NCBI RefSeq assembly: GCF_014196625.1
Contig: NZ_JACIDZ010000015.1
Location: forward strand, 62,001 to 126,000
Source: Martelella radicis
GTDB taxonomy: Bacteria; Pseudomonadota; Alphaproteobacteria; Rhizobiales; Rhizobiaceae
DNA: 64,000 nucleotides
Direction: 5' to 3'
The notes below the pieces were generated by a model. It was not told the DNA's origin. It saw nothing but the letters and a program-made list of their open reading frames with translations, and searched no databases. Numbering within the stretch: the first letter of the stretch is position 1; each line of letters begins with the position of its first letter. Made by a program: the position numbers and the translations under genes. Positions 1 to 64,000 of the stretch are shown here, in pieces.

Positions 1-10
1 CTAAGGAACG

Positions 11-1231
11 ATGAACCAGCAACAGATCGCACCGCTTGCAGAAAGCGGTCAGGATACCGAAGACGGATCCTCGCTCGACGAACCCAACAGTCCGGTTTCG
101 GACAGGAATTCCAACAAGCACACTGGCTCGCCGCTCAGAGGCCTTCTGCTGCGCTTCCGGCGCAACGGACATGCGGGCTCGCGCCTGCGCGAGGACCTCG
201 AGGACGCGCTGTCGACCGAGAGCGCCGGCGACAGCGACTTCTCGCCCGAAGAGCGGGCGATGCTCAACAATATTCTCAGCTTCCGCGAGGTTCGGGTCGA
301 GGACGTGATGGTGCCGCGCGCCGATATCGACGCGGTGGAGCAGGGCACGACGATTGGCGACCTCTTGCTGATCTTCGAGAACTGCGGCCACTCGCGCATG
401 CCGGTGTTCTGCGAGACGCTGGATGACCCGCGCGGCATGGTGCATATCCGCGATCTTCTCGCCTATCTTTCCAAGCAGGCGCGCGGGAGACGCCGGGCCC
501 GTCCCGCCAATGCGCGTGACGCGGCAAAGTCGAGCGCGGCCAAGGGCGGCGAGGTCAAGCCCGCCGAACGCCAGTCGAGAGCGCAGCAGAACCCGCTCGA
601 CCTCGGCAAGGTTAACCTCGACAAGACCGTGGCCGAAGCCGGCATCATCCGGCCGGTGCTGTTCGTGCCGCCCTCCATGCTCGCCTCCGACCTGTTGCAG
701 CGCATGCAGGCCGGCCGCACGCAGATGGCGCTGGTGATAGACGAATATGGCGGGACCGACGGCCTTGTCTCCCACGAGGACATCGTGGAGATGGTGATCG
801 GCGAGATCGATGACGAGCATGACAGCGAGGAGGCGATGTTCACGCGCGTCTCCGAGGATGTGTTCCTGGCCGACGCCCGCGTCGAACTCGAGGATATCGC
901 CGAGGCCATCGGCCCGGATTTCGAGATCGGCGAACATGCCGAGGACGTCGATACGCTCGGCGGATTGATCTTCTCGGCGATTGGTCGCATTCCCGCGCGC
1001 GGCGAGGTGATTCAGGCTCTGCCCGGTTTCGAGGTGCATATCCTCGATGCCGATCCGCGCCGTATCCGTCGCGTCCGGATCCTGCGCAAGCGCGGTCCGG
1101 CGCGCCGTCGCTCGGCCGCAGCCGCGCGCTCCGGCCTTCCGGTGCAGGAAGAGCAGCGCGAGATGGGCGCGGGCGAGGAGGCGGCTTCCGTTCGGGCAGG
1201 GGAACCGGTCGAGGCCAGAGGCGAGGAATAG
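11..1231 (+). CDS. CBS-domain hemolysin/CorC family protein
   Basis: The 406-aa protein belongs to the TlyC/CorC family. It has an acidic, disordered N-terminus (residues 1-75), a CBS-pair region opening at about residue 95 (motif VEDVMVPRADID, then IRDLLAYL), a second CBS half around 215-270 (MALVIDEYGGTDGLV), and a C-terminal CorC/HlyC transporter-associated domain at about 285-370. A low-complexity basic insert at about 160-195 separates the two CBS halves. No membrane segments are present, so it is the soluble type, linked in this family to Mg/Co homeostasis or envelope maintenance. It lies 119 nt upstream of lnt, the usual rhizobial order. The start has an AAGGA ribosome site. The name hemolysin is historical. 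Confidence 0.9.
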   Translation: MNQQQIAPLAESGQDTEDGSSLDEPNSPVSDRNSNKHTGSPLRGLLLRFRRNGHAGSRLREDLEDALSTESAGDSDFSPEERAMLNNILSFREVRVEDVMVPRADIDAVEQGTTIGDLLLIFENCGHSRMPVFCETLDDPRGMVHIRDLLAYLSKQARGRRRARPANARDAAKSSAAKGGEVKPAERQSRAQQNPLDLGKVNLDKTVAEAGIIRPVLFVPPSMLASDLLQRMQAGRTQMALVIDEYGGTDGLVSHEDIVEMVIGEIDDEHDSEEAMFTRVSEDVFLADARVELEDIAEAIGPDFEIGEHAEDVDTLGGLIFSAIGRIPARGEVIQALPGFEVHILDADPRRIRRVRILRKRGPARRRSAAAARSGLPVQEEQREMGAGEEAASVRAGEPVEARGEE

Positions 1232-1350
1232 AGCCTTTCGCGGTCAGGTCAGTTGCCCGGCATCCGTGAAGATACGTCACTACCTGGAGGCAGGGGGGAG
1301 CCGCGCCTAGACGAAACGCGGCTCTCGCGCCTCTTTGGTGCGCAAAAAGG

Positions 1351-2832
1351 GTGGACGCTTTCTTGAGGCTGGCGCGATATTTTCGGAACCTCGGCCGCTG
1401 GCAAAGGCGTACGGCGCTTTTCGCCTGCGGAGCGCTGTCGACATTCGCGCTGGCGCCATTCGGCGTCATGCCTGTCATGTTCGTTTCGATGCCGGTCCTT
1501 ATCTGGTTGATGGATGGCGCCCTCGAAGCCGCCCGCGGGCGGAGACGCATTCTTGCCGGGTTCGCCGCGGCCTGGTGGTTCGGCTTCGGCTACTTCGTTT
1601 TCGGCCTCTGGTGGCTTGGCGCGGCGCTTCTGAAGGACGCCGCCCTTTACGCCTGGGCGCTTCCTCTCGCGGTCCTGGGCTTTCCAGCCATGCTTGCGCT
1701 TTTTTACGGGCTTGCCGGGGCGCTCGCGGCTCCCTTTTGGCGTGCGGGACCCGTGCGGCTTGTCGCGCTTGCGGCCGCGATGGTTCTCGCCGAGTGGCTG
1801 CGCGGTCATGTGGCGAGCGGATTTCCCTGGAATGCGATCGCCTATACGGCCATGCCGACGCCGCTTTTCATGCAGTCGATCCGGCTTGCGGGCCTCTACG
1901 CGATGGGCGGGTTCGCCGTCTACATTTTCGCCAGTCCGGCGCTCTTGGCCGAGCGGCGCGGCCGGCTTTCAGGTCTTTCCGCGGCGCTCCTTCTGATTGC
2001 GATCGATCTCGGCTATGGCGTGCATCGGCTCAACGAGGCCGAACCGGTCCCGGAAAAGGTCGTCAATTTCCGTCTGGTGCAACCCTCAATCGGCGATCAT
2101 GCCTGGCGCACGCCGGAAGGTCGGGCGGGGATATTCGCCCGGCTGATTGCACTTTCGAGCGCGCCGGCAGAGCCGGGAGCGGCACTCCCCGACGTGATCG
2201 TCTGGCCCGAAAGCACGCTTCCCTTCCTGCTCGAGGAACGGCCGGACGCGCGCACCGCGATCGGCGAGATGCTGCAACCCGGCCAGACGCTGATCCTCGG
2301 TGCAGCGCGGTTTGCCGGGCGCAAGCCCGATGGCTGGCCGGAGTTCTACAACGCCATCTATGTGCTCGACGACAACGGACAGACGGTCTCCGTGGCCGGA
2401 AAGACGCATCTGGTGCCTTTCGGCGAATACCTGCCCTTCGAGGATGTTTTCCGGGCAATCGGACTACAGGCGCTGACAACGCTTCCCGGCAGCTACGTAC
2501 CGGCTGACAATCGCCAGATGCTCGTGTTGCCCGACGGTCTGACGCTTTATCCGCTGGTCTGCTACGAGGCGATCTTTCCGCGCCTCATCGCCGACGAGAC
2601 GACCGGGGCTTCGGCAATCTTGAACCTGACCTACGATGCGTGGTTCGGTCGCACGCCGGGGCCTTTTCAGCATTTCGCGCAGGCAAGGGCGCGAGCTGTG
2701 GAGGCGGGGAAAACGCTGATTCGAGTCGGTGAAAACGGTGTTACCGCTGTCATTGATTCGCACGGAAACGTGATGCAACGGCTGCCATTTGACAAACCCG
2801 CGGTACTGGATGTCCCGGTTTCGCTTCCTTAG
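1351..2832 (+). CDS. lnt: Apolipoprotein N-acyltransferase
   Basis: Lnt transfers the third acyl chain from phospholipid to the N-terminal cysteine of lipoproteins in the inner membrane. The 493-aa protein has about six N-terminal hydrophobic helices (residues 20-215) followed by a nitrilase-fold domain (about 225-480). The expected catalytic triad is visible: E287 in VWPEST, K351 in GKTHLVPFGEY and C404 in PLVCYEA. The chosen start is the GTG at 1351; no ATG lies close by in frame. It follows the CBS-domain gene, and the 249-nt gap after it holds the promoter region of the next regulator. Length is normal for the family. Confidence 0.96.
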   Translation: MDAFLRLARYFRNLGRWQRRTALFACGALSTFALAPFGVMPVMFVSMPVLIWLMDGALEAARGRRRILAGFAAAWWFGFGYFVFGLWWLGAALLKDAALYAWALPLAVLGFPAMLALFYGLAGALAAPFWRAGPVRLVALAAAMVLAEWLRGHVASGFPWNAIAYTAMPTPLFMQSIRLAGLYAMGGFAVYIFASPALLAERRGRLSGLSAALLLIAIDLGYGVHRLNEAEPVPEKVVNFRLVQPSIGDHAWRTPEGRAGIFARLIALSSAPAEPGAALPDVIVWPESTLPFLLEERPDARTAIGEMLQPGQTLILGAARFAGRKPDGWPEFYNAIYVLDDNGQTVSVAGKTHLVPFGEYLPFEDVFRAIGLQALTTLPGSYVPADNRQMLVLPDGLTLYPLVCYEAIFPRLIADETTGASAILNLTYDAWFGRTPGPFQHFAQARARAVEAGKTLIRVGENGVTAVIDSHGNVMQRLPFDKPAVLDVPVSLP

Positions 2833-3081
2833 GTTGCAAGGGGTGTGATAAGATCGAATTTTAAATCATAGCGTGCGACAACAATTGCTTCATTAGGAGC
2901 CATTTATTCATCCCATGGTTTTATATTTGGTCCAGAATTGACCGCATTACCCCAAAATTGCATAGTGAAACGGCTTGGTTTTCAACTAGGGCTTTTTGTT
3001 GCCCAACTCTGATGGTTGTAATGGATCCGTCGGGCTTGGGTTTCGGGGTCAGTTGTCAAGCTCGTAAAAGTAGGATGGAAA

Positions 3082-3495
3082 ATGACAGAAAACAAAAAAA
3101 AGCCGAACCCCATCGACGTTCACGTCGGGAGTCGGATCAGGTTGCGCCGTACCATGTTGGGCATGAGCCAGGAAAAGCTTGGTGAAAGCCTCGGAATTAC
3201 ATTCCAGCAAATCCAGAAATACGAAAAGGGCACCAATCGCGTCGGTGCCAGCCGTCTTCAGAACATTTCGACAATCCTGAACGTCCCGGTGTCTTTCTTC
3301 TTCGAGGATGCGCCCGGCGATCAGGGCGCGAATGCGCCGGGGATGGCCGAAGCGTCGAGCTCCAGCTATGTGGTCGACTTCCTGTCGTCTTCGGAAGGCC
3401 TGCAGCTCAATCGCGCTTTCGTCAAGATTGGGGACGCGAAAGTACGTCGCAAACTGGTTGACCTCGTCAAGTCGCTGGCCGCTGAAGCCGACTGA
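3082..3495 (+). CDS. XRE-family helix-turn-helix regulator
   Basis: This 137-aa protein has a Cro/C1-type HTH at residues 13-68, with signatures GSRIRLRRTMLGMSQEKLG and ITFQQIQKYEKGTNRVG. An acidic linker and a short helical tail (about 95-137) follow. Alphaproteobacteria commonly carry such a regulator between lnt and metK; its target is not evident here. Translation starts at the ATG at 3082 with an AGGA site just upstream. The 250-nt upstream gap is more AT-rich than the genes and presumably contains its promoter. A strong intrinsic terminator follows the stop, so it is probably monocistronic. Confidence 0.9.
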   Translation: MTENKKKPNPIDVHVGSRIRLRRTMLGMSQEKLGESLGITFQQIQKYEKGTNRVGASRLQNISTILNVPVSFFFEDAPGDQGANAPGMAEASSSSYVVDFLSSSEGLQLNRAFVKIGDAKVRRKLVDLVKSLAAEAD

Positions 3496-3520
3496 GGCTT
3501 TCAACGCTGAGGCAAACGAT

Positions 3521-3556
3521 CCGGAAGGTTGCCAAGCCGCCTTCCGGGCCGTTTTG
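3521..3556 (+). terminator. Rho-independent terminator after the HTH gene
   Basis: A perfect 8-bp stem, CCGGAAGG (3521-3528) with CCTTCCGG (3540-3547), is followed by GCCGTTTTG. It lies 26 nt after the HTH stop and separates that gene from metK. Confidence 0.75.
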
Positions 3557-3580
3557 TGCGCATTTTTGAGGCATATCCGA

Positions 3581-3602
3581 GATATAAAGATATATTTATA
3601 TC
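3581..3602. promoter_or_regulatory. Palindromic operator candidate upstream of metK
   Basis: An 8-bp perfect inverted repeat, GATATAAA (3581-3588) and TTTATATC (3595-3602), has a 6-nt spacer that is itself GATATA. It lies 69 nt before the metK start in an otherwise GC-rich region. AT-rich palindromes of this type, bound by ArsR-type SahR regulators, have been described upstream of methionine-cycle genes in proteobacteria. Assigning this site to SahR is inference from position and shape. Confidence 0.5.
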
Positions 3603-3671
3603 GTTGTGCGCTTGTCATTTTGCGGTGAAGCGTCTAACAAAATCGGGTCAACTTCTATGTGGGGAATCCCG

Positions 3672-4910
3672 ATGCGCACCAATTATTTCTTCACCAGCGA
3701 ATCCGTTTCCGAAGGACACCCCGACAAGGTCTGTGACCGGATTTCCGATGAAATTGTTGATTTGATCTATCGCGAGGCCGTCAAGACCGGTGTGGACCCG
3801 TGGTCCGTCCGGATCGCCTGCGAAACGCTTGCGACCACCAACCGGGTTGTCATCGCGGGTGAGGTGCGATTGCCGCCGAGCCTGATGAAGATGGACAAGA
3901 ACGGCAACGAGATCGTCAATCCCTCGCGCTTCAAGTCGGCCGCGCGTCGCGCGATCCGCAATATCGGCTACGAGCAGGATGGCTTCCACTGGAAGACCGT
4001 GCGCATCGACGTGCTGCTGCATGCGCAATCGGCCCACATTGCGCAGGGCGTCGACAATGCCTCCGACAGGCAGGGCGATGAAGGCGCGGGCGACCAGGGC
4101 ATCATGTTCGGCTTTGCCTGCCGCGAGACGCCCGAGCTGATGCCGGCGCCGATCTATTACGCCCACCGCATTCTCCAGACGCTTTCCGAGGCGCGCAAGG
4201 CGGGCGAGGGCGAGGTCGCGCTTCTCGGCCCGGATGCCAAGAGCCAGGTGACCGTGCGCTATCACCACGGCAAGGCCGCGGAGGTGACGTCGATCGTTCT
4301 GTCCACGCAGCATCTGGATGAAAGCTGGGATTCTGAAAAGGTCCGCAGCGTGGTCGAGCCCTATATCCGCGAAGCGCTCGGCGAGCTGCCGATTTCCGAT
4401 GACTGCGCCTGGTACATCAATCCCACCGGCAAGTTCGTCATCGGCGGCCCGGACGGCGATGCGGGACTGACCGGCCGCAAGATCATCGTCGACACCTATG
4501 GCGGCGCTGCGCCCCATGGCGGCGGTGCCTTTTCCGGCAAGGATACGACCAAGGTGGACCGTTCGGCTGCCTATGCCGCGCGTTACCTGGCCAAGAATGT
4601 GGTGGCCGCCAATCTCGCCGAGAAGTGCACGATCCAGCTTGCCTACGCCATCGGCGTGTCGCAGCCGCTGTCCATCTATGTCGATCTGCACGGAACCGGC
4701 AAGATCAAGGAGGATGAAGTCGAGAAGGCGATCCGTGCGACCATGGACCTGTCGCCGTCGGGCATCCGTCGCCACCTTGATCTCAACAAGCCGATCTACG
4801 CCAAGACCGCCGCCTATGGCCATTTCGGCCGCAAGGCCGGTCGCGATGGTTCCTTTTCCTGGGAGCGGCTCGATCTTGTTCGTCCGCTGAAACAGGCTCT
4901 GAAGTCCTGA
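3672..4910 (+). CDS. metK: S-adenosylmethionine synthetase
   Basis: MetK makes S-adenosylmethionine from methionine and ATP in the cytoplasm. The 412-aa protein opens [20 protein letters not shown] and has the family signatures GHPDK (residue about 16), [10 protein letters not shown] (about 137) and the phosphate-binding GGGAFSGKD (about 280). The start at 3672 was chosen because family homology begins there; further upstream in-frame ATGs at 3606 and 3657 add unrelated residues. The gene stands downstream of the HTH terminator and the 3581-3602 palindrome. trmB begins only 9 nt after its stop, so the two are probably cotranscribed. Confidence 0.97.
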
Positions 4911-4919
4911 TCTGCCGAA

Positions 4920-5618
4920 GTGAGCGATAATCCCCAACACCAGGCCGGCAAGGCCTTCTTTGGCCGGCGCAAGGGCAAGCCCTTGCGCGACCGGCAATCA
5001 CGCAACCTTGCCGAGGTCCTGCCCGCGCTGGCGATCGATCCGGAAAGCCCGGCGCCCGACGATCTGAAATCGCTGTTTTCCGCAAACGTCGACAGGCTTC
5101 GCCTTGAAATCGGCTTCGGCGGCGGCGAGCATCTGCTGCATCGGGTGCGCGAGAATCCGCGAACCGGCTTCATCGGCATCGAGCCGTTCGTCAATTCGAT
5201 GGCGAAGCTTCTGGGCCAGGTGGAGGGCTCGGAGCCAGACAATCTGAGGCTTTATGATGACGATGCGGTCACCGTGCTCGACTGGCTGCCGGCGGCTTGC
5301 CTCGACCAGATCGATCTGCTTTACCCGGATCCCTGGCCTAAACGCCGGCACTGGAAGCGCCGTTTTGTGTCGAAGGTCAATCTTGACCGGTTTCATCGCG
5401 TGCTGAAGCCCGGCGGCCGGTTCTGCTTCGCCTCCGACATCGATTCCTATATCAACTGGACGCTGCTGCATTGCCGTGACCATGGCGGTTTTGCCTGGCA
5501 GGCGCACACCGCCGCCGACTGGCTGACGCCCTATGACAATTGGCCGGGCACGCGATATGAGGCCAAGGCGCGCCGCGAGGGCCGCTCAAGCGCCTATCTG
5601 ACGTTTCTGAAGGTCTGA
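4920..5618 (+). CDS. trmB: tRNA (guanine-N7-)-methyltransferase
   Basis: TrmB methylates G46 in the variable loop of tRNAs using SAM, so its position next to metK makes functional sense. The 232-aa protein carries the SAM-binding [13 protein letters not shown] (about residues 62-74) and the diagnostic [15 protein letters not shown] (about 137-151). The start is a GTG at 4920, 9 nt after metK. Length and domain layout are normal. It ends 11 nt before the convergent DUF1150 gene. Confidence 0.95.
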
Positions 5619-5629
5619 AAGCCCGTTGC

Positions 5630-5887
5630 TCAGTGGAGCGTGACGGTCTTGAGATCTTCTTCCATGGCCTTGAAGAAGATGCTGGTGCGGTTCTCGGTCA
5701 AGAGCAGCAGCGTGCCGTCGGCGCCAAACAGGCCCCACAGTTTCTCGGCCGTCTTCACCCCTTTGGCATCGGGAAACTGCCTGAGCGCTTCTTCCCGTTC
5801 AAAGGCGCGGAAGTAACCGAGGCGGCCGGCGCCGAAAGCGGCGAGCTGATCGGTTTCAAGGAAGGTTGCCGCGGACGGGAATTTCAT
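5630..5887 (-). CDS. DUF1150 family protein
   Basis: This 85-aa protein matches the small alphaproteobacterial DUF1150 family that typically follows an Hsp20 gene. The sequence is largely soluble, with GRLGYFRAF near the start and ENRTSIFFKAMEEDLKTV at the end. It follows the hsp20-like gene by 88 nt on the same strand, so it is probably the second gene of a heat-shock operon. The molecular function of the family is unknown. Confidence 0.85.
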   Translation of the reverse strand: MKFPSAATFLETDQLAAFGAGRLGYFRAFEREEALRQFPDAKGVKTAEKLWGLFGADGTLLLLTENRTSIFFKAMEEDLKTVTLH

Positions 5888-5975
5888 GGGATCAGGCTGC
5901 CTTTGTGTTGAGCGTGTGAGGCACCAGCTTCGGACGCTATCTGCACGCGGACGCCGAAGTTCGTGTTTTCAAAGG

Positions 5976-6380
5976 CTATTCTGAAACCGAAATCTTAATT
6001 TTTCGTACCTCCTGGGGGCGTCTTGCGATGTCGATGGCAAGAAGGCCGCGATCAAGCGTCGCGCCCACCACCTCCATCCCTTCGGCAAGGGCGAACTGAC
6101 GGCGGAACTGCCGGCCGGCAATACCGCGAAACAGGTATTCACCGCTCTCGCGCTCTTCCCGGTTGCCGCTGACGATCAGGATATTGTCCTCGGCAACGGC
6201 GTCGAGCTCGCTTTCATCGAAGCCCGCGACTGCGAGCGTGATGCGCAGAAACACGCCGCCCGGTTCTTCGGGAAACCACTCGACGTCGAAGGGCGGATAA
6301 CCGGACGCGCCCTTGAGGGCGGCATCATCCGCGCGATTTTGCAGCATCGTCGGATTGATGCGCAGATCGATTCTCGGCAT
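5976..6380 (-). CDS. Small heat-shock protein, Hsp20/alpha-crystallin family
   Basis: This 134-aa ATP-independent chaperone has an alpha-crystallin domain at about residues 28-125. Family marks include YPPFDVEW, the A-G-F hinge AGFDESEL, and the conserved GLLAIDIAR near the end. The start at MPRIDLR (6380) was chosen because the GGAG site lies about 10 nt upstream. An in-frame ATG further upstream (about 6465) would add some 28 residues and cannot be excluded. The upstream transcript would include a hairpin with GGGCGGTT/AACCGCCC arms (about 6466-6487). A heat-responsive leader would be typical of rhizobial hsp20 genes, but no ROSE signature is seen. Confidence 0.85.
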   Translation of the reverse strand: MPRIDLRINPTMLQNRADDAALKGASGYPPFDVEWFPEEPGGVFLRITLAVAGFDESELDAVAEDNILIVSGNREERESGEYLFRGIAGRQFRRQFALAEGMEVVGATLDRGLLAIDIARRPQEVRKIKISVSE

Positions 6381-6612
6381 AGGGCGGCTCCGGTCGCAGG
6401 CGTCGGGCGAAGAGGCGGAAAACGGTTTCTGATAGCCCTCCGCGCCAAAGGGAAGATAGAGCATTGGGCGGTTCGGGCCAACCGCCCGATGTTTCGGTCT
6501 TTTGCCATATGGGGCCGGGCGGCGGGCGCGACAAGTTCGCGCTAGCTTGACAAGCCCGGGGCCAGTGTCCATTCCAGCGTTTTGGATTTCACGAAGGCAG
6601 AGACATAAGAAG

Positions 6613-7554
6613 ATGTGCGCAAGAAAAATCATCATCGATACCGATCCCGGACAGGATGACGCGGCCGCTATCATGCTGGCGCTGGCGAGCCCCGAGGAGA
6701 TCGATGTTCTCGGCATCACCGCCGTTGCCGGCAATGTGCCGCTGGCGCTGACGGAGCGCAATGCGCGCATCATCTGCGAGCTTTCGGGCCGGCCGGACAT
6801 GAAGGTGTTTGCCGGCTGCGACCGGCCGATGCATCGCCCGCTGGTGACGGCCGAACATGTCCACGGCAAGACCGGTCTTGACGGCCCGGAACTCGATGAG
6901 CCGACCATGGCGCTGCAGGAGATGCACGCGGTCGATTTTCTCATAGAGACGCTGCGCAACGAGCCGGAAAAGACCGTGACGCTCTGCGCTCTCGGCCCGC
7001 TCACCAATGTCGCGACGGCTTTTGAAAAGGCGCCTGATATCGTTGGCCGCGTCCAGGAAATCGTGATGATGGGCGGCGGCTATTTCGAGGGCGGCAACAT
7101 CACGCCGTCGGCCGAGTTCAACATCTATGTCGATCCGGAAGCGGCAAAGGCCGTGTTCGCCGCCGGCATTCCGATCGTGATGATGCCGCTCGACGTTACC
7201 CATCAGCTGCTCTGCCTGAAGGAGCGTGTTGACCGGATCGACGCGATCGGCCGTCCGGCCGCACAGGCGATGGCGGCGATGCTGCGGTTCTACGAGCGTT
7301 TCGACGTCGAGAAATACGGCTCGGACGGCGGCCCGCTGCATGATCCGTCGGTGACCGCCTATCTGTTGAAGCCGGAGCTCTTTACCGGTCGCGAGTGCAA
7401 TGTCGAGATCGAGACCGGCTCCGAGTTCACGCTGGGCGAGACGGTGATCGACTGGTGGCATGTGACCGATCGCAAGAAGAACGCGCTGGTAATCGGCAAG
7501 GCCGATGCGGCGGGTTTCTTCGACCTGCTGACGGAACGCCTGGCGCGGCTGTGA
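6613..7554 (+). CDS. Nucleoside hydrolase
   Basis: This 313-aa inosine/uridine-preferring nucleoside hydrolase cleaves ribonucleosides to base and ribose. The N-terminal calcium-binding motif DTDPGQDDAAA (residues 8-18) is intact, as is the C-terminal histidine region GGPLHDPSVTAYL. The start at MCARKI places the motif at the usual distance; an upstream in-frame extension is unlike the family. The ribokinase gene lies downstream on the opposite strand (convergent), and together they would handle nucleoside-derived ribose. Confidence 0.92.
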   Translation: MCARKIIIDTDPGQDDAAAIMLALASPEEIDVLGITAVAGNVPLALTERNARIICELSGRPDMKVFAGCDRPMHRPLVTAEHVHGKTGLDGPELDEPTMALQEMHAVDFLIETLRNEPEKTVTLCALGPLTNVATAFEKAPDIVGRVQEIVMMGGGYFEGGNITPSAEFNIYVDPEAAKAVFAAGIPIVMMPLDVTHQLLCLKERVDRIDAIGRPAAQAMAAMLRFYERFDVEKYGSDGGPLHDPSVTAYLLKPELFTGRECNVEIETGSEFTLGETVIDWWHVTDRKKNALVIGKADAAGFFDLLTERLARL

Positions 7555-7619
7555 TGGCCAAGGTGCCGCCCTTTGGGGGCGGCATCCAGACTGCTGACAA
7601 AGTTCGCTTCACCCTCATC

Positions 7620-7734
7620 CGTCATGCCGGCCTTGAGCCGGCATCTAGGGCCAAAAGCGAGAACCGTCGCGATCAATAACTGTGATGGATACTGTTTTTC
7701 TGGCCCTGGACCCCGGCTCAAGGCCGGGGTGACG
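7620..7734. repeat. Palindromic intergenic repeat element (115 bp)
   Basis: Two long near-identical arms face each other. The left arm begins CGTCATGCCGGCCTTGAGCC. The right arm ends in the reverse complement of CGTCACCCCGGCCTTGAGCC. A core of about 50 nt separates them. Each arm also folds on itself. This is the style of short palindromic repeats dispersed in rhizobial genomes; it lies between two convergent genes and could act as a bidirectional terminator. Confidence 0.7.
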
Positions 7735-7786
7735 GAGAATGGGAGCGGGCTCTTTGCCACTGCAACAGGCTTGTCAACAAACAGAA

Positions 7787-7837
7787 TGCCGGCCATTGGG
7801 CCGGCGTCTCTCGCTTGCCGCCGCTCTGCGGCGGCTA
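7787..7837 (-). terminator. Hairpins at the 3' end of the ribokinase gene
   Basis: On the minus strand, just after the ribokinase stop, one hairpin (GCCGCCGC/GCGGCGGC, about 7818-7836) overlaps the stop codon. A second (GCCGGCC/GGCCGGC, about 7787-7803) is followed by a T-rich stretch. They look like the transcription stop of that gene. Confidence 0.5.
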
Positions 7838-8734
7838 CAGCCGCGCCTTCACCTCGTCCGCTGTCGGGATCGAGGGCTGAGCGCCGGGCTTGAGGCAGGC
7901 AAGGGCGCCCGCGACCGAGGCCCGATGGGCTGCGGCCTCGAAGGAAAGGCCCTGTTCCAGCCCGCTGGCGAAATAGCCGCAGAAGGTGTCGCCCGCGCCG
8001 ACCGTGTCGATGGGATCGATCTTCAGCGCGTCGATCCTGAAAAAAGCGCCTTCATGCATCGCGATCACGCCGTCGCCGCCAAGGGTGATCACCATGGTCT
8101 GGCCGGTCTTGTCGTGGTGGGTCTTCAGCATCGCGATCCGGCCTTCGCTGCCCAGCTCCTCGGCGCCGACCAGGCGTTCGAACTCGGTCTCGTTGGCAAT
8201 GACGATGTCTGCGAGCGCGCCGAGTTCGGCGGCTTCCGGCGTCAGCGGCGCGGTGTTCAGGACCGAGGTCACGCCCTTCTTGCGCGCCGCCTCGAGCGCC
8301 GCACGGATGGCGGGGGCGGGGACCTCGAGTTGCAGCATCAGCAGATCGCCGGGCGACATCCGCTCGACTGCCGCCAGCGCGTCCTCTTCCGTCAGCGTGC
8401 CATTGGCGGCGGCGTTGATGACGATCACGTTCTCGCCGTCGCCGCCGACGAGGATCATCGCCGTGCCGGTCGGTCCGTCCGTGGTCTTGAGAAAGGACAG
8501 GTCGACGCCGGCCTCTGCCAGAAGCGCTGTCGCCGGCGTGGCGAATTCGTCGCTGCCGACGGCCCCGACGATGGCGACCTCAGAGCCGGCGCGCCGGGCG
8601 GCAAGCGTCTGGTTTGCCCCCTTGCCGCCCGGTGCGGTGGTAAAGGACGTGCCGGTCACGGTTTCGCCGGGTTCCGGCAGGCGTTCGGTGGTGGCGATGA
8701 GATCCATGTTGATGGACCCGAAAACCGTGATCAT
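7835..8734 (-). CDS. rbsK: Ribokinase
   Basis: This 299-aa PfkB-family kinase phosphorylates ribose at O5. The N-terminal GSINMDL and TAPGGKGANQ motifs (about residues 7-43) and the C-terminal signature DTVGAGDTFCGYFASGL (about 245-261, catalytic Asp in GAGD) are complete. Length is normal. It is convergent with the nucleoside hydrolase gene, which releases ribose. No ribose transporter or regulator is in the vicinity, so this looks like an intracellular salvage role. Confidence 0.93.
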   Translation of the reverse strand: MITVFGSINMDLIATTERLPEPGETVTGTSFTTAPGGKGANQTLAARRAGSEVAIVGAVGSDEFATPATALLAEAGVDLSFLKTTDGPTGTAMILVGGDGENVIVINAAANGTLTEEDALAAVERMSPGDLLMLQLEVPAPAIRAALEAARKKGVTSVLNTAPLTPEAAELGALADIVIANETEFERLVGAEELGSEGRIAMLKTHHDKTGQTMVITLGGDGVIAMHEGAFFRIDALKIDPIDTVGAGDTFCGYFASGLEQGLSFEAAAHRASVAGALACLKPGAQPSIPTADEVKARL

Positions 8735-8826
8735 GACGCTATCTCCTCTGCCTTGGGCCGTCGCGAACGGGGCGCTCCGGACTTGCTTTCAACGAGGGTT
8801 TTATGGCGAAGATCAGGCCATGACAA

Positions 8827-10023
8827 TCAGTCCTCGTCGACGACGCGCAGTTTCATGCGGCCGACGCCGGACAAGGCCGGGTCGTCATCGCCGTGCGGGG
8901 CAAGCGGTCGCTCGCCGCTTTCGGCATGCTTTTCGCCGCGGGTCTCGAATTCCAGCGCCCCGATCCGTTCTCCGCGCCGGGCGATCTTGCCGGTTGAGAC
9001 CCTGATCTGCTCGACATCCTGCCGCGCCTGCGAGAAATGGCTGTTGAGCTTCTCCACGCGCTCGTTCAATCTGCCCAGATCGCCTATCAGATGGGCGACT
9101 TCGCCCTGGATCAGATGCGCCTGTTCGCGCATGCGCTGGTCCTTCATCACCGCCTGCACCACCTGGATGGAGAGGAGAAGAAGCGTCGGCGAGACGATGA
9201 CCACACGGGCGGCATGGGCGCGCTGGACGCTGGCCTCGAAATGTTCGTGGATATCGGCGAAGATCGATTCGGACGGCACGAACAGGAAGGCCGTGTCCTG
9301 GGTTTCGCCCGGCAGAAGATACTTGCCGGCAATGTCGCGGATATGGGTTTCCAGATCGCGGCGGAAGCGCTGTCCGGCGGCGCGGCGTGCGTCGTCCTCC
9401 TGCGCGTCGCGCATCGTGTTCCACGATTCCAGCGGAAATTTCGCATCGATGATCAGCGGCGGCGCACCGTTCGGCATGTCGATCACGCAGTCCGGCCGCG
9501 TGCCGTTGGAAAGCGTTGCCTGAAACCGGAAGGTGCCGGAGGGCAGCGCGTCGGCGATGATCGCCTCCATCCGCCCCTGGCCGAACGCGCCGCGCGTCTG
9601 CTTGTTGGAGAGGATCGCCTGGAGGCCGACCACGTCCTTGGCGAGCGACTGGATATTGTTCTGCGCGGCGTCGATGACGGCGAGCCGTTCCTGCAGCCGC
9701 CGCAGGTTCTCATGCGTCGTCTGGTGCTGCTGGTGGAGCGTGGAACCGATGCGCTGCGACAGCCCGTCCATGCGCGAGCCGAGCGCGGCATTGAGCTCCG
9801 ACTGGCGGCTGCCGAAAAGCTCCGCCATCGTCGCCATCCGTCCTTGCATCTCCGTCTGGGCGCGGACAAGATTGTGCAGTTCCCGTTCGAGCCCTGCCGA
9901 GCGCCGGCTCGAGCCGGATCTGAACGCCAGTACGAGGATCGTCCCGGCAAGCAGCAGAGCCACCGCCCCGGCCAGGACAATGACCGGGTCGGCCATCGCG
10001 ATCGCATTTATCAGTCTGTCCAT
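8827..10023 (-). CDS. rmuC: DNA recombination protein RmuC
   Basis: This 398-aa protein has one N-terminal membrane segment (about residues 13-34), a coiled-coil region (about 45-140), and the RmuC nuclease-like domain (about 150-340) with the conserved PPLIIDAKFPLE and FLFVPSESIF. RmuC limits inversions at short inverted repeats. The start MDRLINAIAM was chosen over the longer frame because the hydrophobic anchor normally sits near the N-terminus. It is divergent from def with 156 nt between. The C-terminal 40 residues are low-complexity and charged. Confidence 0.92.
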   Translation of the reverse strand: MDRLINAIAMADPVIVLAGAVALLLAGTILVLAFRSGSSRRSAGLERELHNLVRAQTEMQGRMATMAELFGSRQSELNAALGSRMDGLSQRIGSTLHQQHQTTHENLRRLQERLAVIDAAQNNIQSLAKDVVGLQAILSNKQTRGAFGQGRMEAIIADALPSGTFRFQATLSNGTRPDCVIDMPNGAPPLIIDAKFPLESWNTMRDAQEDDARRAAGQRFRRDLETHIRDIAGKYLLPGETQDTAFLFVPSESIFADIHEHFEASVQRAHAARVVIVSPTLLLLSIQVVQAVMKDQRMREQAHLIQGEVAHLIGDLGRLNERVEKLNSHFSQARQDVEQIRVSTGKIARRGERIGALEFETRGEKHAESGERPLAPHGDDDPALSGVGRMKLRVVDED

Positions 10024-10179
10024 CAGGCGGCCCTCTCTTGAAACGAGGCTAGCATAAAACCATCTGAAGAAAAGATCAAAACGGGAACATTCATCGTTTT
10101 GTCCGGAAAGCCCGATCGGTCGGCTTTTCAGCAAAACGAAACCGTTTCCTCTTTCGCCAACATGCGCTATCAGAGCCCC

Positions 10180-10722
10180 ATGACAACGATGCCTTTGATA
10201 ATTCTGCCGGACCCTCTGCTGCGCAAGGTCTCCGAACCGGTCGAGCGGATTGACGACGACCTGAAGAAACTCGCCGGCGACATGCTGGAAACCATGTATG
10301 AGGCGCCCGGCATCGGGCTTGCCGCGATACAGGTCGGCGTACCGCGGCGCATGCTGGTGGTCGATGTCGCCAGCCGGGATGAGGAAGAGGGCGAGGAGGA
10401 AAGCGAGCGGAAGAAGAACCCGCTCGTGGTCATCAACCCGACCATCCTGACATCCTCCGACGAACGTTCCGTCTATGAGGAAGGCTGCCTGTCGATCCCG
10501 GAATTCTTCGCCGAGGTCGAGCGTCCGGCGCGCGTGAAGGTGCGCTATACCGATCTCGACGGCAAGGAGCAGGAGATCGATGCCGATGGGCTGCTTTCCA
10601 CCTGCCTGCAGCACGAGATCGACCATCTCGACGGTGCACTGTTCATCGACTATCTCTCGCGGCTGAAGCGCGACCGCGTGATCAAGCGCTTCACCAAGGC
10701 ATCGCGCCAGCAGAAGATGTAA
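10180..10722 (+). CDS. def: Peptide deformylase
   Basis: Def removes the formyl group from nascent N-terminal methionine. The 180-aa protein shows all three metal-site motifs: [12 protein letters not shown] (about residue 46), EEGCLSIP (about 100) and HEIDH (about 145). An acidic insert ([11 protein letters not shown]) is typical of alphaproteobacterial forms. The start [11 protein letters not shown] was chosen by family alignment. fmt follows after 35 nt, so it is the first gene of the def-fmt-truA operon. Confidence 0.97.
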
Positions 10723-10757
10723 TCCTCTGCCGGCGCATGAATGCGAAAGGACGGATC

Positions 10758-11696
10758 ATGGCGCTCAAGATCATCTTCATGGGAACGCCCGACTTCTCCG
10801 TGCCGACCTTGCGGGCGCTCGTCGAGGCCGGGCACGAGATCGTCTCCGTCTATACCCAGCCGCCGCGCGCGGCCGGGCGCCGTGGGCTGTCGGAAGTCAA
10901 GTCGCCGGTGCACCAGGCGGCCGAACTCCTGGGCCTTGCGGTGCGAACGCCCGTCAGTTTCAGAGCGGAAGAGGACCGGGCGGCGTTTCGTGCGCTTGAT
11001 GCGGATGTCGCCGTGGTGGTCGCCTACGGGCTGATCCTGCCGGAGGCCATTTTGAGCGGGACGCGGCTTGGCGCCTATAACGGCCACGCCTCGCTTCTGC
11101 CGCGCTGGCGCGGGGCCGCGCCCATCCAGCGCGCCATCATGGCCGGCGACGCGGAGACCGGCATGATGGTGATGAAGATGGACAAGGGGCTCGATACCGG
11201 GCCGGTGGCGCTCACCGACAAGGTTTCGATCGGCGAGAACATGACAGCCGGCGAACTGCATGATGCCTTGATGCTGAAGGGCGCGAAGCTGATGGCGATA
11301 GCCATGGCGAAGCTGGAAGGCGGCGAACTGCCGCTTGTCCCGCAGGCCGAGGACGGCGTGACCTATGCGAGGAAGATCGAGAAGACCGAGACCCGGATGG
11401 ATTTTTCCAGACCGGCGAAAGAGGTTCACAATCACATTCGCGGGCTTGCGCCCTTTCCCGGCGCCTGGACGGAAATGCCGACGGAGAAGCGCGCCGAGCG
11501 GGTGAAGGTGCATGAAAGCCGGATCGGCGCGGGCGAGGGGCCGGCAGGAACCGTGCTCGACGGCGACCCGCTGACCATTGCCTGCGGCGAGGGCGCGGTG
11601 CGTCTCACGAGGCTGCAGAAGGCCGGCGGCAAGGTGCTGGACGCGGAGGATTTTCTGCGCGGCAATGCGCTGCCGCCCGGCACGGTTCTTTCCTGA
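10758..11696 (+). CDS. fmt: Methionyl-tRNA formyltransferase
   Basis: Fmt formylates initiator Met-tRNA with 10-formyltetrahydrofolate, the reaction whose product def later trims. The 312-aa protein has the N-terminal formyltransferase fold, opening [12 protein letters not shown], and the active-site stretch [20 protein letters not shown]. The C-terminal tRNA-binding domain starts near residue 205. The start at 10758 lies directly before this conserved opening. The stop shares one base with the truA start (TGATG), indicating translational coupling. Confidence 0.97.
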
Positions 11697-12442
11697 TGCC
11701 GCGCTATCGCTGCACGGTCGAATATGACGGCACGGCCTATGTCGGCTGGCAGCGCCAGGCGACCGGCCGCTCCGTTCAGGGCGCGCTGGAAGAGGCCGTC
11801 AAGGGCTTTTCCGGCGAGGATGTCTCGATCCGCGGAGCGGGGCGCACGGATTCCGGCGTGCATGCGCTCGGCCAGGTCACCCATTTCGACCTTGAACGGA
11901 CATGGAGCGAATTCACTCTGCTGAATGCGGTCAACGCGCACCTTCGCCTGGCGCGCGACGGTATTGCCGTGACCGAGGTCAGCGAGGTTGGCGATGATTT
12001 CGACGCGCGCTTTTCCGCCGTCAAGCGTCACTATCTTTATCGCATCATCAATCGCCGCGCTCATCTGGCTGTGGACTACAAACGGGCCTGGTGGGTGCCG
12101 CGCCCGCTTGACCATGCTCTGATGCACGAGGCAGCGCAGCGTCTCGTCGGCCGGCATGATTTCACCACCTTCCGTTCGGTCCAGTGCCAGGCGAAGTCCC
12201 CGGTGCGCACGCTCGACCGGCTCGATGTCACTCGCGATGGCGATGTCATCGAGATCCGCGCCTCGGCGCAGAGTTTTCTGCATAATCAGATCCGCTCCTT
12301 TGCCGGCACGCTGAAGCTCGTCGGCGAGGGCAAGATGAGCGTCGAAGATGTCCAGGCAGCGCTAGAAGCGCGCGACCGGCGGGCCTGCGGAACCGTCGCG
12401 CCGCCCGAAGGGCTTTTCTTCATGCAGGTCGATTATCCGTAA
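11696..12442 (+). CDS. truA: tRNA pseudouridine synthase A
   Basis: TruA makes pseudouridine at positions 38-40 of the tRNA anticodon arm. The 248-aa protein has the catalytic motif [16 protein letters not shown] with the active Asp at about residue 52. It also has the conserved YEYDGT-like opening ([12 protein letters not shown]) and a C-terminal SFLHNQIRS. It overlaps fmt by one base and closes this translation-related operon. The next gene pair (arsC-arsH) has its own promoter signals. Confidence 0.96.
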
Positions 12443-12454
12443 CCCTCAGGCGGC

Positions 12455-12508
12455 TTGCATCCGGCATGGAATGAATGTATCAATATTTCCAGATTTATGG
12501 ATATATTG
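12455..12508 (+). promoter_or_regulatory. Promoter and ArsR-type operator candidate of the ars pair
   Basis: A -35-like TTGCAT (12455-12460) and a -10-like TATCAA (12478-12483) are 17 nt apart. Overlapping the -10 is an imperfect inverted repeat with 11-nt arms, CAATATTTCCA (12481-12491) and TGGATATATTG (12498-12508), with one mismatch and a 6-nt spacer. AT-rich dyads of this sort over the promoter are typical ArsR operators. No arsR gene is adjacent, so a regulator acting in trans is inferred. Confidence 0.5.
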
Positions 12509-12517
12509 GAGGCGCTG

Positions 12518-12937
12518 ATGCCGGTGACCATCTATCACAACCCCAATTGCGGCACTTCGCGCAATGTCCTGGCGATGATCCGCCAGTCGGGCGAGGAGCC
12601 GGAGATCATCGAATATCTGAAGTCCCCGCCGACGCGCGAGCGCCTTGTCGCGCTGATCGGCGACATGGGCATTCCGGTGCGTGATCTTCTCCGCCGCAAG
12701 GGCACGCCCTATGACGAACTCGGCCTCGATGATCCGGGGCTTTCCGATGAGGCGCTCATCGACAAGATGATGGAGCACCCGATCCTGATCAACCGGCCGA
12801 TCGTGGTGACGGCGAAGGGGACGAAGCTTTGCCGCCCGTCGGAGACCGTCCTCGAACTGCTGGACAATCCGGATATCGGCGGTTTCTCGAAGGAAGACGG
12901 CGAGGTCGTCATTCCGGGCAAGGGCAGGTCCGAATGA
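12518..12937 (+). CDS. arsC: Arsenate reductase, glutaredoxin-dependent type
   Basis: This 139-aa ArsC/Spx-fold protein reduces arsenate to arsenite. The catalytic cysteine lies in NPNCGTSRN (residues 7-15), matching the glutaredoxin-coupled class. The substrate arginines are in the region [10 protein letters not shown]. The start at 12518 was chosen because MPVTIYHNP begins the fold and a GGAGG site lies 5 nt upstream; an in-frame ATG at 12497 lies within the operator. It overlaps arsH by 4 nt (ATGA). No arsenite efflux gene (acr3, arsB or aqpS) is nearby, so export must be encoded elsewhere. Confidence 0.93.
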
Positions 12938-13659
12938 AACTGGCTGCTGACGATGACATGCCGGTGCTGGATCAGGAGGCGTTTCGGCCGATAGACCGCG
13001 CGCGCCTCTTTGCCGAGGACGATTTTTCGCATGCGCCCCGCATCCTGATGCTCTACGGCTCGTTGCGGCAGCGTTCCTATTCGCGGCTTCTGACGGCAGA
13101 GGCGGCACGGCTCCTGAAAGCCTATGGCGCCGATGTCCGCATCTTCGACCCGCACGGCCTGCCGCTCGTCGGCAGTGAAGCGGATGACCATCCCAAGGTG
13201 CAGGAACTGAGGAACCTGTCGATCTGGTCGGAGGCGCAGGTCTGGTGCTCGCCGGAGCGCCACGGGGCGATGAGCTCGGTGATGAAGACGCAGATTGACT
13301 GGTTGCCGTTGTCATCCGGCGCGGTCCGGCCGACCCAGGGCAGGGTGCTGGCGCTGATGCAGGTCTGCGGCGGCTCCCAGAGTTTTAATACCGTCAACCA
13401 GCTTAGGATTCTCGGCCGGTGGATGCGGATGGTCACCATTCCCAACCAGTCCTCGGTCCCGAAGGCCTTCACCGAATTCGACGAGGCCGGCCGGATGAAA
13501 CCCTCCGCCTATTACCGGCGCGTGGTCGATGTGATGGAAGAGCTGATGAAGTTCACGCTGCTTCTGCGCGGACGCAGCGACTACCTGACCGAGCGTTATT
13601 CGGAACGGGTGGAGACTGCGGCGGAACTGTCAAAGCGGGTCAACCAGCGGGCTCTGTAA
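12934..13659 (+). CDS. arsH: Organoarsenical oxidase ArsH (NADPH-FMN reductase)
   Basis: This 241-aa flavodoxin-fold protein has the FMN-phosphate loop [11 protein letters not shown] (about residues 36-46) and the ArsH-typical [20 protein letters not shown]. ArsH oxidizes trivalent methyl- and aryl-arsenicals and also acts as an FMN reductase. Its start overlaps the arsC stop, so the two are translationally coupled. The stop is followed after 25 nt by a strong palindromic hairpin. Confidence 0.93.
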
Positions 13660-13684
13660 TGTACTTTGAAATGCTTGCGGCCAT

Positions 13685-13711
13685 CAATCTCCCCCTCAAG
13701 GGGGGAGATTG
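13685..13711. repeat. Palindromic hairpin after arsH
   Basis: CAATCTCCCCC (13685-13695) pairs perfectly with GGGGGAGATTG (13701-13711) around a 5-nt loop. The same stem sequence recurs at 28,335 and 28,472, so this is one member of a dispersed palindrome family. It sits between convergent genes and could stop transcription from both sides. Confidence 0.65.
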
Positions 13712-13744
13712 AGCCATGGGGCAGCCATCCGGACAAGTCCCGCC

Positions 13745-14212
13745 TCAGTTCGGATCGAAACTCTGGCCGGAAACGCAGGCGATCTGGGCGGCGTTCGGCT
13801 GGGCGGGGAGCAGCGCATAGGCGGTGCGCTCTTCGCGGGTCTCGCAGATGGGGCGTTCGATCGTGGAGAAGCCCTTGTCGACGAGGCAACGGTTTACGAT
13901 CCGGTTTCGAAGCCTCTCATTGGTGTCGTAGCTGTAGCTGGAGACCGGGGTCGTATAGCCGCCGACCTCGCCGCAGACGGTGGTGTTGCCGTCGGTGTTG
14001 CAGTCGATGATGCCCGGCACGCTATAGCCGCCGGTAACCTCCGTCACCATGTTTTGCGGCACTTCCCTGAGGCTTTGGATGAAGCACTGGTCATAGGCCT
14101 GCTGGCGCTCGCCGCGGGTGCTGCCCTCCTTGTATAGCACGTCGATCGGTCCGGACTGGCAGGCGGACAGCGCAGCCAGCATGGCGAAAGATAAGATGGT
14201 CTTTGTTTTCAT
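13745..14212 (-). CDS. Putative lipoprotein of unknown function
   Basis: This 155-aa protein has a short signal peptide and a lipobox, LAALSAC, with the lipidated cysteine at about residue 18. The mature part is rich in Cys (CNTDGNTTVCGEV, a further pair near residues 108 and 120) and in Tyr/Gly, with no recognizable domain. It lies downstream of a membrane-protein gene on the same strand, 70 nt apart. The function is unknown; lipid modification would be completed by Lnt encoded in the same window. Confidence 0.75.
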   Translation of the reverse strand: MKTKTILSFAMLAALSACQSGPIDVLYKEGSTRGERQQAYDQCFIQSLREVPQNMVTEVTGGYSVPGIIDCNTDGNTTVCGEVGGYTTPVSSYSYDTNERLRNRIVNRCLVDKGFSTIERPICETREERTAYALLPAQPNAAQIACVSGQSFDPN

Positions 14213-14282
14213 GCCTTTGCCCCCAGAAATGCACGGCGCTTACGATTGCGGGAGGCGGGCACCCTGTCAAGCCGGAAGCGCC

Positions 14283-14867
14283 TCAGCCCCCCATGATATA
14301 GCGCGTGCCGATATCGGTGATCAAAAGCGCGGTGATGGCCGAGGCGATGATGGCCGCCGCCGTTGGCAGCGCCTTTTCGTTCATCAGCAGGTAGACGATG
14401 CGAATCTCGATCAGGAAGGCTGCAAGCACCACGGCCTGGAACAGAAGCAGAAGGACGCTTGAGAGCGGTTGCAGGCCAGTCGCAATCAGAAGGATCGCAA
14501 AGGCGGCGAATATATTGATCGGCAGGCTCATCCAATTGGTCGCCACCACGATCTTCAGGAAGGAACGCGGCATGCCGGAAACCATGCAGACGAGACCGAG
14601 AACGACGATCGGCCCCATCCAGCCGAGACCCTGGATGAGCGCGCTTCTGAAGATTGCCCGTGCATCGACAGGAATGGTCTGGGAAACGAGCATCGAAAGG
14701 CTGATGAGTTCGCTGCCGACCATGAAGGGGAAGGAATAGGCAAGCGCCCAGAATGAGCGCGCAAGGCCGCGTTCGGTGAAATCCAGATAGCGCGTATGGG
14801 CGGGATCGCCCTTGATCAGCAGCCACAGGCCGCGCATGTAGAACAGGATTTCACCGGGCGTCGGCAA
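14283..14867 (-). CDS. Conserved integral membrane protein (Yip1-like)
   Basis: This 194-aa protein has about five hydrophobic segments (about residues 40-60, 80-98, 112-130, 135-153 and 168-186). No catalytic motif is seen. Rhizobial genomes often encode such a protein beside dapE, and the layout resembles the Yip1 membrane family; that assignment is tentative. It overlaps the 3' end of dapE by 17 nt, so it is probably cotranscribed and coupled with it. Confidence 0.7.
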
Positions 14868-16047
14868 GGGCGAACCACCTTTCGATGAAATGGCTGTAGA
14901 TCTCGGTCAGCTTTTCCAGATCGGCGACCGGCACATGCTCGTCGACCTTGTGCATGGTCTGGCCGACCAGGCCGAACTCGACCACCGGGCAGTAATCCTT
15001 GATGAAGCGCGCATCCGATGTGCCGCCGGTGGTCGAAAGCGCCGGCCGCTTACCGGTGACCGTCTCGACGGCGGCGGCCAGGCTACCGGAAAGGCGCTCG
15101 TTGCGGGTGAGAAACACAGGGCTGACGCGCCCGAGCCATTCGAGCGAATACCGCGCCGGTCCGCGTCCGGGCCTCAGCCTATCGTCGGTGGCCGCACGGT
15201 CCAGCCGGGTTGCAAGCTCGTCCTTCAGCGTCTCCTCGCTCCACAGGTCGTTGAAGCGGATGTTGAAGGTGGCCGAGACGCTTTCGGGGATGACATTGGT
15301 GGCCGCGTTGCCGGTATCGACCGAGGTCACTTCCAGGTTGGACGGCGGAAACAGGTCCGTGCCTTGGTCCAGCGGCGCGCCCATCAGCGCGTCGAGCATT
15401 CCCGTCATGGCGCGAAGCGGGTTGTCGGCAAGGTGCGGATAGGCGACATGGCCCTGCGTTCCGGTCACCGTCAGCCTGCCCGTCAACGATCCCCGGCGAC
15501 CGACCTTGATCATGTCGCCGAGCGCATCGGGATTGGTCGGCTCGCCGACGAGCGCCGCATCCCAGTGTTCGCCGCGCGCCTTCGCCCATTGCAGCAGCTT
15601 GTCCGTGCCGTTGACGCCGGGGCCTTCCTCGTCACCGGTAATCAGCAGCGAGACGGAGCCGGGCAGCGTAAAACCTTTGTCCAGAAGCCGGGCAAGCGCC
15701 GCGATGAAGCAGGCGATGCCGCCCTTCATGTCCACCGTTCCGCGCCCGAACAGAAGCCCATCGGCGATTTCCGCCGCAAAGGGGGGATGGCGCCAGGACG
15801 CCTCGTTTCCGGGCGGCACCACGTCGGTATGGCCGGCGAACATCAGATGAGGACCGGTTGTCCCAAGCCGGGCATAGAGGTTCTCGACATCCGGCGTGCC
15901 GTCCGTATGGCCGGTCATCCGCTCGACCGCAAAGCCGAGCGGCGCGAGCATCGTCTCCAGAGCGGACAACGCCCCACCTTCCTCCGGCGTCACGGATGGG
16001 CAGCGGACAAGCGTTTGCAGCACGGAAACGGGATCGGTGACGGTCAT
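14851..16047 (-). CDS. dapE: Succinyl-diaminopimelate desuccinylase
   Basis: DapE hydrolyses N-succinyl-LL-diaminopimelate in lysine and peptidoglycan synthesis. The 398-aa M20 metallopeptidase shows the zinc-site motifs [11 protein letters not shown] (about residues 68-78), [10 protein letters not shown] (about 101-110) and DEEGPGVNG (about 134-142). Dimerization-domain features follow (about 180-290). It lies 92 nt downstream of dapD on the same strand, the standard rhizobial arrangement. Confidence 0.96.
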
Positions 16048-16139
16048 AGGAAATATCTAGATGTTTTTTCGGCCGTTGCGAGAGCTGTGGGAGTGCCGCC
16101 GGGCAATTTCCGGCAGCGCTTTGTCCTTTTCTGCCGATA

Positions 16140-16991
16140 TCAGTCGCGCAGAAGCTCGTTGATGCCGGTCTTGGAACGGGTGCGCTCATCGACGCGCTTG
16201 ACGATCACGGCGCAGTAGAGGCCCGGTCCCGGCGCGCCGTTGCCCATGGGCTTGGCGGCGGGCAGCGTGCCGGCGACGACGACCGAATAGGGCGGAATTT
16301 CGCCATAGGTGATCTCGCCCGTGGCGCGGTCGACGATCTTGGTCGACTTGCCGATATAGACGCCCATGCCGAGAACAGAACCTTCGCGCACGATGCAGCC
16401 TTCGACCACTTCCGAACGCGCGCCGATGAAGCAATTGTCCTCGATGATGGTCGGGCCGGCCTGCATCGGTTCCAGCACGCCGCCAATGCCGACGCCGCCG
16501 GAAAGGTGGACATTCTTGCCGATCTGGGCGCAGGAGCCGACGGTGGCCCAGGTATCAACCATGGTGCCTTCATCGACATAGGCGCCGAGATTGACGAAGG
16601 AGGGCATCAGCACCACGCCGGGCGCGATATAGGCAGAGCGGCGCACAACGGCGTTGGGCACGGCGCGGAAACCGGCTGCGCGGAACTGGTTGTCGCCCCA
16701 GCCTTCGAATTTGGACGGCACCTTGTCCCACCAGGTGGCGTTGGCCGGGCCGCCCTTGATCACTTCCATGTCGTTGAGGCGGAAGGAGAGGAGCACAGCC
16801 TTCTTCAGCCACTGATTGACCTTCCAGGCGCCGTGTTCCTGGCGCTCGGCAACGCGTGCCTCGCCGCTGTCCAGCAGGTTGAGCGCATCCTCGACCGCTT
16901 CGCGCACTTCGCCTGTGGTCGAAACGGAGATTTCGGCACGATTTTCAAATGCGGTCTCGATGGTTTTTTCAAGCGATGCGTGGTCGGTCAT
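16140..16991 (-). CDS. dapD: Tetrahydrodipicolinate N-succinyltransferase
   Basis: DapD succinylates tetrahydrodipicolinate with succinyl-CoA, the step before the aminotransferase and DapE. The 283-aa protein has a helical N-terminal domain (residues 1-100) and a left-handed beta-helix of hexapeptide repeats (about 105-230; [18 protein letters not shown] is typical). The C-terminal region holds the CoA site. The gene leads the dapD-dapE unit. Confidence 0.96.
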
Positions 16992-17130
16992 GTGGTCGTC
17001 CTTTGAATGACGCGCCTCATCGGCGCGGAAGAATCCGTCAAGCGTCTAGCTGTCCCAATGCTCTAGGCGAGGCGCGCCAGTGCGTCAATCTTTGCCGACG
17101 GCTTTGAAGGTTCGCGGGCGGGAAACGCAA

Positions 17131-17156
17131 ATGCCCCCGCCGTGAGGCGAGGGCAT
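17131..17156 (-). terminator. Terminator-like hairpin after the EF-hand gene
   Basis: The arms ATGCCCCCGCC (17131-17141) and GGCGAGGGCAT (17146-17156) form an 11-bp stem with one mismatch and a GTGA loop. On the minus strand a weakly T-rich TTGCGTTT follows. It lies about 60 nt beyond the EF-hand gene stop. Confidence 0.5.
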
Positions 17157-17214
17157 GCCGATGAAGCGCATCGGGCGCGACCGATGGAGACGGTCTGGAA
17201 AGCGAGCCGGATGT

Positions 17215-17841
17215 CTACCAGCGCATCGGACGGTCCGGCAGGTCGTCCACGGTGATCACCATGTCGCCGTTGCGGTCCATGCGGGAGAACATCTTCGCGG
17301 CCACGGCGCCAAACTCCTCCTGCGAGATCTGCCCGCTGCGGTCGCTGTCGGCGCGGATGAAGAAGACGCGCTGCATGTCGCCGCGATGATGGCCGTTCCA
17401 TTCGCCCCGGCGGCGCTCGCCATCGGGGCCCATCCGGTGGTATCCGCCGTCGCGCATCGCCATGTGCGGCTTGAAGCCCTGCCGGTTGTCGTCATCTTGA
17501 TCCTTGGCCATCGCCGCGCGCTCTTCGTCGCGCGCCTCGGGGCGGGGATTGTTCTTGCGAAATTCGGCGATCTTCGCCTTGCGGTAATCGGCAAGTTCGC
17601 CGGGCGTGATCACGCCGTCGCCATTGACATCGATCGCCGCGAAGCGACCGTCCTGGAAGGCCGCGACCTCTTCCTTGGTGATCTTTCCGTTCTTGTCGGC
17701 GTCGGCATTCTTCAGGAGAAAGATATAGCCGCGTTCGACGGGGGCGGGGCCGCGCATGTCGCGCGCCGCTCCCGGCATGGCGGTCGCGCCGAACGCCAGT
17801 GTCGTTGCGAGTGCGGTCAGGGTCAGATGCTTGACGGTCAT
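17215..17841 (-). CDS. Exported EF-hand calcium-binding protein
   Basis: This 208-aa protein has a signal peptide (residues 1-26, ending around PGAA) and four EF-hand loops in two pairs. The loops are residues 47-58 (DADKNGKITKEE), 71-82 (DVNGDGVITPGE), 165-176 (DSDRSGQISQEE) and 189-200 (DRNGDMVITVDD). The canonical Asp ligands are present in all, so calcium binding in the periplasm is likely. A charged linker rich in Asp/Arg (about 95-150) separates the pairs. Neighbours give no clue to a partner. Alphaproteobacteria commonly carry such calcium sensors of unknown role. Confidence 0.88.
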   Translation of the reverse strand: MTVKHLTLTALATTLAFGATAMPGAARDMRGPAPVERGYIFLLKNADADKNGKITKEEVAAFQDGRFAAIDVNGDGVITPGELADYRKAKIAEFRKNNPRPEARDEERAAMAKDQDDDNRQGFKPHMAMRDGGYHRMGPDGERRRGEWNGHHRGDMQRVFFIRADSDRSGQISQEEFGAVAAKMFSRMDRNGDMVITVDDLPDRPMRW

Positions 17842-17930
17842 GGCTCAAATCCTCGTTTTGCCGTGATGACAAGACGAAGGTAAGCGAGCGCCGTCGCCGG
17901 GACGACTTAATTATCCGCAAGGTAGCTGAA

Positions 17931-18662
17931 TTATCGGTAATTCATATTCCGTTCACCAAAGACATCCAGCACGGAGCCGACAAAACCCGCGAGGTCCTCG
18001 GTGACGTAGTCGATATGGGCGGTCTCGTCGCCAAGGCGCTCGAAGGCCTCGGCGAAACCGTATTCGAGGTTGGGCGGCACGATCAGCACGGTCTTCATGC
18101 CGAGCGTCTTCGGCTCCCGCAGATTGCGCGGCAGGTCCTCGAACATGGCGGCATGGTCCGTATCCACGCCGGAGCGACGGAGGAATTTCGCATAGGCATC
18201 GGCCTCGGGCTTCGGCGTGAAGCCGGCCGCCACGATATCGAAGATATCGTCGAAATGATGGAGAATGCCGAGCGCCTCGGCGGTCTTTTCCGCATGCGGC
18301 ACGGAGCCGTTGGTGAAGATGAACTTGCGTCCCGGCAGCGCCTTGATCGCCGCGCCCAGAACCGGGTTCGGCTCGAGCACGGAATAGTCGATCTCGTGCG
18401 CCTTTTCGAGAAAGTCGTTGGGGTCGATGTCGTGATTGATCATCAGCCCCTGAAGCGTCGTGCCGTGGTCGCGGTAATAGTTCTTCTGCAGCACGCGGGC
18501 TTCGTCTTCCGGCAGCGACAGGAGTTTCGACACATAGGCCGTCATGTTGCGGTCGACCTGGGCGAAGAGGTCGACATGATGCGGGTAGAGCGTGTTGTCG
18601 AGATCGAAGACCCAGTCACGGATCGTCTCGAAATCGGCGGCTTCGGGATGTGTTCTGGTCAT
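17931..18662 (-). CDS. Pyrimidine 5'-nucleotidase, HAD superfamily
   Basis: This 243-aa haloacid-dehalogenase-fold hydrolase resembles the SDT1-type pyrimidine 5'-nucleotidases. HAD motif I is WVFDLDNTLY (nucleophile Asp at about residue 21), motif II is IFTNGS (about 115), and motif IV includes MFEDLPRNL (about 177). A helical cap is inserted after motif I. In rhizobia this gene is a frequent neighbour of dapD. It is divergent from the DMT transporter gene with a 275-nt gap in which I see no further gene. Confidence 0.88.
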   Translation of the reverse strand: MTRTHPEAADFETIRDWVFDLDNTLYPHHVDLFAQVDRNMTAYVSKLLSLPEDEARVLQKNYYRDHGTTLQGLMINHDIDPNDFLEKAHEIDYSVLEPNPVLGAAIKALPGRKFIFTNGSVPHAEKTAEALGILHHFDDIFDIVAAGFTPKPEADAYAKFLRRSGVDTDHAAMFEDLPRNLREPKTLGMKTVLIVPPNLEYGFAEAFERLGDETAHIDYVTEDLAGFVGSVLDVFGERNMNYR

Positions 18663-18937
18663 GGGTCTGCTTATGGCAGAGCCGGCGCTGGAAGGGAACT
18701 GATTTCCGTCAAGGACAGGGTGGCCTGCTTCCGGGTCTGGCGAGACTGTGCTAAGCAGAAGCCATGAAAACCGGATCGATCAGCTTTTCGCCTTGCGGCG
18801 CGATCATCCTGCAGGACAGAAAGCGCCTGCCGGCCCGGTTTTTCGCGAATTTCTGCAAGACCGCCTGCGGCAGGCTTTGAGCGAGCGTGAACTGACCTCC
18901 ACCCCTTCGGTTTCCCGCCTCGCAAGGTCTTATCCCC

Positions 18938-19852
18938 ATGGAACTCTGGATCGGCATAACCTTCGCCGCCGCCTTTCTGCAGAACATGCGCTCCACGCTT
19001 CAGAAATACCTGAAGGGACGCATGGCGACGCTCGGCTCCACCTTCACCCGTTTCGGCTTCGGCCTGCCTTTTGCCGCGCTCTATTTCGCTTTCCTGGCAT
19101 ACGGTCTCGACCGTCCTGTGCCGGCGGCCAATGTTGACTTCGCCTTCTGGGCGCTGATCGGCGCCGTCAGCCAGATCGGCGCCACCTTCCTGCTGGTCTA
19201 TCTGTTTTCCTTCCGCAATTTCGTGGTCGGAACCGCCTATTCGCGCACCGAGCCGGCGCAGGCGGCCATCCTCGCCTTCCTCTTCTTCGGCGCGACCATA
19301 TCCTTCGCCGCGATTGCCGCCATTCTCATCTCGATTGCCGGCGTCATGCTGATCTCGCTGTCGCGCAACGACATGGGTTTTGGCGGGCTCGTTCGCGGGC
19401 TTCTGACCCGCACGGCGCTGGTCGGCATCGCATCGGGCACGCTGTTCGGGCTTTCGGCGGTCTCCTATCGCGCGGCCTCTCTGGCGCTCGCGCCGAGCCT
19501 GCCTCAACCCGATGCGATCATGCAGGCCGCCTTCACCCTGGTCATCGTCATCGCCGTGCAGACGGTCGCCATGCTTGTCTACATGCTGGCCTTCGACCGC
19601 GCCGAACTGGTGAAGGTCGCGAGGGCCTGGCGGCCGGCGCTCGCCGTCGGTTTCGTCGGCGCGACCGCCTCCTTCGGCTGGTTCATCGCCATGACGCTGC
19701 AGCAGGCGGCGATCGTCAAGGCGGTGGCGCAGGTGGAAATGCTGTTTTCCTTCGCCACCTCGGTCATCATCTTCAAGGAGAGGATGACCGGGGCCGAGGC
19801 GGTCGGCTGCGCGCTCGTCGTCCTCGGCGTGCTGACGCTGCTTCTGGCTTAG
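18938..19852 (+). CDS. DMT-family (EamA) transporter
   Basis: This 304-aa protein has about ten hydrophobic helices in two homologous EamA halves, joined near residue 150 by a short basic loop. The conserved AYSRTEPAQAAILAFLFFG ends the first half and IFKERMTGAEAVGCALVVLG the second. Drug/metabolite transporters of this kind export small metabolites; the substrate cannot be told. The last 4 nt overlap the convergent AT-rich gene that follows. Confidence 0.88.
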   Translation: MELWIGITFAAAFLQNMRSTLQKYLKGRMATLGSTFTRFGFGLPFAALYFAFLAYGLDRPVPAANVDFAFWALIGAVSQIGATFLLVYLFSFRNFVVGTAYSRTEPAQAAILAFLFFGATISFAAIAAILISIAGVMLISLSRNDMGFGGLVRGLLTRTALVGIASGTLFGLSAVSYRAASLALAPSLPQPDAIMQAAFTLVIVIAVQTVAMLVYMLAFDRAELVKVARAWRPALAVGFVGATASFGWFIAMTLQQAAIVKAVAQVEMLFSFATSVIIFKERMTGAEAVGCALVVLGVLTLLLA

Positions 19853-21024
19853 CGGTGCGAGAGCCGCTCTCTAATTATAGATTCGTTAGCAATCAAGAAG
19901 TTTTCTGCCAGTATTTGGCTTGCCCAACCCTCATACGTGTACATGTCAGGGGGCGAGAATTTAGACTGTGACAAGTCTTCAATTAACGTAACCTTCTCGG
20001 AAGGTAGATACTCATTTTTCTCTTTGGCGTTCCTACATTCACGCTCAAATTCATCGTCGTCGATGAGGTTGATCGCCACAAAAAAAAGTTGAGGCTTTCC
20101 CGCCCTAGGCAACTCTCGAGCAATACATATAGGGAAGAGAAGATACTGATCGGGATCAAGGTTTGTTTCCATTTTTATTTCCTGCCTTGTCCCATACAAA
20201 AAGAAGTCAAATTTGTGCTCGCCTGCCTTGCAGCCAGGAGGCATTTCAAGGACGCCTGACACAGTGCAGTGCAGTGCTTTTTGTGCAATTGATGCAAGGT
20301 TATCCGAACGCAACCTCACGAGGGTGCGAGTAAGGTCACGATTGTAAAACATTATAGCGGTACCCAAATTATTTGCCAACAACGATTGGCTCAAAGGAGG
20401 CAACAACCCATTCTGCGGCCGTTCTATCTCGGAGCGTATTGTTGTTGCTCTGTTCGGAAGTTTACCACTCGCCCAATCGACGGTTAGGTTTGTGGCTACC
20501 TGATCAAAATACCTGACGGGCTCACAATAAAAAGTGCCATCTTCTGAAAATTCTTCGAGGCGGATAGATGTGTTATTTTCCCATTCGTTATTTTCAAAGT
20601 CCCATTTTATTTTTTTTAATTTTATAAAAAAATCTATAGAAGTTTCAGAATGATATTTTAGACTTGGAGGGAGACGATAAGGTATGGATGAAAAACTTAT
20701 TCGAACTGAATTTATGTTTATAGATCTTCGAGAAATAGGTAGAATTTCATCTGAATAAAATGAAAATAAATCTGCATACAGAAGTTCAGTGCGCCGCTCA
20801 TAGCTTCCGGCATATCCGTGGTAGTATCCGAAGAGTTTATCCGCTTTCATCTCGTAAAATGGCTCGCGGCTTTCTTCATTCAACCCGCGCCGCGTCTCTT
20901 GAGGTTCGTCACCGATCCTCAATGGAATGGAAAATCTCGGACCAGATGCGGTTGCATCAACTTTTTCATGTGATTTCCACGTTTTTCTTAGAAATGCTCT
21001 TGTGGCAGGAATTATCTTTGACAT
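19849..21024 (-). CDS. AT-rich orphan gene of unknown function
   Basis: This 391-aa soluble protein has no family I recognize. Base composition is clearly more AT-rich than its neighbours, and codons such as ATA, AAA and TTA are frequent, which suggests recent horizontal acquisition. The sequence mixes charged helices with a Phe/Tyr-rich stretch (about residues 60-130); no signal peptide or membrane helix is visible. A K-M-E-T-N motif within a beta-strand-like context (KFDFFLYGTRQEIKMETN) is faintly reminiscent of restriction-fold cores but cannot be relied on. Its stop overlaps the DMT gene by 4 nt. The 289 nt upstream hold no gene that I can see. Confidence 0.7.
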   Translation of the reverse strand: MSKIIPATRAFLRKTWKSHEKVDATASGPRFSIPLRIGDEPQETRRGLNEESREPFYEMKADKLFGYYHGYAGSYERRTELLYADLFSFYSDEILPISRRSININSVRISFSSIPYRLPPSLKYHSETSIDFFIKLKKIKWDFENNEWENNTSIRLEEFSEDGTFYCEPVRYFDQVATNLTVDWASGKLPNRATTIRSEIERPQNGLLPPLSQSLLANNLGTAIMFYNRDLTRTLVRLRSDNLASIAQKALHCTVSGVLEMPPGCKAGEHKFDFFLYGTRQEIKMETNLDPDQYLLFPICIARELPRAGKPQLFFVAINLIDDDEFERECRNAKEKNEYLPSEKVTLIEDLSQSKFSPPDMYTYEGWASQILAENFLIANESIIRERLSHR

Positions 21025-21313
21025 TTCATTAACCTCCTTGGCACGCTAGATTAGTGATGCCAGAATAATACATTGAAGCTTCTGTGCCGCCATCGAAATC
21101 TGGTAGCGGCAGCCTACTTTAGCTTCAAATGGGCAAACGGCATCAAAGCATGCTTCGTTGAACGTGCAGACCACTATCTTGCCGCTACCGAGCGCTGCCT
21201 GGACAGCAGCCGACCTAGGCAATTCTGTTCAGGCTGCTTCAGCTATGACTGACTTGATCGCCACGAGCGGCAAAGGAATAGAAAATGGATTGTCGGGCCG
21301 GAAGAGATATTGA

Positions 21314-22792
21314 ATGGTGAAGGCTGCTGAGGTGGGGGATGTTGCCTATCCGGGGCGATGGCTGGCGATGTCGGTGCTGATCGCCGCGGCCTTCATGAAC
21401 CTTCTCGATGCCACCATCGTCAATGTGGCGCTGCCGGTCATCGGCAAAGATCTGAATGCCCACAGTTCGTCGCTGGAATGGGTCATCGCCGGCTATGTGA
21501 TGGTCTTCGCGCTCGCTCTCATGCCTTGCGGGCGGCTTGGCGACATCATCGGCAAGAAGCGGATGTTCCTGTTCGGCGTGGGCTTCTTCACCCTGGCCTC
21601 GGCCTGTTCCGGCGCCGCGCCCAATATCACGACGCTGGTGGTCGCCCGGCTATGCCAGGGGCTGGGCGCGGCGATCATGGCGCCGCAGGTTCTGGCGCTG
21701 GCGCAGGACATGTTTGCCTCGAAGGAGCGCTCCAGCGCCTTCTCGCTGTTCGGGATCGCCAGCGGCATCGCCATCGTCTCCGGCCCGCTGATCGGCGGCT
21801 GGCTGATCGCCATCGACCTTTTCGGGCTCGAATGGCGCTCGATCTTCTACATCAACGTGCCGGTCGGCATCGCCGCCGTCATTGCCGGCCGCATTCTCAT
21901 TCCCGACATTGCGGCGAGTGAACGGTCCTCGCTCGATGTGATCGGGGTGCTGATCGTCGCCGCCGCCTTCGTGCTGCTGATCTTCCCGCTGGTCGAGGCG
22001 CGGCGGTTCGGCTGGCCGCTCTGGTGCTTTGCGATGATCATCGCCGCCTTTCCGGCCTTCGCCGCCTTCTATTTCTTCGAGCGGCGGCGGGAGCGGCAGG
22101 GATTGTCGCAGCTTCTGCCGGTCTCGCTGATGCGCAATCACGGCTATCGCCTCGGCGGCTTCGTCGCGCTGGTGTTCTACTCGACGCCGGCGGGCCTGTT
22201 CATGACCTTCGCGCTCTTCCTGCAGCAGGGTTTTGGCTTCACCCCGCTCGAGGCGGGGCTTTCCACCGTCCCCTTTCCGCTCGGCGCCTTCCTCTCAGCC
22301 TTCACCAACAGCCGTCTCTCCGACCGCTTCCTCAAGGGGCGTATCCTTGCGGCATCGGCGACGATGGCGGCCGGGTATGTCATGCTGTTCTTCGTCGTCC
22401 TCGGGGCCGACCAGCATCTCGCCATTCTCGATTTCGCCCCGCCTCTGTTCATCTGCGGCTTTTCGCTCGGCATGACGGCGTCGCCGCTGTTCCAGACGAT
22501 CCTTGCCGATGTGCCGGGCCGCGATGCGGGCTCTGCCTCCGGCGCGCTGCAGGCCATCCAGCAGGCGGGCAGCGCGCTCGGCATCGCCATTGCCAGCGCC
22601 CTGTTCTTCTCCATCATCGCGGCGCGCCAGCAGACGGGGGCGGCAACGGCGGATGCCTATGTCGCCGGCTTTTCCGCCAGCATCGGCTACATGATCCTTG
22701 CCATGGCGATCGTCTTTGTCGCCGCGCTGTTCATGCCCGCCGTCAAGCCGTCCGGAGAAAAGCCCGAAACCGAAGGCATGATGCTCGGCTGA
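21314..22792 (+). CDS. MFS efflux transporter, DHA2 family (first copy)
   Basis: This 492-aa protein has 14 hydrophobic helices, the DHA2 (EmrB-like) layout. Motif A after helix 2 (GRLGDIIGKKRMF) and the motif C-like GPLIGGWL in helix 5 indicate a proton antiporter. The substrate is unknown; family members export drugs, dyes or bile acids. The start at 21314 follows a GGAAG site. A paralogue follows after 45 nt in the same direction, indicating a tandem duplication. No adaptor (EmrA-like) or regulator gene is adjacent. Confidence 0.88.
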   Translation: MVKAAEVGDVAYPGRWLAMSVLIAAAFMNLLDATIVNVALPVIGKDLNAHSSSLEWVIAGYVMVFALALMPCGRLGDIIGKKRMFLFGVGFFTLASACSGAAPNITTLVVARLCQGLGAAIMAPQVLALAQDMFASKERSSAFSLFGIASGIAIVSGPLIGGWLIAIDLFGLEWRSIFYINVPVGIAAVIAGRILIPDIAASERSSLDVIGVLIVAAAFVLLIFPLVEARRFGWPLWCFAMIIAAFPAFAAFYFFERRRERQGLSQLLPVSLMRNHGYRLGGFVALVFYSTPAGLFMTFALFLQQGFGFTPLEAGLSTVPFPLGAFLSAFTNSRLSDRFLKGRILAASATMAAGYVMLFFVVLGADQHLAILDFAPPLFICGFSLGMTASPLFQTILADVPGRDAGSASGALQAIQQAGSALGIAIASALFFSIIAARQQTGAATADAYVAGFSASIGYMILAMAIVFVAALFMPAVKPSGEKPETEGMMLG

Positions 22793-22873
22793 CCGGGCGA
22801 AAAGCTGTGAATTGACATTTCCGCCGTCCTCGCCCAATTGGTGACGGCCCTCAACCAAGATGCGGAGATCCCA

Positions 22874-24373
22874 TTGGCTTCCAGTCAGACGGAAACCGCG
22901 CCGACCGGCGCGACGGCGGAGCAGAACCCGGGCCGCTGGACGGCGCTTGCCGTGCTGCTGTCGGCGGTGTTCATGAACATGCTGGACGTCACCATCGTCA
23001 ATGTGGCGCTGCCGTCGATCCAGGAGGGGCTGGATGCCTCCAACTCGGCAATAGAATGGATCGTCGCCGGCTATGTGCTGATGTTCGCGCTGGCGCTTTT
23101 GCCCTTCGGGCGGCTCGGCGACATTGTCGGCAAGAAGACCATGTTCATCGCAGGCGTGGCCTCCTTCACGCTCGGCTCCGCCCTTTGCGGCCTTTCGCAC
23201 ACGACGCTGATGCTGGTGCTCGCCCGCCTGTTCCAGGGCTTTTCCGCGGCGATGATGACGCCGCAGGTGCTGGCGCTGACGACGGTGATGTTTTCGGCAA
23301 ACGAGCGCGCCCGCGCCTTCAGCTTCTTCGGCATGATGGCGGGAATCGCGACCGTCAGCGGCCCGATCATCGGCGGCTTTCTGGTCGAGCACAGCCTGTT
23401 CGGCCTCGGCTGGCGGGCGATCTTCCTGATCAATTTGCCGATCGGCCTGTTCGCCATCATCGCCGGGGCAAAGCTCGTGCCGTCAACGCCGCGCCGGACC
23501 GATACCCGCAACGACTATCTCGGCATCTTGTTGATCGCGGTCGCCATGTTCATGCTGATCTTCCCGCTGGTCGAGGGCCGCACCTTCGGCTGGCCGCTCT
23601 GGTGTTTCGCCATGATGGTCGCCGCCCTTCCGGTGCTCGTCGCCTTCGTCATGTGGGAGCGGCGGCAGAACGCCCGCAAGAAGCCGCAGCTTCTCTCCTT
23701 TCAGCTGATGAAGAACCGCAACTTCATGGTCGGCGGCTCGATGGCACTGTTCTTCTTCTCGACGCTGCCGGGTTTCTTCCTTTGCCTCGCGATCTTCCTG
23801 CAGGTCGGCTTCGGCTTCTCGGCGCTGAAGTCGGGCATGACCACCGTGCCGTTCTCGCTTGGCGTGTTCACCGCCTCGCTGATCAGCGGGCGCATCGGCC
23901 ACACCTATCTGAAACCGCGCGTGATCTTCGGCATAGCGCTCCTCGGCGTCGGCATGTTCTGGCTCAGGCTCTACGTGCTCGGCGTCGGCGACGAGGTGTC
24001 GCGCTGGGCGCTGTTCGCGCCGCTGATCGTCTCCGGTCTCGGCCTCGGCGTCGCCATCGCCTCCATCTTCCAGCTTGTGCTGTCGGGCGTACCGCATGAG
24101 GAGGCGGGCTCGGCGTCCGGCGCACTGCAGGCCGTTCAGCAGCTTGGCGGGGCCTTCGGCATCGCCATCATCAGCGGCATCTTCTTTGCCCGTCTCGGCA
24201 TGTCTCTGCAGGTCGGCGCCGACAATCATCCCGCCTATGTCAGCGCCTTTGCCCTGGCGCTGATCTACAATCTCGTCGCCTATGTCGGCGTGATCGCCCT
24301 TGCCCTGCTTCTGCCGGCCGACCGCAAGCCGGACGCGCCCGCCGCAAAGGAAAACGCCCCGCACATTGCCTGA
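22874..24373 (+). CDS. MFS efflux transporter, DHA2 family (second copy)
   Basis: About 500 aa with 14 predicted helices, clearly paralogous to the gene before it: shared NMLDVTIVNVALP, RLGDIVGKKTMF, GRTFGWPLWCFAM, and a common end before the last helices. The start is uncertain. A TTG at about 22,874 has a GGAG site 6 nt upstream and was preferred; a TTG at 22,838 would add 12 residues. No ATG is available before the first helix. The pair could form a duplicated efflux unit with different substrates. Confidence 0.87.
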   Translation: MASSQTETAPTGATAEQNPGRWTALAVLLSAVFMNMLDVTIVNVALPSIQEGLDASNSAIEWIVAGYVLMFALALLPFGRLGDIVGKKTMFIAGVASFTLGSALCGLSHTTLMLVLARLFQGFSAAMMTPQVLALTTVMFSANERARAFSFFGMMAGIATVSGPIIGGFLVEHSLFGLGWRAIFLINLPIGLFAIIAGAKLVPSTPRRTDTRNDYLGILLIAVAMFMLIFPLVEGRTFGWPLWCFAMMVAALPVLVAFVMWERRQNARKKPQLLSFQLMKNRNFMVGGSMALFFFSTLPGFFLCLAIFLQVGFGFSALKSGMTTVPFSLGVFTASLISGRIGHTYLKPRVIFGIALLGVGMFWLRLYVLGVGDEVSRWALFAPLIVSGLGLGVAIASIFQLVLSGVPHEEAGSASGALQAVQQLGGAFGIAIISGIFFARLGMSLQVGADNHPAYVSAFALALIYNLVAYVGVIALALLLPADRKPDAPAAKENAPHIA

Positions 24374-24419
24374 AGAGGGCTGAGCGGGGCGCTGAAAGAA
24401 ACAGGGCGGGGATAATTGC

Positions 24420-25307
24420 TTACGGCACGATCAGCGTGCCGGCGCCGCCCTTGGTCAGGATTTCGAGCAGAACCGAATGCTTGACCTTGCCGTTGAGGAT
24501 GACGACGCCCTCGACGCCGGCCTCGATCGCCTCGATGCAGGTCTCGACCTTGGGGATCATGCCGCCGGAAATCGTGCCGTCGAGGATCAGCTTGCGTGCC
24601 TCGGCGACCGAAAGCTCCTTGATCAGCTCGCCGCTCTTGTCGAGCACGCCGGGCACATCCGTCAGGAACAGAAGGCGGGTCGCGCGAAGCGCGCCCGCGA
24701 TCGCGCCGGCGAAGGTGTCTGCGTTGATGTTGTAGGTATGGCCGTCATTGCCGGGGGCGACGGGGGCGATCACCGGGATCATCTCGGACTTGGCGAGAAG
24801 ATCGAGCAGCGTGGTGTCGACGGTGTCGACCTCACCGACGAAGCCCAGATCGAGAATGCGCTCGATATTGGAATCGGGGTCGATGACGGTCTTCTTCGCC
24901 TTTTCGGCGAAGACCATGTTACCGTCCTTGCCGCAAAGGCCGATGGCCCATTCGCCGGTCTGGTTGATCAGCGCAACGATTTCCTTGTTGATCGAACCGG
25001 CAAGCACCATCTCGACGATCTCGACGGTGGCCTGGTCGGTGACGCGAAGCCCGCCCTCGAACTTCGATTCGATCCCCATGCGCTTCAGCATGTTGCCGAT
25101 CTGCGGGCCGCCGCCATGCACCACGATCGGGTTGACGCCAGACTGTTTCAGAAGCGCGATGTCGCTGGCGAAGGCCTGGCCGAGTTCAGCATCGCCCATG
25201 GCGTGTCCGCCATATTTCACGACTATGGTCTTGTTCTCGTATTTCTGCATATAGGGCAGCGCCTGCACCAGCAGACGTGCCTGAACTTCGCTTTCCGACA
25301 ATGACAT
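24420..25307 (-). CDS. argB: Acetylglutamate kinase
   Basis: ArgB phosphorylates N-acetylglutamate, the second and usually arginine-controlled step of arginine synthesis. The 295-aa amino-acid kinase has KYGGHAMG (about residues 29-36), the glycine-rich [13 protein letters not shown] (about 63-75) and a C-terminal [14 protein letters not shown]. The N-terminal helix (residues 1-25) characteristic of arginine-sensitive hexameric forms is present. In rhizobia argB commonly belongs with engB and yidC; here the ECF-fasciclin module lies between them. Confidence 0.96.
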
Positions 25308-25377
25308 GGATTACCCCGGTGCTTTGATCCTCGCGGCCTTTTAGCGCATCCGCGCGGCTTAGTGAATATTGTTCGGC

Positions 25378-25405
25378 CGAACTATTGCGGCCGCTGCCTT
25401 GTCGG
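25378..25405 (+). promoter_or_regulatory. ECF-type promoter candidate upstream of the sigma gene
   Basis: A CGAACT box (25378-25383) is followed after 17 nt by GTCGG (25401-25405), 54 nt before the sigma-factor start. The same AACT-N17-GTC spacing occurs upstream of the fasciclin gene. The pairing suggests an autoregulated ECF promoter; this is inferred from two sites only. Confidence 0.4.
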
Positions 25406-25459
25406 AAGAGGTTCGCGCCCTATAACGGTTGGTACAACGGGAAGGGGATCAAGGCATAT

Positions 25460-25999
25460 ATGGCGGATGACGATCTTGGTGCATTGATCGCACGCGTATC
25501 CCTGAAGGACCGGCAGTCCTTCAACCTGCTTTATCAGAAAGCGAGTCCGAAACTTTTTGCGATCTGTCTGCGTATTCTGGGCGATCGCGGTGAAGCCGAA
25601 GACGCCCTCCAGGACATTTTCGTGCGGATCTGGCAGCGGGCCGGTACATTTGCGTCCGACGGCCGGTCGCCGTCCGGCTGGCTGGCGACGGTTGCCCGCA
25701 ACCACGCGATCGACCGCCTGCGGCAGAAAAAGCCCGCCGCGCGCGATATCGATGCCGTGCACGACCTGGCCGATGGGAAGGAGAGCCCGGAAGAGCGCGC
25801 GCATCTTGTCGGCGAAGGCCGCAGGATCGACACCTGCATGGAGCGGCTGAAGCCCGAATGGGCGTCTGCCGTGAAGGAAGCCTATGTGAGCGGTCTGAGC
25901 TATAATGAACTTGCGGAACGCTACGGCGTGCCGCTCAATACGATGCGGACATGGCTGCGGCGCAGCCTGCTGAAACTGAAAGAGTGTCTGGAAGCATGA
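25460..25999 (+). CDS. ECF RNA polymerase sigma factor
   Basis: This 179-aa protein has sigma region 2 (about residues 20-90; LRILGDRGEAEDALQDIFVRIW is the region 2.2/2.3 signature) and region 4 (about 120-172; YNELAERYGVPLNTMRTWLRRSL is the HTH). The start at 25460 was chosen because residues before it are unlike the family. It overlaps the anti-sigma gene by 4 nt (ATGA), the normal coupling of an ECF sigma with its inhibitor. It most resembles the SigK-like group linked to RskA-type anti-sigmas. Confidence 0.92.
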   Translation: MADDDLGALIARVSLKDRQSFNLLYQKASPKLFAICLRILGDRGEAEDALQDIFVRIWQRAGTFASDGRSPSGWLATVARNHAIDRLRQKKPAARDIDAVHDLADGKESPEERAHLVGEGRRIDTCMERLKPEWASAVKEAYVSGLSYNELAERYGVPLNTMRTWLRRSLLKLKECLEA

Positions 26000-26709
26000 A
26001 AAGGCCGACGCAACAGCAAGGCGGCGAACCCGAAGACGAGATGCTCGCCGGCGAGTATGTGATCGGCGCGCTTTCGGATGCCGAGCGGCGCGCGGCGGAG
26101 GCGCGGATCGCGCGCGATCCCGCCTTTGCGGCGCTGGTGCGCGACTGGCAAAACAAGCTCGAGCCGCTCGATCAGGCCTACGGAACCGAGACGCCGTCGG
26201 CGGAGGTCTTTTCGGCCATCGAACAGCGGCTCTTTGCGCAGGAACAGGATAGCAGACCTTCGCTTGCCGCGCGCCTCTGGGGCTCTGCGGGCCTCTGGCG
26301 CGGCGTTGCTGCCGCTGCCGTCATCGCTGCGGTGGCATTCACTGTCTACAATGAACGCCTGACGACGCCTCAGACGACATTGCTTGCTGAACTCAGCGGT
26401 CCGGACAATGCCGTCAATCTAGTGGCCCGCTACAATGCACGTACCGGGCGCGTATCGCTCACCCCCGTGGCGGCCGGCGCGCCGGATGAGAAGTCTCTGG
26501 AGCTCTGGCTGATCGAAGGGGAAGATCCTCCGGTCTCGCTCGGCGTCCTGCCCCAGACCGGGGAAGGGGAGCTTACGGTTCCGAGCGATATCAGTGACCG
26601 GATCGGGGCGGGGACCTTCTTCGCCGTCAGCATCGAGCCCTATGGCGGTTCGCAGACCGGCGGGCCGACCGGACCGGTGATTGCCGTCGGTGAGCTTCAG
26701 TCACTTTAA
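25996..26709 (+). CDS. RskA-type anti-sigma factor
   Basis: This 237-aa protein has a cytoplasmic N-terminal anti-sigma domain (residues 1-80, with LAGEYVIGALSDAERRAAEARI), one membrane helix (about residues 104-123), and a periplasmic RskA domain (about 130-237; VSLTPVAAGAPDEKSLELWL is characteristic). It would hold the sigma factor at the membrane until an envelope signal releases it, typically through regulated proteolysis. It is coupled to the sigma gene and followed by the exported fasciclin protein, a likely target. Confidence 0.9.
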   Translation: MKRPTQQQGGEPEDEMLAGEYVIGALSDAERRAAEARIARDPAFAALVRDWQNKLEPLDQAYGTETPSAEVFSAIEQRLFAQEQDSRPSLAARLWGSAGLWRGVAAAAVIAAVAFTVYNERLTTPQTTLLAELSGPDNAVNLVARYNARTGRVSLTPVAAGAPDEKSLELWLIEGEDPPVSLGVLPQTGEGELTVPSDISDRIGAGTFFAVSIEPYGGSQTGGPTGPVIAVGELQSL

Positions 26710-26752
26710 AATTCGCGAAATCAATTGCTTGCGAAGAAAATCGAAGCAATCT

Positions 26753-26780
26753 GAAACTCTTTGGGCAATGGCTTCGTCTG
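26753..26780 (+). promoter_or_regulatory. ECF-type promoter candidate upstream of the fasciclin gene
   Basis: AACT (26755-26758) and GTC (26776-26778) are separated by 17 nt, 63 nt before the fasciclin start. This matches the element at 25,378 in bases and spacing, consistent with both being read by the ECF sigma factor encoded here. Confidence 0.4.
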
Positions 26781-26841
26781 TTGTTTCATCCCCGGCGCCA
26801 GGAGGGTGCCGGGTGAAGCGAAACATCAAGAGGAGACTATC

Positions 26842-27399
26842 ATGCTGAAGACCTTCAAGCGCACCGCCATTGCCGCCACACTGATCGGCGGTTCCGCCGT
26901 TGCGGCGCTTGCCGCCAATCCGATGGTCGGCGGGGCCGCGATGTATCCCGACAAGAACATTGTCGAAAATGCCATGAACTCCAATGATCACACAACGCTG
27001 GTGGCCGCGGTCAAGGCGGCCGGCCTGGTCGAAACGCTTCAGGGCGAGGGGCCCTTCACCGTCTTTGCCCCGACCAACGCGGCTTTCGCCGAACTGCCGG
27101 AAGGCACGGTCGATGAACTGCTGATGCCGGAAAACAAGGAAGCGCTCGCGAAGGTTCTGACCTGCCACGTCGTATCAGCCGATGCGATGTCGTCCGCGAT
27201 CGAGAAGATGATCGCCGATGATGGCGGCGTGCATGACGTGCCGACGGTCGGCGGTTGCACGCTGAAGGCCGAGGAGATGGACGGAACGATCACGCTCACC
27301 GACGAGAACGGTCGCACGGCCGAGGTGACGATCGCCGATGTCGAGCAGTCCAACGGCGTCATTCACGTCATCGACACGGTGCTTCTGCCCGCAAGCTGA
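26842..27399 (+). CDS. Exported fasciclin (FAS1) domain protein
   Basis: This 185-aa protein has a signal peptide (residues 1-25, cleavage after ALA) and one FAS1 domain (about 40-184). Both FAS1 signatures are clear: GPFTVFAPTNAAFAELP (H1 region, about 72-88) and the closing SNGVIHVIDTVLLP (YH/H2 region). FAS1 domains mediate adhesion in the envelope or outside the cell. A GAGG site precedes the ATG at 26842. The preceding sigma/anti-sigma pair is the expected controller, and a strong terminator follows. Confidence 0.92.
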   Translation: MLKTFKRTAIAATLIGGSAVAALAANPMVGGAAMYPDKNIVENAMNSNDHTTLVAAVKAAGLVETLQGEGPFTVFAPTNAAFAELPEGTVDELLMPENKEALAKVLTCHVVSADAMSSAIEKMIADDGGVHDVPTVGGCTLKAEEMDGTITLTDENGRTAEVTIADVEQSNGVIHVIDTVLLPAS

Positions 27400-27475
27400 G
27401 CGCCGTCTCTCAGATAGCCTGACCGGGCATGACAACCAGACCCGGCAGGAAGCGACGCCCTGGGTCGCTCACTCG

Positions 27476-27506
27476 AACCGCCTCCCCCCAGGCGGTTCGT
27501 TTTTTT
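27476..27506 (+). terminator. Rho-independent terminator of the fasciclin gene
   Basis: AACCGCC (27476-27482) pairs with GGCGGTT (27491-27497) over an 8-nt loop and is followed by CG and seven T residues (27500-27506). It is a textbook intrinsic terminator. Confidence 0.9.
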
Positions 27507-27568
27507 GCGGCTGGAGCGCCGCGCGTCCATTCGGACGCACAAAGGGCGCTCTAACCTATTGAATCTAC

Positions 27569-27612
27569 GCATCGTGCTTTCCGAAAATCGATTCCGGTTT
27601 TCGGGCCGATGC
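27569..27612. repeat. Rhizobial palindromic motif between fasciclin and engB
   Basis: Nested inverted repeats are present. The outer pair is GCATCG (27569-27574) and CGATGC (27607-27612). The inner pair is CCGAAAA (27581-27587) and TTTTCGG (27598-27604). It ends 2 nt from the engB stop, so it may serve as the engB terminator. From memory, similar CCGAAAATCGATTCCGGTTT motifs are common in rhizobial intergenic regions. Confidence 0.6.
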
Positions 27613-27613
27613 G

Positions 27614-28264
27614 CTAGCCTGCCACCGTCTCCTGGATTGCCTGCCTGAGGTCGTCGAGGCCGGCATTCTTTTCCGAGGACGTGGCGATCAGGGCGGGGAA
27701 GGCGGCGGGGCGCTTGCGGATCTTCTCTGCCGTGGCGGCAAGAAGCTTCTCGACCGCCGGCGGCTTGATCTTGTCAGCCTTGGTCAGCACGATCTGATAG
27801 GAAACGGCGGCCTTGTCGAGCAGGTCGAGCACTTCCTCGTCATTCTTCTTGATGCCGTGGCGGGCGTCGATCAGCACATAGACGCGCTTCAGCGTGGCGC
27901 GACCGCGCAGATAGTCGAAGACGAGCTTGGTCCACTGGTCAACCTGTTGTTTGGGCGCCTGGGCATAGCCATAGCCGGGCATGTCGACGAGCGCCATTGG
28001 CGGCAGGTCCTCGCCTTCGCCCGAATAGCCGTCGGGAACGAAATAGTTGAGTTCCTGGGTGCGGCCCGGCGTATTGGAGGTCCGCGCCAGACCCTTCTGG
28101 GCGAGAAGCGCGTTGATCAGAGACGACTTGCCGACATTGGAACGCCCGGCGAAGGCGACTTCGGGCGGGCCTTCCGGCGGCAGGAACTTCATCGACGGCA
28201 CGCCGCGGATGAAGATCCACGGACGGGCGAACAGGGCGGCGTCTTTGTCGATCGGCTGGGTCAT
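27614..28264 (-). CDS. engB: Ribosome biogenesis GTPase EngB/YihA
   Basis: This 216-aa TRAFAC GTPase is needed for large-subunit assembly and linked to cell division. G1 is [15 protein letters not shown] (about residues 40-54), G3 is [10 protein letters not shown] (about 92-101), G4 is LTKADK (about 159-164), and the G5-like SS lies near residue 190. It lies downstream of yidC on the same strand, with a 138-bp palindromic element in between. The start at MTQPIDKD is the only good one. Confidence 0.94.
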
Positions 28265-28334
28265 GTCCGTTTCTCTAGCATGAAGGGCTGGGGGACAAAA
28301 TGTCGGTCAACAGTGTTCCAGGATTTCCCGGCCC

Positions 28335-28472
28335 CAATCTCCCCCCTTGAGGGGGAGATGCCCCGGCAGGGGCAGAGGGGGGTGAAACGCAAGCCGCATA
28401 TTCTGTGTCTTTTAAGAGGGTTCACCCCTCTCTGTCGCTTTCGCGACATCTCTCCCTCAAGGGGAGAGATTG
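28335..28472. repeat. Long inverted-repeat element (138 bp) between yidC and engB
   Basis: Two arms of about 52 nt face each other. The left arm begins CAATCTCCCCCCTTGAGGGG. The right arm, read on the other strand, begins CAATCTCTCCCCTTGAGGGA. An inner stretch of about 30 nt separates them. Each arm has its own small hairpin. The termini match the palindrome at 13,685. It looks like a MITE-like rhizobial palindromic repeat. Small frames within it are a by-product and not genes. Confidence 0.75.
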
Positions 28473-28543
28473 TTGCTGTGAGCCTTCAGTCCTTCATCGC
28501 TGGCAGAGCGAGCGGCAGAGGCCTGGTAACCCCCGGAAGTGGC

Positions 28544-30355
28544 CTACTCCGAAGCCGGCTTCTTGCGGCGGAACAGGCCCTTCAGATTGTCGAACAGTTC
28601 GATCTTGACACCGTGGCGCTTCATGATGATCGACTGCTGCAGGATCGAGAGCGAGTTGTTCCAGGCGTAGTAGATCACCAGACCGGCCGGGAACTGCGCC
28701 AGCATGTAGGTGAAGACCACCGGCATCCAGTTGAAGATCATCGCCTGTGTCTTGTCCGGCGGCGTCGGGTTCATGCGCATCTGCAGCCACATGGTGAAGC
28801 CCATGATCAGCGGCCAGGCGCCGATCGCCAGGAAGGCCGGAACGCCCCAGGGCAGAAGGCCGAACAGGTTGAAGAGGCTGGTCGGATCGGGCGCGGAAAG
28901 GTCCTGGATCCAGCCGAAGAACGGCGCGTGCCGCATTTCAATGGTGACGTAGAGCACCTTGTAGAGCGCGAAGAAGATCGGGATCTGCAACAGCACCGGC
29001 CAGCAGCCGGCCACCGGATTGATCTTCTCCTTCTTGTAGAGCTCCATCATGGCCTTCTGCAGGCCCATGCGGTCGTCGCCATACTGCTCCTTCAACTCGG
29101 TCATCTTCGGCTGCATGCGCTTCATGTTGGCCATGGAGGCGTACTGCTTGGAGGCGAGCGGGAAGAACAGAAGCTTGATGATGACGGTCGTGATCAGGAT
29201 CGCGACGCCGAAATTGCCGACCTGGTGATAGATGAAGTCCATCAGCTGGAACAGCGGCTTGGTGATGAACCACAGCCAGCCCCAGTCGATCATGCGGTCG
29301 AACAGAGGAATATTGTACTGCTTCTGGTACTGGGTCAGGATGTTGGTGACCTTGGCGCCGGCAAACACCATGGTCTTCAGGTCTGCACTCTGCCCCGCGG
29401 CAATCGTCAGCGGCTGGTTGTCGGAATAGTCCGCCTGGTAGCGCGCCCGGCCGTCGTTGAAATGCGAGAAGCGGACGTCGTAGTTCATGTCGGACTGGGG
29501 AATGATGGCCGTGCCCCAGTACTTGTCGGTGACGCCGAACCAGCCGCCGTTCGAGCCGGTGTAGGTCTCGTTCTCGTCGGCCACGTTCTTGTAGGTGTCC
29601 TCGGTAATGCCGCCGTCGGGCGTCATCACGCCGAGAAAGCCTTCATGCAACACCCAGGCCGACGGCTCGTCGGGCAGGTTGAAGCGGGTGATGCGGCCGT
29701 AGGGGTTGACGGTCACCTGCTTGTCGGAAGCGTTGGTCACCGTGTCGTCCATCGTGATCATGTAGTCGTCATCGATGGAGATCGTGCGGTGGAAGGTCAG
29801 GCCGGAATCATTGGTGTAGGACAGCTCGACGGGCGTTGACGGCGTCAGCGTATCGCCCTTTTCCAGCGTCCAGACCGTCTGCGGTCCAGGAACCGAACCT
29901 GAATTTTCGCCCTGGACGAAGCCGAGTTCGGCGAAATAACCGTTTTCGGTATCGGCGGGGCTGAACAGCGTGACGATCGGGCTCGTCGGGTCCACGGTGA
30001 CGTGGTAGTCCTTGAGCTTGATGTCGTCGATGCGCGCGCCTGCCAGATTGATCGAGCCGGAAAGCGCGGGCGTCTCGATCTTGACGCGCGGCGCGGTCTC
30101 CTGCTGGGCGCCGGCCTGCGAGAACACGGCATCGCTGCCGCCGCCAGCCGTACTGCCGGCCGCTCCGGAGCCGCTCGCGGAGCCGGCTGCATTATTCGTC
30201 GAAACGGTCTGTTCCTGTGCCGCCTGCTGCTGCGCTGCCTGCTCCTGCGCGGCGCGCTGCTCTTCAAGGCGCGGGCCCATATACAGGAATTGCCAGGCCA
30301 GAACGACCAGGACGGTGAGCGCGATCGCAATGATAGAATTGCGGTTATTTTCCAT
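28544..30355 (-). CDS. yidC: Membrane protein insertase YidC
   Basis: YidC inserts and folds inner-membrane proteins with or without SecYEG. The 603-aa protein has an N-terminal anchor (about residues 7-27), a low-complexity Gln/Ala linker (about 35-85), a large periplasmic domain (about 100-360), and a five-helix insertase core (about 375-585; FPLASKQYASMANMKRMQPK and FWFLALYKV-like signatures). The C-terminus is basic. The start MENNRNSIIAIAL is 1 nt from the end of rnpA, in the classic rpmH-rnpA-yidC cluster. Confidence 0.96.
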   Translation of the reverse strand: MENNRNSIIAIALTVLVVLAWQFLYMGPRLEEQRAAQEQAAQQQAAQEQTVSTNNAAGSASGSGAAGSTAGGGSDAVFSQAGAQQETAPRVKIETPALSGSINLAGARIDDIKLKDYHVTVDPTSPIVTLFSPADTENGYFAELGFVQGENSGSVPGPQTVWTLEKGDTLTPSTPVELSYTNDSGLTFHRTISIDDDYMITMDDTVTNASDKQVTVNPYGRITRFNLPDEPSAWVLHEGFLGVMTPDGGITEDTYKNVADENETYTGSNGGWFGVTDKYWGTAIIPQSDMNYDVRFSHFNDGRARYQADYSDNQPLTIAAGQSADLKTMVFAGAKVTNILTQYQKQYNIPLFDRMIDWGWLWFITKPLFQLMDFIYHQVGNFGVAILITTVIIKLLFFPLASKQYASMANMKRMQPKMTELKEQYGDDRMGLQKAMMELYKKEKINPVAGCWPVLLQIPIFFALYKVLYVTIEMRHAPFFGWIQDLSAPDPTSLFNLFGLLPWGVPAFLAIGAWPLIMGFTMWLQMRMNPTPPDKTQAMIFNWMPVVFTYMLAQFPAGLVIYYAWNNSLSILQQSIIMKRHGVKIELFDNLKGLFRRKKPASE

Positions 30356-30356
30356 C

Positions 30357-30752
30357 TTATCTTCCTGGTGCGGACGCCTTCCGGCTCCGTCCGGTTCGAG
30401 GCGATTTTGAAATCCGTGATTCCAGCTCATCTGCGAGCATCGCGAAAGGAGCGTCGAGCACCTCCCGACGGCCCACAACGACATAATCGCAACCGGGTTG
30501 CATTGCAAATGCGCCTTTGAGACGCACAGCCTCTTTCAGCCGGCGGCGCATCCTGTTGCGCTCGACGGCGTTTCCCTGCCGTTTGGTCACAGTAAAACCG
30601 ACGCGGGGCCCTGAGGAGGGATCGCGCCGGTCAAGTACTTCCAGCAGAAACAGCGGGCCTTTCCGCCGTTCGCCTTTCTGGACGGCCAGAAATTGCGGGC
30701 GGGTCTTGAGCCGCCCGACAACCGTTTCGGTTTTTGTATCAGGCCGGGCCAT
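30357..30752 (-). CDS. rnpA: Ribonuclease P protein component
   Basis: RnpA is the protein subunit of RNase P, which trims tRNA 5' ends. The 131-aa basic protein contains the family signature [16 protein letters not shown] (about residues 64-79) and [11 protein letters not shown] before it. The start at 30752 (MARPDTK) was chosen because homology begins just after it. A perfect hairpin lies directly before the start codon and no good ribosome site is visible. yidC begins 1 nt after the stop. Confidence 0.93.
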
Positions 30753-30770
30753 AAGGGCTAAAAAGCCCTT
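30753..30770 (-). promoter_or_regulatory. Hairpin in the rpmH-rnpA junction
   Basis: On the plus strand AAGGGCT (30753-30759) and AGCCCTT (30764-30770) form a perfect 7-bp stem with a 4-nt loop. On the mRNA it occupies the whole gap from the rpmH stop to the rnpA start. It could keep rnpA translation low or couple it to rpmH translation. Confidence 0.45.
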
Positions 30771-30909
30771 AAGCCGAAAGACGCTTGCGACCGCGGGCGC
30801 GGCGGGCTGCGAGAACCTTGCGGCCGCCCTTCGTGGCCATGCGCGAGCGGAAGCCATGGCGGCGTTTGCGAACAAGCTTGGAAGGCTGATAGGTACGCTT
30901 GGTAGACAT
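30769..30909 (-). CDS. rpmH: 50S ribosomal protein L34
   Basis: The 46-aa highly basic protein opens [20 protein letters not shown] and ends in [10 protein letters not shown], the unmistakable L34 sequence. Two residues (Ser-Thr) are inserted after the initiator compared with the commonest alphaproteobacterial form. It leads the rpmH-rnpA-yidC cluster; its promoter should lie in the 255-nt gap before the divergent histidine kinase. Confidence 0.97.
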
Positions 30910-31164
30910 TTGTTTAAATACCGCGGTGTGCGGCCCTTCTTGATGGACTGCCGAAGCAGCGTAAGCGTGTGGGTGATGTCACCGGCCTTTATCCCGCCTT
31001 GCGGGCAGGAAAAGGGGCGCGGAAACTGCGCGGCTTATAAGGGAAAGGGCCGCAAATTGTCAATCATGCCGGGCGCGTGACTTCACAAGTGCCTCAAATA
31101 TGGCGGTTTTGTCTTGTTGGGGATTGGTCTATGATCACTTAACTGACCTAACCGGAGACAGGCA

Positions 31165-32655
31165 ATGCGGTGGGCGAAGCCCGGGACGACTGAGGATGCG
31201 CCTCACGGCAAGATGGCCGTGCCCGGTTTTCTGTCGGGGCTTTCCGGCCGTATCCTTGCGCTCACCGTCGCGATCATCATGTTCGCCGAGGTGGTGTTCT
31301 TCGTGCCCTCGCTTGCCAGCATGCGATTGCGGTGGCTCGACGACCGGCTGAGCACGGCTGCCGCCGCCGCGACCGTGATTGACGGGTTGCAGCCGCAGGT
31401 CCTGCCGCGCGCCCTGCAGGACGACACGCTGATGGCGACCGGCACCAAGGCGATCGTTCTGCGCAAGGACGGGGCGTCGCAGCTTCTCGCCATCACCGAC
31501 ATGCCGCCGGAAATCGCCAAGACCTATGACCTGACCCAAGTCGGTCCGGTCGAGGCCGTTGTCGATGCCTTCGATGAGCTCCTGTTCGGCGGTGACCGGG
31601 CTATCCGCGTGTTCGGCCATATCGGCGACAGTGACGCGATCATCGAACTGGTGATTTCCGACGACGAGTTGCGCCACGCCCTTCTGGTCTATGCCCGCAA
31701 CATCTTCCTTCTGAGCATTCTGCTGTCGACCTTCACGGCAATGCTGATCTTCTTCCGGCTGAATTCCATACTGGTGCGGCCGCTCAGACGCCAGATCGCC
31801 AACATGCAGGCCTTTTCCGACCATCCCGACCTGCCGGAAAGCGTGTTCCGGCCGGCCGAGCGGACGGATGAACTCGGCATTGCCGGCCGTCACCTTGCCT
31901 CCATGCAGACGCAGTTGCAGAAGACATTGCGCCAGCAGAAGCGACTGGCCGAACTCGGCCTTGCCGTCTCCAAGATCAATCATGACATGCGCAACATCCT
32001 GGCCTCGGCCCAGCTCATGTCCGACCGCATTGCGGGAACGGACGATCCGGTGGTCCGCCGCGTTGCGCCGAAGCTTCTGCGCGCCATCGACCGCGCGGCG
32101 GCCTATTCGCGCTCGGTGCTGAGCTATGGCCAGGTCTCGGAGGCCGAGCCCAAACGTGAAATGGTCTGTCTCTTCGAACTGATCAACGATGTTCATGACT
32201 ATCTGGACCTTTCGGCCGACCAGCCGATCGACTGGATCAACCGCGTGCCGGAGGATCTCAAGGTCGATGCCGATCCCGAGCAGTTGTTCCGGGTGGTCTT
32301 CAACCTCTGCCGCAACAGCGTCCAGGCGCTGTCACAACAGGCCGGCGAGAGGCGCGATTCGCTCAATTGCCTGATCGTCTCGGCCCAGCGTCACGGCAGC
32401 GTCGTCTCGCTCTCGGTCGACGATACCGGGCCGGGCATGCCGCAGAAGGCGCGCGAGAACCTGTTCGCCGCCTTCAGGGGCGGCGTGCGCAGCGGCGGCA
32501 CCGGGCTCGGCCTTGCAATCGCCCGCGAACTGGTGCTCGCCCACGGCGGCACGATCGCGCTTGTGGAAAAGGCAGGGCAGGGCACGCTGTTCCGCATCGA
32601 GATCCCGGACCGCCCGGTCGCGCTTGAAAACTGGCGCAGCGAAACCGGTGCCTGA
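31165..32655 (+). CDS. Orphan membrane sensor histidine kinase
   Basis: This 496-aa protein has two membrane helices (about residues 26-48 and 178-198) enclosing a periplasmic sensor of about 130 residues. A HAMP-like linker (about 200-255) follows, then a HisKA domain with the phospho-acceptor in SKINHDMRNILASAQL (His at about residue 273). The HATPase domain has N-box NLCRNSVQAL, G1 DDTGPGM and G2 GGTGLGLAIA. All catalytic motifs are intact. No response-regulator gene lies in the window, so the partner must be elsewhere. It precedes the tRNA-Arg gene and the integrated element. Confidence 0.88.
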   Translation: MRWAKPGTTEDAPHGKMAVPGFLSGLSGRILALTVAIIMFAEVVFFVPSLASMRLRWLDDRLSTAAAAATVIDGLQPQVLPRALQDDTLMATGTKAIVLRKDGASQLLAITDMPPEIAKTYDLTQVGPVEAVVDAFDELLFGGDRAIRVFGHIGDSDAIIELVISDDELRHALLVYARNIFLLSILLSTFTAMLIFFRLNSILVRPLRRQIANMQAFSDHPDLPESVFRPAERTDELGIAGRHLASMQTQLQKTLRQQKRLAELGLAVSKINHDMRNILASAQLMSDRIAGTDDPVVRRVAPKLLRAIDRAAAYSRSVLSYGQVSEAEPKREMVCLFELINDVHDYLDLSADQPIDWINRVPEDLKVDADPEQLFRVVFNLCRNSVQALSQQAGERRDSLNCLIVSAQRHGSVVSLSVDDTGPGMPQKARENLFAAFRGGVRSGGTGLGLAIARELVLAHGGTIALVEKAGQGTLFRIEIPDRPVALENWRSETGA

Positions 32656-32799
32656 GCCGCCGGGGCCTGGTCCGCGCGTGTTCCGCCAATGCGCGGCCAG
32701 ATGAAGATGGTATTCCATCTATATGAAAATGAAGTTTTTTTCCTGTCCGGCTGTGGTTGTCAGTCTCTGTCGCGCCACCTTGCGCAGCGATTTGACGGT

Positions 32800-34518
32800 C
32801 TATATCAGAAAAATGACAGGTTTTTTTCGAAATGCGCTTGCATTCCAAATCTGAAGGCCGTAGAAGCCCTCTCGCACGCCGCAGACAACAGCGGCGCTTC
32901 GCAAGGCCAAGCGCTCGTAGCTCAGCTGGATAGAGCACCAGACTACGAATCTGGGGGTCGGGAGTTCGAATCTTCCCGAGCGCGCCATTTCACATTTTGA
33001 CGCAAAATTCTCCAAAAACCTAAACGGAACAGACGTTTGTGGCGTTCGAAACCCGTTTTCACGGCTGTAGGGCAAACGCGATGCAAAGGTAAGTTTCAGA
33101 ACCGCCCGCTTGTCCTCCAAACGCTCGGAAGTCCAGAGTTTGCAAGGGTTTGACAGAAACAGCATGGCGCGTTCGAACATTTCCTCAAAGCTGTGTTTGG
33201 GAACCATGCCGTTCGTGCGTTTTTCTGCCAGAATCAGCTTTTCCTTCTCAAGCTTGGCAATACGTTTCTCATAAGCACTAATCGCCGTGGTGCTGTCGGA
33301 TTCGACAATCCGATCCACCAGAAGTTCGATCTGCTTCTCGATTTCGGTTTCCTGTTTCTGTGCGATAATCTTCGCCGCCTCGGCCTGAGACAGACGAGCA
33401 GACCACGCTTTCTTGAACATAGCTCGCGTGAGGTCGTAGAGCCCTCTGGTTGGCTGCATCCCATGCAGAAGCTCTGCGAAGGCGTCTTCGATCCGGTCGC
33501 GCGGGATCGACTTGCGATGGCTCTCGCATGCACGGTTGTGGCAGAAGTAGTAGGGGTGACGCTTGCCCGTGCTGCTCTTCGACCAACAGGCCGTCAATGG
33601 CTTGCCGCAATCGCCGCAAGTGACAAAGCCGCGCAGGGGGAAATCCTGATTGATATCCTTGCGCGCCGGAGCACGGGCGCCACCCTTGAGACGGGTCTGG
33701 ATTTTGTCGAAGGTCTCAAGCGTGATGAGACCTTCATGCTTGCCCTCACGCAAGGAAATGTCCCATTTCGGAGCCTCGACATAGCCAGCATAGACAACGC
33801 GGTCCAGCATATCCCGGATACGCTGATTGCGGATTTGGCCCTTCGGCAGGTCTTTTGGAAAGGCGGGCTGCGTTTCAAGGAAGCGTTTGACTTCCGCTTG
33901 CGTGTCGAAGCGACCCGAGGCATAACCTTCGAGAGCTTCCTGCACCAGCGAGGCGATAGGCTCGTTACGGACAAGGATTTTGCCGTGTCCGTCCGCTCGT
34001 CCGTATTTGAAGCCTATCGGTGGCTGGAATACCCAATAGCCGTTATAGCAGCGGGCTTTCATCCGATTCAGCGTCTGTTCCCGGTTCTTGCGTGCCTGAT
34101 ATTGTGCGGCCGAGGCCTGAATATATTCGTTGAATTCGCTGTCGGCATCGTCCTTGAACTCCATGGAGGGAGATTCCAGAATCCCGCCTGCCTGTTTGAT
34201 TGTCTCGCGCAATTCAAAATGGATCGGAACACGGCGGGCGAAGCGCGACACCTCATCAATGATCACGACATGCGGATCGCCACTATTACCCTGCAAGAAG
34301 GAGATCAGCGCGTTAACACCCGGTCGGTCACGCCGTTGACCGGTCAGGTCGTCGGTAAAGACACCAACGACATCATAGCCGCGATACTCGGCATACTGCC
34401 TGCATCGCGTCTCCTGTGAGCCGAGACCGTCGCCGCGGCGAACCTGTGCCTTGGATGACACGCGACAGTAAATGACCGCCTTGTTGCAATTGTGGTGGGG
34501 TTGATGATCGAAACGCAT
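32800..34518 (-). CDS. Large serine recombinase (element integrase)
   Basis: This 572-aa recombinase, as read in the integrated state, has a resolvase catalytic domain (about residues 12-155, nucleophile Ser21 in YCRVSSKAQ, then DDLTGQRRDRPG). A recombinase domain (about 165-275), a zinc ribbon (CGDCGKPLTACW ... CHNRACESH, about 298-335) and a coiled coil (about 385-425) follow. The natural protein probably ends differently. From residue 511 (MARSGRFELPTPRF) onward the frame is the antisense of the tRNA-Arg gene and its upstream flank, up to a stop at 32,800. In the excised circle the same frame would continue into the 45-codon ORF at 57,728-57,865. It is the last gene of a nine-gene minus-strand operon. 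Confidence 0.9.
   Translation of the reverse strand: MRFDHQPHHNCNKAVIYCRVSSKAQVRRGDGLGSQETRCRQYAEYRGYDVVGVFTDDLTGQRRDRPGVNALISFLQGNSGDPHVVIIDEVSRFARRVPIHFELRETIKQAGGILESPSMEFKDDADSEFNEYIQASAAQYQARKNREQTLNRMKARCYNGYWVFQPPIGFKYGRADGHGKILVRNEPIASLVQEALEGYASGRFDTQAEVKRFLETQPAFPKDLPKGQIRNQRIRDMLDRVVYAGYVEAPKWDISLREGKHEGLITLETFDKIQTRLKGGARAPARKDINQDFPLRGFVTCGDCGKPLTACWSKSSTGKRHPYYFCHNRACESHRKSIPRDRIEDAFAELLHGMQPTRGLYDLTRAMFKKAWSARLSQAEAAKIIAQKQETEIEKQIELLVDRIVESDSTTAISAYEKRIAKLEKEKLILAEKRTNGMVPKHSFEEMFERAMLFLSNPCKLWTSERLEDKRAVLKLTFASRLPYSRENGFRTPQTSVPFRFLENFASKCEMARSGRFELPTPRFVVWCSIQLSYERLALRSAAVVCGVREGFYGLQIWNASAFRKKPVIFLI
32911..32987 (+). tRNA. tRNA-Arg (anticodon ACG)
   Basis: This is a 77-nt cloverleaf. 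The acceptor stem is GCGCTCG with CGAGCGC, the D-arm is GCTCAGCTGGATAGAGC, the anticodon stem CCAGA/TCTGG holds the loop CTACGAA (anticodon ACG), and the T-arm is GGGAGTTCGAATCTTCCC. The discriminator is G, and CCA is encoded. Its 3' end is the integration target of the element that follows. The 255 nt before it contain no gene; a T-run at about 32,736 could end the kinase transcript. Confidence 0.97.
32982..32991 (+). repeat. attL core candidate
   Basis: GCGCCATTTC covers the last six bases of the tRNA gene and four beyond. The same 10-mer lies at 57,859-57,868 in direct orientation, where it is also preceded by CCGAG as here (one base of difference in spacing). Confidence 0.6.
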
Positions 34519-34536
34519 GATTTGCCTCCTTCCGGC

Positions 34537-34845
34537 TTACTCCTCTATTTCTGTTTGATCCTTGCTACCTCGAATATCGGTTCGAGCGCCTTTGACCTTG
34601 TTGCCTTCGTCGGGCGCTAGCGCGGCCTCCGTGATGGCGTTCATGGCCTGTTGCGTGGCCTCGATCCCGAAACCTATATCGACGAATATCAAAACGATGT
34701 TCCACAGCGTTTCGATAAAAGCCTGCTTTTCCGCTTCCGAGATATCCACCTCATCCAGAAACTGCTGGTATAAGGCGACATCCAACTGGAGGCCTGGTGG
34801 TGCCGTTTGTCGGGCGGTGCCCGTTAGTTTTTCCGTGTGGGTCAT
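34537..34845 (-). CDS. Small conserved protein preceding the recombinase
   Basis: This 102-aa acidic, mostly helical protein starts at MTHTEKLTG; a longer in-frame start exists but lacks support. The middle (about residues 28-70, LDEVDISEAEKQAFIETLWN) looks like a compact helical domain; the tail is charged. It ends 18 nt before the recombinase gene, so it is cotranscribed and could be a recombination directionality factor or another recombinase partner. That role is a guess from position only. No DNA-binding motif is evident. Confidence 0.65.
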   Translation of the reverse strand: MTHTEKLTGTARQTAPPGLQLDVALYQQFLDEVDISEAEKQAFIETLWNIVLIFVDIGFGIEATQQAMNAITEAALAPDEGNKVKGARTDIRGSKDQTEIEE

Positions 34846-34973
34846 AGTCCGGTCCTCAATTTGACTGTCTGAAACGCGCCCCTTGGGCGGTTTCGCGATT
34901 GACCCGGAACGGAATACGAACATTTTAGAGGTTCACGATTCCGGATCAAAGAAATTTCTGCAATTTATCCGCA

Positions 34974-35315
34974 TCAAAATCCCAGCGTTGGGCTGGTTGA
35001 AGCTTCGGCCTTTGCCTGCTGTTCGCGGTCCTGGGCCCTGAACCTGCCGATGGCGCGATAGGCCTCACTGGCAAGGCGCTGGAGTTTCAAGAGCTCGGTG
35101 CCCTGAAAGCTGCGGGCCTCCGCCACTGCTCCTGTGGTGGGATCGGTATAGACCCGCTGGAAGGTCACGGCGTAAAACGCCTTGCCGTCCCCGGCATCAT
35201 TGCGCCAGACTTTTGCGGAAACCGCGCCATCGCGGAAACTGGCGACCGGCGCTTTGTGGACCGGTTGGCGGGTTTGGCTTTGTTGTTCTTGTCGTTCTTT
35301 GTTTTGCTGCTGCAT
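34974..35315 (-). CDS. Small element protein, RDG/W-x-ND family (copy 1)
   Basis: This 113-aa protein has a Gln-rich N-terminus (residues 1-20), a core with SFRDGAVSAKVWRND and TFQRVYTDPTTG, and a helix ELLKLQRLASEAYRAI. It is a clear paralogue of the gene at 35,868-36,188, which shares RDG, W-x-ND, F-x-G-T-[DE]-LLKL and a following helix in the same order. Function is unknown. Such genes recur in alphaproteobacterial mobilizable elements and plasmids. It lies in the middle of the minus-strand mobilization operon. Confidence 0.7.
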   Translation of the reverse strand: MQQQNKERQEQQSQTRQPVHKAPVASFRDGAVSAKVWRNDAGDGKAFYAVTFQRVYTDPTTGAVAEARSFQGTELLKLQRLASEAYRAIGRFRAQDREQQAKAEASTSPTLGF

Positions 35316-35502
35316 TGTCTGTTCCTTTCATTGACGGGTGAACGAAAGGCGCAATCCTATTGCTGCGGCGCGGAATTGTGCAATTATAAATAGAAATAAT
35401 TTATGCACTTCTATCTATAATCTATGTCCTTTTCCGCTTCGGCTGCGGCTTTGCGCCGGGTTTGGAATTTTATTCCAAACATGCGGGCGTATGCGCCTGC
35501 GT

Positions 35503-35871
35503 CTATCGTTCCGGCTCGCGTGATCTGGTTCTGGCCCGTTCGGCGGCTTTGCGCTGTGCATCGGCATAGCTTTGCTCAGCGGACGAGCGGGCATTGAAAT
35601 CGGCCTTCGCGCGACCCTCCTGCGAGGCGAAGGTGAGGTCGGAGCGCATCTGTTCGGAAACGGCATTCAGCCGTGCATGGCCGGTGCGGATCGCATGATT
35701 GCGCTCGGTCTCGATGACCGAATGCGCCTGCGTCTCCTGTATGCCGCCGATGGTGTAGGCCAACTGCGCCTGCGGTTTCGCGCGGTGCGCTTCCAGCGTT
35801 TCCAGATGCGCGCGGGTGACGGTGTTATGCTCACCCGCACGCGGAAAGTTGTTGGGCTTGATGCTGCTCAT
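35503..35871 (-). CDS. Helical element protein of unknown function
   Basis: This 122-aa hydrophilic protein is rich in Ala, Arg, Glu and Gln and almost wholly helical in character (for example QMRSDLTFASQEGRAKADFN), probably a coiled coil. No cysteine or membrane segment is present. Its start overlaps the stop of the preceding gene by 4 nt (ATGA), so the two are translationally coupled. Position next to a coupling ATPase suggests a mobilization accessory protein; nothing more can be said. Confidence 0.65.
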   Translation of the reverse strand: MSSIKPNNFPRAGEHNTVTRAHLETLEAHRAKPQAQLAYTIGGIQETQAHSVIETERNHAIRTGHARLNAVSEQMRSDLTFASQEGRAKADFNARSSAEQSYADAQRKAAERARTRSREPER

Positions 35872-36188
35872 CGGTCATACTCCCGATCCGGCCTGCGCTT
35901 GCTCCTGTCTGCGTCCTGACGCTGGCGTTCGGCATAGTTTTGCCGGTTGCGCTCGTTCTGGCGCTCCTGCACGGCATCGTAGGACTGTTCGGCAAGACGG
36001 GAGAGTTTGAGCAAATCCGTGCCGGAGAACCGGTTGGTGTCGGCATAGTTGCCGTCCTGATCGCGGTAACTGCGGGCAAAGGTCACGGAATCGAACGACC
36101 CTTTCTCGCCGTCATTCTCCCAGATGGCGGCCTTGACCTGGCCATCGCGGAGCGTTCTTACAGGTTTTCTGGTGTTATCTTCGGTCAT
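35868..36188 (-). CDS. Small element protein, RDG/W-x-ND family (copy 2)
   Basis: This 106-aa paralogue of the 34,974-35,315 product has TLRDGQVKAAIWENDGEKG, TFARSYRDQDGNYADTNRF and a TDLLKLSRLAEQSYDAV helix, then a highly charged Arg/Gln tail. The order of conserved elements suggests a small beta-sheet plus helix fold. It lies 31 nt downstream of the coupling-protein gene and overlaps the next gene. Confidence 0.7.
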   Translation of the reverse strand: MTEDNTRKPVRTLRDGQVKAAIWENDGEKGSFDSVTFARSYRDQDGNYADTNRFSGTDLLKLSRLAEQSYDAVQERQNERNRQNYAERQRQDADRSKRRPDREYDR

Positions 36189-36219
36189 GTCGCATTCTCC
36201 TTTCCGGTTTGGTGCCTGT

Positions 36220-37848
36220 TCAAAGCGGGCGATAGCCCTTGAGGTAAGACCATGTGCCGCTGGCGCGGTATTGCGGCCAGTCGGCGAACGGATCGGGGAC
36301 GGGCTCGGTAATTACGGGTTTGAAGCGCTGGCCGAAGGCGGTGCCAACCTCGACCTTGCCGTCCGGCGAGTGATAGGGATCGCCGAGATAGCGGCCCGCC
36401 AGATCGCGGCGCTTCCAGTAGTTCTCGATCGTGAGATCGGCAGGCCGTTCCAACACGCCCGGCATGAATACGAAGGCTCTGCCGTTCGGGCGGTTGACGA
36501 TCTCGTCGCCTGTTGCGAGCGGACGCGGGGTTTTGATCCGATGTGCGAGGCTCGCATCCCGCTGGGCCATGGCAAAACCGGCTTCCATCGGATCGAGCCT
36601 GCCGGAGACGACTTCCAGCAGCGCCTGTTCGTTTTCGAGCTTTGCGCGCTCATTGGTCTGGAAATCTTCAAGCGTGATCGTCTGGGTGCCCAGAGCCTCG
36701 GAAACCGCCTTCGCCTCGCGGATATCGCGAATGCCCTTGAAGATCTGCGTGCCGCAGGAATTGGGAATGATCTTTTCCGCATTCTTGCCGAGACCGGCAA
36801 GCTGGGCGGCTGATTGAACGACGAAGACCGGCCTGATGCCATAGCCCGCGCCGAAGGTGGCGAGCCCGATGGCCATCGGCCATGCACCGATATTGCCGAT
36901 CTCGTCGCAGAGCCAGAGCTGACGCCGCGCGCCGATTGCCCGCCGTTTGGCGACCAGTGCGCCGGAATAGACGGACCTGATCACCGGGCCGGAGGTTTCG
37001 GCATATTCCTGGGCTTCCATGATATTGACCAGATACGGATTACAGCCCGGTTTGGTCAGCTCTTCAAAATCGAAGTCGAACGGGGCCGAGACGGCATCGC
37101 GCAATTGCGGATCGGAAAGGCCGGAAAAGGCTCGCTTGGTTTCGGCCTTCACACCGGAAACGCCGCCTGCATTGGGATTGTCGGATTCACGTGCCTGTTT
37201 GAGCTCTTCGACCACGCTGCGGATCGAGACTTCCGGCATGGCGGCCATATGGCGTTCGAAGGAAAGCCAGTCATCGGACAGCAGGCCGATCTGGTTCATC
37301 AGATCGGCAAGTACCGGCAGCGTCACCACGCCTGCAAGACGGCCAAGGGTGACGGCAACCGCTTCGATCCAGCGCTGGCCGGTTTCCTCGAAGAATTTGG
37401 CATTGGCGCCGCCGGTGAGCGTCAGGAAGCTTGCGGCAAACAGCTTGGCATCGGGAATGAGCGTGGGGGAATTGCCCCGCAGATAGGAGGTCGGGTTGAT
37501 CCGGTGGGAAGGCACGCCGCCATTGCCGCGCGGATTCCAGTTTATCACCCGGCGCCCCTGCAACACCTGCAACTGTGCAATTGCGCCGTTCTGGCTCTTC
37601 CAGTCCATGGAAATGATGTGATCGCCGTAATGGCCATCGACCAGCCAGGGGATGATATGATCGCCCTTGCCCGAACGTGCTCCGCCGACCAGAAGCACGG
37701 CTGCCTGTTGGTCGGAATAAAGCGCCCTGCCTGTTTCGTCATGGCCGAGATAGAGCCCGTTCTTTGCCCGGTAGAGACCGGCGCGGGCAATCATATGCGG
37801 ATCGGCAAAGGATGCCGTGCCATGCGGAAAGGCCTGATAGTCGATCAT
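36220..37848 (-). CDS. VirD4/TraG-type coupling ATPase lacking a membrane anchor
   Basis: This 542-aa coupling protein has Walker A GGARSGKG (residues 55-62) and Walker B LWLCDE (311-316), plus the usual TraG/VirD4 body. Such ATPases bring the relaxase-DNA complex to the type IV secretion channel. The protein starts directly at the cytoplasmic region (HGTASFADPHMI); the two N-terminal membrane helices normal for the family are absent. Three small membrane-protein genes lie just upstream in the same operon and may supply the anchor. The start at 37848 is the first available and no further frame upstream adds hydrophobic sequence. Confidence 0.88.
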   Translation of the reverse strand: MIDYQAFPHGTASFADPHMIARAGLYRAKNGLYLGHDETGRALYSDQQAAVLLVGGARSGKGDHIIPWLVDGHYGDHIISMDWKSQNGAIAQLQVLQGRRVINWNPRGNGGVPSHRINPTSYLRGNSPTLIPDAKLFAASFLTLTGGANAKFFEETGQRWIEAVAVTLGRLAGVVTLPVLADLMNQIGLLSDDWLSFERHMAAMPEVSIRSVVEELKQARESDNPNAGGVSGVKAETKRAFSGLSDPQLRDAVSAPFDFDFEELTKPGCNPYLVNIMEAQEYAETSGPVIRSVYSGALVAKRRAIGARRQLWLCDEIGNIGAWPMAIGLATFGAGYGIRPVFVVQSAAQLAGLGKNAEKIIPNSCGTQIFKGIRDIREAKAVSEALGTQTITLEDFQTNERAKLENEQALLEVVSGRLDPMEAGFAMAQRDASLAHRIKTPRPLATGDEIVNRPNGRAFVFMPGVLERPADLTIENYWKRRDLAGRYLGDPYHSPDGKVEVGTAFGQRFKPVITEPVPDPFADWPQYRASGTWSYLKGYRPL

Positions 37849-37915
37849 CGGAATGGCTCCCTGCGCTTGGAAGGTGGCAGGAGGCCATGACGGCCTCCTG
37901 CAAAGGGCAAAGCGG

Positions 37916-38176
37916 CTACCATTCGGAGCGGCGATTAACGAAACCGCCGCTGGTCGTGATAATCCGAGGCTTGATCCTGGCGGCCCACGAGAGGCAGATG
38001 ATCGCGATTACGCCGCTGTAGAAGATGAAGCCGCCGAGAATGCCGCTCGGTACGGATTGAAAGAAAAACGCGATCAGGATCGAAATCCCGCAGATAGCGG
38101 TGGCGATGCCGCCGATCCCGTTGAGCATGTCCTTGACCTGCTTGCGGAACGGGACATTCTTGCTTGCATGCGTCAT
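37916..38176 (-). CDS. Small membrane protein (operon with coupling protein)
   Basis: This 86-aa protein has two hydrophobic segments (about residues 19-40 and 44-65), a short Pro-Ser-Gly turn between them, and basic flanks. It ends 67 nt before the coupling-ATPase gene. Two helices joined by a short turn is exactly the layout missing from the N-terminus of that ATPase. Unknown family. Confidence 0.65.
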   Translation of the reverse strand: MTHASKNVPFRKQVKDMLNGIGGIATAICGISILIAFFFQSVPSGILGGFIFYSGVIAIICLSWAARIKPRIITTSGGFVNRRSEW

Positions 38177-38200
38177 GTCGAACTCCTCTCGAGTTTCGGT

Positions 38201-38365
38201 TCAGGATTTGCTGAGATAGGCCCGGGCGCAGAGGATCACGCCGAGGACGATGGCGGTGCCTGCCGCTCCGCCGGATTCGGGATGGTCGAGGGAGAAGGCA
38301 ATGCCGCTTGCGATAAACGCCATGCCGCTACCCCAGAGCCATGCGGTGAATTGTTCGCCTGTCAT
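38201..38365 (-). CDS. Very small membrane protein (54 aa)
   Basis: The frame reads MTGEQFTAWLWGSGMAFIAS and ends ARAYLSKS, with two hydrophobic stretches (about residues 8-24 and 32-48). A purine-rich GGAGGCG site lies just upstream of the ATG at 38365. It is sandwiched between two other small membrane-protein genes, 24 nt and 14 nt apart, which supports its reality despite its size. Confidence 0.6.
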   Translation of the reverse strand: MTGEQFTAWLWGSGMAFIASGIAFSLDHPESGGAAGTAIVLGVILCARAYLSKS

Positions 38366-38379
38366 TGGACGCCTCCCGC

Positions 38380-38685
38380 CTACACCGCCATGAAGCGCCA
38401 GCCGTAGCGGGCGAACGAAATGCCGATCAGGGAGAGCATGATCGAGATCGAACGGGAGAGCCCCAGAAAGACGAGGCCCGCCGTCAGGATCGAATGGCAG
38501 ACCCAGACAAGGCCCTCCACATCCTGTCCGTAAATTCCGGTAAAATACCGAACCGCCCAGGGGCCGGTCAGATCGATGATCCCCGGCGCAACGCCTGCGG
38601 TGAGATAAGCCGCGATACCGTTCGATATCACCTTGTTCGAAAGGCTCTGGGCTGTGTCGGGCCTGTTGTTTGCCGTCCTGTTCAT
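38380..38685 (-). CDS. Small membrane protein, first gene of the mobilization operon
   Basis: This 101-aa protein has a hydrophilic N-terminus (MNRTANNRPDTAQSLSNKV) and three moderately hydrophobic segments (about residues 22-42, 58-73 and 75-95). It is the promoter-proximal gene of the minus-strand operon that runs through the coupling ATPase to the recombinase. The start at 38685 is preferred over a longer frame that would extend into the divergent AT-rich gene's leader. Unknown family. Confidence 0.6.
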   Translation of the reverse strand: MNRTANNRPDTAQSLSNKVISNGIAAYLTAGVAPGIIDLTGPWAVRYFTGIYGQDVEGLVWVCHSILTAGLVFLGLSRSISIMLSLIGISFARYGWRFMAV

Positions 38686-38876
38686 GATACTATCCTCTAT
38701 CTCGTGCCGAAGGTGAAACCTTTGATCAGATTTCACAGGACCTGTTTTCTTCATCACAAGATTAGAATAGCGAAGCCTATTGTCACCGCTTGACAAAACG
38801 CATCCAAAATCGGGGACTTCAGTCCAGATTTTGCCTAAGAAACACCGACGGAATCCAATTAGACCGCTTTGGAAAA

Positions 38877-39836
38877 ATGGCTCTGAACTACAATAAGAAA
38901 AATTTGCTATATTTATTGCTTTGCGCAAATTTATACAAAGGAAGAAGTGGTTTTGTTTCCGGCCTTGTCAACTATTGCAATGATATTGTTGACAAGCATA
39001 ATAAATTTAAAAATACTGGAGATGCAAAAGGAAAAATATCTAGATCTATATTCTATAATTATTTTAGTGAAATTGACGAAATATCAGGTAATTACAATAT
39101 AGAAGATACTATCGATTTAGCTAATAGAATATCTATTAATTATATTGACTTATCTCAAAAGTATATGAACAAATTTAATGATCTTATTTTTTTATCGCTT
39201 TATAACTACTTAGAGAGTAACGGTTTTATTCATATCGACGCAGGAATTCGGTCGATAGAGGGTGTTAACGATCCGCTTTTCTTTTCGTTGTCATCTTTTC
39301 TAGATGTCACAGTTTCAGATGTCGGAAATGACGAATCTCTTGTCGGTACTTTTGCTGTTCTTCGCCCATCTCTCCGGGCTCCTGGGAAAGCAATCGTGTC
39401 TTGCGCAAAGATTAGAATTGGTGCCCTTGGTGTTATGCACTATGAAGAGATAATGCACTATAGATTCTGGGGCGCAAGTTGGGTTCGACAATACTTCCAA
39501 GGGTACGCTCTTCACAGAAACGGAAAATATACAATTATAACAAAAGATGACAATACAAAACACATTCAAGTAAGTTATCTAAATGTTAAGCAAAGAAGTT
39601 CATTTAATTCAGTTGATGCGTTAGCGGGATCATATAATGGATTTTCGCCACATGCCGCGTCTGGAATATTTTCTAGTGGTATTGTCATTTATAGAGCGAA
39701 ATCACTCGCAAAACTGGATAGATACGACCTCAAGAAATGGCGATGTGGCTTATCACCATCTTTTGGATTGGTTTCTTTGGAAGCCATCGATCCACAAATC
39801 AGAAAATATCTAGCCTTGCGCGTCCCGGAAAGCTAG
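38877..39836 (+). CDS. AT-rich protein of unknown function
   Basis: This 319-aa soluble protein starts at MALNYNKKN; a start at 38790 would add 29 residues that overlap the divergent promoter region. Asn, Ile, Lys and Tyr are abundant, and composition is much more AT-rich than the element's mobilization genes, so it was acquired separately. No motif is recognized. The first 100 residues look helical, the rest mixed alpha/beta. Its stop overlaps the convergent 99-aa gene by 4 nt. The location within a defence-bearing element makes a defence role possible, but there is no sequence evidence for it. Confidence 0.7.
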   Translation: MALNYNKKNLLYLLLCANLYKGRSGFVSGLVNYCNDIVDKHNKFKNTGDAKGKISRSIFYNYFSEIDEISGNYNIEDTIDLANRISINYIDLSQKYMNKFNDLIFLSLYNYLESNGFIHIDAGIRSIEGVNDPLFFSLSSFLDVTVSDVGNDESLVGTFAVLRPSLRAPGKAIVSCAKIRIGALGVMHYEEIMHYRFWGASWVRQYFQGYALHRNGKYTIITKDDNTKHIQVSYLNVKQRSSFNSVDALAGSYNGFSPHAASGIFSSGIVIYRAKSLAKLDRYDLKKWRCGLSPSFGLVSLEAIDPQIRKYLALRVPES

Positions 39837-40132
39837 ATGTAATGGTAATAACCATCGTCATTACTATGATACTCAGCAATTGCTTTGTCTGTCTCGACAG
39901 GATTTATTTTTTGAGAAATGAGCATATCTCTACGTTTCTCCAGCTTCTCCACTCCAATCCAGTCCGTCGCGGTCAGGTCGTGAAATTTTCCTTTTAAATC
40001 TATATACCCTTTGGATTCTTGTAGGGCCGTATTGTTACGGAATACCGCCATTAATCCTGATTTCAAGGTAGTTTTCTGTATTTTTAAAAAGGTACAATAT
40101 TCACTTTCTATTTTTTTAAATTTTTTATCCAT
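39833..40132 (-). CDS. Small AT-rich protein of unknown function
   Basis: This 99-aa soluble protein has a Lys-rich N-terminus (MDKKFKKIESEYCTFLKIQK), DLTATDWIGVEKLEKRRDML in the middle and an acidic/aromatic C-terminus (NDDGYYHYI). It is convergent with the previous gene and overlaps it by 4 nt. The 168 nt upstream, up to the divergent gene at 40,301, are extremely AT-rich and should hold both promoters. No family recognized. Confidence 0.6.
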   Translation of the reverse strand: MDKKFKKIESEYCTFLKIQKTTLKSGLMAVFRNNTALQESKGYIDLKGKFHDLTATDWIGVEKLEKRRDMLISQKINPVETDKAIAEYHSNDDGYYHYI

Positions 40133-40300
40133 CTTTCTTCATTTTTACTTTTGCAATCGCAATGTAATCAATATAATATTTTTTTTACAATGAATAAATA
40201 TATCAAAGATATAATATTATTAAAATCATAAGTATTTTGACTCACGAAATCAACTTCTGGTACAATTGGAATGTCAATAAAACCAAAGCAATGAGGGGAG

Positions 40301-41071
40301 ATGGACGAGGCAGATAGCGGGTTTCGGGAGATTGAAGATGCGGCAGCGGAAAAGCGCCGCCTTGCCGATCTGAACGATCTCAACAATGAGCGCAATGGCG
40401 ATGATGTCGGCAGGATTGCGCGGTTCCTAAGCCCTAAAGCAAGGGCCCTGGCGCGCGGCGAGGCGTCTGACGGCAAAAACGGAAAACGTCTTTCAGCACT
40501 TGAACTGGCCTTGCTCGATCCAGCCTATGCCTTTGTCTACAACGCCGCCGTGAAGGAAAACCGCGAGGCGCAGAACCGGGCACAAGCCTTCCAGGCCCGC
40601 ATCGATGATGCCATCATCCATATGCAGCGCGAAATTGACGGTACCCTTGATAAAGCGATCACGCTCCCCAATGGTGAAAAGGCCTTTATGAACCGCCATG
40701 GCGAAGCGTGGTCAGCAGATGGAGACCGCGTTGACGACGCCATTGCCGAAGGGTTCGACTGGACCGGACGGCCAAGCCTTGAGACCTATCAGGATCAAAA
40801 GCAACGTCTCGAACGGCTGGAAGCTCTATCCCATGAAGGTCGCGCCATGAGCCTGCGACTTGGCGAGATCGGGAATGATCTGGACGACCGTGATCATCCG
40901 CTCAAGAAAGACGAAATCGACAATCTCCGCGCTGAGATGAAGTCCATCACCGATGACATCGAGACGATGGACAGGAGGCTGGATTCACTGGTTTCCGATA
41001 ACAGCCCCGGGATACAGGCGGATCACGAACTGGCGGTTGTGAAAACCGCCAATCTCGTTCCATCGCTCTGA
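40301..41071 (+). CDS. Coiled-coil element protein of unknown function
   Basis: This 256-aa acidic protein is almost entirely helical and likely a coiled coil. An N-terminal charged segment (residues 1-60) comes first, then EAQNRAQAFQARIDDAIIHM, a central GEKAFMNRHGEAWSADGD patch, and a long C-terminal coil (about 160-245). A GAGGGGAG stretch directly before the ATG serves as ribosome site. Similar proteins are common in alphaproteobacterial mobile elements; function is unknown. It converges on the exported protein gene with no gap. Confidence 0.7.
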   Translation: MDEADSGFREIEDAAAEKRRLADLNDLNNERNGDDVGRIARFLSPKARALARGEASDGKNGKRLSALELALLDPAYAFVYNAAVKENREAQNRAQAFQARIDDAIIHMQREIDGTLDKAITLPNGEKAFMNRHGEAWSADGDRVDDAIAEGFDWTGRPSLETYQDQKQRLERLEALSHEGRAMSLRLGEIGNDLDDRDHPLKKDEIDNLRAEMKSITDDIETMDRRLDSLVSDNSPGIQADHELAVVKTANLVPSL

Positions 41072-41419
41072 TCAACCGCCGAACTTACCGCACTGTTTCT
41101 GAATGACCGCGACGACGATCCCTGTGGGATAGCTGTCGGGATAATCGGCCATGATGTTCAGGATTTCCGCATTGCGCTGTTTCACGGTTGCGGGATCGTC
41201 GGTGTACCAGTCGGCAATACAATCAGCCATGCTTTGCTCGATCTGGGTTGCGATGACACTCGCAGTCCAGATCGTCGAGCCGATGAATTGCGCCTTTGCC
41301 TCGTCACCAAAGGACAGAAATTCTTTGGTGCGCACGTTCTGACCTGCCAATGCCGGTGTGGATAAAACGGAAGAAACACTAAATATTACTGTCAATACGG
41401 CACCCTTTATGGCGATCAT
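41072..41419 (-). CDS. Exported small protein of unknown function
   Basis: This 115-aa protein has a signal peptide (residues 1-25, cleavage after PALA). The mature part is 90 residues, with two cysteines (ADCIADWYTDDP and QKQCGKFGG) that could form a disulphide. The start MIAIKGAVL is chosen because the signal peptide begins there. The dense, helix-like mature part (SFGDEAKAQFIGSTIWTASV) recalls small periplasmic entry-exclusion or lysozyme-inhibitor-like proteins, but this is not supported by any motif. Confidence 0.65.
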   Translation of the reverse strand: MIAIKGAVLTVIFSVSSVLSTPALAGQNVRTKEFLSFGDEAKAQFIGSTIWTASVIATQIEQSMADCIADWYTDDPATVKQRNAEILNIMADYPDSYPTGIVVAVIQKQCGKFGG

Positions 41420-41465
41420 AAGGGATCGTTTCTGAACTATACGATATTTTGAGGAGGTAAATAAT

Positions 41466-41585
41466 ATGTATAACTTGAGAACAGCGCGTTTCCGGGCTAT
41501 TTTAAGAACACGGAAAATCAGGGAGCTGGCCAATGCCGCAGGATCACAACCGATCCCTTATGGCAGACGGGAGGCTCCCTTATGA
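41466..41585 (+). CDS. 39-residue peptide coupled to the resolvase gene
   Basis: The ATG at 41466 has a near-perfect ribosome site (GAGGAGGT, 7 nt upstream). The frame begins MYNLRTARFRAILRTRKIRE and stops in an ATGA overlap with the resolvase start at 41582. The peptide is very basic. The strong ribosome site and the overlap suggest that it is a translated leader that drives resolvase translation, or a small DNA-binding partner. Confidence 0.55.
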   Translation: MYNLRTARFRAILRTRKIRELANAAGSQPIPYGRREAPL

Positions 41586-42181
41586 TTTTGAATTCCAATG
41601 ACGTTTCAGGCGGGCGGCGGATTGGCTATGCCCGCGTTTCCACCGATAAACAAACACTGTTCCAGTATCAGGATATGCTCGAAGCGGCAGGCTGTGATCC
41701 TGTCTTCATGGACGAAGCCATCTCCGCCGTTGCCGCCCATCGTCCCGGCCTTCAACGCGCTCGCGCCGATCTGAAGCCCGGCGATACATTCGTAGTCCCA
41801 TCAATTGATCGGGCCTTCCGCTCGACGCTGGAAGGCATTCAGTTTCTCGATGCACTGCACCGGGAAGGCATCGCCTTCGAATCCATCTATCAGCGCATCG
41901 ACACGCGCACGCCGGAGGGCCGCAAGTGGTTTATCGACAGCGTGAACAATGCCGAATACGAGCGTGCCATCATTTCCCGCCGCACCCGTGAGAAAATGGC
42001 CGCCGCCAAGAAGCGCGGTGTGCATCTGGGGCGAAAGCCGATCCTTGCCGACAGCGACATTCGCGTCGCCCACCGCGCCATCAATGATGACGGCGTTACG
42101 CTGGCAGACGTTGCCCGCCACGCTAATGTCTCCGTCCAAACCATGCGGCGCAGCTTCAGAAGGTTGGAGTTGACGTTATGA
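41582..42181 (+). CDS. Small serine resolvase/invertase
   Basis: This 199-aa recombinase of the resolvase/invertase family has its catalytic Ser20 in GYARVSTDKQT, conserved VPSIDRAFRSTLEGIQFL, the E-helix region RAIISRRTREKMAAAKKRG, and a C-terminal HTH (VTLADVARHANVSVQTMRRS). It may resolve dimers of the circular element or invert a segment; no obvious res array could be delimited. It is coupled by 4-nt overlaps both to the 39-codon ORF before it and the 48-codon ORF after it. Confidence 0.88.
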   Translation: MILNSNDVSGGRRIGYARVSTDKQTLFQYQDMLEAAGCDPVFMDEAISAVAAHRPGLQRARADLKPGDTFVVPSIDRAFRSTLEGIQFLDALHREGIAFESIYQRIDTRTPEGRKWFIDSVNNAEYERAIISRRTREKMAAAKKRGVHLGRKPILADSDIRVAHRAINDDGVTLADVARHANVSVQTMRRSFRRLELTL

Positions 42182-42324
42182 GAGACAGAGAGCACGAAAT
42201 CATGATCGATTGCCTCATCGATATCATGGCGGAACTGGGCGAGATCGAGCAACGTGTCAAGGCCGTGCGAGAAACGTTGGAACCCATCGCGGATACGTTG
42301 TTTTTTTCCTGGAAAGAAAGCTGA
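42178..42324 (+). CDS. 48-residue protein coupled to the resolvase gene
   Basis: The frame begins MRDREHEIMIDCLIDIMAEL and ends in FFSWKES. It is acidic and almost certainly a helical hairpin or coiled coil. Its ATG overlaps the resolvase stop (ATGA), so it is probably translated by reinitiation. A T-run (seven T) lies within its last codons. No family is recognized. Confidence 0.5.
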   Translation: MRDREHEIMIDCLIDIMAELGEIEQRVKAVRETLEPIADTLFFSWKES

Positions 42325-42469
42325 AGCTCAGAAAAGGTCTAAACACAGTTTCTAGCCCGTTCAGATCCGTCGAGACCAGCCAAAATTTCAAAAATCAATG
42401 AGTTGTATCTCTATTTTTATTTATGTATATTCAATTCTGTGAGTTTTTCAGGAGATTTCTGATCAAATT

Positions 42470-42988
42470 GTGTTTGATAATCTGACAGAACACTCTGTTT
42501 CGTATATTATTTTGAAGGAGTGGATTCCTCCACTCATCGCCATAGTCGTTGGCGGTTTGTTCGCCTCGGTGCTTTTCCCGCGATGGCAGGAGAATTTCTC
42601 GCGGAACAGAGCAAGGGAGCTGCGCCGTCTAGAAATACTGGAAGAAGTAAGCCGTTGTGCGAACCGTTACATTGTAAGCTGGAAGCGCTTGATTATTATT
42701 TCAAAATTCGAACTGGAAAGTGGCGAACCCTTGGAAGGCGACCCCTTGGACAGGAAAAAAGGATTCATAGAGGATAGAAATAAATGCCGCATGGATCTTT
42801 CGGATGCGCTCTGCATAGCCGAGATCTACGTTTCCGATCATGCGTCCGACTATATAAGAAAATTCCGCAGGTGGGATGATGGTATATCCCATAAACGCCT
42901 AGACGAGCTTCCTGACAACGATGCTCTCGATCTCGAATTCGGGAGGATGATACATGTCCTGACAACGGAGCTAAGGAGACGAAGTTGA
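42470..42988 (+). CDS. Membrane-anchored protein of unknown function
   Basis: This 172-aa protein has one membrane helix (about residues 20-37, PPLIAIVVGGLFASVLF) near the N-terminus and a cytoplasmic, charged helical body. The start is a GTG at 42470. The body contains a RRLEILEEVSRCANRYI helix and a DPLDRKKGFIEDRNKCRMDL stretch. The topology resembles small membrane-tethered effectors seen in defence and exclusion modules, but no motif supports either. The 239 nt downstream hold no gene that I can see. Confidence 0.65.
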   Translation: MFDNLTEHSVSYIILKEWIPPLIAIVVGGLFASVLFPRWQENFSRNRARELRRLEILEEVSRCANRYIVSWKRLIIISKFELESGEPLEGDPLDRKKGFIEDRNKCRMDLSDALCIAEIYVSDHASDYIRKFRRWDDGISHKRLDELPDNDALDLEFGRMIHVLTTELRRRS

Positions 42989-43227
42989 CACGAAGTTTGA
43001 CCGTGTTTGTTGCTCTTTGTCGGCATTTAAGAGGACCTAGGCTAGAGATTGGAAAGGCTGCGAGGGAGTGGTGAGACTGCCTGTTGATTGTCCGCAACCA
43101 GTTTTATGCATCGACTTGCTTTACACTTCTGGTGGCACTAATCGGCGATTTTGCCTGTCCCTCTCTGTGAGGTTGTTTTTTCCAACGTGAGCAGGGCTTC
43201 ACCAGGCGCAAAAAGGAGAGGGAGACT

Positions 43228-43407
43228 ATGCGGCACGTATTCCTAACATTGCTTTGTTTGGTCTTGGCTTCATGCGTTAGCTCGAACGGAGGCAATGTAG
43301 GCTCGGTATATGGTAATGCAGATAGCTCTGTCTGGTTGCAAGCATGGGATTGTCCGGGGCCTGCCTGCCCTTCGAGTCCAGTCGCGTCAATTCCTATTAT
43401 GAACTGA
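43228..43407 (+). CDS. Small putative lipoprotein (59 aa)
   Basis: The frame reads MRHVFLTLLCLVLASCVSSN and ends VASIPIMN. A lipobox LASC gives a lipidated cysteine at residue 16 and a 44-residue mature peptide with CPGPAC. An excellent GGAGAGGGAG ribosome site lies 4 nt before the ATG. Its size and lipobox resemble entry-exclusion or lysis-type lipoproteins of plasmids. Confidence 0.6.
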   Translation: MRHVFLTLLCLVLASCVSSNGGNVGSVYGNADSSVWLQAWDCPGPACPSSPVASIPIMN

Positions 43408-43482
43408 GTGCGTTACCGCAGAATTGAGATGCTGCGTGCTCCCCATTCACTTTCAAGGTATTTCTCTTGCAGTATATCGAAC

Positions 43483-43665
43483 TCATTCCAGAACAGAAAA
43501 AACATATCGTCGACCAATCATTCGCAATGATACTTCGCTATCCCTGCGCCTGTCGATCCCCTCAGGAGAATCAAAAGCTTTCGTATCCTTGAAGCCCACG
43601 TATGGTCTTCCGATCACCGATCCGCAGGACGTTCCTGCTCCGCTCGATATAGCTCGCTGCATCAT
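43483..43665 (-). CDS. Possible 60-residue protein coupled to the DUF2235 gene
   Basis: The frame starts in an ATGA overlap with the DUF2235 stop and encodes a polar protein (MMQRAISSGAGTSCGSVIGR at the start, SLRMIGRRYVFSVLE at the end). Coupling is the only positive evidence; a competing plus-strand frame covers the same bases. Reported at low confidence. Confidence 0.3.
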   Translation of the reverse strand: MMQRAISSGAGTSCGSVIGRPYVGFKDTKAFDSPEGIDRRRDSEVSLRMIGRRYVFSVLE

Positions 43666-44822
43666 ACATCACTGTTCTCGCGCATGATGAATTCGATTAA
43701 TGGTCTGAGCGCGCCGGGTCTGTAGTCTCGTTTCTCGGGCAGGTTTTCTGGGCTTTCCAATACACGCTGCTTTGCAAAATTGGAAAGCCAGACGATCCGG
43801 TCTGGCCCTGTGCGATCCGCCTTTGGCAGAATTTGAAAGATGCGGCCGAAAAAGCCCACCCTGTCAGTATTCTTGAGCGCCGTACGATAGTCGGCCCCGG
43901 ACCGGATAGCCGACAACGGTGCTTCGAGGAAAGCCAAGCCGGCGCGTTTCGATTGGTCCGCCATCCAGGCAAGCGCATTGTCGGAAAGACCGGTTCGTTC
44001 TCCTCCCCCCCCTACGCTGCCATGATCACCCGGAAACCAGACTTGCTGATAGAAACTTTCCCCTTCGGTGCCGTTGAGGTCATCGATATTTGACCACAGG
44101 CGAGGCGGAAAAGTTTTGCGCCGTTCGTCGATTGCGACGGCGTGGGCTGCCCGCTCAACAGTGCTACTGAGACGCGGGTCGTGAAACTGTTTATCCCCAT
44201 TGAACCATTTCGCGATCCACAAATGATTGGGAACGCCAAGCGCCCCGACCGTATCCCAAACGCCAATGAAACGTATCTTCAATTTTTGGCAGGTTTCGCG
44301 CGTGATCTGCGGGCTGCGCTTCTTGCGCCAAACGAATTCCTCGTCATTAAGATACATTTGTGGTGCATACTTTTCTCGGAATTCTAGACTTTGCCACCGA
44401 TCAGGATGGGCATCGGGATCACGGCTGCGATAGAGCTTCTCCGCATCGGCGATCTTGTGGGCACTCTGGCGTCTGATAATGCCGCAGTTGCGGATCATAC
44501 CGCCAAGCGAACGGGCCGTATAGGCTCCACGGGAAAAGCCCAGAATGTATATCTCATCACCGAGTTCATAGTTGAAAACTAGGAAGCGATACGCCTCCAT
44601 TACATTAGCCATAAGACCAATGCCAAACATGCCCCCCAAGATAGTGTCGAGCCATCGCGCTGTCGCGTGGCCGGTGCCCACACCCTCATCATAGTAGACA
44701 ATTTGCAGCGTGCCTTCCGCATCACGCGGGGCGACCAGTTCCGAGAACTTGACCACATTTGTCAGCTGTGGCGCCGAAAGGCGGTTCCATGTTCCATCGC
44801 AACATATGACGATACGCTTCAT
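43662..44822 (-). CDS. DUF2235 alpha/beta-hydrolase
   Basis: This 386-aa protein of the DUF2235 family has the N-terminal CCDGTWN (residues 7-13) and the nucleophile elbow GFSRGAY with Ser97. VWDTVGALGVP and a FPGDHGSVGGGG stretch with a candidate catalytic Asp/His follow. The family includes the Tle1-type phospholipase effectors of type VI secretion as well as many uncharacterized cytoplasmic hydrolases. No VgrG, PAAR or immunity gene is present. The gene directly upstream encodes an exported peptidoglycan-binding protein (18 nt gap), so the pair probably acts together. Confidence 0.85.
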   Translation of the reverse strand: MKRIVICCDGTWNRLSAPQLTNVVKFSELVAPRDAEGTLQIVYYDEGVGTGHATARWLDTILGGMFGIGLMANVMEAYRFLVFNYELGDEIYILGFSRGAYTARSLGGMIRNCGIIRRQSAHKIADAEKLYRSRDPDAHPDRWQSLEFREKYAPQMYLNDEEFVWRKKRSPQITRETCQKLKIRFIGVWDTVGALGVPNHLWIAKWFNGDKQFHDPRLSSTVERAAHAVAIDERRKTFPPRLWSNIDDLNGTEGESFYQQVWFPGDHGSVGGGGERTGLSDNALAWMADQSKRAGLAFLEAPLSAIRSGADYRTALKNTDRVGFFGRIFQILPKADRTGPDRIVWLSNFAKQRVLESPENLPEKRDYRPGALRPLIEFIMRENSDV

Positions 44823-44840
44823 TCATACCCCCCAATTCGT

Positions 44841-45362
44841 CTAGTTCAGCAAACGCTCAATGGTGTCGTCAAGCCCAGTATGCCCGAGCGGCGGTTGCCC
44901 ATCTCTTTGCCATTGCATCAGCGCTCGACGCGTTTGCGGCCCCATAAGCCCGTCCTCCGCTCCCGCTTTATACCCAGCGGCGTTCAGCGCTTGCTGCAAC
45001 TTGCGGATTTCATCCGGAGCAATCGCAATACTGCCATTATTCAAGCCGTATGTTTGCCGGTAGCGTTCGACTGCCTCGTCAGAAATATCGCCGTGAAAGC
45101 AATAAGGGGCACTGCCGCCCGGCCTCGAATATGCACTGCGGCCACCGCAACGACTGCCATTGCTTGCACGATTGAACGGACAGGGACAACTTCCAGAATA
45201 TGACGCAATGGATTGCTGTATCATGCGATCACGGACTTCCGAATTCGTCTGTGCACATACCGGAAAAGCCACGAAAAATGCGACGAACGCAACTGGAACT
45301 ACGTGAAGAAAGTAGCCGTTTCGCCCGGTAAACTTACCAATGCTGTTTTCTCGGTATTGCAT
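44841..45362 (-). CDS. Exported peptidoglycan-binding-domain protein
   Basis: This 173-aa protein has a signal peptide (residues 1-38, cleavage after VCA). A Cys-rich segment (CPCPFNRASNGSRCGGRSAY) carries four cysteines and a YCFHGD motif. A C-terminal PG_binding_1 domain covers about residues 116-172 (IRKLQQALNAAGY, GLMGPQTRRALMQWQR). It would sit in the periplasm on the cell wall. It is 18 nt upstream of the DUF2235 hydrolase gene on the same strand. Confidence 0.85.
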   Translation of the reverse strand: MQYRENSIGKFTGRNGYFLHVVPVAFVAFFVAFPVCAQTNSEVRDRMIQQSIASYSGSCPCPFNRASNGSRCGGRSAYSRPGGSAPYCFHGDISDEAVERYRQTYGLNNGSIAIAPDEIRKLQQALNAAGYKAGAEDGLMGPQTRRALMQWQRDGQPPLGHTGLDDTIERLLN

Positions 45363-45681
45363 CGCTACTCTCCTTGGCCAGAAAACATCCTGTCAATGCT
45401 TTCGCAACGTAGCCGTCACAAAAACAAAATGAAAAATTCTAGTTCCTCAGCAGAGCTGCCATATTATTAAAATCCGTTGTAAAATCATGCTGTAGGAAAA
45501 TTAGCCTTCTTTCAAGAGGATAATTTTCATAAAAATGATATCGACTCTATGCTCATCCAACGGTAATTTGTTTTGTGTCGAAAAATTATAGTATCCAGAA
45601 CCGATGAACAATTCGGATTTTCTTAGACTCTCACAAAACTGTGGGGCGCTTGCCACTCACATTTTCAAGCGGAGAAGTTTC

Positions 45682-46971
45682 ATGAGACGGTACCTCGTAG
45701 CGGCACTCTGGGCGGTCATTATTCTCTTCCCACTACTTGCTTCAGCGCAAGAACTCACGGTGGGCAACCGAGTCGTTTTGCACCCGACCAGTCCTCTCGG
45801 CGTGCCACTTCACAGCGAGTCCCGCTCTAGCATGTTTGGGCGCGGCATAGATGGAGCAGAAGGGGAGATAAAGGAAACAGCTCACGGTGGTCGATGGCTC
45901 AGAGTCCAGATTGATGACGGGCCGCTCGCCTGGATTATTAAGAAATATATAGAACCCGCCCGGTCGAGCATGGGCAAGCCGAAAGCAATGCCGGGCGAGG
46001 TTGAAGCTATCACTGACGTCTTTGAAAGTCCGGGAAAATGCGAAGAGGCCGTATGGAGTGGAGAGCGATTGAATGGAAACCTGGACCAAAATCTGCGTAT
46101 TGCTACATGGAACATTCGTTGGTTTCCAGTTGGGGACCCTAGGCGTCCCGGTAAGGAAACCGATCTCGCTTGGCTATCTTGCGCGCTCGCTTACATCCAA
46201 CCCGATATCCTTGCCCTCCAAGAAATAACCGCAACACGCGAAGCCGATGTCGCATGGGCGGCAGTCACAGATGGCCTCGAAGCCTTTCTCGGTGGCGACT
46301 GGCGGATTGATCTCCAAGAATGTGGGGGAGAACACGTCCAGCATGTCGGGTTTCTCTATAATGCTGAGCGTGTCAGCCTCTCTGAGCCTTTTGATGCCTG
46401 GCAGATGAATGGAGCCGCTGAAGACGATGCCCATCCCTGCCAGAATAACCTGAGACCCGGGCGCGCAGCTTATGCGCGTGCGATAGGCGGAGGCGTCGAT
46501 TTTCATATCGTTGCCCTGCATAGCGATTCAGGCACTAGTGCCAGGGATTTTGATCACCGACAGGAAACTGTCGAGCGGTTGGACAACCTTTCGGAGCACC
46601 TTCGGAGCATTCAAAATGATAGTGACATTATTGTGCTTGGCGATTTCAATACGATGGGCGCGGATGATCGCATGAACGCCGCAGAAGAAATTGAATTCCT
46701 TCGTCGCAAGATTACCGGCGAAGCACCGGGTTTTCGTTTAGTGGAACCACAACTCCGCTGTTCCGAATACTTTCGAGGCGCTTGTGGCTGGCTCGATCAC
46801 ATCATCATAGCCGAGCCAATGGAAGAGGCACGGGAGGTCCAAGCGCGGCTCAGCGGGTACTGTTCGAAGCTAAATGGCGCTCCGTTCGGCTCGTCCGAAC
46901 CGCCTGCGTATCGCCAGTTAAGTGATCACTGTCCGCTCGTAGTCGATATCAGCGCGGCTGATATCGATTGA
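45682..46971 (+). CDS. Exported endonuclease/exonuclease/phosphatase-family protein with SH3-like domain
   Basis: This 429-aa protein has a signal peptide (residues 1-23), an SH3-like domain (about 28-90, GVPLHSESRSS ... WIIKKYIEP), and an EEP (DNase I-like) catalytic domain (about 140-425). EEP motifs are intact: ATWNIRWFP, LALQEI, VALHSDS, VLGDFNTMGADD and the final SDHCPLVVD. It is thus probably an exported nuclease or phosphodiesterase. The start at 45682 was chosen for the signal peptide and a GGAG site. It runs divergently from the DUF2235/peptidoglycan-binding pair. It might degrade DNA or lipids in the periplasm; the target is unknown. Confidence 0.82.
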   Translation: MRRYLVAALWAVIILFPLLASAQELTVGNRVVLHPTSPLGVPLHSESRSSMFGRGIDGAEGEIKETAHGGRWLRVQIDDGPLAWIIKKYIEPARSSMGKPKAMPGEVEAITDVFESPGKCEEAVWSGERLNGNLDQNLRIATWNIRWFPVGDPRRPGKETDLAWLSCALAYIQPDILALQEITATREADVAWAAVTDGLEAFLGGDWRIDLQECGGEHVQHVGFLYNAERVSLSEPFDAWQMNGAAEDDAHPCQNNLRPGRAAYARAIGGGVDFHIVALHSDSGTSARDFDHRQETVERLDNLSEHLRSIQNDSDIIVLGDFNTMGADDRMNAAEEIEFLRRKITGEAPGFRLVEPQLRCSEYFRGACGWLDHIIIAEPMEEAREVQARLSGYCSKLNGAPFGSSEPPAYRQLSDHCPLVVDISAADID

Positions 46972-46987
46972 AAAGAGTCAGGCATTG

Positions 46988-47104
46988 CCGCTTACGACCG
47001 AGCGCTTCCTCGAGGGCTTTAATGCAGAACGCGCTTTGCGGCGTGATCGAAAGTTTCCACGATAACACTAGCTGAGAGAACCAGTCGACGACGGCGCAGA
47101 GCAG
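46988..47104 (-). pseudogene. Remnant of an IS3-family transposase (OrfB)
   Basis: On the minus strand a short frame reads LCAVVDWFSQLVLSWKLSIT and continues SAFCIKALEEALGR. This is the integrase-core segment of IS3-family OrfB (normally VVDWFSRRVLSWR). Both ends are lost and a stop precedes it. Only about 117 nt remain of a gene of some 850 nt. It marks an old insertion between the EEP gene and the Gabija-like genes. The 128 nt after it contain nothing recognizable. Confidence 0.7.
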
Positions 47105-47232
47105 TTAATAAAGACGCCTTACGCGCAAAAGCGCGTTGCGCAAGGTGTGCGTGGGTCATCCCACGCAACACTCGCCAACCTTCGGCTGGCTCGGCAAGGG
47201 AGACTTGCTGCGCATCTCCCGTTGCATCCCTC

Positions 47233-48444
47233 TCAGCTATTTGGCCCGCTCTCAGCGGGAGTCCAAGCGTTCATACCTTTTCGTATTTGATCTGAGCTTG
47301 ACAGGAACGCCACACTAAGCCTGGCCCGCGTTGTAGCCACATAAAAGCGGTTGATTTCTTTATCCGTTTTCATTCCACCGAAAGCGGCTTCGTCGCCCGA
47401 AATATATCTCTGCTGTCGCGGTGTCGGAATGATAAGTGTTCGATCAAACTGAAGACCTTTCGCTTCTCCAAAGTTGAAAGCTTCGCGACTAGCGCACAGC
47501 TCGATCGCAACATCCCTCCGATCTCTCAAAATCGTTGGCTTAAAAAGCTCGATGTAACCTTCAACATGCTCTCTGCTTACCGCAAACACCCCCTGATGCT
47601 GGTCATCAACTTGGCCCACGAGCGATTTAGTCGGAGGCAACTTCAGTGCCGCGTGTATGCCATCTGCAAATTCGCAGATCGGTGTAATACAGCGATGACT
47701 GACAAACCGGTTTTCTACATCGAAACCCAACTGTTTAAACGTCTCCAGTTTTTCCGCTATCGTTCCGGGCTTCTTGCTATCGTGATGAGTAACATAGATT
47801 GTCTGGCGAAAATCACCTACAGACGTAATGTTTAGCTCTGCCAACATGGATAGCTTTTCCAAAACCACATAATCCCAGCCAGTCAGATCTTGCACTTCAT
47901 CGATGATTACGGCGCTGTATATCTCTGCTAGTCGCTCGAGAGCGTATCCCGTCTTTATGGTTTTTCGTCCCGCTTTGCGCTGCGAGCTAGTTTCCGGAGC
48001 TTCAGCTATCCGGCAGACAAGCTTCGACAGGAATGCTGTGTGGGCCTGGTCTCTCGAACTTGTCAGGAAATGTTTCGCGTTGAGTTTCCCATCACGCTGG
48101 TATTCCTGGCGCCCCCGAATTTGAAATTTCTGATTTGGAAGCTTGTGGGGACTGCTCTCGTTAAAATTTATATTCTCGATCCGCTTTTCGAAAAAAGGCA
48201 ATTGATAGGGGCGAATTAGATCCTCAAGGAGAAAGGTGAACCAGCCCTTTATGTGAATCCTGTTCGGAACAGCGCCCAATCTCCGAGCAACGCGGCGGTG
48301 AAGCTCAATTTGGTTGTTCTGCGTGTAAGTAAGGATCAACACGGCTTCCCCGGCTTCATATCGCCCAACCGCCTCGTCAATAATCTCTCTTGTTTTCCCC
48401 GCGCCAGCGCTTGCGAGCACAAGTTTCCTAGTCGCCAAAATCAA
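47233..48444 (-). CDS. gajB: UvrD-like helicase, Gabija GajB-like
   Basis: This 403-aa superfamily 1 helicase-like protein has Walker A ASAGAGKT (residues 11-18), the DEXQ-type motif II IDEVQD (181-186), motif III VGDFRQTIY (about 207-215), and a final VATTRARLSV motif VI (about 375). It is shorter than described GajB proteins (about 490 aa). It overlaps the OLD-family nuclease gene by 17 nt. In Gabija, GajB is thought to sense DNA or nucleotide changes and activate GajA. The pair could also be described as a class 2 OLD nuclease with its helicase. Confidence 0.85.
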   Translation of the reverse strand: MILATRKLVLASAGAGKTREIIDEAVGRYEAGEAVLILTYTQNNQIELHRRVARRLGAVPNRIHIKGWFTFLLEDLIRPYQLPFFEKRIENINFNESSPHKLPNQKFQIRGRQEYQRDGKLNAKHFLTSSRDQAHTAFLSKLVCRIAEAPETSSQRKAGRKTIKTGYALERLAEIYSAVIIDEVQDLTGWDYVVLEKLSMLAELNITSVGDFRQTIYVTHHDSKKPGTIAEKLETFKQLGFDVENRFVSHRCITPICEFADGIHAALKLPPTKSLVGQVDDQHQGVFAVSREHVEGYIELFKPTILRDRRDVAIELCASREAFNFGEAKGLQFDRTLIIPTPRQQRYISGDEAAFGGMKTDKEINRFYVATTRARLSVAFLSSSDQIRKGMNAWTPAESGPNS

Positions 48445-50083
48445 GAGCCTCCTTCAAATAGTCAGGAAATATAATGTCCTCCGCGCTGTCGAAGATTCTC
48501 ATGGCAGTGCTAACTTTTTCCGCACCACTGTTATTACCCTGATATCGTTTCCTCAGAAATTCTTGCCTTTCAGCTTTATCTTCTGGGAGGGCACTGTAAT
48601 CTGCAAAAACTTGCGGTCCTAGCACTACGGCAGCAAGCTTATTCAACTGCTCCAAATCCGATGAATTTGCCTCAATCAGAGCGGGCTCCAGTGAATGCAA
48701 ATTGTTATCTTCTGGAGAGAACACTTTGATGAAATCGAAACCTTCAAAAGGCGCTTTCCATGAGTTAATGTTTGCCGCATAATCATGATCATTGTCTTTG
48801 ACAACGTGAGTTTTGTTTCCCAGATGGCGAACAATGTTCAGGTAGTTCCTGAAGCCAATGCCGCGTACTACTATGATGTCGATGCCGTCCGCTTCTGGTA
48901 ATTTTTTCGTATTTTTGAGGTATATTTTCTTGAGCAAAAGCTCATCTGAAGGCCCCTCAACCAATATGACTTTCGAACAGAGAACTATTCTCAGAGTGTC
49001 ATAACCAGGCAGACGTTTCAGTGTTTTTACTGTGTCACTGTCCACCTCTGAAAGACGCTTGTAACCGTCCGCAAGCAAGCAAATTTTCTCAAAACTGAGC
49101 TTGTTGAGAACATAGGAACTATGGGTGGAAACGAACACTTGTTGCCCCTCCGAATTACCTTCGATGTAATCCACCAATTTCACCAAGTTCATGTGTGACA
49201 GGTGGTTCTCGGGCTCCTCAATCATTACAACATGTGTGTTTTTCGCCTTCTGCCAAAGTGCGAGCTTGATTTGAATCTGGTGTTGCTCTCCTTTGCCAAT
49301 CTGAGAAAAGGGAACATCGTCCACATTGAGCTGCAAGTTGTTTTCCCAAGTCGTCTTTGAGGCGAAATCGACTGAAATTTGAAGGTCTTTATCTGTAACG
49401 GTGTTATCGCTGTCCAAGTCGGCGTTGACCTTCTTGATGTCCGGCTCCTCATCAAATTTTTGCTTTAACCTTCTAAAGTTCAAATTCAGAAGTGAGCGAG
49501 TATTCGGCTCAAGGTTTTTGGTGACAATGTCGGATATATATTTCTTGGAGCCAAAATTCGGATGCAATCGCGGTGGGTCGACGAACAGGCACTTCATTTG
49601 CTTGGAAAAGCTATTTTGAGCCTTCCAGCCGAAATTGAACCATTCAACCTGATAGAACTCGATTGGTATTGTCTGAAGATCGGGATTTTCTTTGAGAAAA
49701 TCCGCATAGGCTGACCCCAACTGATCGTTGAAAGCAATTCGGACAAAAAGGCCGTCCCGGTTCTCACCGAGGGTGTTTTTGTTACCCTTGTGCTCCGGGC
49801 ATCCAACCAAATACGCCTCGACAAGAATTTCAGGGAGCTTATCCTGAGTTTTATCACTCGCCACAAACTCCTCTGTGCAGGAATTGTTGAACAGATCAAT
49901 AGTGAGGTTGGAATCAATTGATTGACCGCGGTAGCTTTTGTTCAAAACAATATCAATTGCTTCGAGAAGACTGCTTTTCCCGGATGCATTATCACCGACA
50001 AGGATGTTTATATCTGAATTGAAATCAAACAGACTGTCACGGAATCTTTTAAAATTTTTAAGTGCAAGCTTTTCAATATGCAT
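48428..50083 (-). CDS. gajA: OLD-family ATPase/nuclease, Gabija GajA-like
   Basis: This 551-aa protein has an ABC-type ATPase (Walker A GDNASGKS at 30-37, signature QIGKGEQHQ at 261-269, Walker B HVVMIEEPENHLS around 284-296, H-loop STHSSY at 319-324). A TOPRIM nuclease follows, with E376 in VILVEGPSD and D430/D432 in VVKDNDHD. This is the GajA/OLD architecture: an ATP-regulated DNA-nicking enzyme. Length is close to GajA of the known system (about 580). All catalytic motifs seem intact. It is AT-richer than the backbone and followed by the GajB-like helicase gene with overlap. Confidence 0.88.
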   Translation of the reverse strand: MHIEKLALKNFKRFRDSLFDFNSDINILVGDNASGKSSLLEAIDIVLNKSYRGQSIDSNLTIDLFNNSCTEEFVASDKTQDKLPEILVEAYLVGCPEHKGNKNTLGENRDGLFVRIAFNDQLGSAYADFLKENPDLQTIPIEFYQVEWFNFGWKAQNSFSKQMKCLFVDPPRLHPNFGSKKYISDIVTKNLEPNTRSLLNLNFRRLKQKFDEEPDIKKVNADLDSDNTVTDKDLQISVDFASKTTWENNLQLNVDDVPFSQIGKGEQHQIQIKLALWQKAKNTHVVMIEEPENHLSHMNLVKLVDYIEGNSEGQQVFVSTHSSYVLNKLSFEKICLLADGYKRLSEVDSDTVKTLKRLPGYDTLRIVLCSKVILVEGPSDELLLKKIYLKNTKKLPEADGIDIIVVRGIGFRNYLNIVRHLGNKTHVVKDNDHDYAANINSWKAPFEGFDFIKVFSPEDNNLHSLEPALIEANSSDLEQLNKLAAVVLGPQVFADYSALPEDKAERQEFLRKRYQGNNSGAEKVSTAMRIFDSAEDIIFPDYLKEALDFGD

Positions 50084-50121
50084 CCTGATTGTTTTCCATT
50101 TCAGTGCCTTTGACGGCGAAT

Positions 50122-50589
50122 TTAACGACTCGTTCTTTTTTGGACGATGGTATGGTTTAGAATCCGACGGTTTATCTTAACCTTCCATTCAACTTGTTTT
50201 CGCGACAAATTTCGCTTGTTTTTTGTTTGTTTCAGGAATGTGTATTCTTTTTCACTAAACAGATAGCCACTCCGATAGGCATACTCGATAACGTCACTGT
50301 TTGCGTTTGCCTCATTGTCCTTGGCTATGCGTTTCAGCCCTGCGAACAGGTTGCCGGTAGAGATATCCATAAACCGATTTATACAAACGTTGCCAACATA
50401 GGTCTTAGCTCCCGTCAGGCGGTTATGAATATAGCAGTGCTCCTTAATATCTTGCCCGCAAGGGCACTGGTCCCATTCTTCGCTTATCTCCAGATCTTCG
50501 AGAACCCATTCCGTTCTCGCGACGTTGAAGTCTTTTGATACCGACAGTAGAAGAATGTGAGCCTTAAGCATTTCGAAGTTATGACTCAT
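50122..50589 (-). CDS. Putative zinc-binding protein upstream of gajA
   Basis: This 155-aa protein has a cysteine/histidine cluster, CPCGQDIKEHCYIHN, followed by TGAKTYVGNVCINRF, that fits a zinc ribbon or treble clef. The same C-x-C-G ... C-x-I-x-N ... VGN-x-C layout occurs in many phage and mobile-element proteins of unknown function. The C-terminal 60 residues are basic. It lies 38 nt upstream of gajA on the same strand, so it is probably the first gene of a three-gene operon. It is not part of canonical two-gene Gabija. Confidence 0.7.
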   Translation of the reverse strand: MSHNFEMLKAHILLLSVSKDFNVARTEWVLEDLEISEEWDQCPCGQDIKEHCYIHNRLTGAKTYVGNVCINRFMDISTGNLFAGLKRIAKDNEANANSDVIEYAYRSGYLFSEKEYTFLKQTKNKRNLSRKQVEWKVKINRRILNHTIVQKRTSR

Positions 50590-50689
50590 TTTCTCCTCCC
50601 ATGATCTTGTTCATAGGTAATAATACATAGGAACTTGTGTTTTTACAGAAATTTTGACGGGAAATCGAATTTATACATTGAATGTCCGC

Positions 50690-51030
50690 TTCCACGCATC
50701 CCGCCTTGGCGGGACCGGGCTGTCGTGAACCGAGCCAGTGGTCTCGGCCATCCGGCTTCCATCCCTTGCGTTTGACGGGCCGCCTTTCGCGGCCCTTTTG
50801 CTGAGCAGGGCTCTTTTACGCGCCCTGCGATATTCCCGCTTTCTGTTTTGGGGCTTGCAGCCCCGTCCTCCGTCAAGACCAAGCCCTTTGGGCAAAAGCA
50901 TCCGGGCCGTGGCTCGGCGTTCGCCTGCGCCCGCACCACCCCTGACGCTTTTGGTCTGGACGGTTTCCCCCCTCTCTTCGCCAGAGGGGCAGATCGGTTG
51001 CATGCGCAACACGATCAAAGGAAAAAGGAA
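50690..51030 (+). promoter_or_regulatory. Structured leader of the antirestriction gene
   Basis: This 440-nt gene-free gap (50,590-51,030) is GC-rich in its second part and contains a series of hairpins: CCCGCC/GGCGGG (50,700-50,713), GGGCCGC/GCGGCCC followed by TTTT (50,777-50,799), GCAGGGC/GCCCTGC (50,805-50,828), GGGGCT/AGCCCC (50,850-50,864), GCCC/GGGC (50,883-50,893) and CCCCTCT/AGAGGGG (50,969-50,989). The second is a good intrinsic terminator. The whole looks like an RNA leader, perhaps an attenuator, and not like coding sequence. Confidence 0.5.
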
Positions 51031-51933
51031 ATGAAAACAGATGTCTATAAGCAAGTAACCGGCAAGATTGTTGCCGATCTGGAAAGGGGCGAGCTGACTT
51101 GGCTGAAGCCTTGGAGTGCTGGCAATATGGAGGGACGGATCACCAAGCCGTTGCGGCATAATGGATTGGCTTATAGCGGCATCAATGTTCTGATGCTGTG
51201 GGGCGCGGCCATCGAGGCGGGCTTTTTCTCACCCTATTGGATGACCTTCAAACAGGCCAAGGAGCTTGGCGCGCATGTGCGCAAGGGCGAGCGCGGCAAT
51301 ATGGTTGTTTACGCCAACACCATCACCAAGACCGAAGAACAGGATGACGGCAGCGAGGAAGAGCGGCACATTCCGTTCATGAAAGCCTATACGGTTTTCA
51401 ACGTTGAACAAATCGAAGGATTGCCCGAGCATTATTACACGAAGCCCGAGCCAGTGATTGACCCTGCCCAACGGATCGAACATGCCGAAGCCTTCTTTGC
51501 CGCGACCCGTGCCGATATTCGCCATGGCGGCAATCAAGCCTTTTACAGTGGTGGCCGCGATCATGTGCAAATGCCCTATTTCGAGAGCTTTCGCAGCCCA
51601 GAGGCCTATTATGCGACGTTGGCGCATGAGGTCACGCACTGGACAAAACACCCCAGACGGCTGGATCGCAGCTTTGGCCGTAAGACATGGGGTGATGAAG
51701 GCTATGCCCGTGAAGAACTGGTTGCCGAGCTTGGCGCGGCGTTTCTTTGCGCCGATTTGGAATTGACGCCCGAACCAGGCACGGATCATGCGGCCTATAT
51801 TCAAAGTTGGCTCAAGGTGCTGAAAGAAGACAAGCGCGCGATCTTCAGCGCCGCCGCCCATGCGCAGCGCGCCGCCGATTTCCTGCATGGTTTGCAAAGC
51901 GGTGCAGACACCAAAGAAGGAGCCGCCGCGTGA
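51031..51933 (+). CDS. ArdC-like antirestriction protein (zincin metallopeptidase)
   Basis: This 300-aa protein has an N-terminal ssDNA-binding ArdC domain (about residues 3-125; DVYKQVTGKIVADLERG and AYSGINVLMLW) and a C-terminal zincin-type domain with HEVTH at 199-203. A conserved REELVAELGAAFL lies downstream at about 229, probably giving the third zinc ligand. ArdC proteins protect incoming plasmid DNA from host restriction. The start at 51031 follows an AAAGGAAAAAGGA site. Its long structured leader suggests tight control, likely expression on entry. Confidence 0.9.
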   Translation: MKTDVYKQVTGKIVADLERGELTWLKPWSAGNMEGRITKPLRHNGLAYSGINVLMLWGAAIEAGFFSPYWMTFKQAKELGAHVRKGERGNMVVYANTITKTEEQDDGSEEERHIPFMKAYTVFNVEQIEGLPEHYYTKPEPVIDPAQRIEHAEAFFAATRADIRHGGNQAFYSGGRDHVQMPYFESFRSPEAYYATLAHEVTHWTKHPRRLDRSFGRKTWGDEGYAREELVAELGAAFLCADLELTPEPGTDHAAYIQSWLKVLKEDKRAIFSAAAHAQRAADFLHGLQSGADTKEGAAA

Positions 51934-52012
51934 AGCGGCGGTTCCCCTCCTGATGGCGGAAAAATCGCGCGCGCCATCGGCGGGCGTTGGTAGGTTTGGT
52001 TTGAATATTATT

Positions 52013-52101
52013 TAATATGCTCAACAGGACTGAGCTTATTCGGACATATTCAAACTTGAGGTCGGTTTGAGAATCGTGTAATATACTCAATATGGCTGAG
52101 C
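52013..52101 (+). promoter_or_regulatory. AbiEi operator candidate: two 23-nt repeats
   Basis: TAATATGCTCAACAGGACTG... at 52,013-52,035 and TAATATACTCAATATGGCTG... at 52,079-52,101 share 19 of 23 positions and have the same orientation. The second covers the abiEi start codon. Each contains a CTCA/TGAG dyad. Between them lies ATATTCAAAC (52,046-52,055), which is the exact inverse of GTTTGAATAT at 51,999-52,008. Two 23-bp sites bound by the antitoxin are known for AbiE systems. Confidence 0.6.
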
Positions 52102-52946
52102 AATCTGCGTCACTATTAAACCGACTTGAGAAAGACCTCCCCGAAGGTTTGGTCGTGGATGCCGCTTGGCTGGAACAGCGCGGTATCGCCAGCAATCTGC
52201 GCGCCTACTACGTCAAGAACGGCTGGCTCGAACAGCCCGCGCGCAGCGTCTATAGAAGACCGCGCGGCACGCTGAGCTGGCAGCAAGTCGTCATATCGCT
52301 CCAGACCCTGCTTTTGCGCGCGCCGTTCTATGTCGGTGGGCGCACGGCATTGGAGCTACAGGGATTCGCGCATTATCTTTCGCACGAGACTAAGACCGTT
52401 CACCTCTACGGTCCGGAAAAGCCGCCCGCATGGCTGGACAAGCTGAACCTTCCCCAGCGTTTTGTCTATCACAACAGCGCGACCCTTTTCCGCAATGATC
52501 CGATCACGCAGGGGCTTGGCAGTCTTGCCTGGAATGTCGCGGAGGGAACAGGCCGCGATCTCACCCGCTTTCAGGGCGGCAGTTTGACCTCGCTTGCCTG
52601 GGGGCAATGGGATTGGCCATTGACGCTTTCGCAGCCCGAGCGCGCCTATCTCGAAATGCTCGATGAATTGCCGCGCCATGAGAGTTTCCATCAGGCCGAC
52701 ATGATCATGCAGAGCGCAGCAAATTTCAGCCCGAGGCGGCTGCAAAAGCTACTGGTGGATTGCGACAGCGTGAAGGTCAAACGCCTGTTCTTTTATTTTG
52801 CGGATCGCCATGGCCATGCTTGGCTCAAGCGTCTGGACAAAACCGCCATCGATCTCGGCAAAGGCAAGCGCATGCTTGTCCCCGGCGGCAAGCTCGATCC
52901 GGTCTATCTCATAACCGTGCCGGAGGACCTCAATGCCGTTTCGTGA
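52092..52946 (+). CDS. abiEi: AbiEi-type antitoxin (type IV toxin-antitoxin)
   Basis: This 284-aa protein has an N-terminal winged-helix region (about residues 5-80; LPEGLVVDAAWLEQRGI and VYRRPRG) and the AbiEi C-terminal domain (about 85-280; YVGGRTALELQGFAHYL, LDELPRHESFHQADMI). In AbiE the antitoxin represses its own promoter and counteracts the nucleotidyltransferase toxin without direct binding. It overlaps abiEii by 14 nt. Operator-like repeats are found directly upstream. Confidence 0.88.
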   Translation: MAEQSASLLNRLEKDLPEGLVVDAAWLEQRGIASNLRAYYVKNGWLEQPARSVYRRPRGTLSWQQVVISLQTLLLRAPFYVGGRTALELQGFAHYLSHETKTVHLYGPEKPPAWLDKLNLPQRFVYHNSATLFRNDPITQGLGSLAWNVAEGTGRDLTRFQGGSLTSLAWGQWDWPLTLSQPERAYLEMLDELPRHESFHQADMIMQSAANFSPRRLQKLLVDCDSVKVKRLFFYFADRHGHAWLKRLDKTAIDLGKGKRMLVPGGKLDPVYLITVPEDLNAVS

Positions 52947-53856
52947 TCAATACCAGGCCCAAGTCCGGCTTCTCATGCGCCTTATTCCCATCGTGGCGCG
53001 CGAAACCTGTTTTGCGCTCAAGGGCGGAACGGCGATCAATCTTTTTGTGCGCAACCTGCCGCGCCTCTCCGTGGATATCGATCTGATGTATCTGCCCGTG
53101 AATGACAGGCCGGAGGCGCTGGCGGACATCGACGCGGCAATGAAGCGTATCAGGGGGGCAGCTCTGGCGGAACTGCCCGGCGCGCGTGTCACCGAAAACG
53201 TTCATGATGGCGCGATCCTGCGCCTTCTCGTAATGGCCGAGGGAACGCAGGTGAAGATCGAAGTCTCGCCCGTGTTGCGCGGCGTGGTTCATGAGCCTGC
53301 CACAATCCCCGTCACCGAGGCCGTGGAAGAGGCCTTCGGCTTTGCCGAAACCAGCGTCGTTTCCTTCGAAGACCTGTTTGCGGGCAAGCTGGTTGCAGCG
53401 CTGGACCGTCAGCACCCGCGCGACCTTTTCGACGTGCGCGGTCTGCTTGCCCATGAAGGGCTGAGCGACGACCTCCGCGAAGCATTCATCGTCTATCTGC
53501 TCAGCCACAACCGCCCTATGGGCGAGGTGCTTTCAGGCCGCGTCAAAGACCTTGCGAATGAATACCGCAACGGCTTCGAGGGCATGACCGAGGAGGCTGT
53601 TGCCATCGAGGAACTGATCGAAACGCAGCATGAAATGATCGAGATGCTGATCGGCGGGATGCCGGATCATCACTGTGAATTTCTCATCGGCTTCGAGCGC
53701 GGCGAGCCGGATTGGTCCTTGTTGCAAATCAGCCATGTAGCCGACCTTCCGGCGATCCGCTGGCGGCAGCGCAATCTGGACAAGCTCAAACCGGAGCAAC
53801 GATCTGCCCTAGTCGAATTGCTGCAATCTTCTCTTGAACGCGACAATAAAAGCTAA
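52933..53856 (+). CDS. abiEii: AbiEii-type nucleotidyltransferase toxin
   Basis: This 307-aa protein has the DNA-polymerase-beta-like NTase core: FALKGGTAINLF (GGTA, residues 31-34) and LSVDIDLMYLP with the two metal-binding Asp at about 48 and 50. A third-strand acidic motif QVKIEVSPVL (about 110) and the conserved SFEDLFAGKLVAALDRQHPRD (about 150) follow. AbiEii-like toxins transfer nucleotides to targets, including tRNA for related MenT toxins, and arrest growth on phage infection. It is coupled to abiEi. Confidence 0.9.
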   Translation: MPFRDQYQAQVRLLMRLIPIVARETCFALKGGTAINLFVRNLPRLSVDIDLMYLPVNDRPEALADIDAAMKRIRGAALAELPGARVTENVHDGAILRLLVMAEGTQVKIEVSPVLRGVVHEPATIPVTEAVEEAFGFAETSVVSFEDLFAGKLVAALDRQHPRDLFDVRGLLAHEGLSDDLREAFIVYLLSHNRPMGEVLSGRVKDLANEYRNGFEGMTEEAVAIEELIETQHEMIEMLIGGMPDHHCEFLIGFERGEPDWSLLQISHVADLPAIRWRQRNLDKLKPEQRSALVELLQSSLERDNKS

Positions 53857-53878
53857 GGCTCCAAGTTTTTTTTCAATT

Positions 53879-54514
53879 TTACGGATCTCGTTCTCCAAAA
53901 GATCCCGCAAAAAAACTTTCAGAGGAGTAATAAATTCCGCCAGCTCTAAATATATAATCACGAAATACACGCTGTCCCTCGCTCGCAGATCTTTGAAAGA
54001 CATCAATATTTTCTGAAATTAATAGGAGAAGGGCTTCCGCTTCCGCCGAGGAATTCGATAGTATTAGAAATACGTCACTATATGACTCCGGTACACGATC
54101 AATGCCGGAAAAGAGCAAAGCAGAAGTCATCTCTTTATACCTAGGTAAAGTGGTGATATCTGAAGTAAATTCATAGCTCGCCAAAGCCGTGTAATTTTCT
54201 CTAGCTTGAGAAAAATCCGCAGCCGCGTGCTCAAGAAGAGGCAATAGACCTGAATATACTCCCATAATCATAAGCCTTTTAATCAGTTCTGACCCGCATA
54301 GAGCTTTAGAAAATTGCGCCGACGCTTCCTGATATTGTTTCATGACTTCAGAGCACTCTATAGAATCGGCAGGTAAATCTAGAGTTCCACTTGGAAGAAT
54401 GTCATCAAACCTACATTCAACAACATCATCTTGCGCGAGAGCATCTGATGAAGAATTAAGATACCCTGCAGATGACAATAAAATCATCATTGTAAAGAAG
54501 GCTGCAATACGCAT
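53879..54514 (-). CDS. Exported protein of unknown function
   Basis: This 211-aa protein has a signal peptide (residues 1-28, cleavage after ALA). The mature part is acidic and helical, with three cysteines (VECRF, SIECSEVM, ALCGSEL). The composition is AT-richer than abiE and the mobilization genes. Its start overlaps the end of the next upstream gene by 28 nt, so the two are coupled. It converges on abiEii. No family is recognized. Confidence 0.65.
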   Translation of the reverse strand: MRIAAFFTMMILLSSAGYLNSSSDALAQDDVVECRFDDILPSGTLDLPADSIECSEVMKQYQEASAQFSKALCGSELIKRLMIMGVYSGLLPLLEHAAADFSQARENYTALASYEFTSDITTLPRYKEMTSALLFSGIDRVPESYSDVFLILSNSSAEAEALLLLISENIDVFQRSASEGQRVFRDYIFRAGGIYYSSESFFAGSFGERDP

Positions 54515-55128
54515 TTTTCATAGTCTCCCCTTAACGGTCCGTTTAGTGACTGTATGCGCTCCATGACGCGATCCCTGAGTAGGCAGTGCCCATCCAGAAA
54601 GCGCTTCCTCCGGGAGCATATAACTGACCATTCGTCTTTGAGATCATATATAATTGCTAGTTGATGAAGATATTGAACGTCAGATAGGTATATATCTGAA
54701 ATATTTAATATGTTTATCTGACTTTCCTTGTTAATATATTCCCAATCATCACAATTTGCCAGCACCTCTAAATCAGATAAATTGTCTTTTATAGCATTTG
54801 AAATTTTATTTGATTGAACTTTATCTTCAAGAATAAAATTTGCCTTTATTTCATTTTGAGTTTCATTAAATTGAGCTTGCATAATAATCATCGTTTTATT
54901 TGATGTATATGCTTGCAAAGCAGAAATTATAAATAAAAGAGCGGTAAAAAATATACCTGCGACAGATGTTAACTCTATTATATTAAATCTTTTTTCAGAA
55001 ATAGATGATTGGATATTACTATCGTTGTTTTCCGACGAGGCGTTATTATATTGATCAAATTCGCTACCGTCACCGTCAGGTGGGTCGGATGTTTGACTAG
55101 CTGGCGCTGGATTGTCGCGATCTGCCAT
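54487..55128 (-). CDS. Single-pass membrane protein of unknown function
   Basis: This 213-aa protein has an acidic, low-complexity N-terminus (residues 1-48, rich in Asn, Asp and Ser), one membrane helix (about 56-76; VAGIFFTALLFIISALQAY), a coiled-coil stretch (about 80-120), and a C-terminal region with CDDWEYINKESQINILNISD and a CSRRKRF basic patch. The start MADRDNP is preferred to an ATG 8 codons earlier. It is AT-rich and forms, with its two neighbours, an envelope-located gene trio of unknown purpose. Confidence 0.65.
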   Translation of the reverse strand: MADRDNPAPASQTSDPPDGDGSEFDQYNNASSENNDSNIQSSISEKRFNIIELTSVAGIFFTALLFIISALQAYTSNKTMIIMQAQFNETQNEIKANFILEDKVQSNKISNAIKDNLSDLEVLANCDDWEYINKESQINILNISDIYLSDVQYLHQLAIIYDLKDEWSVICSRRKRFLDGHCLLRDRVMERIQSLNGPLRGDYEKCVLQPSLQ

Positions 55129-55202
55129 TTCAAGCTTCCAATTAGTGTCCAATCAAAAAATATCATGAAATCGGCTGATCGAGTATGCATAATTGATTCT
55201 AG

Positions 55203-55463
55203 TTATGGTCGAATATCTTTGACTGAGTGAGTTCTGCTGTCACGATTCATTATCTCTGCACCTAACAAGCCAATTGCAGATGACATTCCTAGAGCGCCGA
55301 AGCCTATTACTGATTTGATTGAAATTTCAAATAGATTATTTGATTGTGTAACCGCCGAAAAGCATAACCCCAAAGATCCAGTTGACATCCCGATGGGGGC
55401 CACAACAAAGCATGAATGCATAAATATTGACCTCAGGATTCGATTTTCTTTTTTAAATTTCAA
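55203..55463 (-). CDS. Small two-helix membrane protein
   Basis: This 86-aa protein has two hydrophobic segments (about residues 16-37, SCFVVAPIGMSTGSLGLCF, and 48-68, SVIGFGALGMSSAIGLLG) separated by a short polar loop. The N-terminus is basic. It lies 74 nt upstream of the single-pass membrane protein gene on the same strand and shares its AT-rich composition. Unknown family. Confidence 0.55.
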   Translation of the reverse strand: MKFKKENRILRSIFMHSCFVVAPIGMSTGSLGLCFSAVTQSNNLFEISIKSVIGFGALGMSSAIGLLGAEIMNRDSRTHSVKDIRP

Positions 55464-55604
55464 TATAAATTCTACAATCCTCCTAAATAATATTTTTTAT
55501 ACATAGATTATTATTTGATAAGTTTCAATTAAATATCGTATAGAATTTATATTTAGAGACCTATTGCGGTTTTACTTATCGCTTTGTGCGCTGTATCGTG
55601 TTTC

Positions 55605-55784
55605 CTATGGCGACGGATCGCGCGAGCGCAGTTCAGCCTGAATATTTTTCAGTGATGCTAGCGCTTCGCGGTGCTGAAGGCTTGCCGGAGCGGTTTTGGC
55701 CAAAGTGTTGAATATTTGGTGCAACAGGCCGCGCAACTCATCAATGCGTAGGCCAGCCAGTTCTGAACGGGTGACAAGGGTCAT
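55605..55784 (-). CDS. Small helical protein downstream of the relaxase gene
   Basis: This 59-aa soluble protein (MTLVTRSELAGLRIDELRGL at the start) is predicted to be a helical hairpin. An ideal AGGAGG site lies 7 nt upstream of the ATG at 55784. It follows the relaxase gene by 181 nt on the same strand. Similar small genes accompany mob genes on plasmids, but the role is unknown. The gap before it holds several short hairpins and could include an origin of transfer. Confidence 0.6.
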   Translation of the reverse strand: MTLVTRSELAGLRIDELRGLLHQIFNTLAKTAPASLQHREALASLKNIQAELRSRDPSP

Positions 55785-55965
55785 TCTTTCCTCCTGAATA
55801 TTCAAGGAGGCCCCGACCATCAGGGCCTTTCGGCCCGTCCGCACACCATTCCGGCCATGAAGGCCTGATGGAGCTGTGGCTGACGCTGATCAGGTCAGGA
55901 GGAAAGAGACTGGCACTCCCGGAAACGGTTTGGGCTGGCGTAACGCATCATGTTGCGCGCAACGT

Positions 55966-57291
55966 CTACCGATCAAAACTCGGCCCATCGCGTGACCGGC
56001 TGCGCCGAGGCATATTCGCGTTGGCTCGCTGTTCCTCGATATAGGCTTTGCTGCGCTCGTCGGCATTGGCGGAGAAGTGCGGGCTGAGCTGCCTGATATC
56101 CGTACGCAGCTCTCTGACGGCTTCGATATGCGGCGCGCGGGCAGTCTTCGCCTGTTCCCGTTGACGCTGAGCCTCAGCAGTCCGAATCCTGGCCTGCTCG
56201 TCTGCCTGTTTGCGATCCCGCTCTTGTGCCTGTTCGGCTTCCTGCCGGTTCTGTGTTTCTGTTTGCTGACGGCGGCCCGTCAGGCGATCCCAGAGCCCAA
56301 ACAGACCATGACGGATGCGCGCTTGACGTGCTTCCTCTTCCAGTCTTTGCCGTTCGTCCTGCTGTCGGCGCAGCCGTTCGGCTTCTTTGGCCTGTTCGGC
56401 CTTCAGCCGCTCACGCTCGACAAGGGCCTGCTGACGCTTTTGCTCCAACTCCCTGCGCTGTTCCGCTTCGAGTTCCTTCAACCGATCCGTGACCTGCTGT
56501 GCGGCCTTGGTATGGGCTTCCTCGACAGACGGCAAGTCTTTGGCATCGCCAAGACGGGCGCGGACATCTTTCGCCTTCACACCGACATAACGGGAGACGG
56601 CATAAGCTTCTCCCTGATAATCGACGGCGATATGGCCGCGCCGTCCTTTGGCAAGGAAATAGCCGTGCTCTTCCAGAGCATGGGCGAAGGCCGTGGTGGA
56701 ATCCGAGGTGGCCCAGCTATCCTGAAACGCTTCCTTCACCGCGCGCGGGTCTTTTTCGGCCCGTTTGCATTGCTGCCATTGTTCCAGCGTAAAATTACGC
56801 GGATTGCGATCATGGGAATGGATCAGACCGGGCGGCATTTGCAGGTCATGCTGGATATGCAGTTCGCGTGAGACCTCCCGCAGTTTCTCATGGCTGAAGG
56901 AAAGTTGTTTGGCCGTCATGGTCTCGGCATCAATCCGGCACCAGACAGCATGAGCGTGACGGCGAAGTTCGCCGTCCGTTCCGCGCTTTTCGTGAAACAC
57001 AATGGCGCGGGGCTGTCCCTCCAAACCGAGACGCTTTTCCACCTGATCCGCCGCATCGATAAAATCCTCCGGCGCGAGTTCGGCGGAGGACGGTGGATTG
57101 ATGCTGAGCGAGAATAAATGCTGTTTGCATTTGGTGGCCCGGCTAATCGCGTAAGATTCCTGAAACGCGCCCTGAAGGTCATCGGCGATAAAGCCGCGCA
57201 GTTCATGGACATCGACGCGCTCGTTTTCCGGTTTCGCCAGATGCACGGCTAAATCCCGCGCGCCGCCGCGCTGATTGCCGTGAAGAATCAT
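55966..57291 (-). CDS. Relaxase/mobilization nuclease
   Basis: This 441-aa protein has an N-terminal relaxase domain (residues 1-200) with a histidine cluster, FHEKRG (His100) and RRHAHAVW (His112, His114), fitting the metal-binding triad of MobA/VirD2-type relaxases. A candidate catalytic Tyr is Y47. The second half (about 265-430) is a long charged coiled coil rich in Gln, Glu and Arg. It would nick the element at its origin of transfer and lead the strand to the coupling protein. It overlaps mobC by 4 nt. Confidence 0.88.
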   Translation of the reverse strand: MILHGNQRGGARDLAVHLAKPENERVDVHELRGFIADDLQGAFQESYAISRATKCKQHLFSLSINPPSSAELAPEDFIDAADQVEKRLGLEGQPRAIVFHEKRGTDGELRRHAHAVWCRIDAETMTAKQLSFSHEKLREVSRELHIQHDLQMPPGLIHSHDRNPRNFTLEQWQQCKRAEKDPRAVKEAFQDSWATSDSTTAFAHALEEHGYFLAKGRRGHIAVDYQGEAYAVSRYVGVKAKDVRARLGDAKDLPSVEEAHTKAAQQVTDRLKELEAEQRRELEQKRQQALVERERLKAEQAKEAERLRRQQDERQRLEEEARQARIRHGLFGLWDRLTGRRQQTETQNRQEAEQAQERDRKQADEQARIRTAEAQRQREQAKTARAPHIEAVRELRTDIRQLSPHFSANADERSKAYIEEQRANANMPRRSRSRDGPSFDR

Positions 57292-57731
57292 GAGACCGCG
57301 CCGCTTCTGAGGCCAAGGGCCAGGATCAGGGTTGTGCGGATCGTGGCGATATCGGCGCAGGCCTGCCGCAACTCCGCTTTGATCTCCTCATCCAGCAAAA
57401 GCTTGCGGGTTTCGGCACAGGACAGGACCTCACGCAGCAGTGGCGAAATCTCCGAGCGGCCCAGCAGGGCCAGAAGTAGAGCCAGCTCTTTTTGATCAGC
57501 GGTAGCTTGTTTCCGGCGTGGCCTGCGCTTGGCCTTATGTCCGCGCAGCACATAGTCCCGGACATAGGTGCTGAGTGGCTTGTCTCCTGCATGAGCAGCC
57601 AGCAAATGCCGCTCGTCATCGCTGAGGCGGATGGAGACCGGCGGCGTTCTCTTGCGCCGATCCGGTTTGCGGGTACGGGAAGCCCTGCGGAAATCACGCT
57701 CGGGCTTGCGAGATGCAACGGAACCGCTCAT
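57288..57731 (-). CDS. mobC: Relaxosome accessory protein MobC
   Basis: This 147-aa protein has an N-terminal basic region and a ribbon-helix-helix-like MobC core (VSIRLSDDERHLLAAHAGD, STYVRDYVLRG, about residues 32-68), then a helical C-terminus. MobC proteins bind the origin of transfer and help the relaxase. The start overlaps the stop of the 45-codon ORF before it (ATGA), and its own stop overlaps the relaxase start, giving a tightly coupled unit. Confidence 0.85.
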   Translation of the reverse strand: MSGSVASRKPERDFRRASRTRKPDRRKRTPPVSIRLSDDERHLLAAHAGDKPLSTYVRDYVLRGHKAKRRPRRKQATADQKELALLLALLGRSEISPLLREVLSCAETRKLLLDEEIKAELRQACADIATIRTTLILALGLRSGAVS

Positions 57732-57865
57732 GGCTGCGGCTCCTCGAACTCAATCTCAATATGCTGAAGTTGCTTGTTCCAATCTGCAAGCGTATCGAAA
57801 AGGGCACTCAGATCATCGAATTCTTGCGCCAACGCGTTCGAAGTTTCTCCTCCGAGGTGCGCCAT
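57728..57865 (-). CDS. 45-codon ORF: probable native C-terminus of the recombinase
   Basis: The frame begins MAHLGGETSNALAQEFDDLS and ends EIEFEEPQP, with the stop overlapping the mobC start. The ATG lies in the 10-nt repeat shared with the tRNA end. The matching ATG in the left copy is codon 511 of the recombinase, in the same frame. In the excised circle this ORF would therefore be the last 45 codons of the recombinase. In the integrated state it may be translated alone: an AAAGGA site supplied by the chromosomal flank lies 6 nt upstream. Confidence 0.6.
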   Translation of the reverse strand: MAHLGGETSNALAQEFDDLSALFDTLADWNKQLQHIEIEFEEPQP

Positions 57866-57868
57866 TTC
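57859..57868 (+). repeat. attR core candidate
   Basis: GCGCCATTTC is identical to the 10 bases at 32,982-32,991 and in the same orientation; CCGAG precedes both. The T-rich TTTTCCTTTCT that follows would be the original 3' flank of the tRNA gene. Confidence 0.6.
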
Positions 57869-58634
57869 TTTTCCTTTCTATTATGCCGTTTAGGACAATT
57901 GTCGGTCCAACTGCAAGCTCGGATTTCGCGATCGCGTTTCGGCGCATTTCCCGGTGCCGGCCAGACTTTGTTCGTTGGAGATGTCCTGCGCGCACCGCAG
58001 CGTGTGGCCCTGGTCGCCAACGGAGGCCTTCCGGGAGGCGGGGGCTTCGAACGACGTTTCCGCATGCGCCGTCCGTCGTCACGGCTCTCCGGTATCCTTG
58101 ATTCGCAAAGGCATCGGCTCTCAGCATTTCCGCGACATTGGAGCCGGGTATGAGGTTGTGGTCGGGAAACTGCTCGACGATTTCCTCGCCGGGAACCTCC
58201 GGGAGGACGCCCGGCAGCCTCGCTCGGGCGGCTGGAGCCTGCGCCAGGCGCTCTTGGAAGGCCACCAGATCGCGCGACGCGACGCGTGCAGGGAACACCT
58301 CGACAGGAAGCGAAGGCCGCCAGCGGCAGCGAGAGGCCTTGTTCAGGGCCGTTCATGTATTCGCGCTGGGTCAGCCCCGCCGTTCGGGGCGTTCGGGGGC
58401 ATTCCGGATGGCACGTGAGCCTGAGTTCCCGATGAGTTCTCAGGTCCGGTCTTCGCGGTCAAGTTGGTCTCGTCGCTGGCGGACGGAACGTGGTGATGTG
58501 GTTGCCGACATGTCCGGGCGGGCAGAAGGATGGGGCGGTGCCAACCGCGACCTGGATGTCAGCCTTGGCTGAGCGCGACCGCTTGATCGTGCAGGCGCGA
58601 AGCCCGGCTCCAGCAGAGGTCCGGACAAGAAAAA
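57869..58634. other. Degenerate GC-rich flank without a convincing gene
   Basis: Several frames of 100-180 codons are open on both strands, but all are Arg/Pro/Gly/Ser-rich with no recognizable domain, which is typical of shadow frames in GC-rich DNA. One minus-strand stretch (about 58,090-58,300; SRDLVAFQERLAQAPAARAR, then EEIVEQFPDHNLIPGSNVAE) looks more protein-like. It lacks a proper start and merges into low-complexity sequence. It may be a remnant of a disrupted gene. I see no RNA gene. Confidence 0.4.
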
Positions 58635-58661
58635 GCCGGCAGCGCATGACGCGCTGCCGGC
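58635..58661 (-). terminator. Rho-independent terminator of the autotransporter gene
   Basis: GCCGGCAGCGC (58,635-58,645) pairs perfectly with GCGCTGCCGGC (58,651-58,661) over a 5-nt loop. On the minus strand the stem is followed by TTTTTCTTG, as expected for a transcript coming from the autotransporter gene. A weaker T-run is also present on the other side. Confidence 0.8.
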
Positions 58662-58744
58662 CCGATTTTCGTTTCCGGGCCCGGGAGCCCGTCTCCCGGA
58701 AACGCGGAATTGCCCTATCTGTTTATATTGACGCAATTTCGCGG

Positions 58745-58768
58745 CCGTCAGGTGTTACCGCCTGACGG
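58745..58768. repeat. Hairpin just after the autotransporter stop
   Basis: CCGTCAGG (58,745-58,752) and CCTGACGG (58,761-58,768) form an 8-bp perfect stem with an 8-nt loop 10 nt past the stop codon. It may protect the mRNA 3' end or assist termination. Confidence 0.5.
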
Positions 58769-58777
58769 CGAATTGCT

Positions 58778-61700
58778 CTAGAACTGCACGCGCATCGACA
58801 GGGAGACCTGTGCGCCCGATACGTCGTCGCCGACGGGGAAGTCTGCCCGTAGCTGGCTGCTGAGCTGGCGCATGTTGCCCATGGCAGGCGCTAGGTAGTT
58901 GAAGCCCAGGCTGACTTCGCCGTAGCTGTCGACGGTCGAAGTGGTGATCGGCGTCCTGATGCCCGCAGAGGAAACATAGTTCGCTGTCGGGTCGTCGGCG
59001 AAGTTGTTGTAGTAGGTTCCCGACAGGAAGGGCTGAATGGTGCCCTTGTTTTCGTCGAGCACGAAGGATGCAGAAGCGGCCAGGCCCACCGAACCGACAA
59101 GGGTGTCCATGTCATCGAACGTGATCCTTGCCGGCGTGCCGCTGGCGGCCAGGAGGTCGTCCTTGAAGCTGCTGTTCGAATAGGACAGCCCGATCGAAGG
59201 CAGCAGCGAGAAGCGGTCCATGTCGAAACTGTAGCCCAGATAACCGGAGGCCGTGTACTGGTCGACGTCGAAGCCGGGCTGGTCGAAGACCGTTGTCGAA
59301 AGCCCGGGCGCCATGCGCATCTGGTTGATGTCGTAGGACGTCCGGCCATAGGTGGTGCGCAACTCGGCAATGAACGGACCCGCGAAATAGGATGCATAGG
59401 CGCCGAAATAGCGCTGGTCGAAGTCGTTCAGTCCACTGTAGCCGATGCCGCCGGCAGTCTCGTTGCTGCTGACCGAACCGGAGCTCAAACCGCCGAGAAG
59501 GCCGAAATTGACCTGACCGCCGGTCTGGCCGAGATCGAAGCAGCCATAGTCGATGCCGAGCTCGACGCCGCCGAAAGTCGTGTTCGCGTTCGTCTTGGCG
59601 CTGGGGGAGCCAGCAGAAGAGGCCGTCGAGGCCGTCTTGAGCGTGCCGCCATTCATCCGCGTATAGCTTCCGGCACTGCAGCCCTTCTGCGCTGCGTCGA
59701 CTTCCGTGACATAGCTGTCGTCGAACCGGTTCGTGGTGATCCCGGTGAAGGCCTGGGTGGCATAGATGCCGCCGAGCGTGCTTCCGATCGAGATCGTGTC
59801 CAGAGCGGTCGACAGGAACACCGCATTGGAGCTTTCGCGGACGCTGTTGACGATCAGCGGGTTTGCAGTGTTGCCAAGGCCATAGACGTTGCCGACTTTG
59901 GCGGAATAGGTGCCGTCGATCGAAATCAGCGTGCGCTCGTCCGGCGTATCGAGGTTTTCGAGGCCATAGAGCGCCAGATCGAAGGCGTCGCCGGTGAAAT
60001 CGCCGGTAACGTCAATCCGATCGGTCGTCGTATCCGCGTAGGTTCCAAGAGCGATCCGGCCGCCGCGGGTTATGTTGCCGTCCACGGTCAGCGTCGTTGC
60101 GGAAGCTCCCGCGGACTTGAGCGTGTTCGTATCGGTATTGAAGTTCGAGGCGTTGAGCGTGCCGTTATTCTCGATATCGATGCCCGCGATCGTGTATCCG
60201 CCCCAGGCCGTGAAGGTACCCTGGTTGTCCAGCGTGCCGTTGCCGGAGAGGTCTCCGGTCAGAACGAAGCTGTCGTCCAGCGCATTGGTGTTGGTGATCA
60301 TGCCGTTGATCACGCCGCGTATGCCCGCTACGCCCGAATTGACCAGGCCGCCGTTCAGCGTGCCGGTGGAGGTGAACACGCCGTTATTGGTCGTCAGACC
60401 GTCAATCACGCCGCTATTGTTCAGCAATCCGGCGAGTGCGATATCGGTTGCGCCGCCGATCCGGCCCGTATTCTCCGCAGAACCGCCATTGATGGCGACA
60501 TCACCGCTGACCGTGCCTGCATTGCGGAAGAAACCGGCATTGCTGGTCACGGAGGCAAGCGTTCCGCCCGTCTGGTTCTCCGCGTTCGCGCTGTTGGTGA
60601 GCGCACCGGCCACACCGCCATTCTGGTTGATGAAGCCAAAGCCGCTGCCGCCGGCAGACGAACTGTTGGCGACGTCGGAAAGCGTTCCGCTGTTGGTGAC
60701 GACGCCATCATTGGAGATCGTCGTCAGGCCGCCGACCGTGCCGGTGTTGCTGGCCGTCCCGCCCGTCACGTCGAGCGCTCCGGTGACATTGCCGTCATTG
60801 GTAAAGCCGCCGGCCGACGTCATGACCGAGGCAAGCGTTCCGCCCGTCTGGTTGATGGCGTTTCCGCTATTGGTCAGCGTTCCGGCCATGCCGCCGCTCT
60901 GGTTGATGAAGCCGAAGCCGCCGCCGCCGGCAGACGAGCCGTTGGTGACGTTGGCGAGCATGCCGCTGTTGGTGACGACGCCGTCATTGGAGATCGTCGT
61001 CAGGCCGCCGACCGTGCCAGTATTGTCCGCAAGTCCGCCGGTCACATCGAGCGTTCCGGTAACGCTGCCCGCATTGGCGAACGATCCGGCGGTGTTCAGC
61101 ACGGAGGCGAGGGTGCCGCCTGCCTGGTTGGTTGCGCCGCCGCTATTGGTCAGAGCGCCCGCGACGCCTCCGGCCTCGTTGATGAAACCGGTCCCGCCGC
61201 CGCCGGCAGAGGAGCTGTTGGTGACGTCTGCGAGCGTGCCGCTGTTGGTCACGACGCCATCATTGGAAATCGTCGTCAGACCGCCGACCGTGCCGTCATT
61301 CAGTACGCCATTGCCGTTGTTGTTGACAAAACCGCCATTGACGATGAGGGCGCCATCGATGCTGCCACTGTTGTTGAAGGAACCGGCCTCGTTGGTAACG
61401 GTACCGATCGATCCTCCGATCAGATTGGTTGCCGAGCCGTGGTTGACGAGGCTTTCGGTGCGGCCGAAGCTGCCATTGGTGAAGCCTTCGGAATTGACCG
61501 CGCCGGTCGAGTAATTCACCACCGCGCCGAAATTCGCGCCCGAGATCAGGCCATTGGTCACATCGCCATCATAGATCGTGGTAAGTCCGACGACATCGCC
61601 ACCCGCTTCGTTGGCGACGAAGCCGCCGGTCACGTCGAGCGTGCTCTGAAGCGTGCCGGTATTGGTAAGCAGGCCGCCGGATACCAGCGCGGGGCCAGCA

Positions 61701-64000
61701 ACGGTGCCGGTATTGGTCGCAATGCCGCCGGAGACTTCGAGCGTGTCGTCTATGGTGCCGGTATTTGTGAAGACGCCGGCGCTGACGGAGGTCGCGCCAT
61801 TGACCGTTCCGGTGTTTGTGGCAACACCGCCTGATACGGAAAGCGTGTCGTCTATGGTGCCGGTATTGGTGAAGATACCGGCGCTGACGGAGGTCGCGCC
61901 ATTGACCGTTCCGGTGTTTGTGGCGACACCGCCTGATACGGAAAGCGTATTGTCTATGGTGCCGACATTGGTGAACACGCCGCCGCTCACGGAAGTTGCG
62001 CCCTCAAGCAGCCCGCTTGCCGTATTGGTGACAACGCCGCCGGAGAAGGAGGCGGCGCCAGTCACGGTGCCGGTATTGGTCACCACGCCGCCGGAAACCC
62101 CGAGCGTGTTGTCGATCGTGCCGTTATTGGTAAAGACCGTCAGCGCGCCGGATACCGTCGTCGCGCCATTGATCGTGCCGTCATTGGTGGTGATGCCGCC
62201 GGTGATTGTGGTTGCACCATCAAGAACGCCGCCGCTGTTGTTGGTCACCACACCGCCGGAGATCGCCGTCGTCCCCGTCACCGTGCCGTCATTGGTGAAG
62301 ATGCCGCCGGTGTTGGAGAGCGTGCCGATCGTGCCGCCGCTCTCATTGGTGGCGAGGCCGGAATTTGTCAGCCCGCCGATTGTGCCGCCGCTCGCATTGG
62401 TGAAGCCGGGAACCAGGACCAGGCCGAGCGAGGAATTGGTCACCATCCCTGTGACGGAACCATTATTGGTGACGACCCCGCCAGTAATGCCAAGCGTGTT
62501 GTCGATCGTGCCATTGTTGGTGAAGACCGTCAGCGCGCCGGATACCGTCGTCGCGCCATTGATCGTGCCGTCATTGGTGGTGATGCCGCCGGTGATCGTG
62601 GTTGCGCCGTCGAGGATGCCGCCGCTGTTGTTGGTCACCACGCCGCCGGAGATCGCCGTCGTCCCGGTCACCGTGCCGTCATTGGTGAAGATGCCGCCGG
62701 TGTTGGAGAGCGTGCCAATCGTGCCGCCGCTCTCATTGGTGGCAAGGCCGGAATTGGTCAGCCCGCCGATCGTGCCGCCATTGGCATTGGTGAAGCCTGG
62801 AACCGCGAGGAGGCCGAGCGAGGAATTGGTCACCATGCCGGTGATCGAGCCGTTATTGGTGACCACGCCGCCGGAAACCCCGAGCGTGTTGTCGATCGTG
62901 CCGTTATTGGTGAAGACCGTCAGCGCGCCGGATACCGTCGTCGCGCCATTGATCGTGCCGTCATTGGTGGTGATGCCGCCGGTGATCGTGGTTGCGCCGT
63001 CGAGGATGCCGCCGCTGTTGTTGGTCACCACGCCGCCGGAGATTGACGTTGTGCCCGTAACCGTCCCGGAATTGGTGAAGGTTCCGCCGGTGTTGGAGAG
63101 CGTGCCGATCGTGCCGCCGTTTTCATTGGTGGCAAGGCCGGAATTTGTCAGCCCGCCGATCGAGCCGCCATTGGCATTGGTGAAACCGGGAACCGCAAGG
63201 AGGCCGAGCGAGGAATTGGTCACCATCCCTGTGACGGAACCATTATTGGTAACCACGCCGCCGGAAACCCCGAGCGTGTTGTCGATCGTGCCATTGTTGG
63301 TGAAGACCGTCAGCGCGCCGGATACCGTCGTCGCGCCATTGATCGTACCGTCATTGGTGGTGATGCCGCCGGTGATTGTGGTTGCACCATCAAGAACGCC
63401 GCCGCTGTTGTTGGTCACCACGCCGCCGGAGATCGACGTTGTCCCGGTCACCGTGCCGTCATTGGTGAAGATGCCGCCGGTGTTGGAGAGCGTGCCAATC
63501 GTGCCGCCACTCTCGTTGGTGGCAAGGCCGGAATTTGTCAGCCCGCCGATCGAGCCGCCATTGGCATTGGTGAAGCCTGGAACCGCGAGGAGGCCGAGCG
63601 AGGAGTTGGTCACCATCCCGGTGACAGAACCATTATTGGTGACGACCCCGCCAGTAATGCCAAGCGTGTTATCGATCGTGCCGTTATTGGTTGCCGTCCC
63701 GGAGGAAACTGACGTCGTACCGTTCACCGTGCCGGAATTGACAATGGAGCCGCCGGACACAATCGCCGCACCGTTGAAAACGCCACCTGCGTCGACTGTG
63801 ATGCTTCCGAACAAATCGGCGGTCATGGACGTAGCCGTCAGGTCGCCGCCGTTGCGAATTGTGAGACCACCGCCATTGCCTACGGTGACTGTCTGGACGG
63901 TATAGGTCTGATCAAGCCAGGCGGGCGTCAGGGTGGCGGAGATGATTGCGCCATCACCGGCGCCAGGGGCGGTATTTCCGCTCCAGTTCGAACCGTTAAC
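58778..64000 (-). CDS. Giant autotransporter adhesin (5' end beyond the window)
   Basis: The frame is open from the stop at 58,778 to the window edge, at least 1,740 codons; the start and signal peptide lie outside. The part at the edge has WSGNTAPGAGDGAIIS, typical of the start of alphaproteobacterial autotransporter passengers. The passenger (to about 59,750) is Gly/Thr/Asn/Ser-rich with hundreds of short TNxG strands, as in a long beta-helix. The last 290 residues are a type Va autotransporter barrel (FGGVELGIDYGCFDLG, QRYFGAYASYFAGPFIAEL) ending in MRVQF with the required terminal Phe. It would be exposed on the cell surface as an adhesin. The apparent in-frame ATG at 63,826 is internal. 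Confidence 0.9.
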   Translation of the reverse strand, partial: VNGSNWSGNTAPGAGDGAIISATLTPAWLDQTYTVQTVTVGNGGGLTIRNGGDLTATSMTADLFGSITVDAGGVFNGAAIVSGGSIVNSGTVNGTTSVSSGTATNNGTIDNTLGITGGVVTNNGSVTGMVTNSSLGLLAVPGFTNANGGSIGGLTNSGLATNESGGTIGTLSNTGGIFTNDGTVTGTTSISGGVVTNNSGGVLDGATTITGGITTNDGTINGATTVSGALTVFTNNGTIDNTLGVSGGVVTNNGSVTGMVTNSSLGLLAVPGFTNANGGSIGGLTNSGLATNENGGTIGTLSNTGGTFTNSGTVTGTTSISGGVVTNNSGGILDGATTITGGITTNDGTINGATTVSGALTVFTNNGTIDNTLGVSGGVVTNNGSITGMVTNSSLGLLAVPGFTNANGGTIGGLTNSGLATNESGGTIGTLSNTGGIFTNDGTVTGTTAISGGVVTNNSGGILDGATTITGGITTNDGTINGATTVSGALTVFTNNGTIDNTLGITGGVVTNNGSVTGMVTNSSLGLVLVPGFTNASGGTIGGLTNSGLATNESGGTIGTLSNTGGIFTNDGTVTGTTAISGGVVTNNSGGVLDGATTITGGITTNDGTINGATTVSGALTVFTNNGTIDNTLGVSGGVVTNTGTVTGAASFSGGVVTNTASGLLEGATSVSGGVFTNVGTIDNTLSVSGGVATNTGTVNGATSVSAGIFTNTGTIDDTLSVSGGVATNTGTVNGATSVSAGVFTNTGTIDDTLEVSGGIATNTGTVAGPALVSGGLLTNTGTLQSTLDVTGGFVANEAGGDVVGLTTIYDGDVTNGLISGANFGAVVNYSTGAVNSEGFTNGSFGRTESLVNHGSATNLIGGSIGTVTNEAGSFNNSGSIDGALIVNGGFVNNNGNGVLNDGTVGGLTTISNDGVVTNSGTLADVTNSSSAGGGGTGFINEAGGVAGALTNSGGATNQAGGTLASVLNTAGSFANAGSVTGTLDVTGGLADNTGTVGGLTTISNDGVVTNSGMLANVTNGSSAGGGGFGFINQSGGMAGTLTNSGNAINQTGGTLASVMTSAGGFTNDGNVTGALDVTGGTASNTGTVGGLTTISNDGVVTNSGTLSDVANSSSAGGSGFGFINQNGGVAGALTNSANAENQTGGTLASVTSNAGFFRNAGTVSGDVAINGGSAENTGRIGGATDIALAGLLNNSGVIDGLTTNNGVFTSTGTLNGGLVNSGVAGIRGVINGMITNTNALDDSFVLTGDLSGNGTLDNQGTFTAWGGYTIAGIDIENNGTLNASNFNTDTNTLKSAGASATTLTVDGNITRGGRIALGTYADTTTDRIDVTGDFTGDAFDLALYGLENLDTPDERTLISIDGTYSAKVGNVYGLGNTANPLIVNSVRESSNAVFLSTALDTISIGSTLGGIYATQAFTGITTNRFDDSYVTEVDAAQKGCSAGSYTRMNGGTLKTASTASSAGSPSAKTNANTTFGGVELGIDYGCFDLGQTGGQVNFGLLGGLSSGSVSSNETAGGIGYSGLNDFDQRYFGAYASYFAGPFIAELRTTYGRTSYDINQMRMAPGLSTTVFDQPGFDVDQYTASGYLGYSFDMDRFSLLPSIGLSYSNSSFKDDLLAASGTPARITFDDMDTLVGSVGLAASASFVLDENKGTIQPFLSGTYYNNFADDPTANYVSSAGIRTPITTSTVDSYGEVSLGFNYLAPAMGNMRQLSSQLRADFPVGDDVSGAQVSLSMRVQF
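60711..61280 (-). repeat. Three passenger repeats with a 276-bp period
   Basis: The segment encoding VGGLTTISNDGVVTNSG recurs with its DNA landmark TTGGAGATCG at 60,711 and 60,987 and its variant at 61,263, that is every 276 bp (92 codons). Each unit also contains an AGGGGFGFIN-like glycine turn. Confidence 0.75.
61740..61980 (-). repeat. Three passenger repeats with a 102-bp period
   Basis: The landmark TCTATGGTGCCG occurs at about 61,748, 61,850 and 61,952, giving a 34-codon period. The units encode variants of TNTGTVNGATSVSAGIFTNT. Confidence 0.7.
62111..63670 (-). repeat. Four passenger repeats with an exact 390-bp period
   Basis: The landmark GTGACGGAACC or a variant of it lies at 62,451, 62,841, 63,231 and 63,621, exactly 390 bp apart. 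Each unit encodes 130 residues containing GMVTNSSLGL, FTNANGG, GTIGTLSN and TVSGALTVFTNN. Units differ by scattered substitutions, such as VLVPGF in one against LAVPGF in the others. Such long, near-identical copies allow length change by recombination. Confidence 0.9.

Follow-up and report, generated by a model that had tools for sequence, protein, structure and literature searches.

Where does the gene of a large serine recombinase end, once the element that encodes it has entered a chromosome? The 64-kb window (the whole stretch of DNA that was analysed, from the alphaproteobacterium Martelella radicis) holds a mobilizable element of ~24.9 kb in the 3' end of a tRNA-Arg(acg) gene (Table 1). 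Its recombinase gene runs into the tRNA gene at one edge, and at the other edge a 45-codon ORF is followed by mobC and a relaxase gene. A sequence-only reading of this locus had proposed that excision joins these two edges in frame. The anatomical part of that proposal is strongly supported by the sequence comparisons reported here. In the reading that they make very probable, the element carries its attP inside its own recombinase gene, and integration exchanges a conserved tail of the enzyme for an arbitrary one and detaches mobC and the relaxase.

The element and its edges

An integrative mobilizable element is defined by a relaxase and a recombinase of its own between att sites and by the lack of a full mating apparatus. 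Pfam identified a relaxase, a T4CP and a recombinase here, and no VirB-type protein in the subset of 20 ORFs that was scanned. The presumed att core, the 10-mer GCGCCATTTC, occurs at 32982-32991 and 57859-57868, with no third copy in the window. When the two copies are aligned, codon 511 of the recombinase (first base 32988) shares a frame with the start of the 45-codon ORF (57865), as had been claimed; the stop codon of that ORF and the start of mobC (57731) overlap as ATGA, and the end of mobC overlaps the start of the relaxase gene (57291). It is also correct that the integrated recombinase carries a tail of antisense tRNA: its ORF, from 34518 to 32800, passes codon 510 into the antisense of tRNA-Arg. 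The bare 10-mer is not significant, at least two copies arising in 12 of 100 shuffles, and was dropped as evidence for the ends of the element.

Table 1. Features of the element and its target in the window (positions in the window; sizes in amino acids, aa)
Feature	Position	Strand	Basis or remark
tRNA-Arg(acg), integration target	32911..32987	+	ARAGORN; 3' end = core
att core copy, recombinase/tRNA side	32982..32991	+	repeat GCGCCATTTC
Read-on tail of integrated recombinase	32800..32988	-	antisense of tRNA-Arg plus chromosome; likewise in relatives
Large serine recombinase, element-encoded codons 1-510	32989..34518	-	PF00239, PF13408, PF07508
128-aa gene directly upstream of recombinase	34537..34923	-	no Pfam match
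113-aa gene in recombinase cluster	34974..35315	-	ORF, Pfam-scanned
Two overlapping small genes, 122 and 106 aa	35503..36188	-	ORFs, Pfam-scanned
VirD4/TraG-type coupling ATPase, 542 aa	36220..37848	-	PF02534, E 2.4e-26
Two small genes, 86 and 182 aa	37916..38928	-	ORFs; probable membrane proteins, judged by eye
Small ORF 3' of relaxase	55605..55844	-	ORF only
MobA/VirD2-type relaxase, 441 aa	55966..57291	-	PF03432, E 2e-12
mobC (NikA-like, 147 aa)	57288..57731	-	PF21983, 21.2 bits, under cut-off 27; ATGA overlap with tail
45-codon tail, proposed 3' piece of recombinase gene in circle	57728..57865	-	stop included; conserved, in frame, constrained
att core copy, tail/mobC side	57859..57868	+	repeat GCGCCATTTC

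In the recombinase, PF00239 (resolvase catalytic), PF07508 (Recombinase) and PF13408 (zinc ribbon) each score above cut-off, and all recognised domains lie before the core, by Pfam and by the structural model. The best 20 structural matches are serine integrases, at low TM-scores (0.22-0.39 per query length; flexible domains). The model has two long helices, 198-246 and 250-276, which, judged from their position after the zinc ribbon, are taken as the coiled-coil motif.

Of the nine-gene operon that had been proposed to end in the recombinase, the eight genes examined are co-oriented, with gaps of about 190 and 200 nt that make internal promoters possible. The 128-aa gene, a candidate accessory or directionality factor, has a similar ORF upstream of the recombinase in 45 of 48 named full-length relatives. 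A 59-codon gene noted earlier beyond the relaxase probably lies within the small ORF there.

The tRNA-Arg(acg) region is matched in all 13 genomes of the genus searched, the window's own included. A clean empty site was found neither among the 12 other genomes of this genus nor, with the joined flanks of two related elements, in 5 (G309) and 9 (G340) other genomes of their genera: joined flanks gave no full-length match, and the flanks lay apart in the genomes searched. The genus of a third related element, G083, comprises a single genome. Adjacent copies suggest that such elements may be mobile. In the window genome, the ~7 kb to the right of the element (57869 to about 64930) are a further insertion relative to relatives.

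The frame across the core in relatives

Relatives supplied 29 recombinase/relaxase pairs, of which 25 were scored. Left out were G164a (a stop in the recombinase), G254 (recombinase match 14-358 only, the ORF ending before the core and the computed phases differing), G161 (relaxase match a fragment, phases differing between the ends) and G298 (no tail match found). In every scored pair the recombinase frame runs on into a conserved tail, so that the fused frame predicted from the window holds wherever it could be scored. The codon phase is the same in 21 pairs and a different one in 4, and the two ends agree in each. For G010c, G336a and G027 the core was chosen manually, and the choice is uncertain: all three core candidates are in phase in G336a and G027, and in G010c a word lying upstream of the core supplied the automatic candidates, which are out of phase, the manually chosen core being in phase.

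These pairs settle the placement of the core, weak as the 10-mer is by itself. Were the second copy a chance 10-mer and the ends of the element elsewhere, as the shuffles and the lack of a clean empty site in the window genus would allow, a conserved in-frame tail should not start at the core copy in all 25 pairs, nor the core precede the relaxase by 515-736 nt in the 24 pairs measured. For the family, chance is already refuted on these comparisons, and we give it next to no credence.

It is also conceivable that the tail is a separate small gene starting at the core ATG, its frame match with the recombinase being incidental. The codon at the core is ATG in the window and 10 other scored elements and GTG or TTG in 7 more, the tail ORF touches or overlaps mobC, as neighbours in an operon should, and natural fusions (below) all lack an intact recombinase N-terminus. 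However, in the integrated state an ATG is missing from the core of 14 of the 25 tails (the codon is CTG in 3), and the tails are thus not conserved stand-alone genes; moreover, the four pairs in the other phase are shifted at both ends alike, and five loci have the C-terminus of the recombinase and the tail joined in one ORF. A separate gene is therefore highly improbable.

Recombinases ending before codon 511, which the sequence-only reading had named as a sign against itself, are not the rule: among 78 named relatives, 66 are open into the tRNA antisense in the same phase and one (L250) in another, one (L230) stops 2 nt before the tRNA, 2 are fusions and 8 have no tRNA found. A tRNA gene adjoins 68 of the 78 matches, with at least 13 anticodons represented. 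With a profile of recombinase plus tail, most matches in integrated relatives end at positions 92-98 of 128, which is the core. A stop of relatives at residue 501-510 was discarded as evidence, the query itself having ended at 510. By these comparisons the arrangement is a trait of a wide family rather than of this locus alone.

A constrained tail and its natural junctions

The tails share the motif L.GE.SN.LFE.L..WE..L, which covers ~20 codons past the core; their length in scored relatives is 36-78 codons, 45 in the window. Pooled over 14 tail pairs, pN is 0.209 versus a pS of 0.498 (the two are nearly equal in 2 of the pairs); by this measure the tail is constrained at the protein level. 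It is predicted, with low confidence, to form a helix. In all 28 tails the stop falls between -26 and +17 nt from the assigned mobC start, and in 13 of them at exactly -4, the start having been taken as the one nearest -4, which favours that value (in G336a it is in another frame than the mobC of a separate assignment).

This proximity of stop and start (ATGA in 13) would be expected if the fused frame, though real, served translational coupling of mobC alone and the tail peptide had no recombination function, and the recognised recombinase domains do end before the core. Yet an overlap suffices for coupling, and neither a pooled pN so far below pS nor a motif reaching ~20 codons past the core is then called for; coupling alone is, we think, rather unlikely.

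At five loci (L175, L245, L294, L295 and L343) the recombinase C-terminus and the tail lie in a single ORF. By sight, a mobC-like ORF comes next at all five, and a relaxase-like ORF follows it at the three checked (L245, L294 and L295). The anticipated uninterrupted junctions of recombinase, tail and mobC thus exist in relatives, but with broken recombinases: an intact N-terminus is present at none of the five. The L175 fusion has a stop near the N-terminus; those of L245, L295 and L343 are short, with ORFs of 129, 205 and 106 codons; that of L294, an open frame of 561 codons, can be aligned to the window recombinase only from residue 49 on and was rejected as an intact fused enzyme. (Further along at L294, a second recombinase ends in tRNA-Arg.) A diverged-looking fusion at L297 (G710) was not counted, no mobC being seen after it. 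Searched against plasmids, the recombinase matched 43 records, none spanning 80% of the query, and in a viral scan no ORF at the 10 loci had both recombinase and tail parts.

The anatomy and its conservation, the shared frame, the tail constraint and the natural uninterrupted junctions are thereby established at the level of sequence; taken together, in-frame conserved tails, natural junctions and constraint place the putative attP within the recombinase gene.

Proposed consequences of integration and excision

From attP to its true 3' end, the recombinase gene would continue for 36-78 codons (45 in the window). On the circle, the upstream genes, coupling ATPase, tailed recombinase, mobC with its overlapping start and relaxase would form one unit, and insertion of the element into the CCA end of a tRNA gene would sever this unit at the core. 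The integrated recombinase would keep its recognised domains, lose the conserved tail and read on into antisense tRNA, with tail, mobC and relaxase placed at the far edge of the element; excision as a circle would rejoin them. We infer that the long recombinase comes from the circle and the tail-less one from the chromosome, with mobC and relaxase made mainly from the circle. More tentatively, the tail may tune the enzyme for its circular state, in integration or in contact with mobilization proteins.

What might uncouple mobC and relaxase from excision is a promoter of their own in the tail, or chromosomal promoters. There is one promoter-like match at 57909-57880 (minus strand), just outside the element and upstream of the tail, against a mean of 0.1 in shuffles. 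That site belongs to the chromosomal flank, however, which is not the same from one insertion to the next, and the interval from core to mobC is nothing but the tail, 36-78 codons of coding DNA. Such independent expression is a serious possibility, although we lean towards control by excision.

The notion that the tail swap is also a directionality switch, coupled to excision-dependent relaxase expression, is more speculative, and we would not count on it: the circle could produce nothing but the tailed form, suited to integration (attP x attB), and the integrated element nothing but the tail-less form, which would carry out or permit excision (attL x attR). If this were true, the state of the DNA would set the direction of the recombinase across a large family using many tRNA genes. 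Bacterial serine recombinases would by this arrangement have a self-modifying gene, and with it a single-gene system in which to test C-terminal control of direction in serine integrases, enzymes employed as genome tools; the odd antisense-tRNA peptides that end integrated recombinases would be explained; and automatic annotation of integrated copies would miss the true attP and the true C-terminus.

Comparison with known systems

The 'suicidal' integrases of archaea target tRNA genes. These tyrosine integrases (SSV1, pTN3, pT26-2) have attP in their own gene, which is split on integration; the split separates the catalytic part, and the fragments are inactive in vitro (PMC8371274). By sequence comparison the window recombinase likewise has attP within its own gene; unlike the archaeal enzymes it is, from its Pfam domains, a bacterial serine recombinase, it keeps all recognised domains and exchanges only its tail, and mobC and relaxase are coupled to it. 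The available portion of the review describes self-splitting integrases for archaea only (PMC8371274). In the open-licence literature, as judged by titles and abstract starts, no serine recombinase was found whose own gene contains attP, nor did one appear in the available portions of PMC8627217, PMC13386836 and PMC10083194 (in the last, the word tRNA is absent from the main text as available).

Tn4451-like elements also place a serine recombinase on an integrated mobilizable element; those described in the available part of PMC5704250 come from Firmicutes and either enter dispensable genes or insert with low specificity, and for none of them is an attP within the recombinase gene mentioned there. 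In Tn916, transfer functions are expressed from transcripts that cross the joined att of the circle (Celli and Trieu-Cuot 1998, in PMC6540685). The available part of that source describes no protein fusion across att, and the enzymes are different; the gene order in the window is compatible with such expression.

In the integration-dependent immunity of mycobacteriophage BPs, attP lies within the repressor gene, the integrated product has a shorter, different C-terminus, and the longer viral product bears a degradation tag of the ssrA type (PMC4557955). The likeness is an attP inside a gene whose C-terminus differs by state; the difference is that here the gene is the recombinase and the tail is conserved. 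By eye, the end of this tail is unlike an ssrA tag. Lastly, in artificial fusions of serine integrases to an RDF, the added part shifts the preferred reaction (PMC5737554): those fusions are engineered, whereas the tail of the window element is native and would come and go with integration.

Continuity of the recombinase frame across the core

The sequence-only reading placed a 10-mer att core where the recombinase gene runs into tRNA-Arg(acg), at 32982-32991, and at the start of a 45-codon ORF (the tail) before mobC, and proposed that excision fuses tail to recombinase in frame. Its coordinates, where checked, are correct and both 10-mers are present, but the repeat is not significant by itself (two or more copies in 12 of 100 shuffles). 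Since the 10-mer alone could be due to chance, the reading had to be tested on relatives. Recombinase relatives are found in 51 of 394 same-family genomes (E <= 1e-60), and 38 of those 51 also carry relaxase relatives (E <= 1e-15). Pairs of the two on one contig and one strand were picked by eye: 28, or 29 with the window. An antisense tRNA gene (Arg, Phe, Thr, Leu, Met or Ser) lies 3' of the recombinase in 26 of the 29; none was found there for G010c and G336b (G numbers designate genomes, letters separate pairs), and that of G164a, 1.5 kb away, falls outside the count. A profile built from 14 tails has a match upstream of the relaxase in every pair but one (28 of the 29; 14 seeds and 14 non-seeds, the weakest accepted being G161, E 0.005), the exception being G298.

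If the tRNA 3' end (TGG... on the reverse strand) is taken for the core, the reading frame of the recombinase leads into that of the tail in all 25 scorable pairs (29 in all), as proposed, a count in which five near-alike tails (G309, G193, G074, G340 and G152) amount to about one and the cores of G010c, G336a and G027 were hand-chosen. G164a and G254 (broken recombinase), G161 and G298 were left out; in G161 the phases differ and the relaxase match is a 123-residue fragment, and counting it as a miss makes continuity 25 of 26. The codon phase is the window's in 21 of the 25, and both ends are shifted together in the other four (G048b, G288, G010c, G336b). When the element is integrated, no ATG stands at the core in 14 of the 25 tails (7 GTG or TTG, 3 CTG, 4 in another phase), and for this reason the tail makes better sense as the 3' piece of the recombinase gene than as a separate gene. 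A clean empty site was sought and not found among 12 other genomes of the window's genus, 5 others of G309's and 9 others of G340's.

Constraint on the tail

Pooled over 14 tail pairs that were picked by hand and overlap in part (554 codons), pN is 0.209 versus a pS of 0.498, and differences at codon positions 1, 2 and 3 number 132, 115 and 211; pN and pS are nearly equal in two pairs (G020a/G336a and window/G161 C20). Conservation of the motif goes on after the eighth codon, and a binding site for the recombinase would therefore probably not suffice to explain it. Tails range from 36 to 78 codons, and in 28 of 28 the stop lies -26 to +17 nt from the assigned mobC start, exactly as ATGA in 13, although start assignment favours this -4 spacing. 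In a model of the fused form at locus L175 (mean pLDDT 81.7, the part after an early stop being what was modelled), the tail is a low-confidence helix (351-375) followed by disorder; the best PDB matches, at low overall TM-scores, are serine integrases, some complexed with directionality factors. Contig C20 of the genus relative G161 (L121, L173) holds a sequence almost the same as the relaxase end, with 94% DNA identity up to 57790; beyond that its tail peptide differs from the window's, and no TGGYG-type core was recognised by eye.

Uninterrupted recombinase-tail copies

The search for uninterrupted recombinase-mobC fusions covered 397 genomes of the order (matches in 84), 385 of the class (matches in 25, none of the fusions), the 80 top-ranked of 449 named loci and a repeat examination of two genomes; viral contigs yielded none among 10 loci. 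At five loci a single ORF spans the recombinase C-terminus and the tail, a lower bound because reading through was limited to matches that came with loci. Fusions thus exist, but none is an intact enzyme. L175 (Oceaniradius stylonematis) has a stop near its N-terminus; L294 (G598) is open for 561 codons, but its match to the window enzyme begins only at residue 49, which means a changed N-terminus; the ORFs of the others have 129 codons in L245/L339 (on a contig from an uncultured Rhodobacteraceae), 106 in L343 (on a second contig from that genome) and 205 in L295 (G738). Judged by sight, the next ORF is mobC-like at every one of the five loci, and in L294, L245 and L295 a relaxase-like ORF comes after it. 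L294 and L245 sit in arrays in which a second same-strand recombinase, further on, ends in tRNA-Arg and, as L188, in tRNA-Ser, respectively. The N-terminal part is damaged or altered in L175, L245, L294, L295 and L343 alike, as though arrays did not retain active tailed copies; a tailed active copy within an array might be unstable.

Breadth among named loci

The 80 top-ranked named loci (of 449) gave 78 recombinase matches that could be placed: 68 abut a tRNA gene (13 anticodons), L175 and L245 are fusions, and for eight no neighbouring tRNA was found. Sixty-six of the 68 are open into the tRNA in one phase, a uniformity that is partly selection because the loci were ranked by their similarity to the window sequence; L250 is open in another phase, and L230 meets a stop 2 nt short of the tRNA. 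Across L174-L253 the antisense strand of many tRNA genes contains no stop codon in the frame of the recombinase, and GFEP-type peptides therefore stand at the C-terminus of integrated recombinases. A relative of the window's 128-aa gene lies directly upstream in 45 of the 48 named full-length recombinases whose upstream sequence was long enough to tell, and is a candidate directionality or accessory factor.

The element in the window

G+C is lower than in the surroundings over most of the element. Two stretches of 37% (versus ~62% for the chromosome) contain ORFs to which no function was assigned. Cargo includes a defence-like block (47233-53856) and a small resolvase; Pfam matches of 20 ORFs tested include no resistance families. 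The further insertion to the right was not found beside tRNA-Arg(acg) in the relatives compared. Elsewhere the same genome (G000) has a second same-family recombinase (C17:2026-3591, L002; 49% identity) that runs into tRNA-Thr(ggt), and another relaxase at C24:46345.

Features of the element and its right flank (window positions)
Feature	Position	Strand	Remark
tRNA-Arg(acg)	32911-32987		one limit of element
Large serine recombinase	34518->32800	-	Pfam
128-aa gene	34537-34923	-	no Pfam match
VirD4/TraG-type ATPase	37848->36220	-	Pfam
Low-G+C stretch	39001-40000
Tle1-like phospholipase domain protein	43662-45362	-	cargo; beside peptidoglycan-binding protein
GajB	47233-48444	-	Gabija-like, defence-like cargo
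GajA	48428-50083	-	Gabija-like, defence-like cargo
ArdC-like protein	50848-51933	+	defence-like cargo
AbiEi/AbiEii	52092-53856	+	defence-like cargo
Low-G+C stretch	54001-55000
MobA/VirD2-type relaxase	57291->55966	-	Pfam
NikA-like MobC	57731->57288	-	Pfam match below cut-off
Second core copy	57859-57868		other limit of element
Further insertion	57869 to ~64930
Autotransporter-like repeat-rich ORF	58778-63826	-	1682 aa; label by eye; in insertion

Two predicted forms of the recombinase and comparison with known systems

It follows from the anatomy of the element that there would be two forms of the enzyme: the circle would have to encode the recombinase with its tail, as part of a single reading unit that also takes in mobC and relaxase, and the integrated element a recombinase whose tail is unrelated and depends on the site. 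A newly arrived circle has only the tailed form at its disposal, which should therefore be able to integrate; the integrated element makes only the other, which should be capable of excision unless it is helped from outside. In artificial integrase-RDF fusions (PMC5737554) the fused part can reverse the enzyme's preference. The analogy of Tn916 (PMC6540685) makes it plausible that relaxase expression depends on excision, as was also proposed, but a promoter-like site beyond the element's tail end counsels caution.

The sections consulted of a review of IMEs (PMC5704250) describe no attP within the recombinase gene among serine-recombinase IMEs, and the parts seen of the open-licence papers searched yielded no case of attP within a serine recombinase's own gene. 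Intragenic attP is known; what appears new is its occurrence in bacterial serine recombinases. In archaeal tyrosine integrases with attP in their own gene (PMC8371274) integration splits the gene destructively, whereas the element described here exchanges one tail for another.
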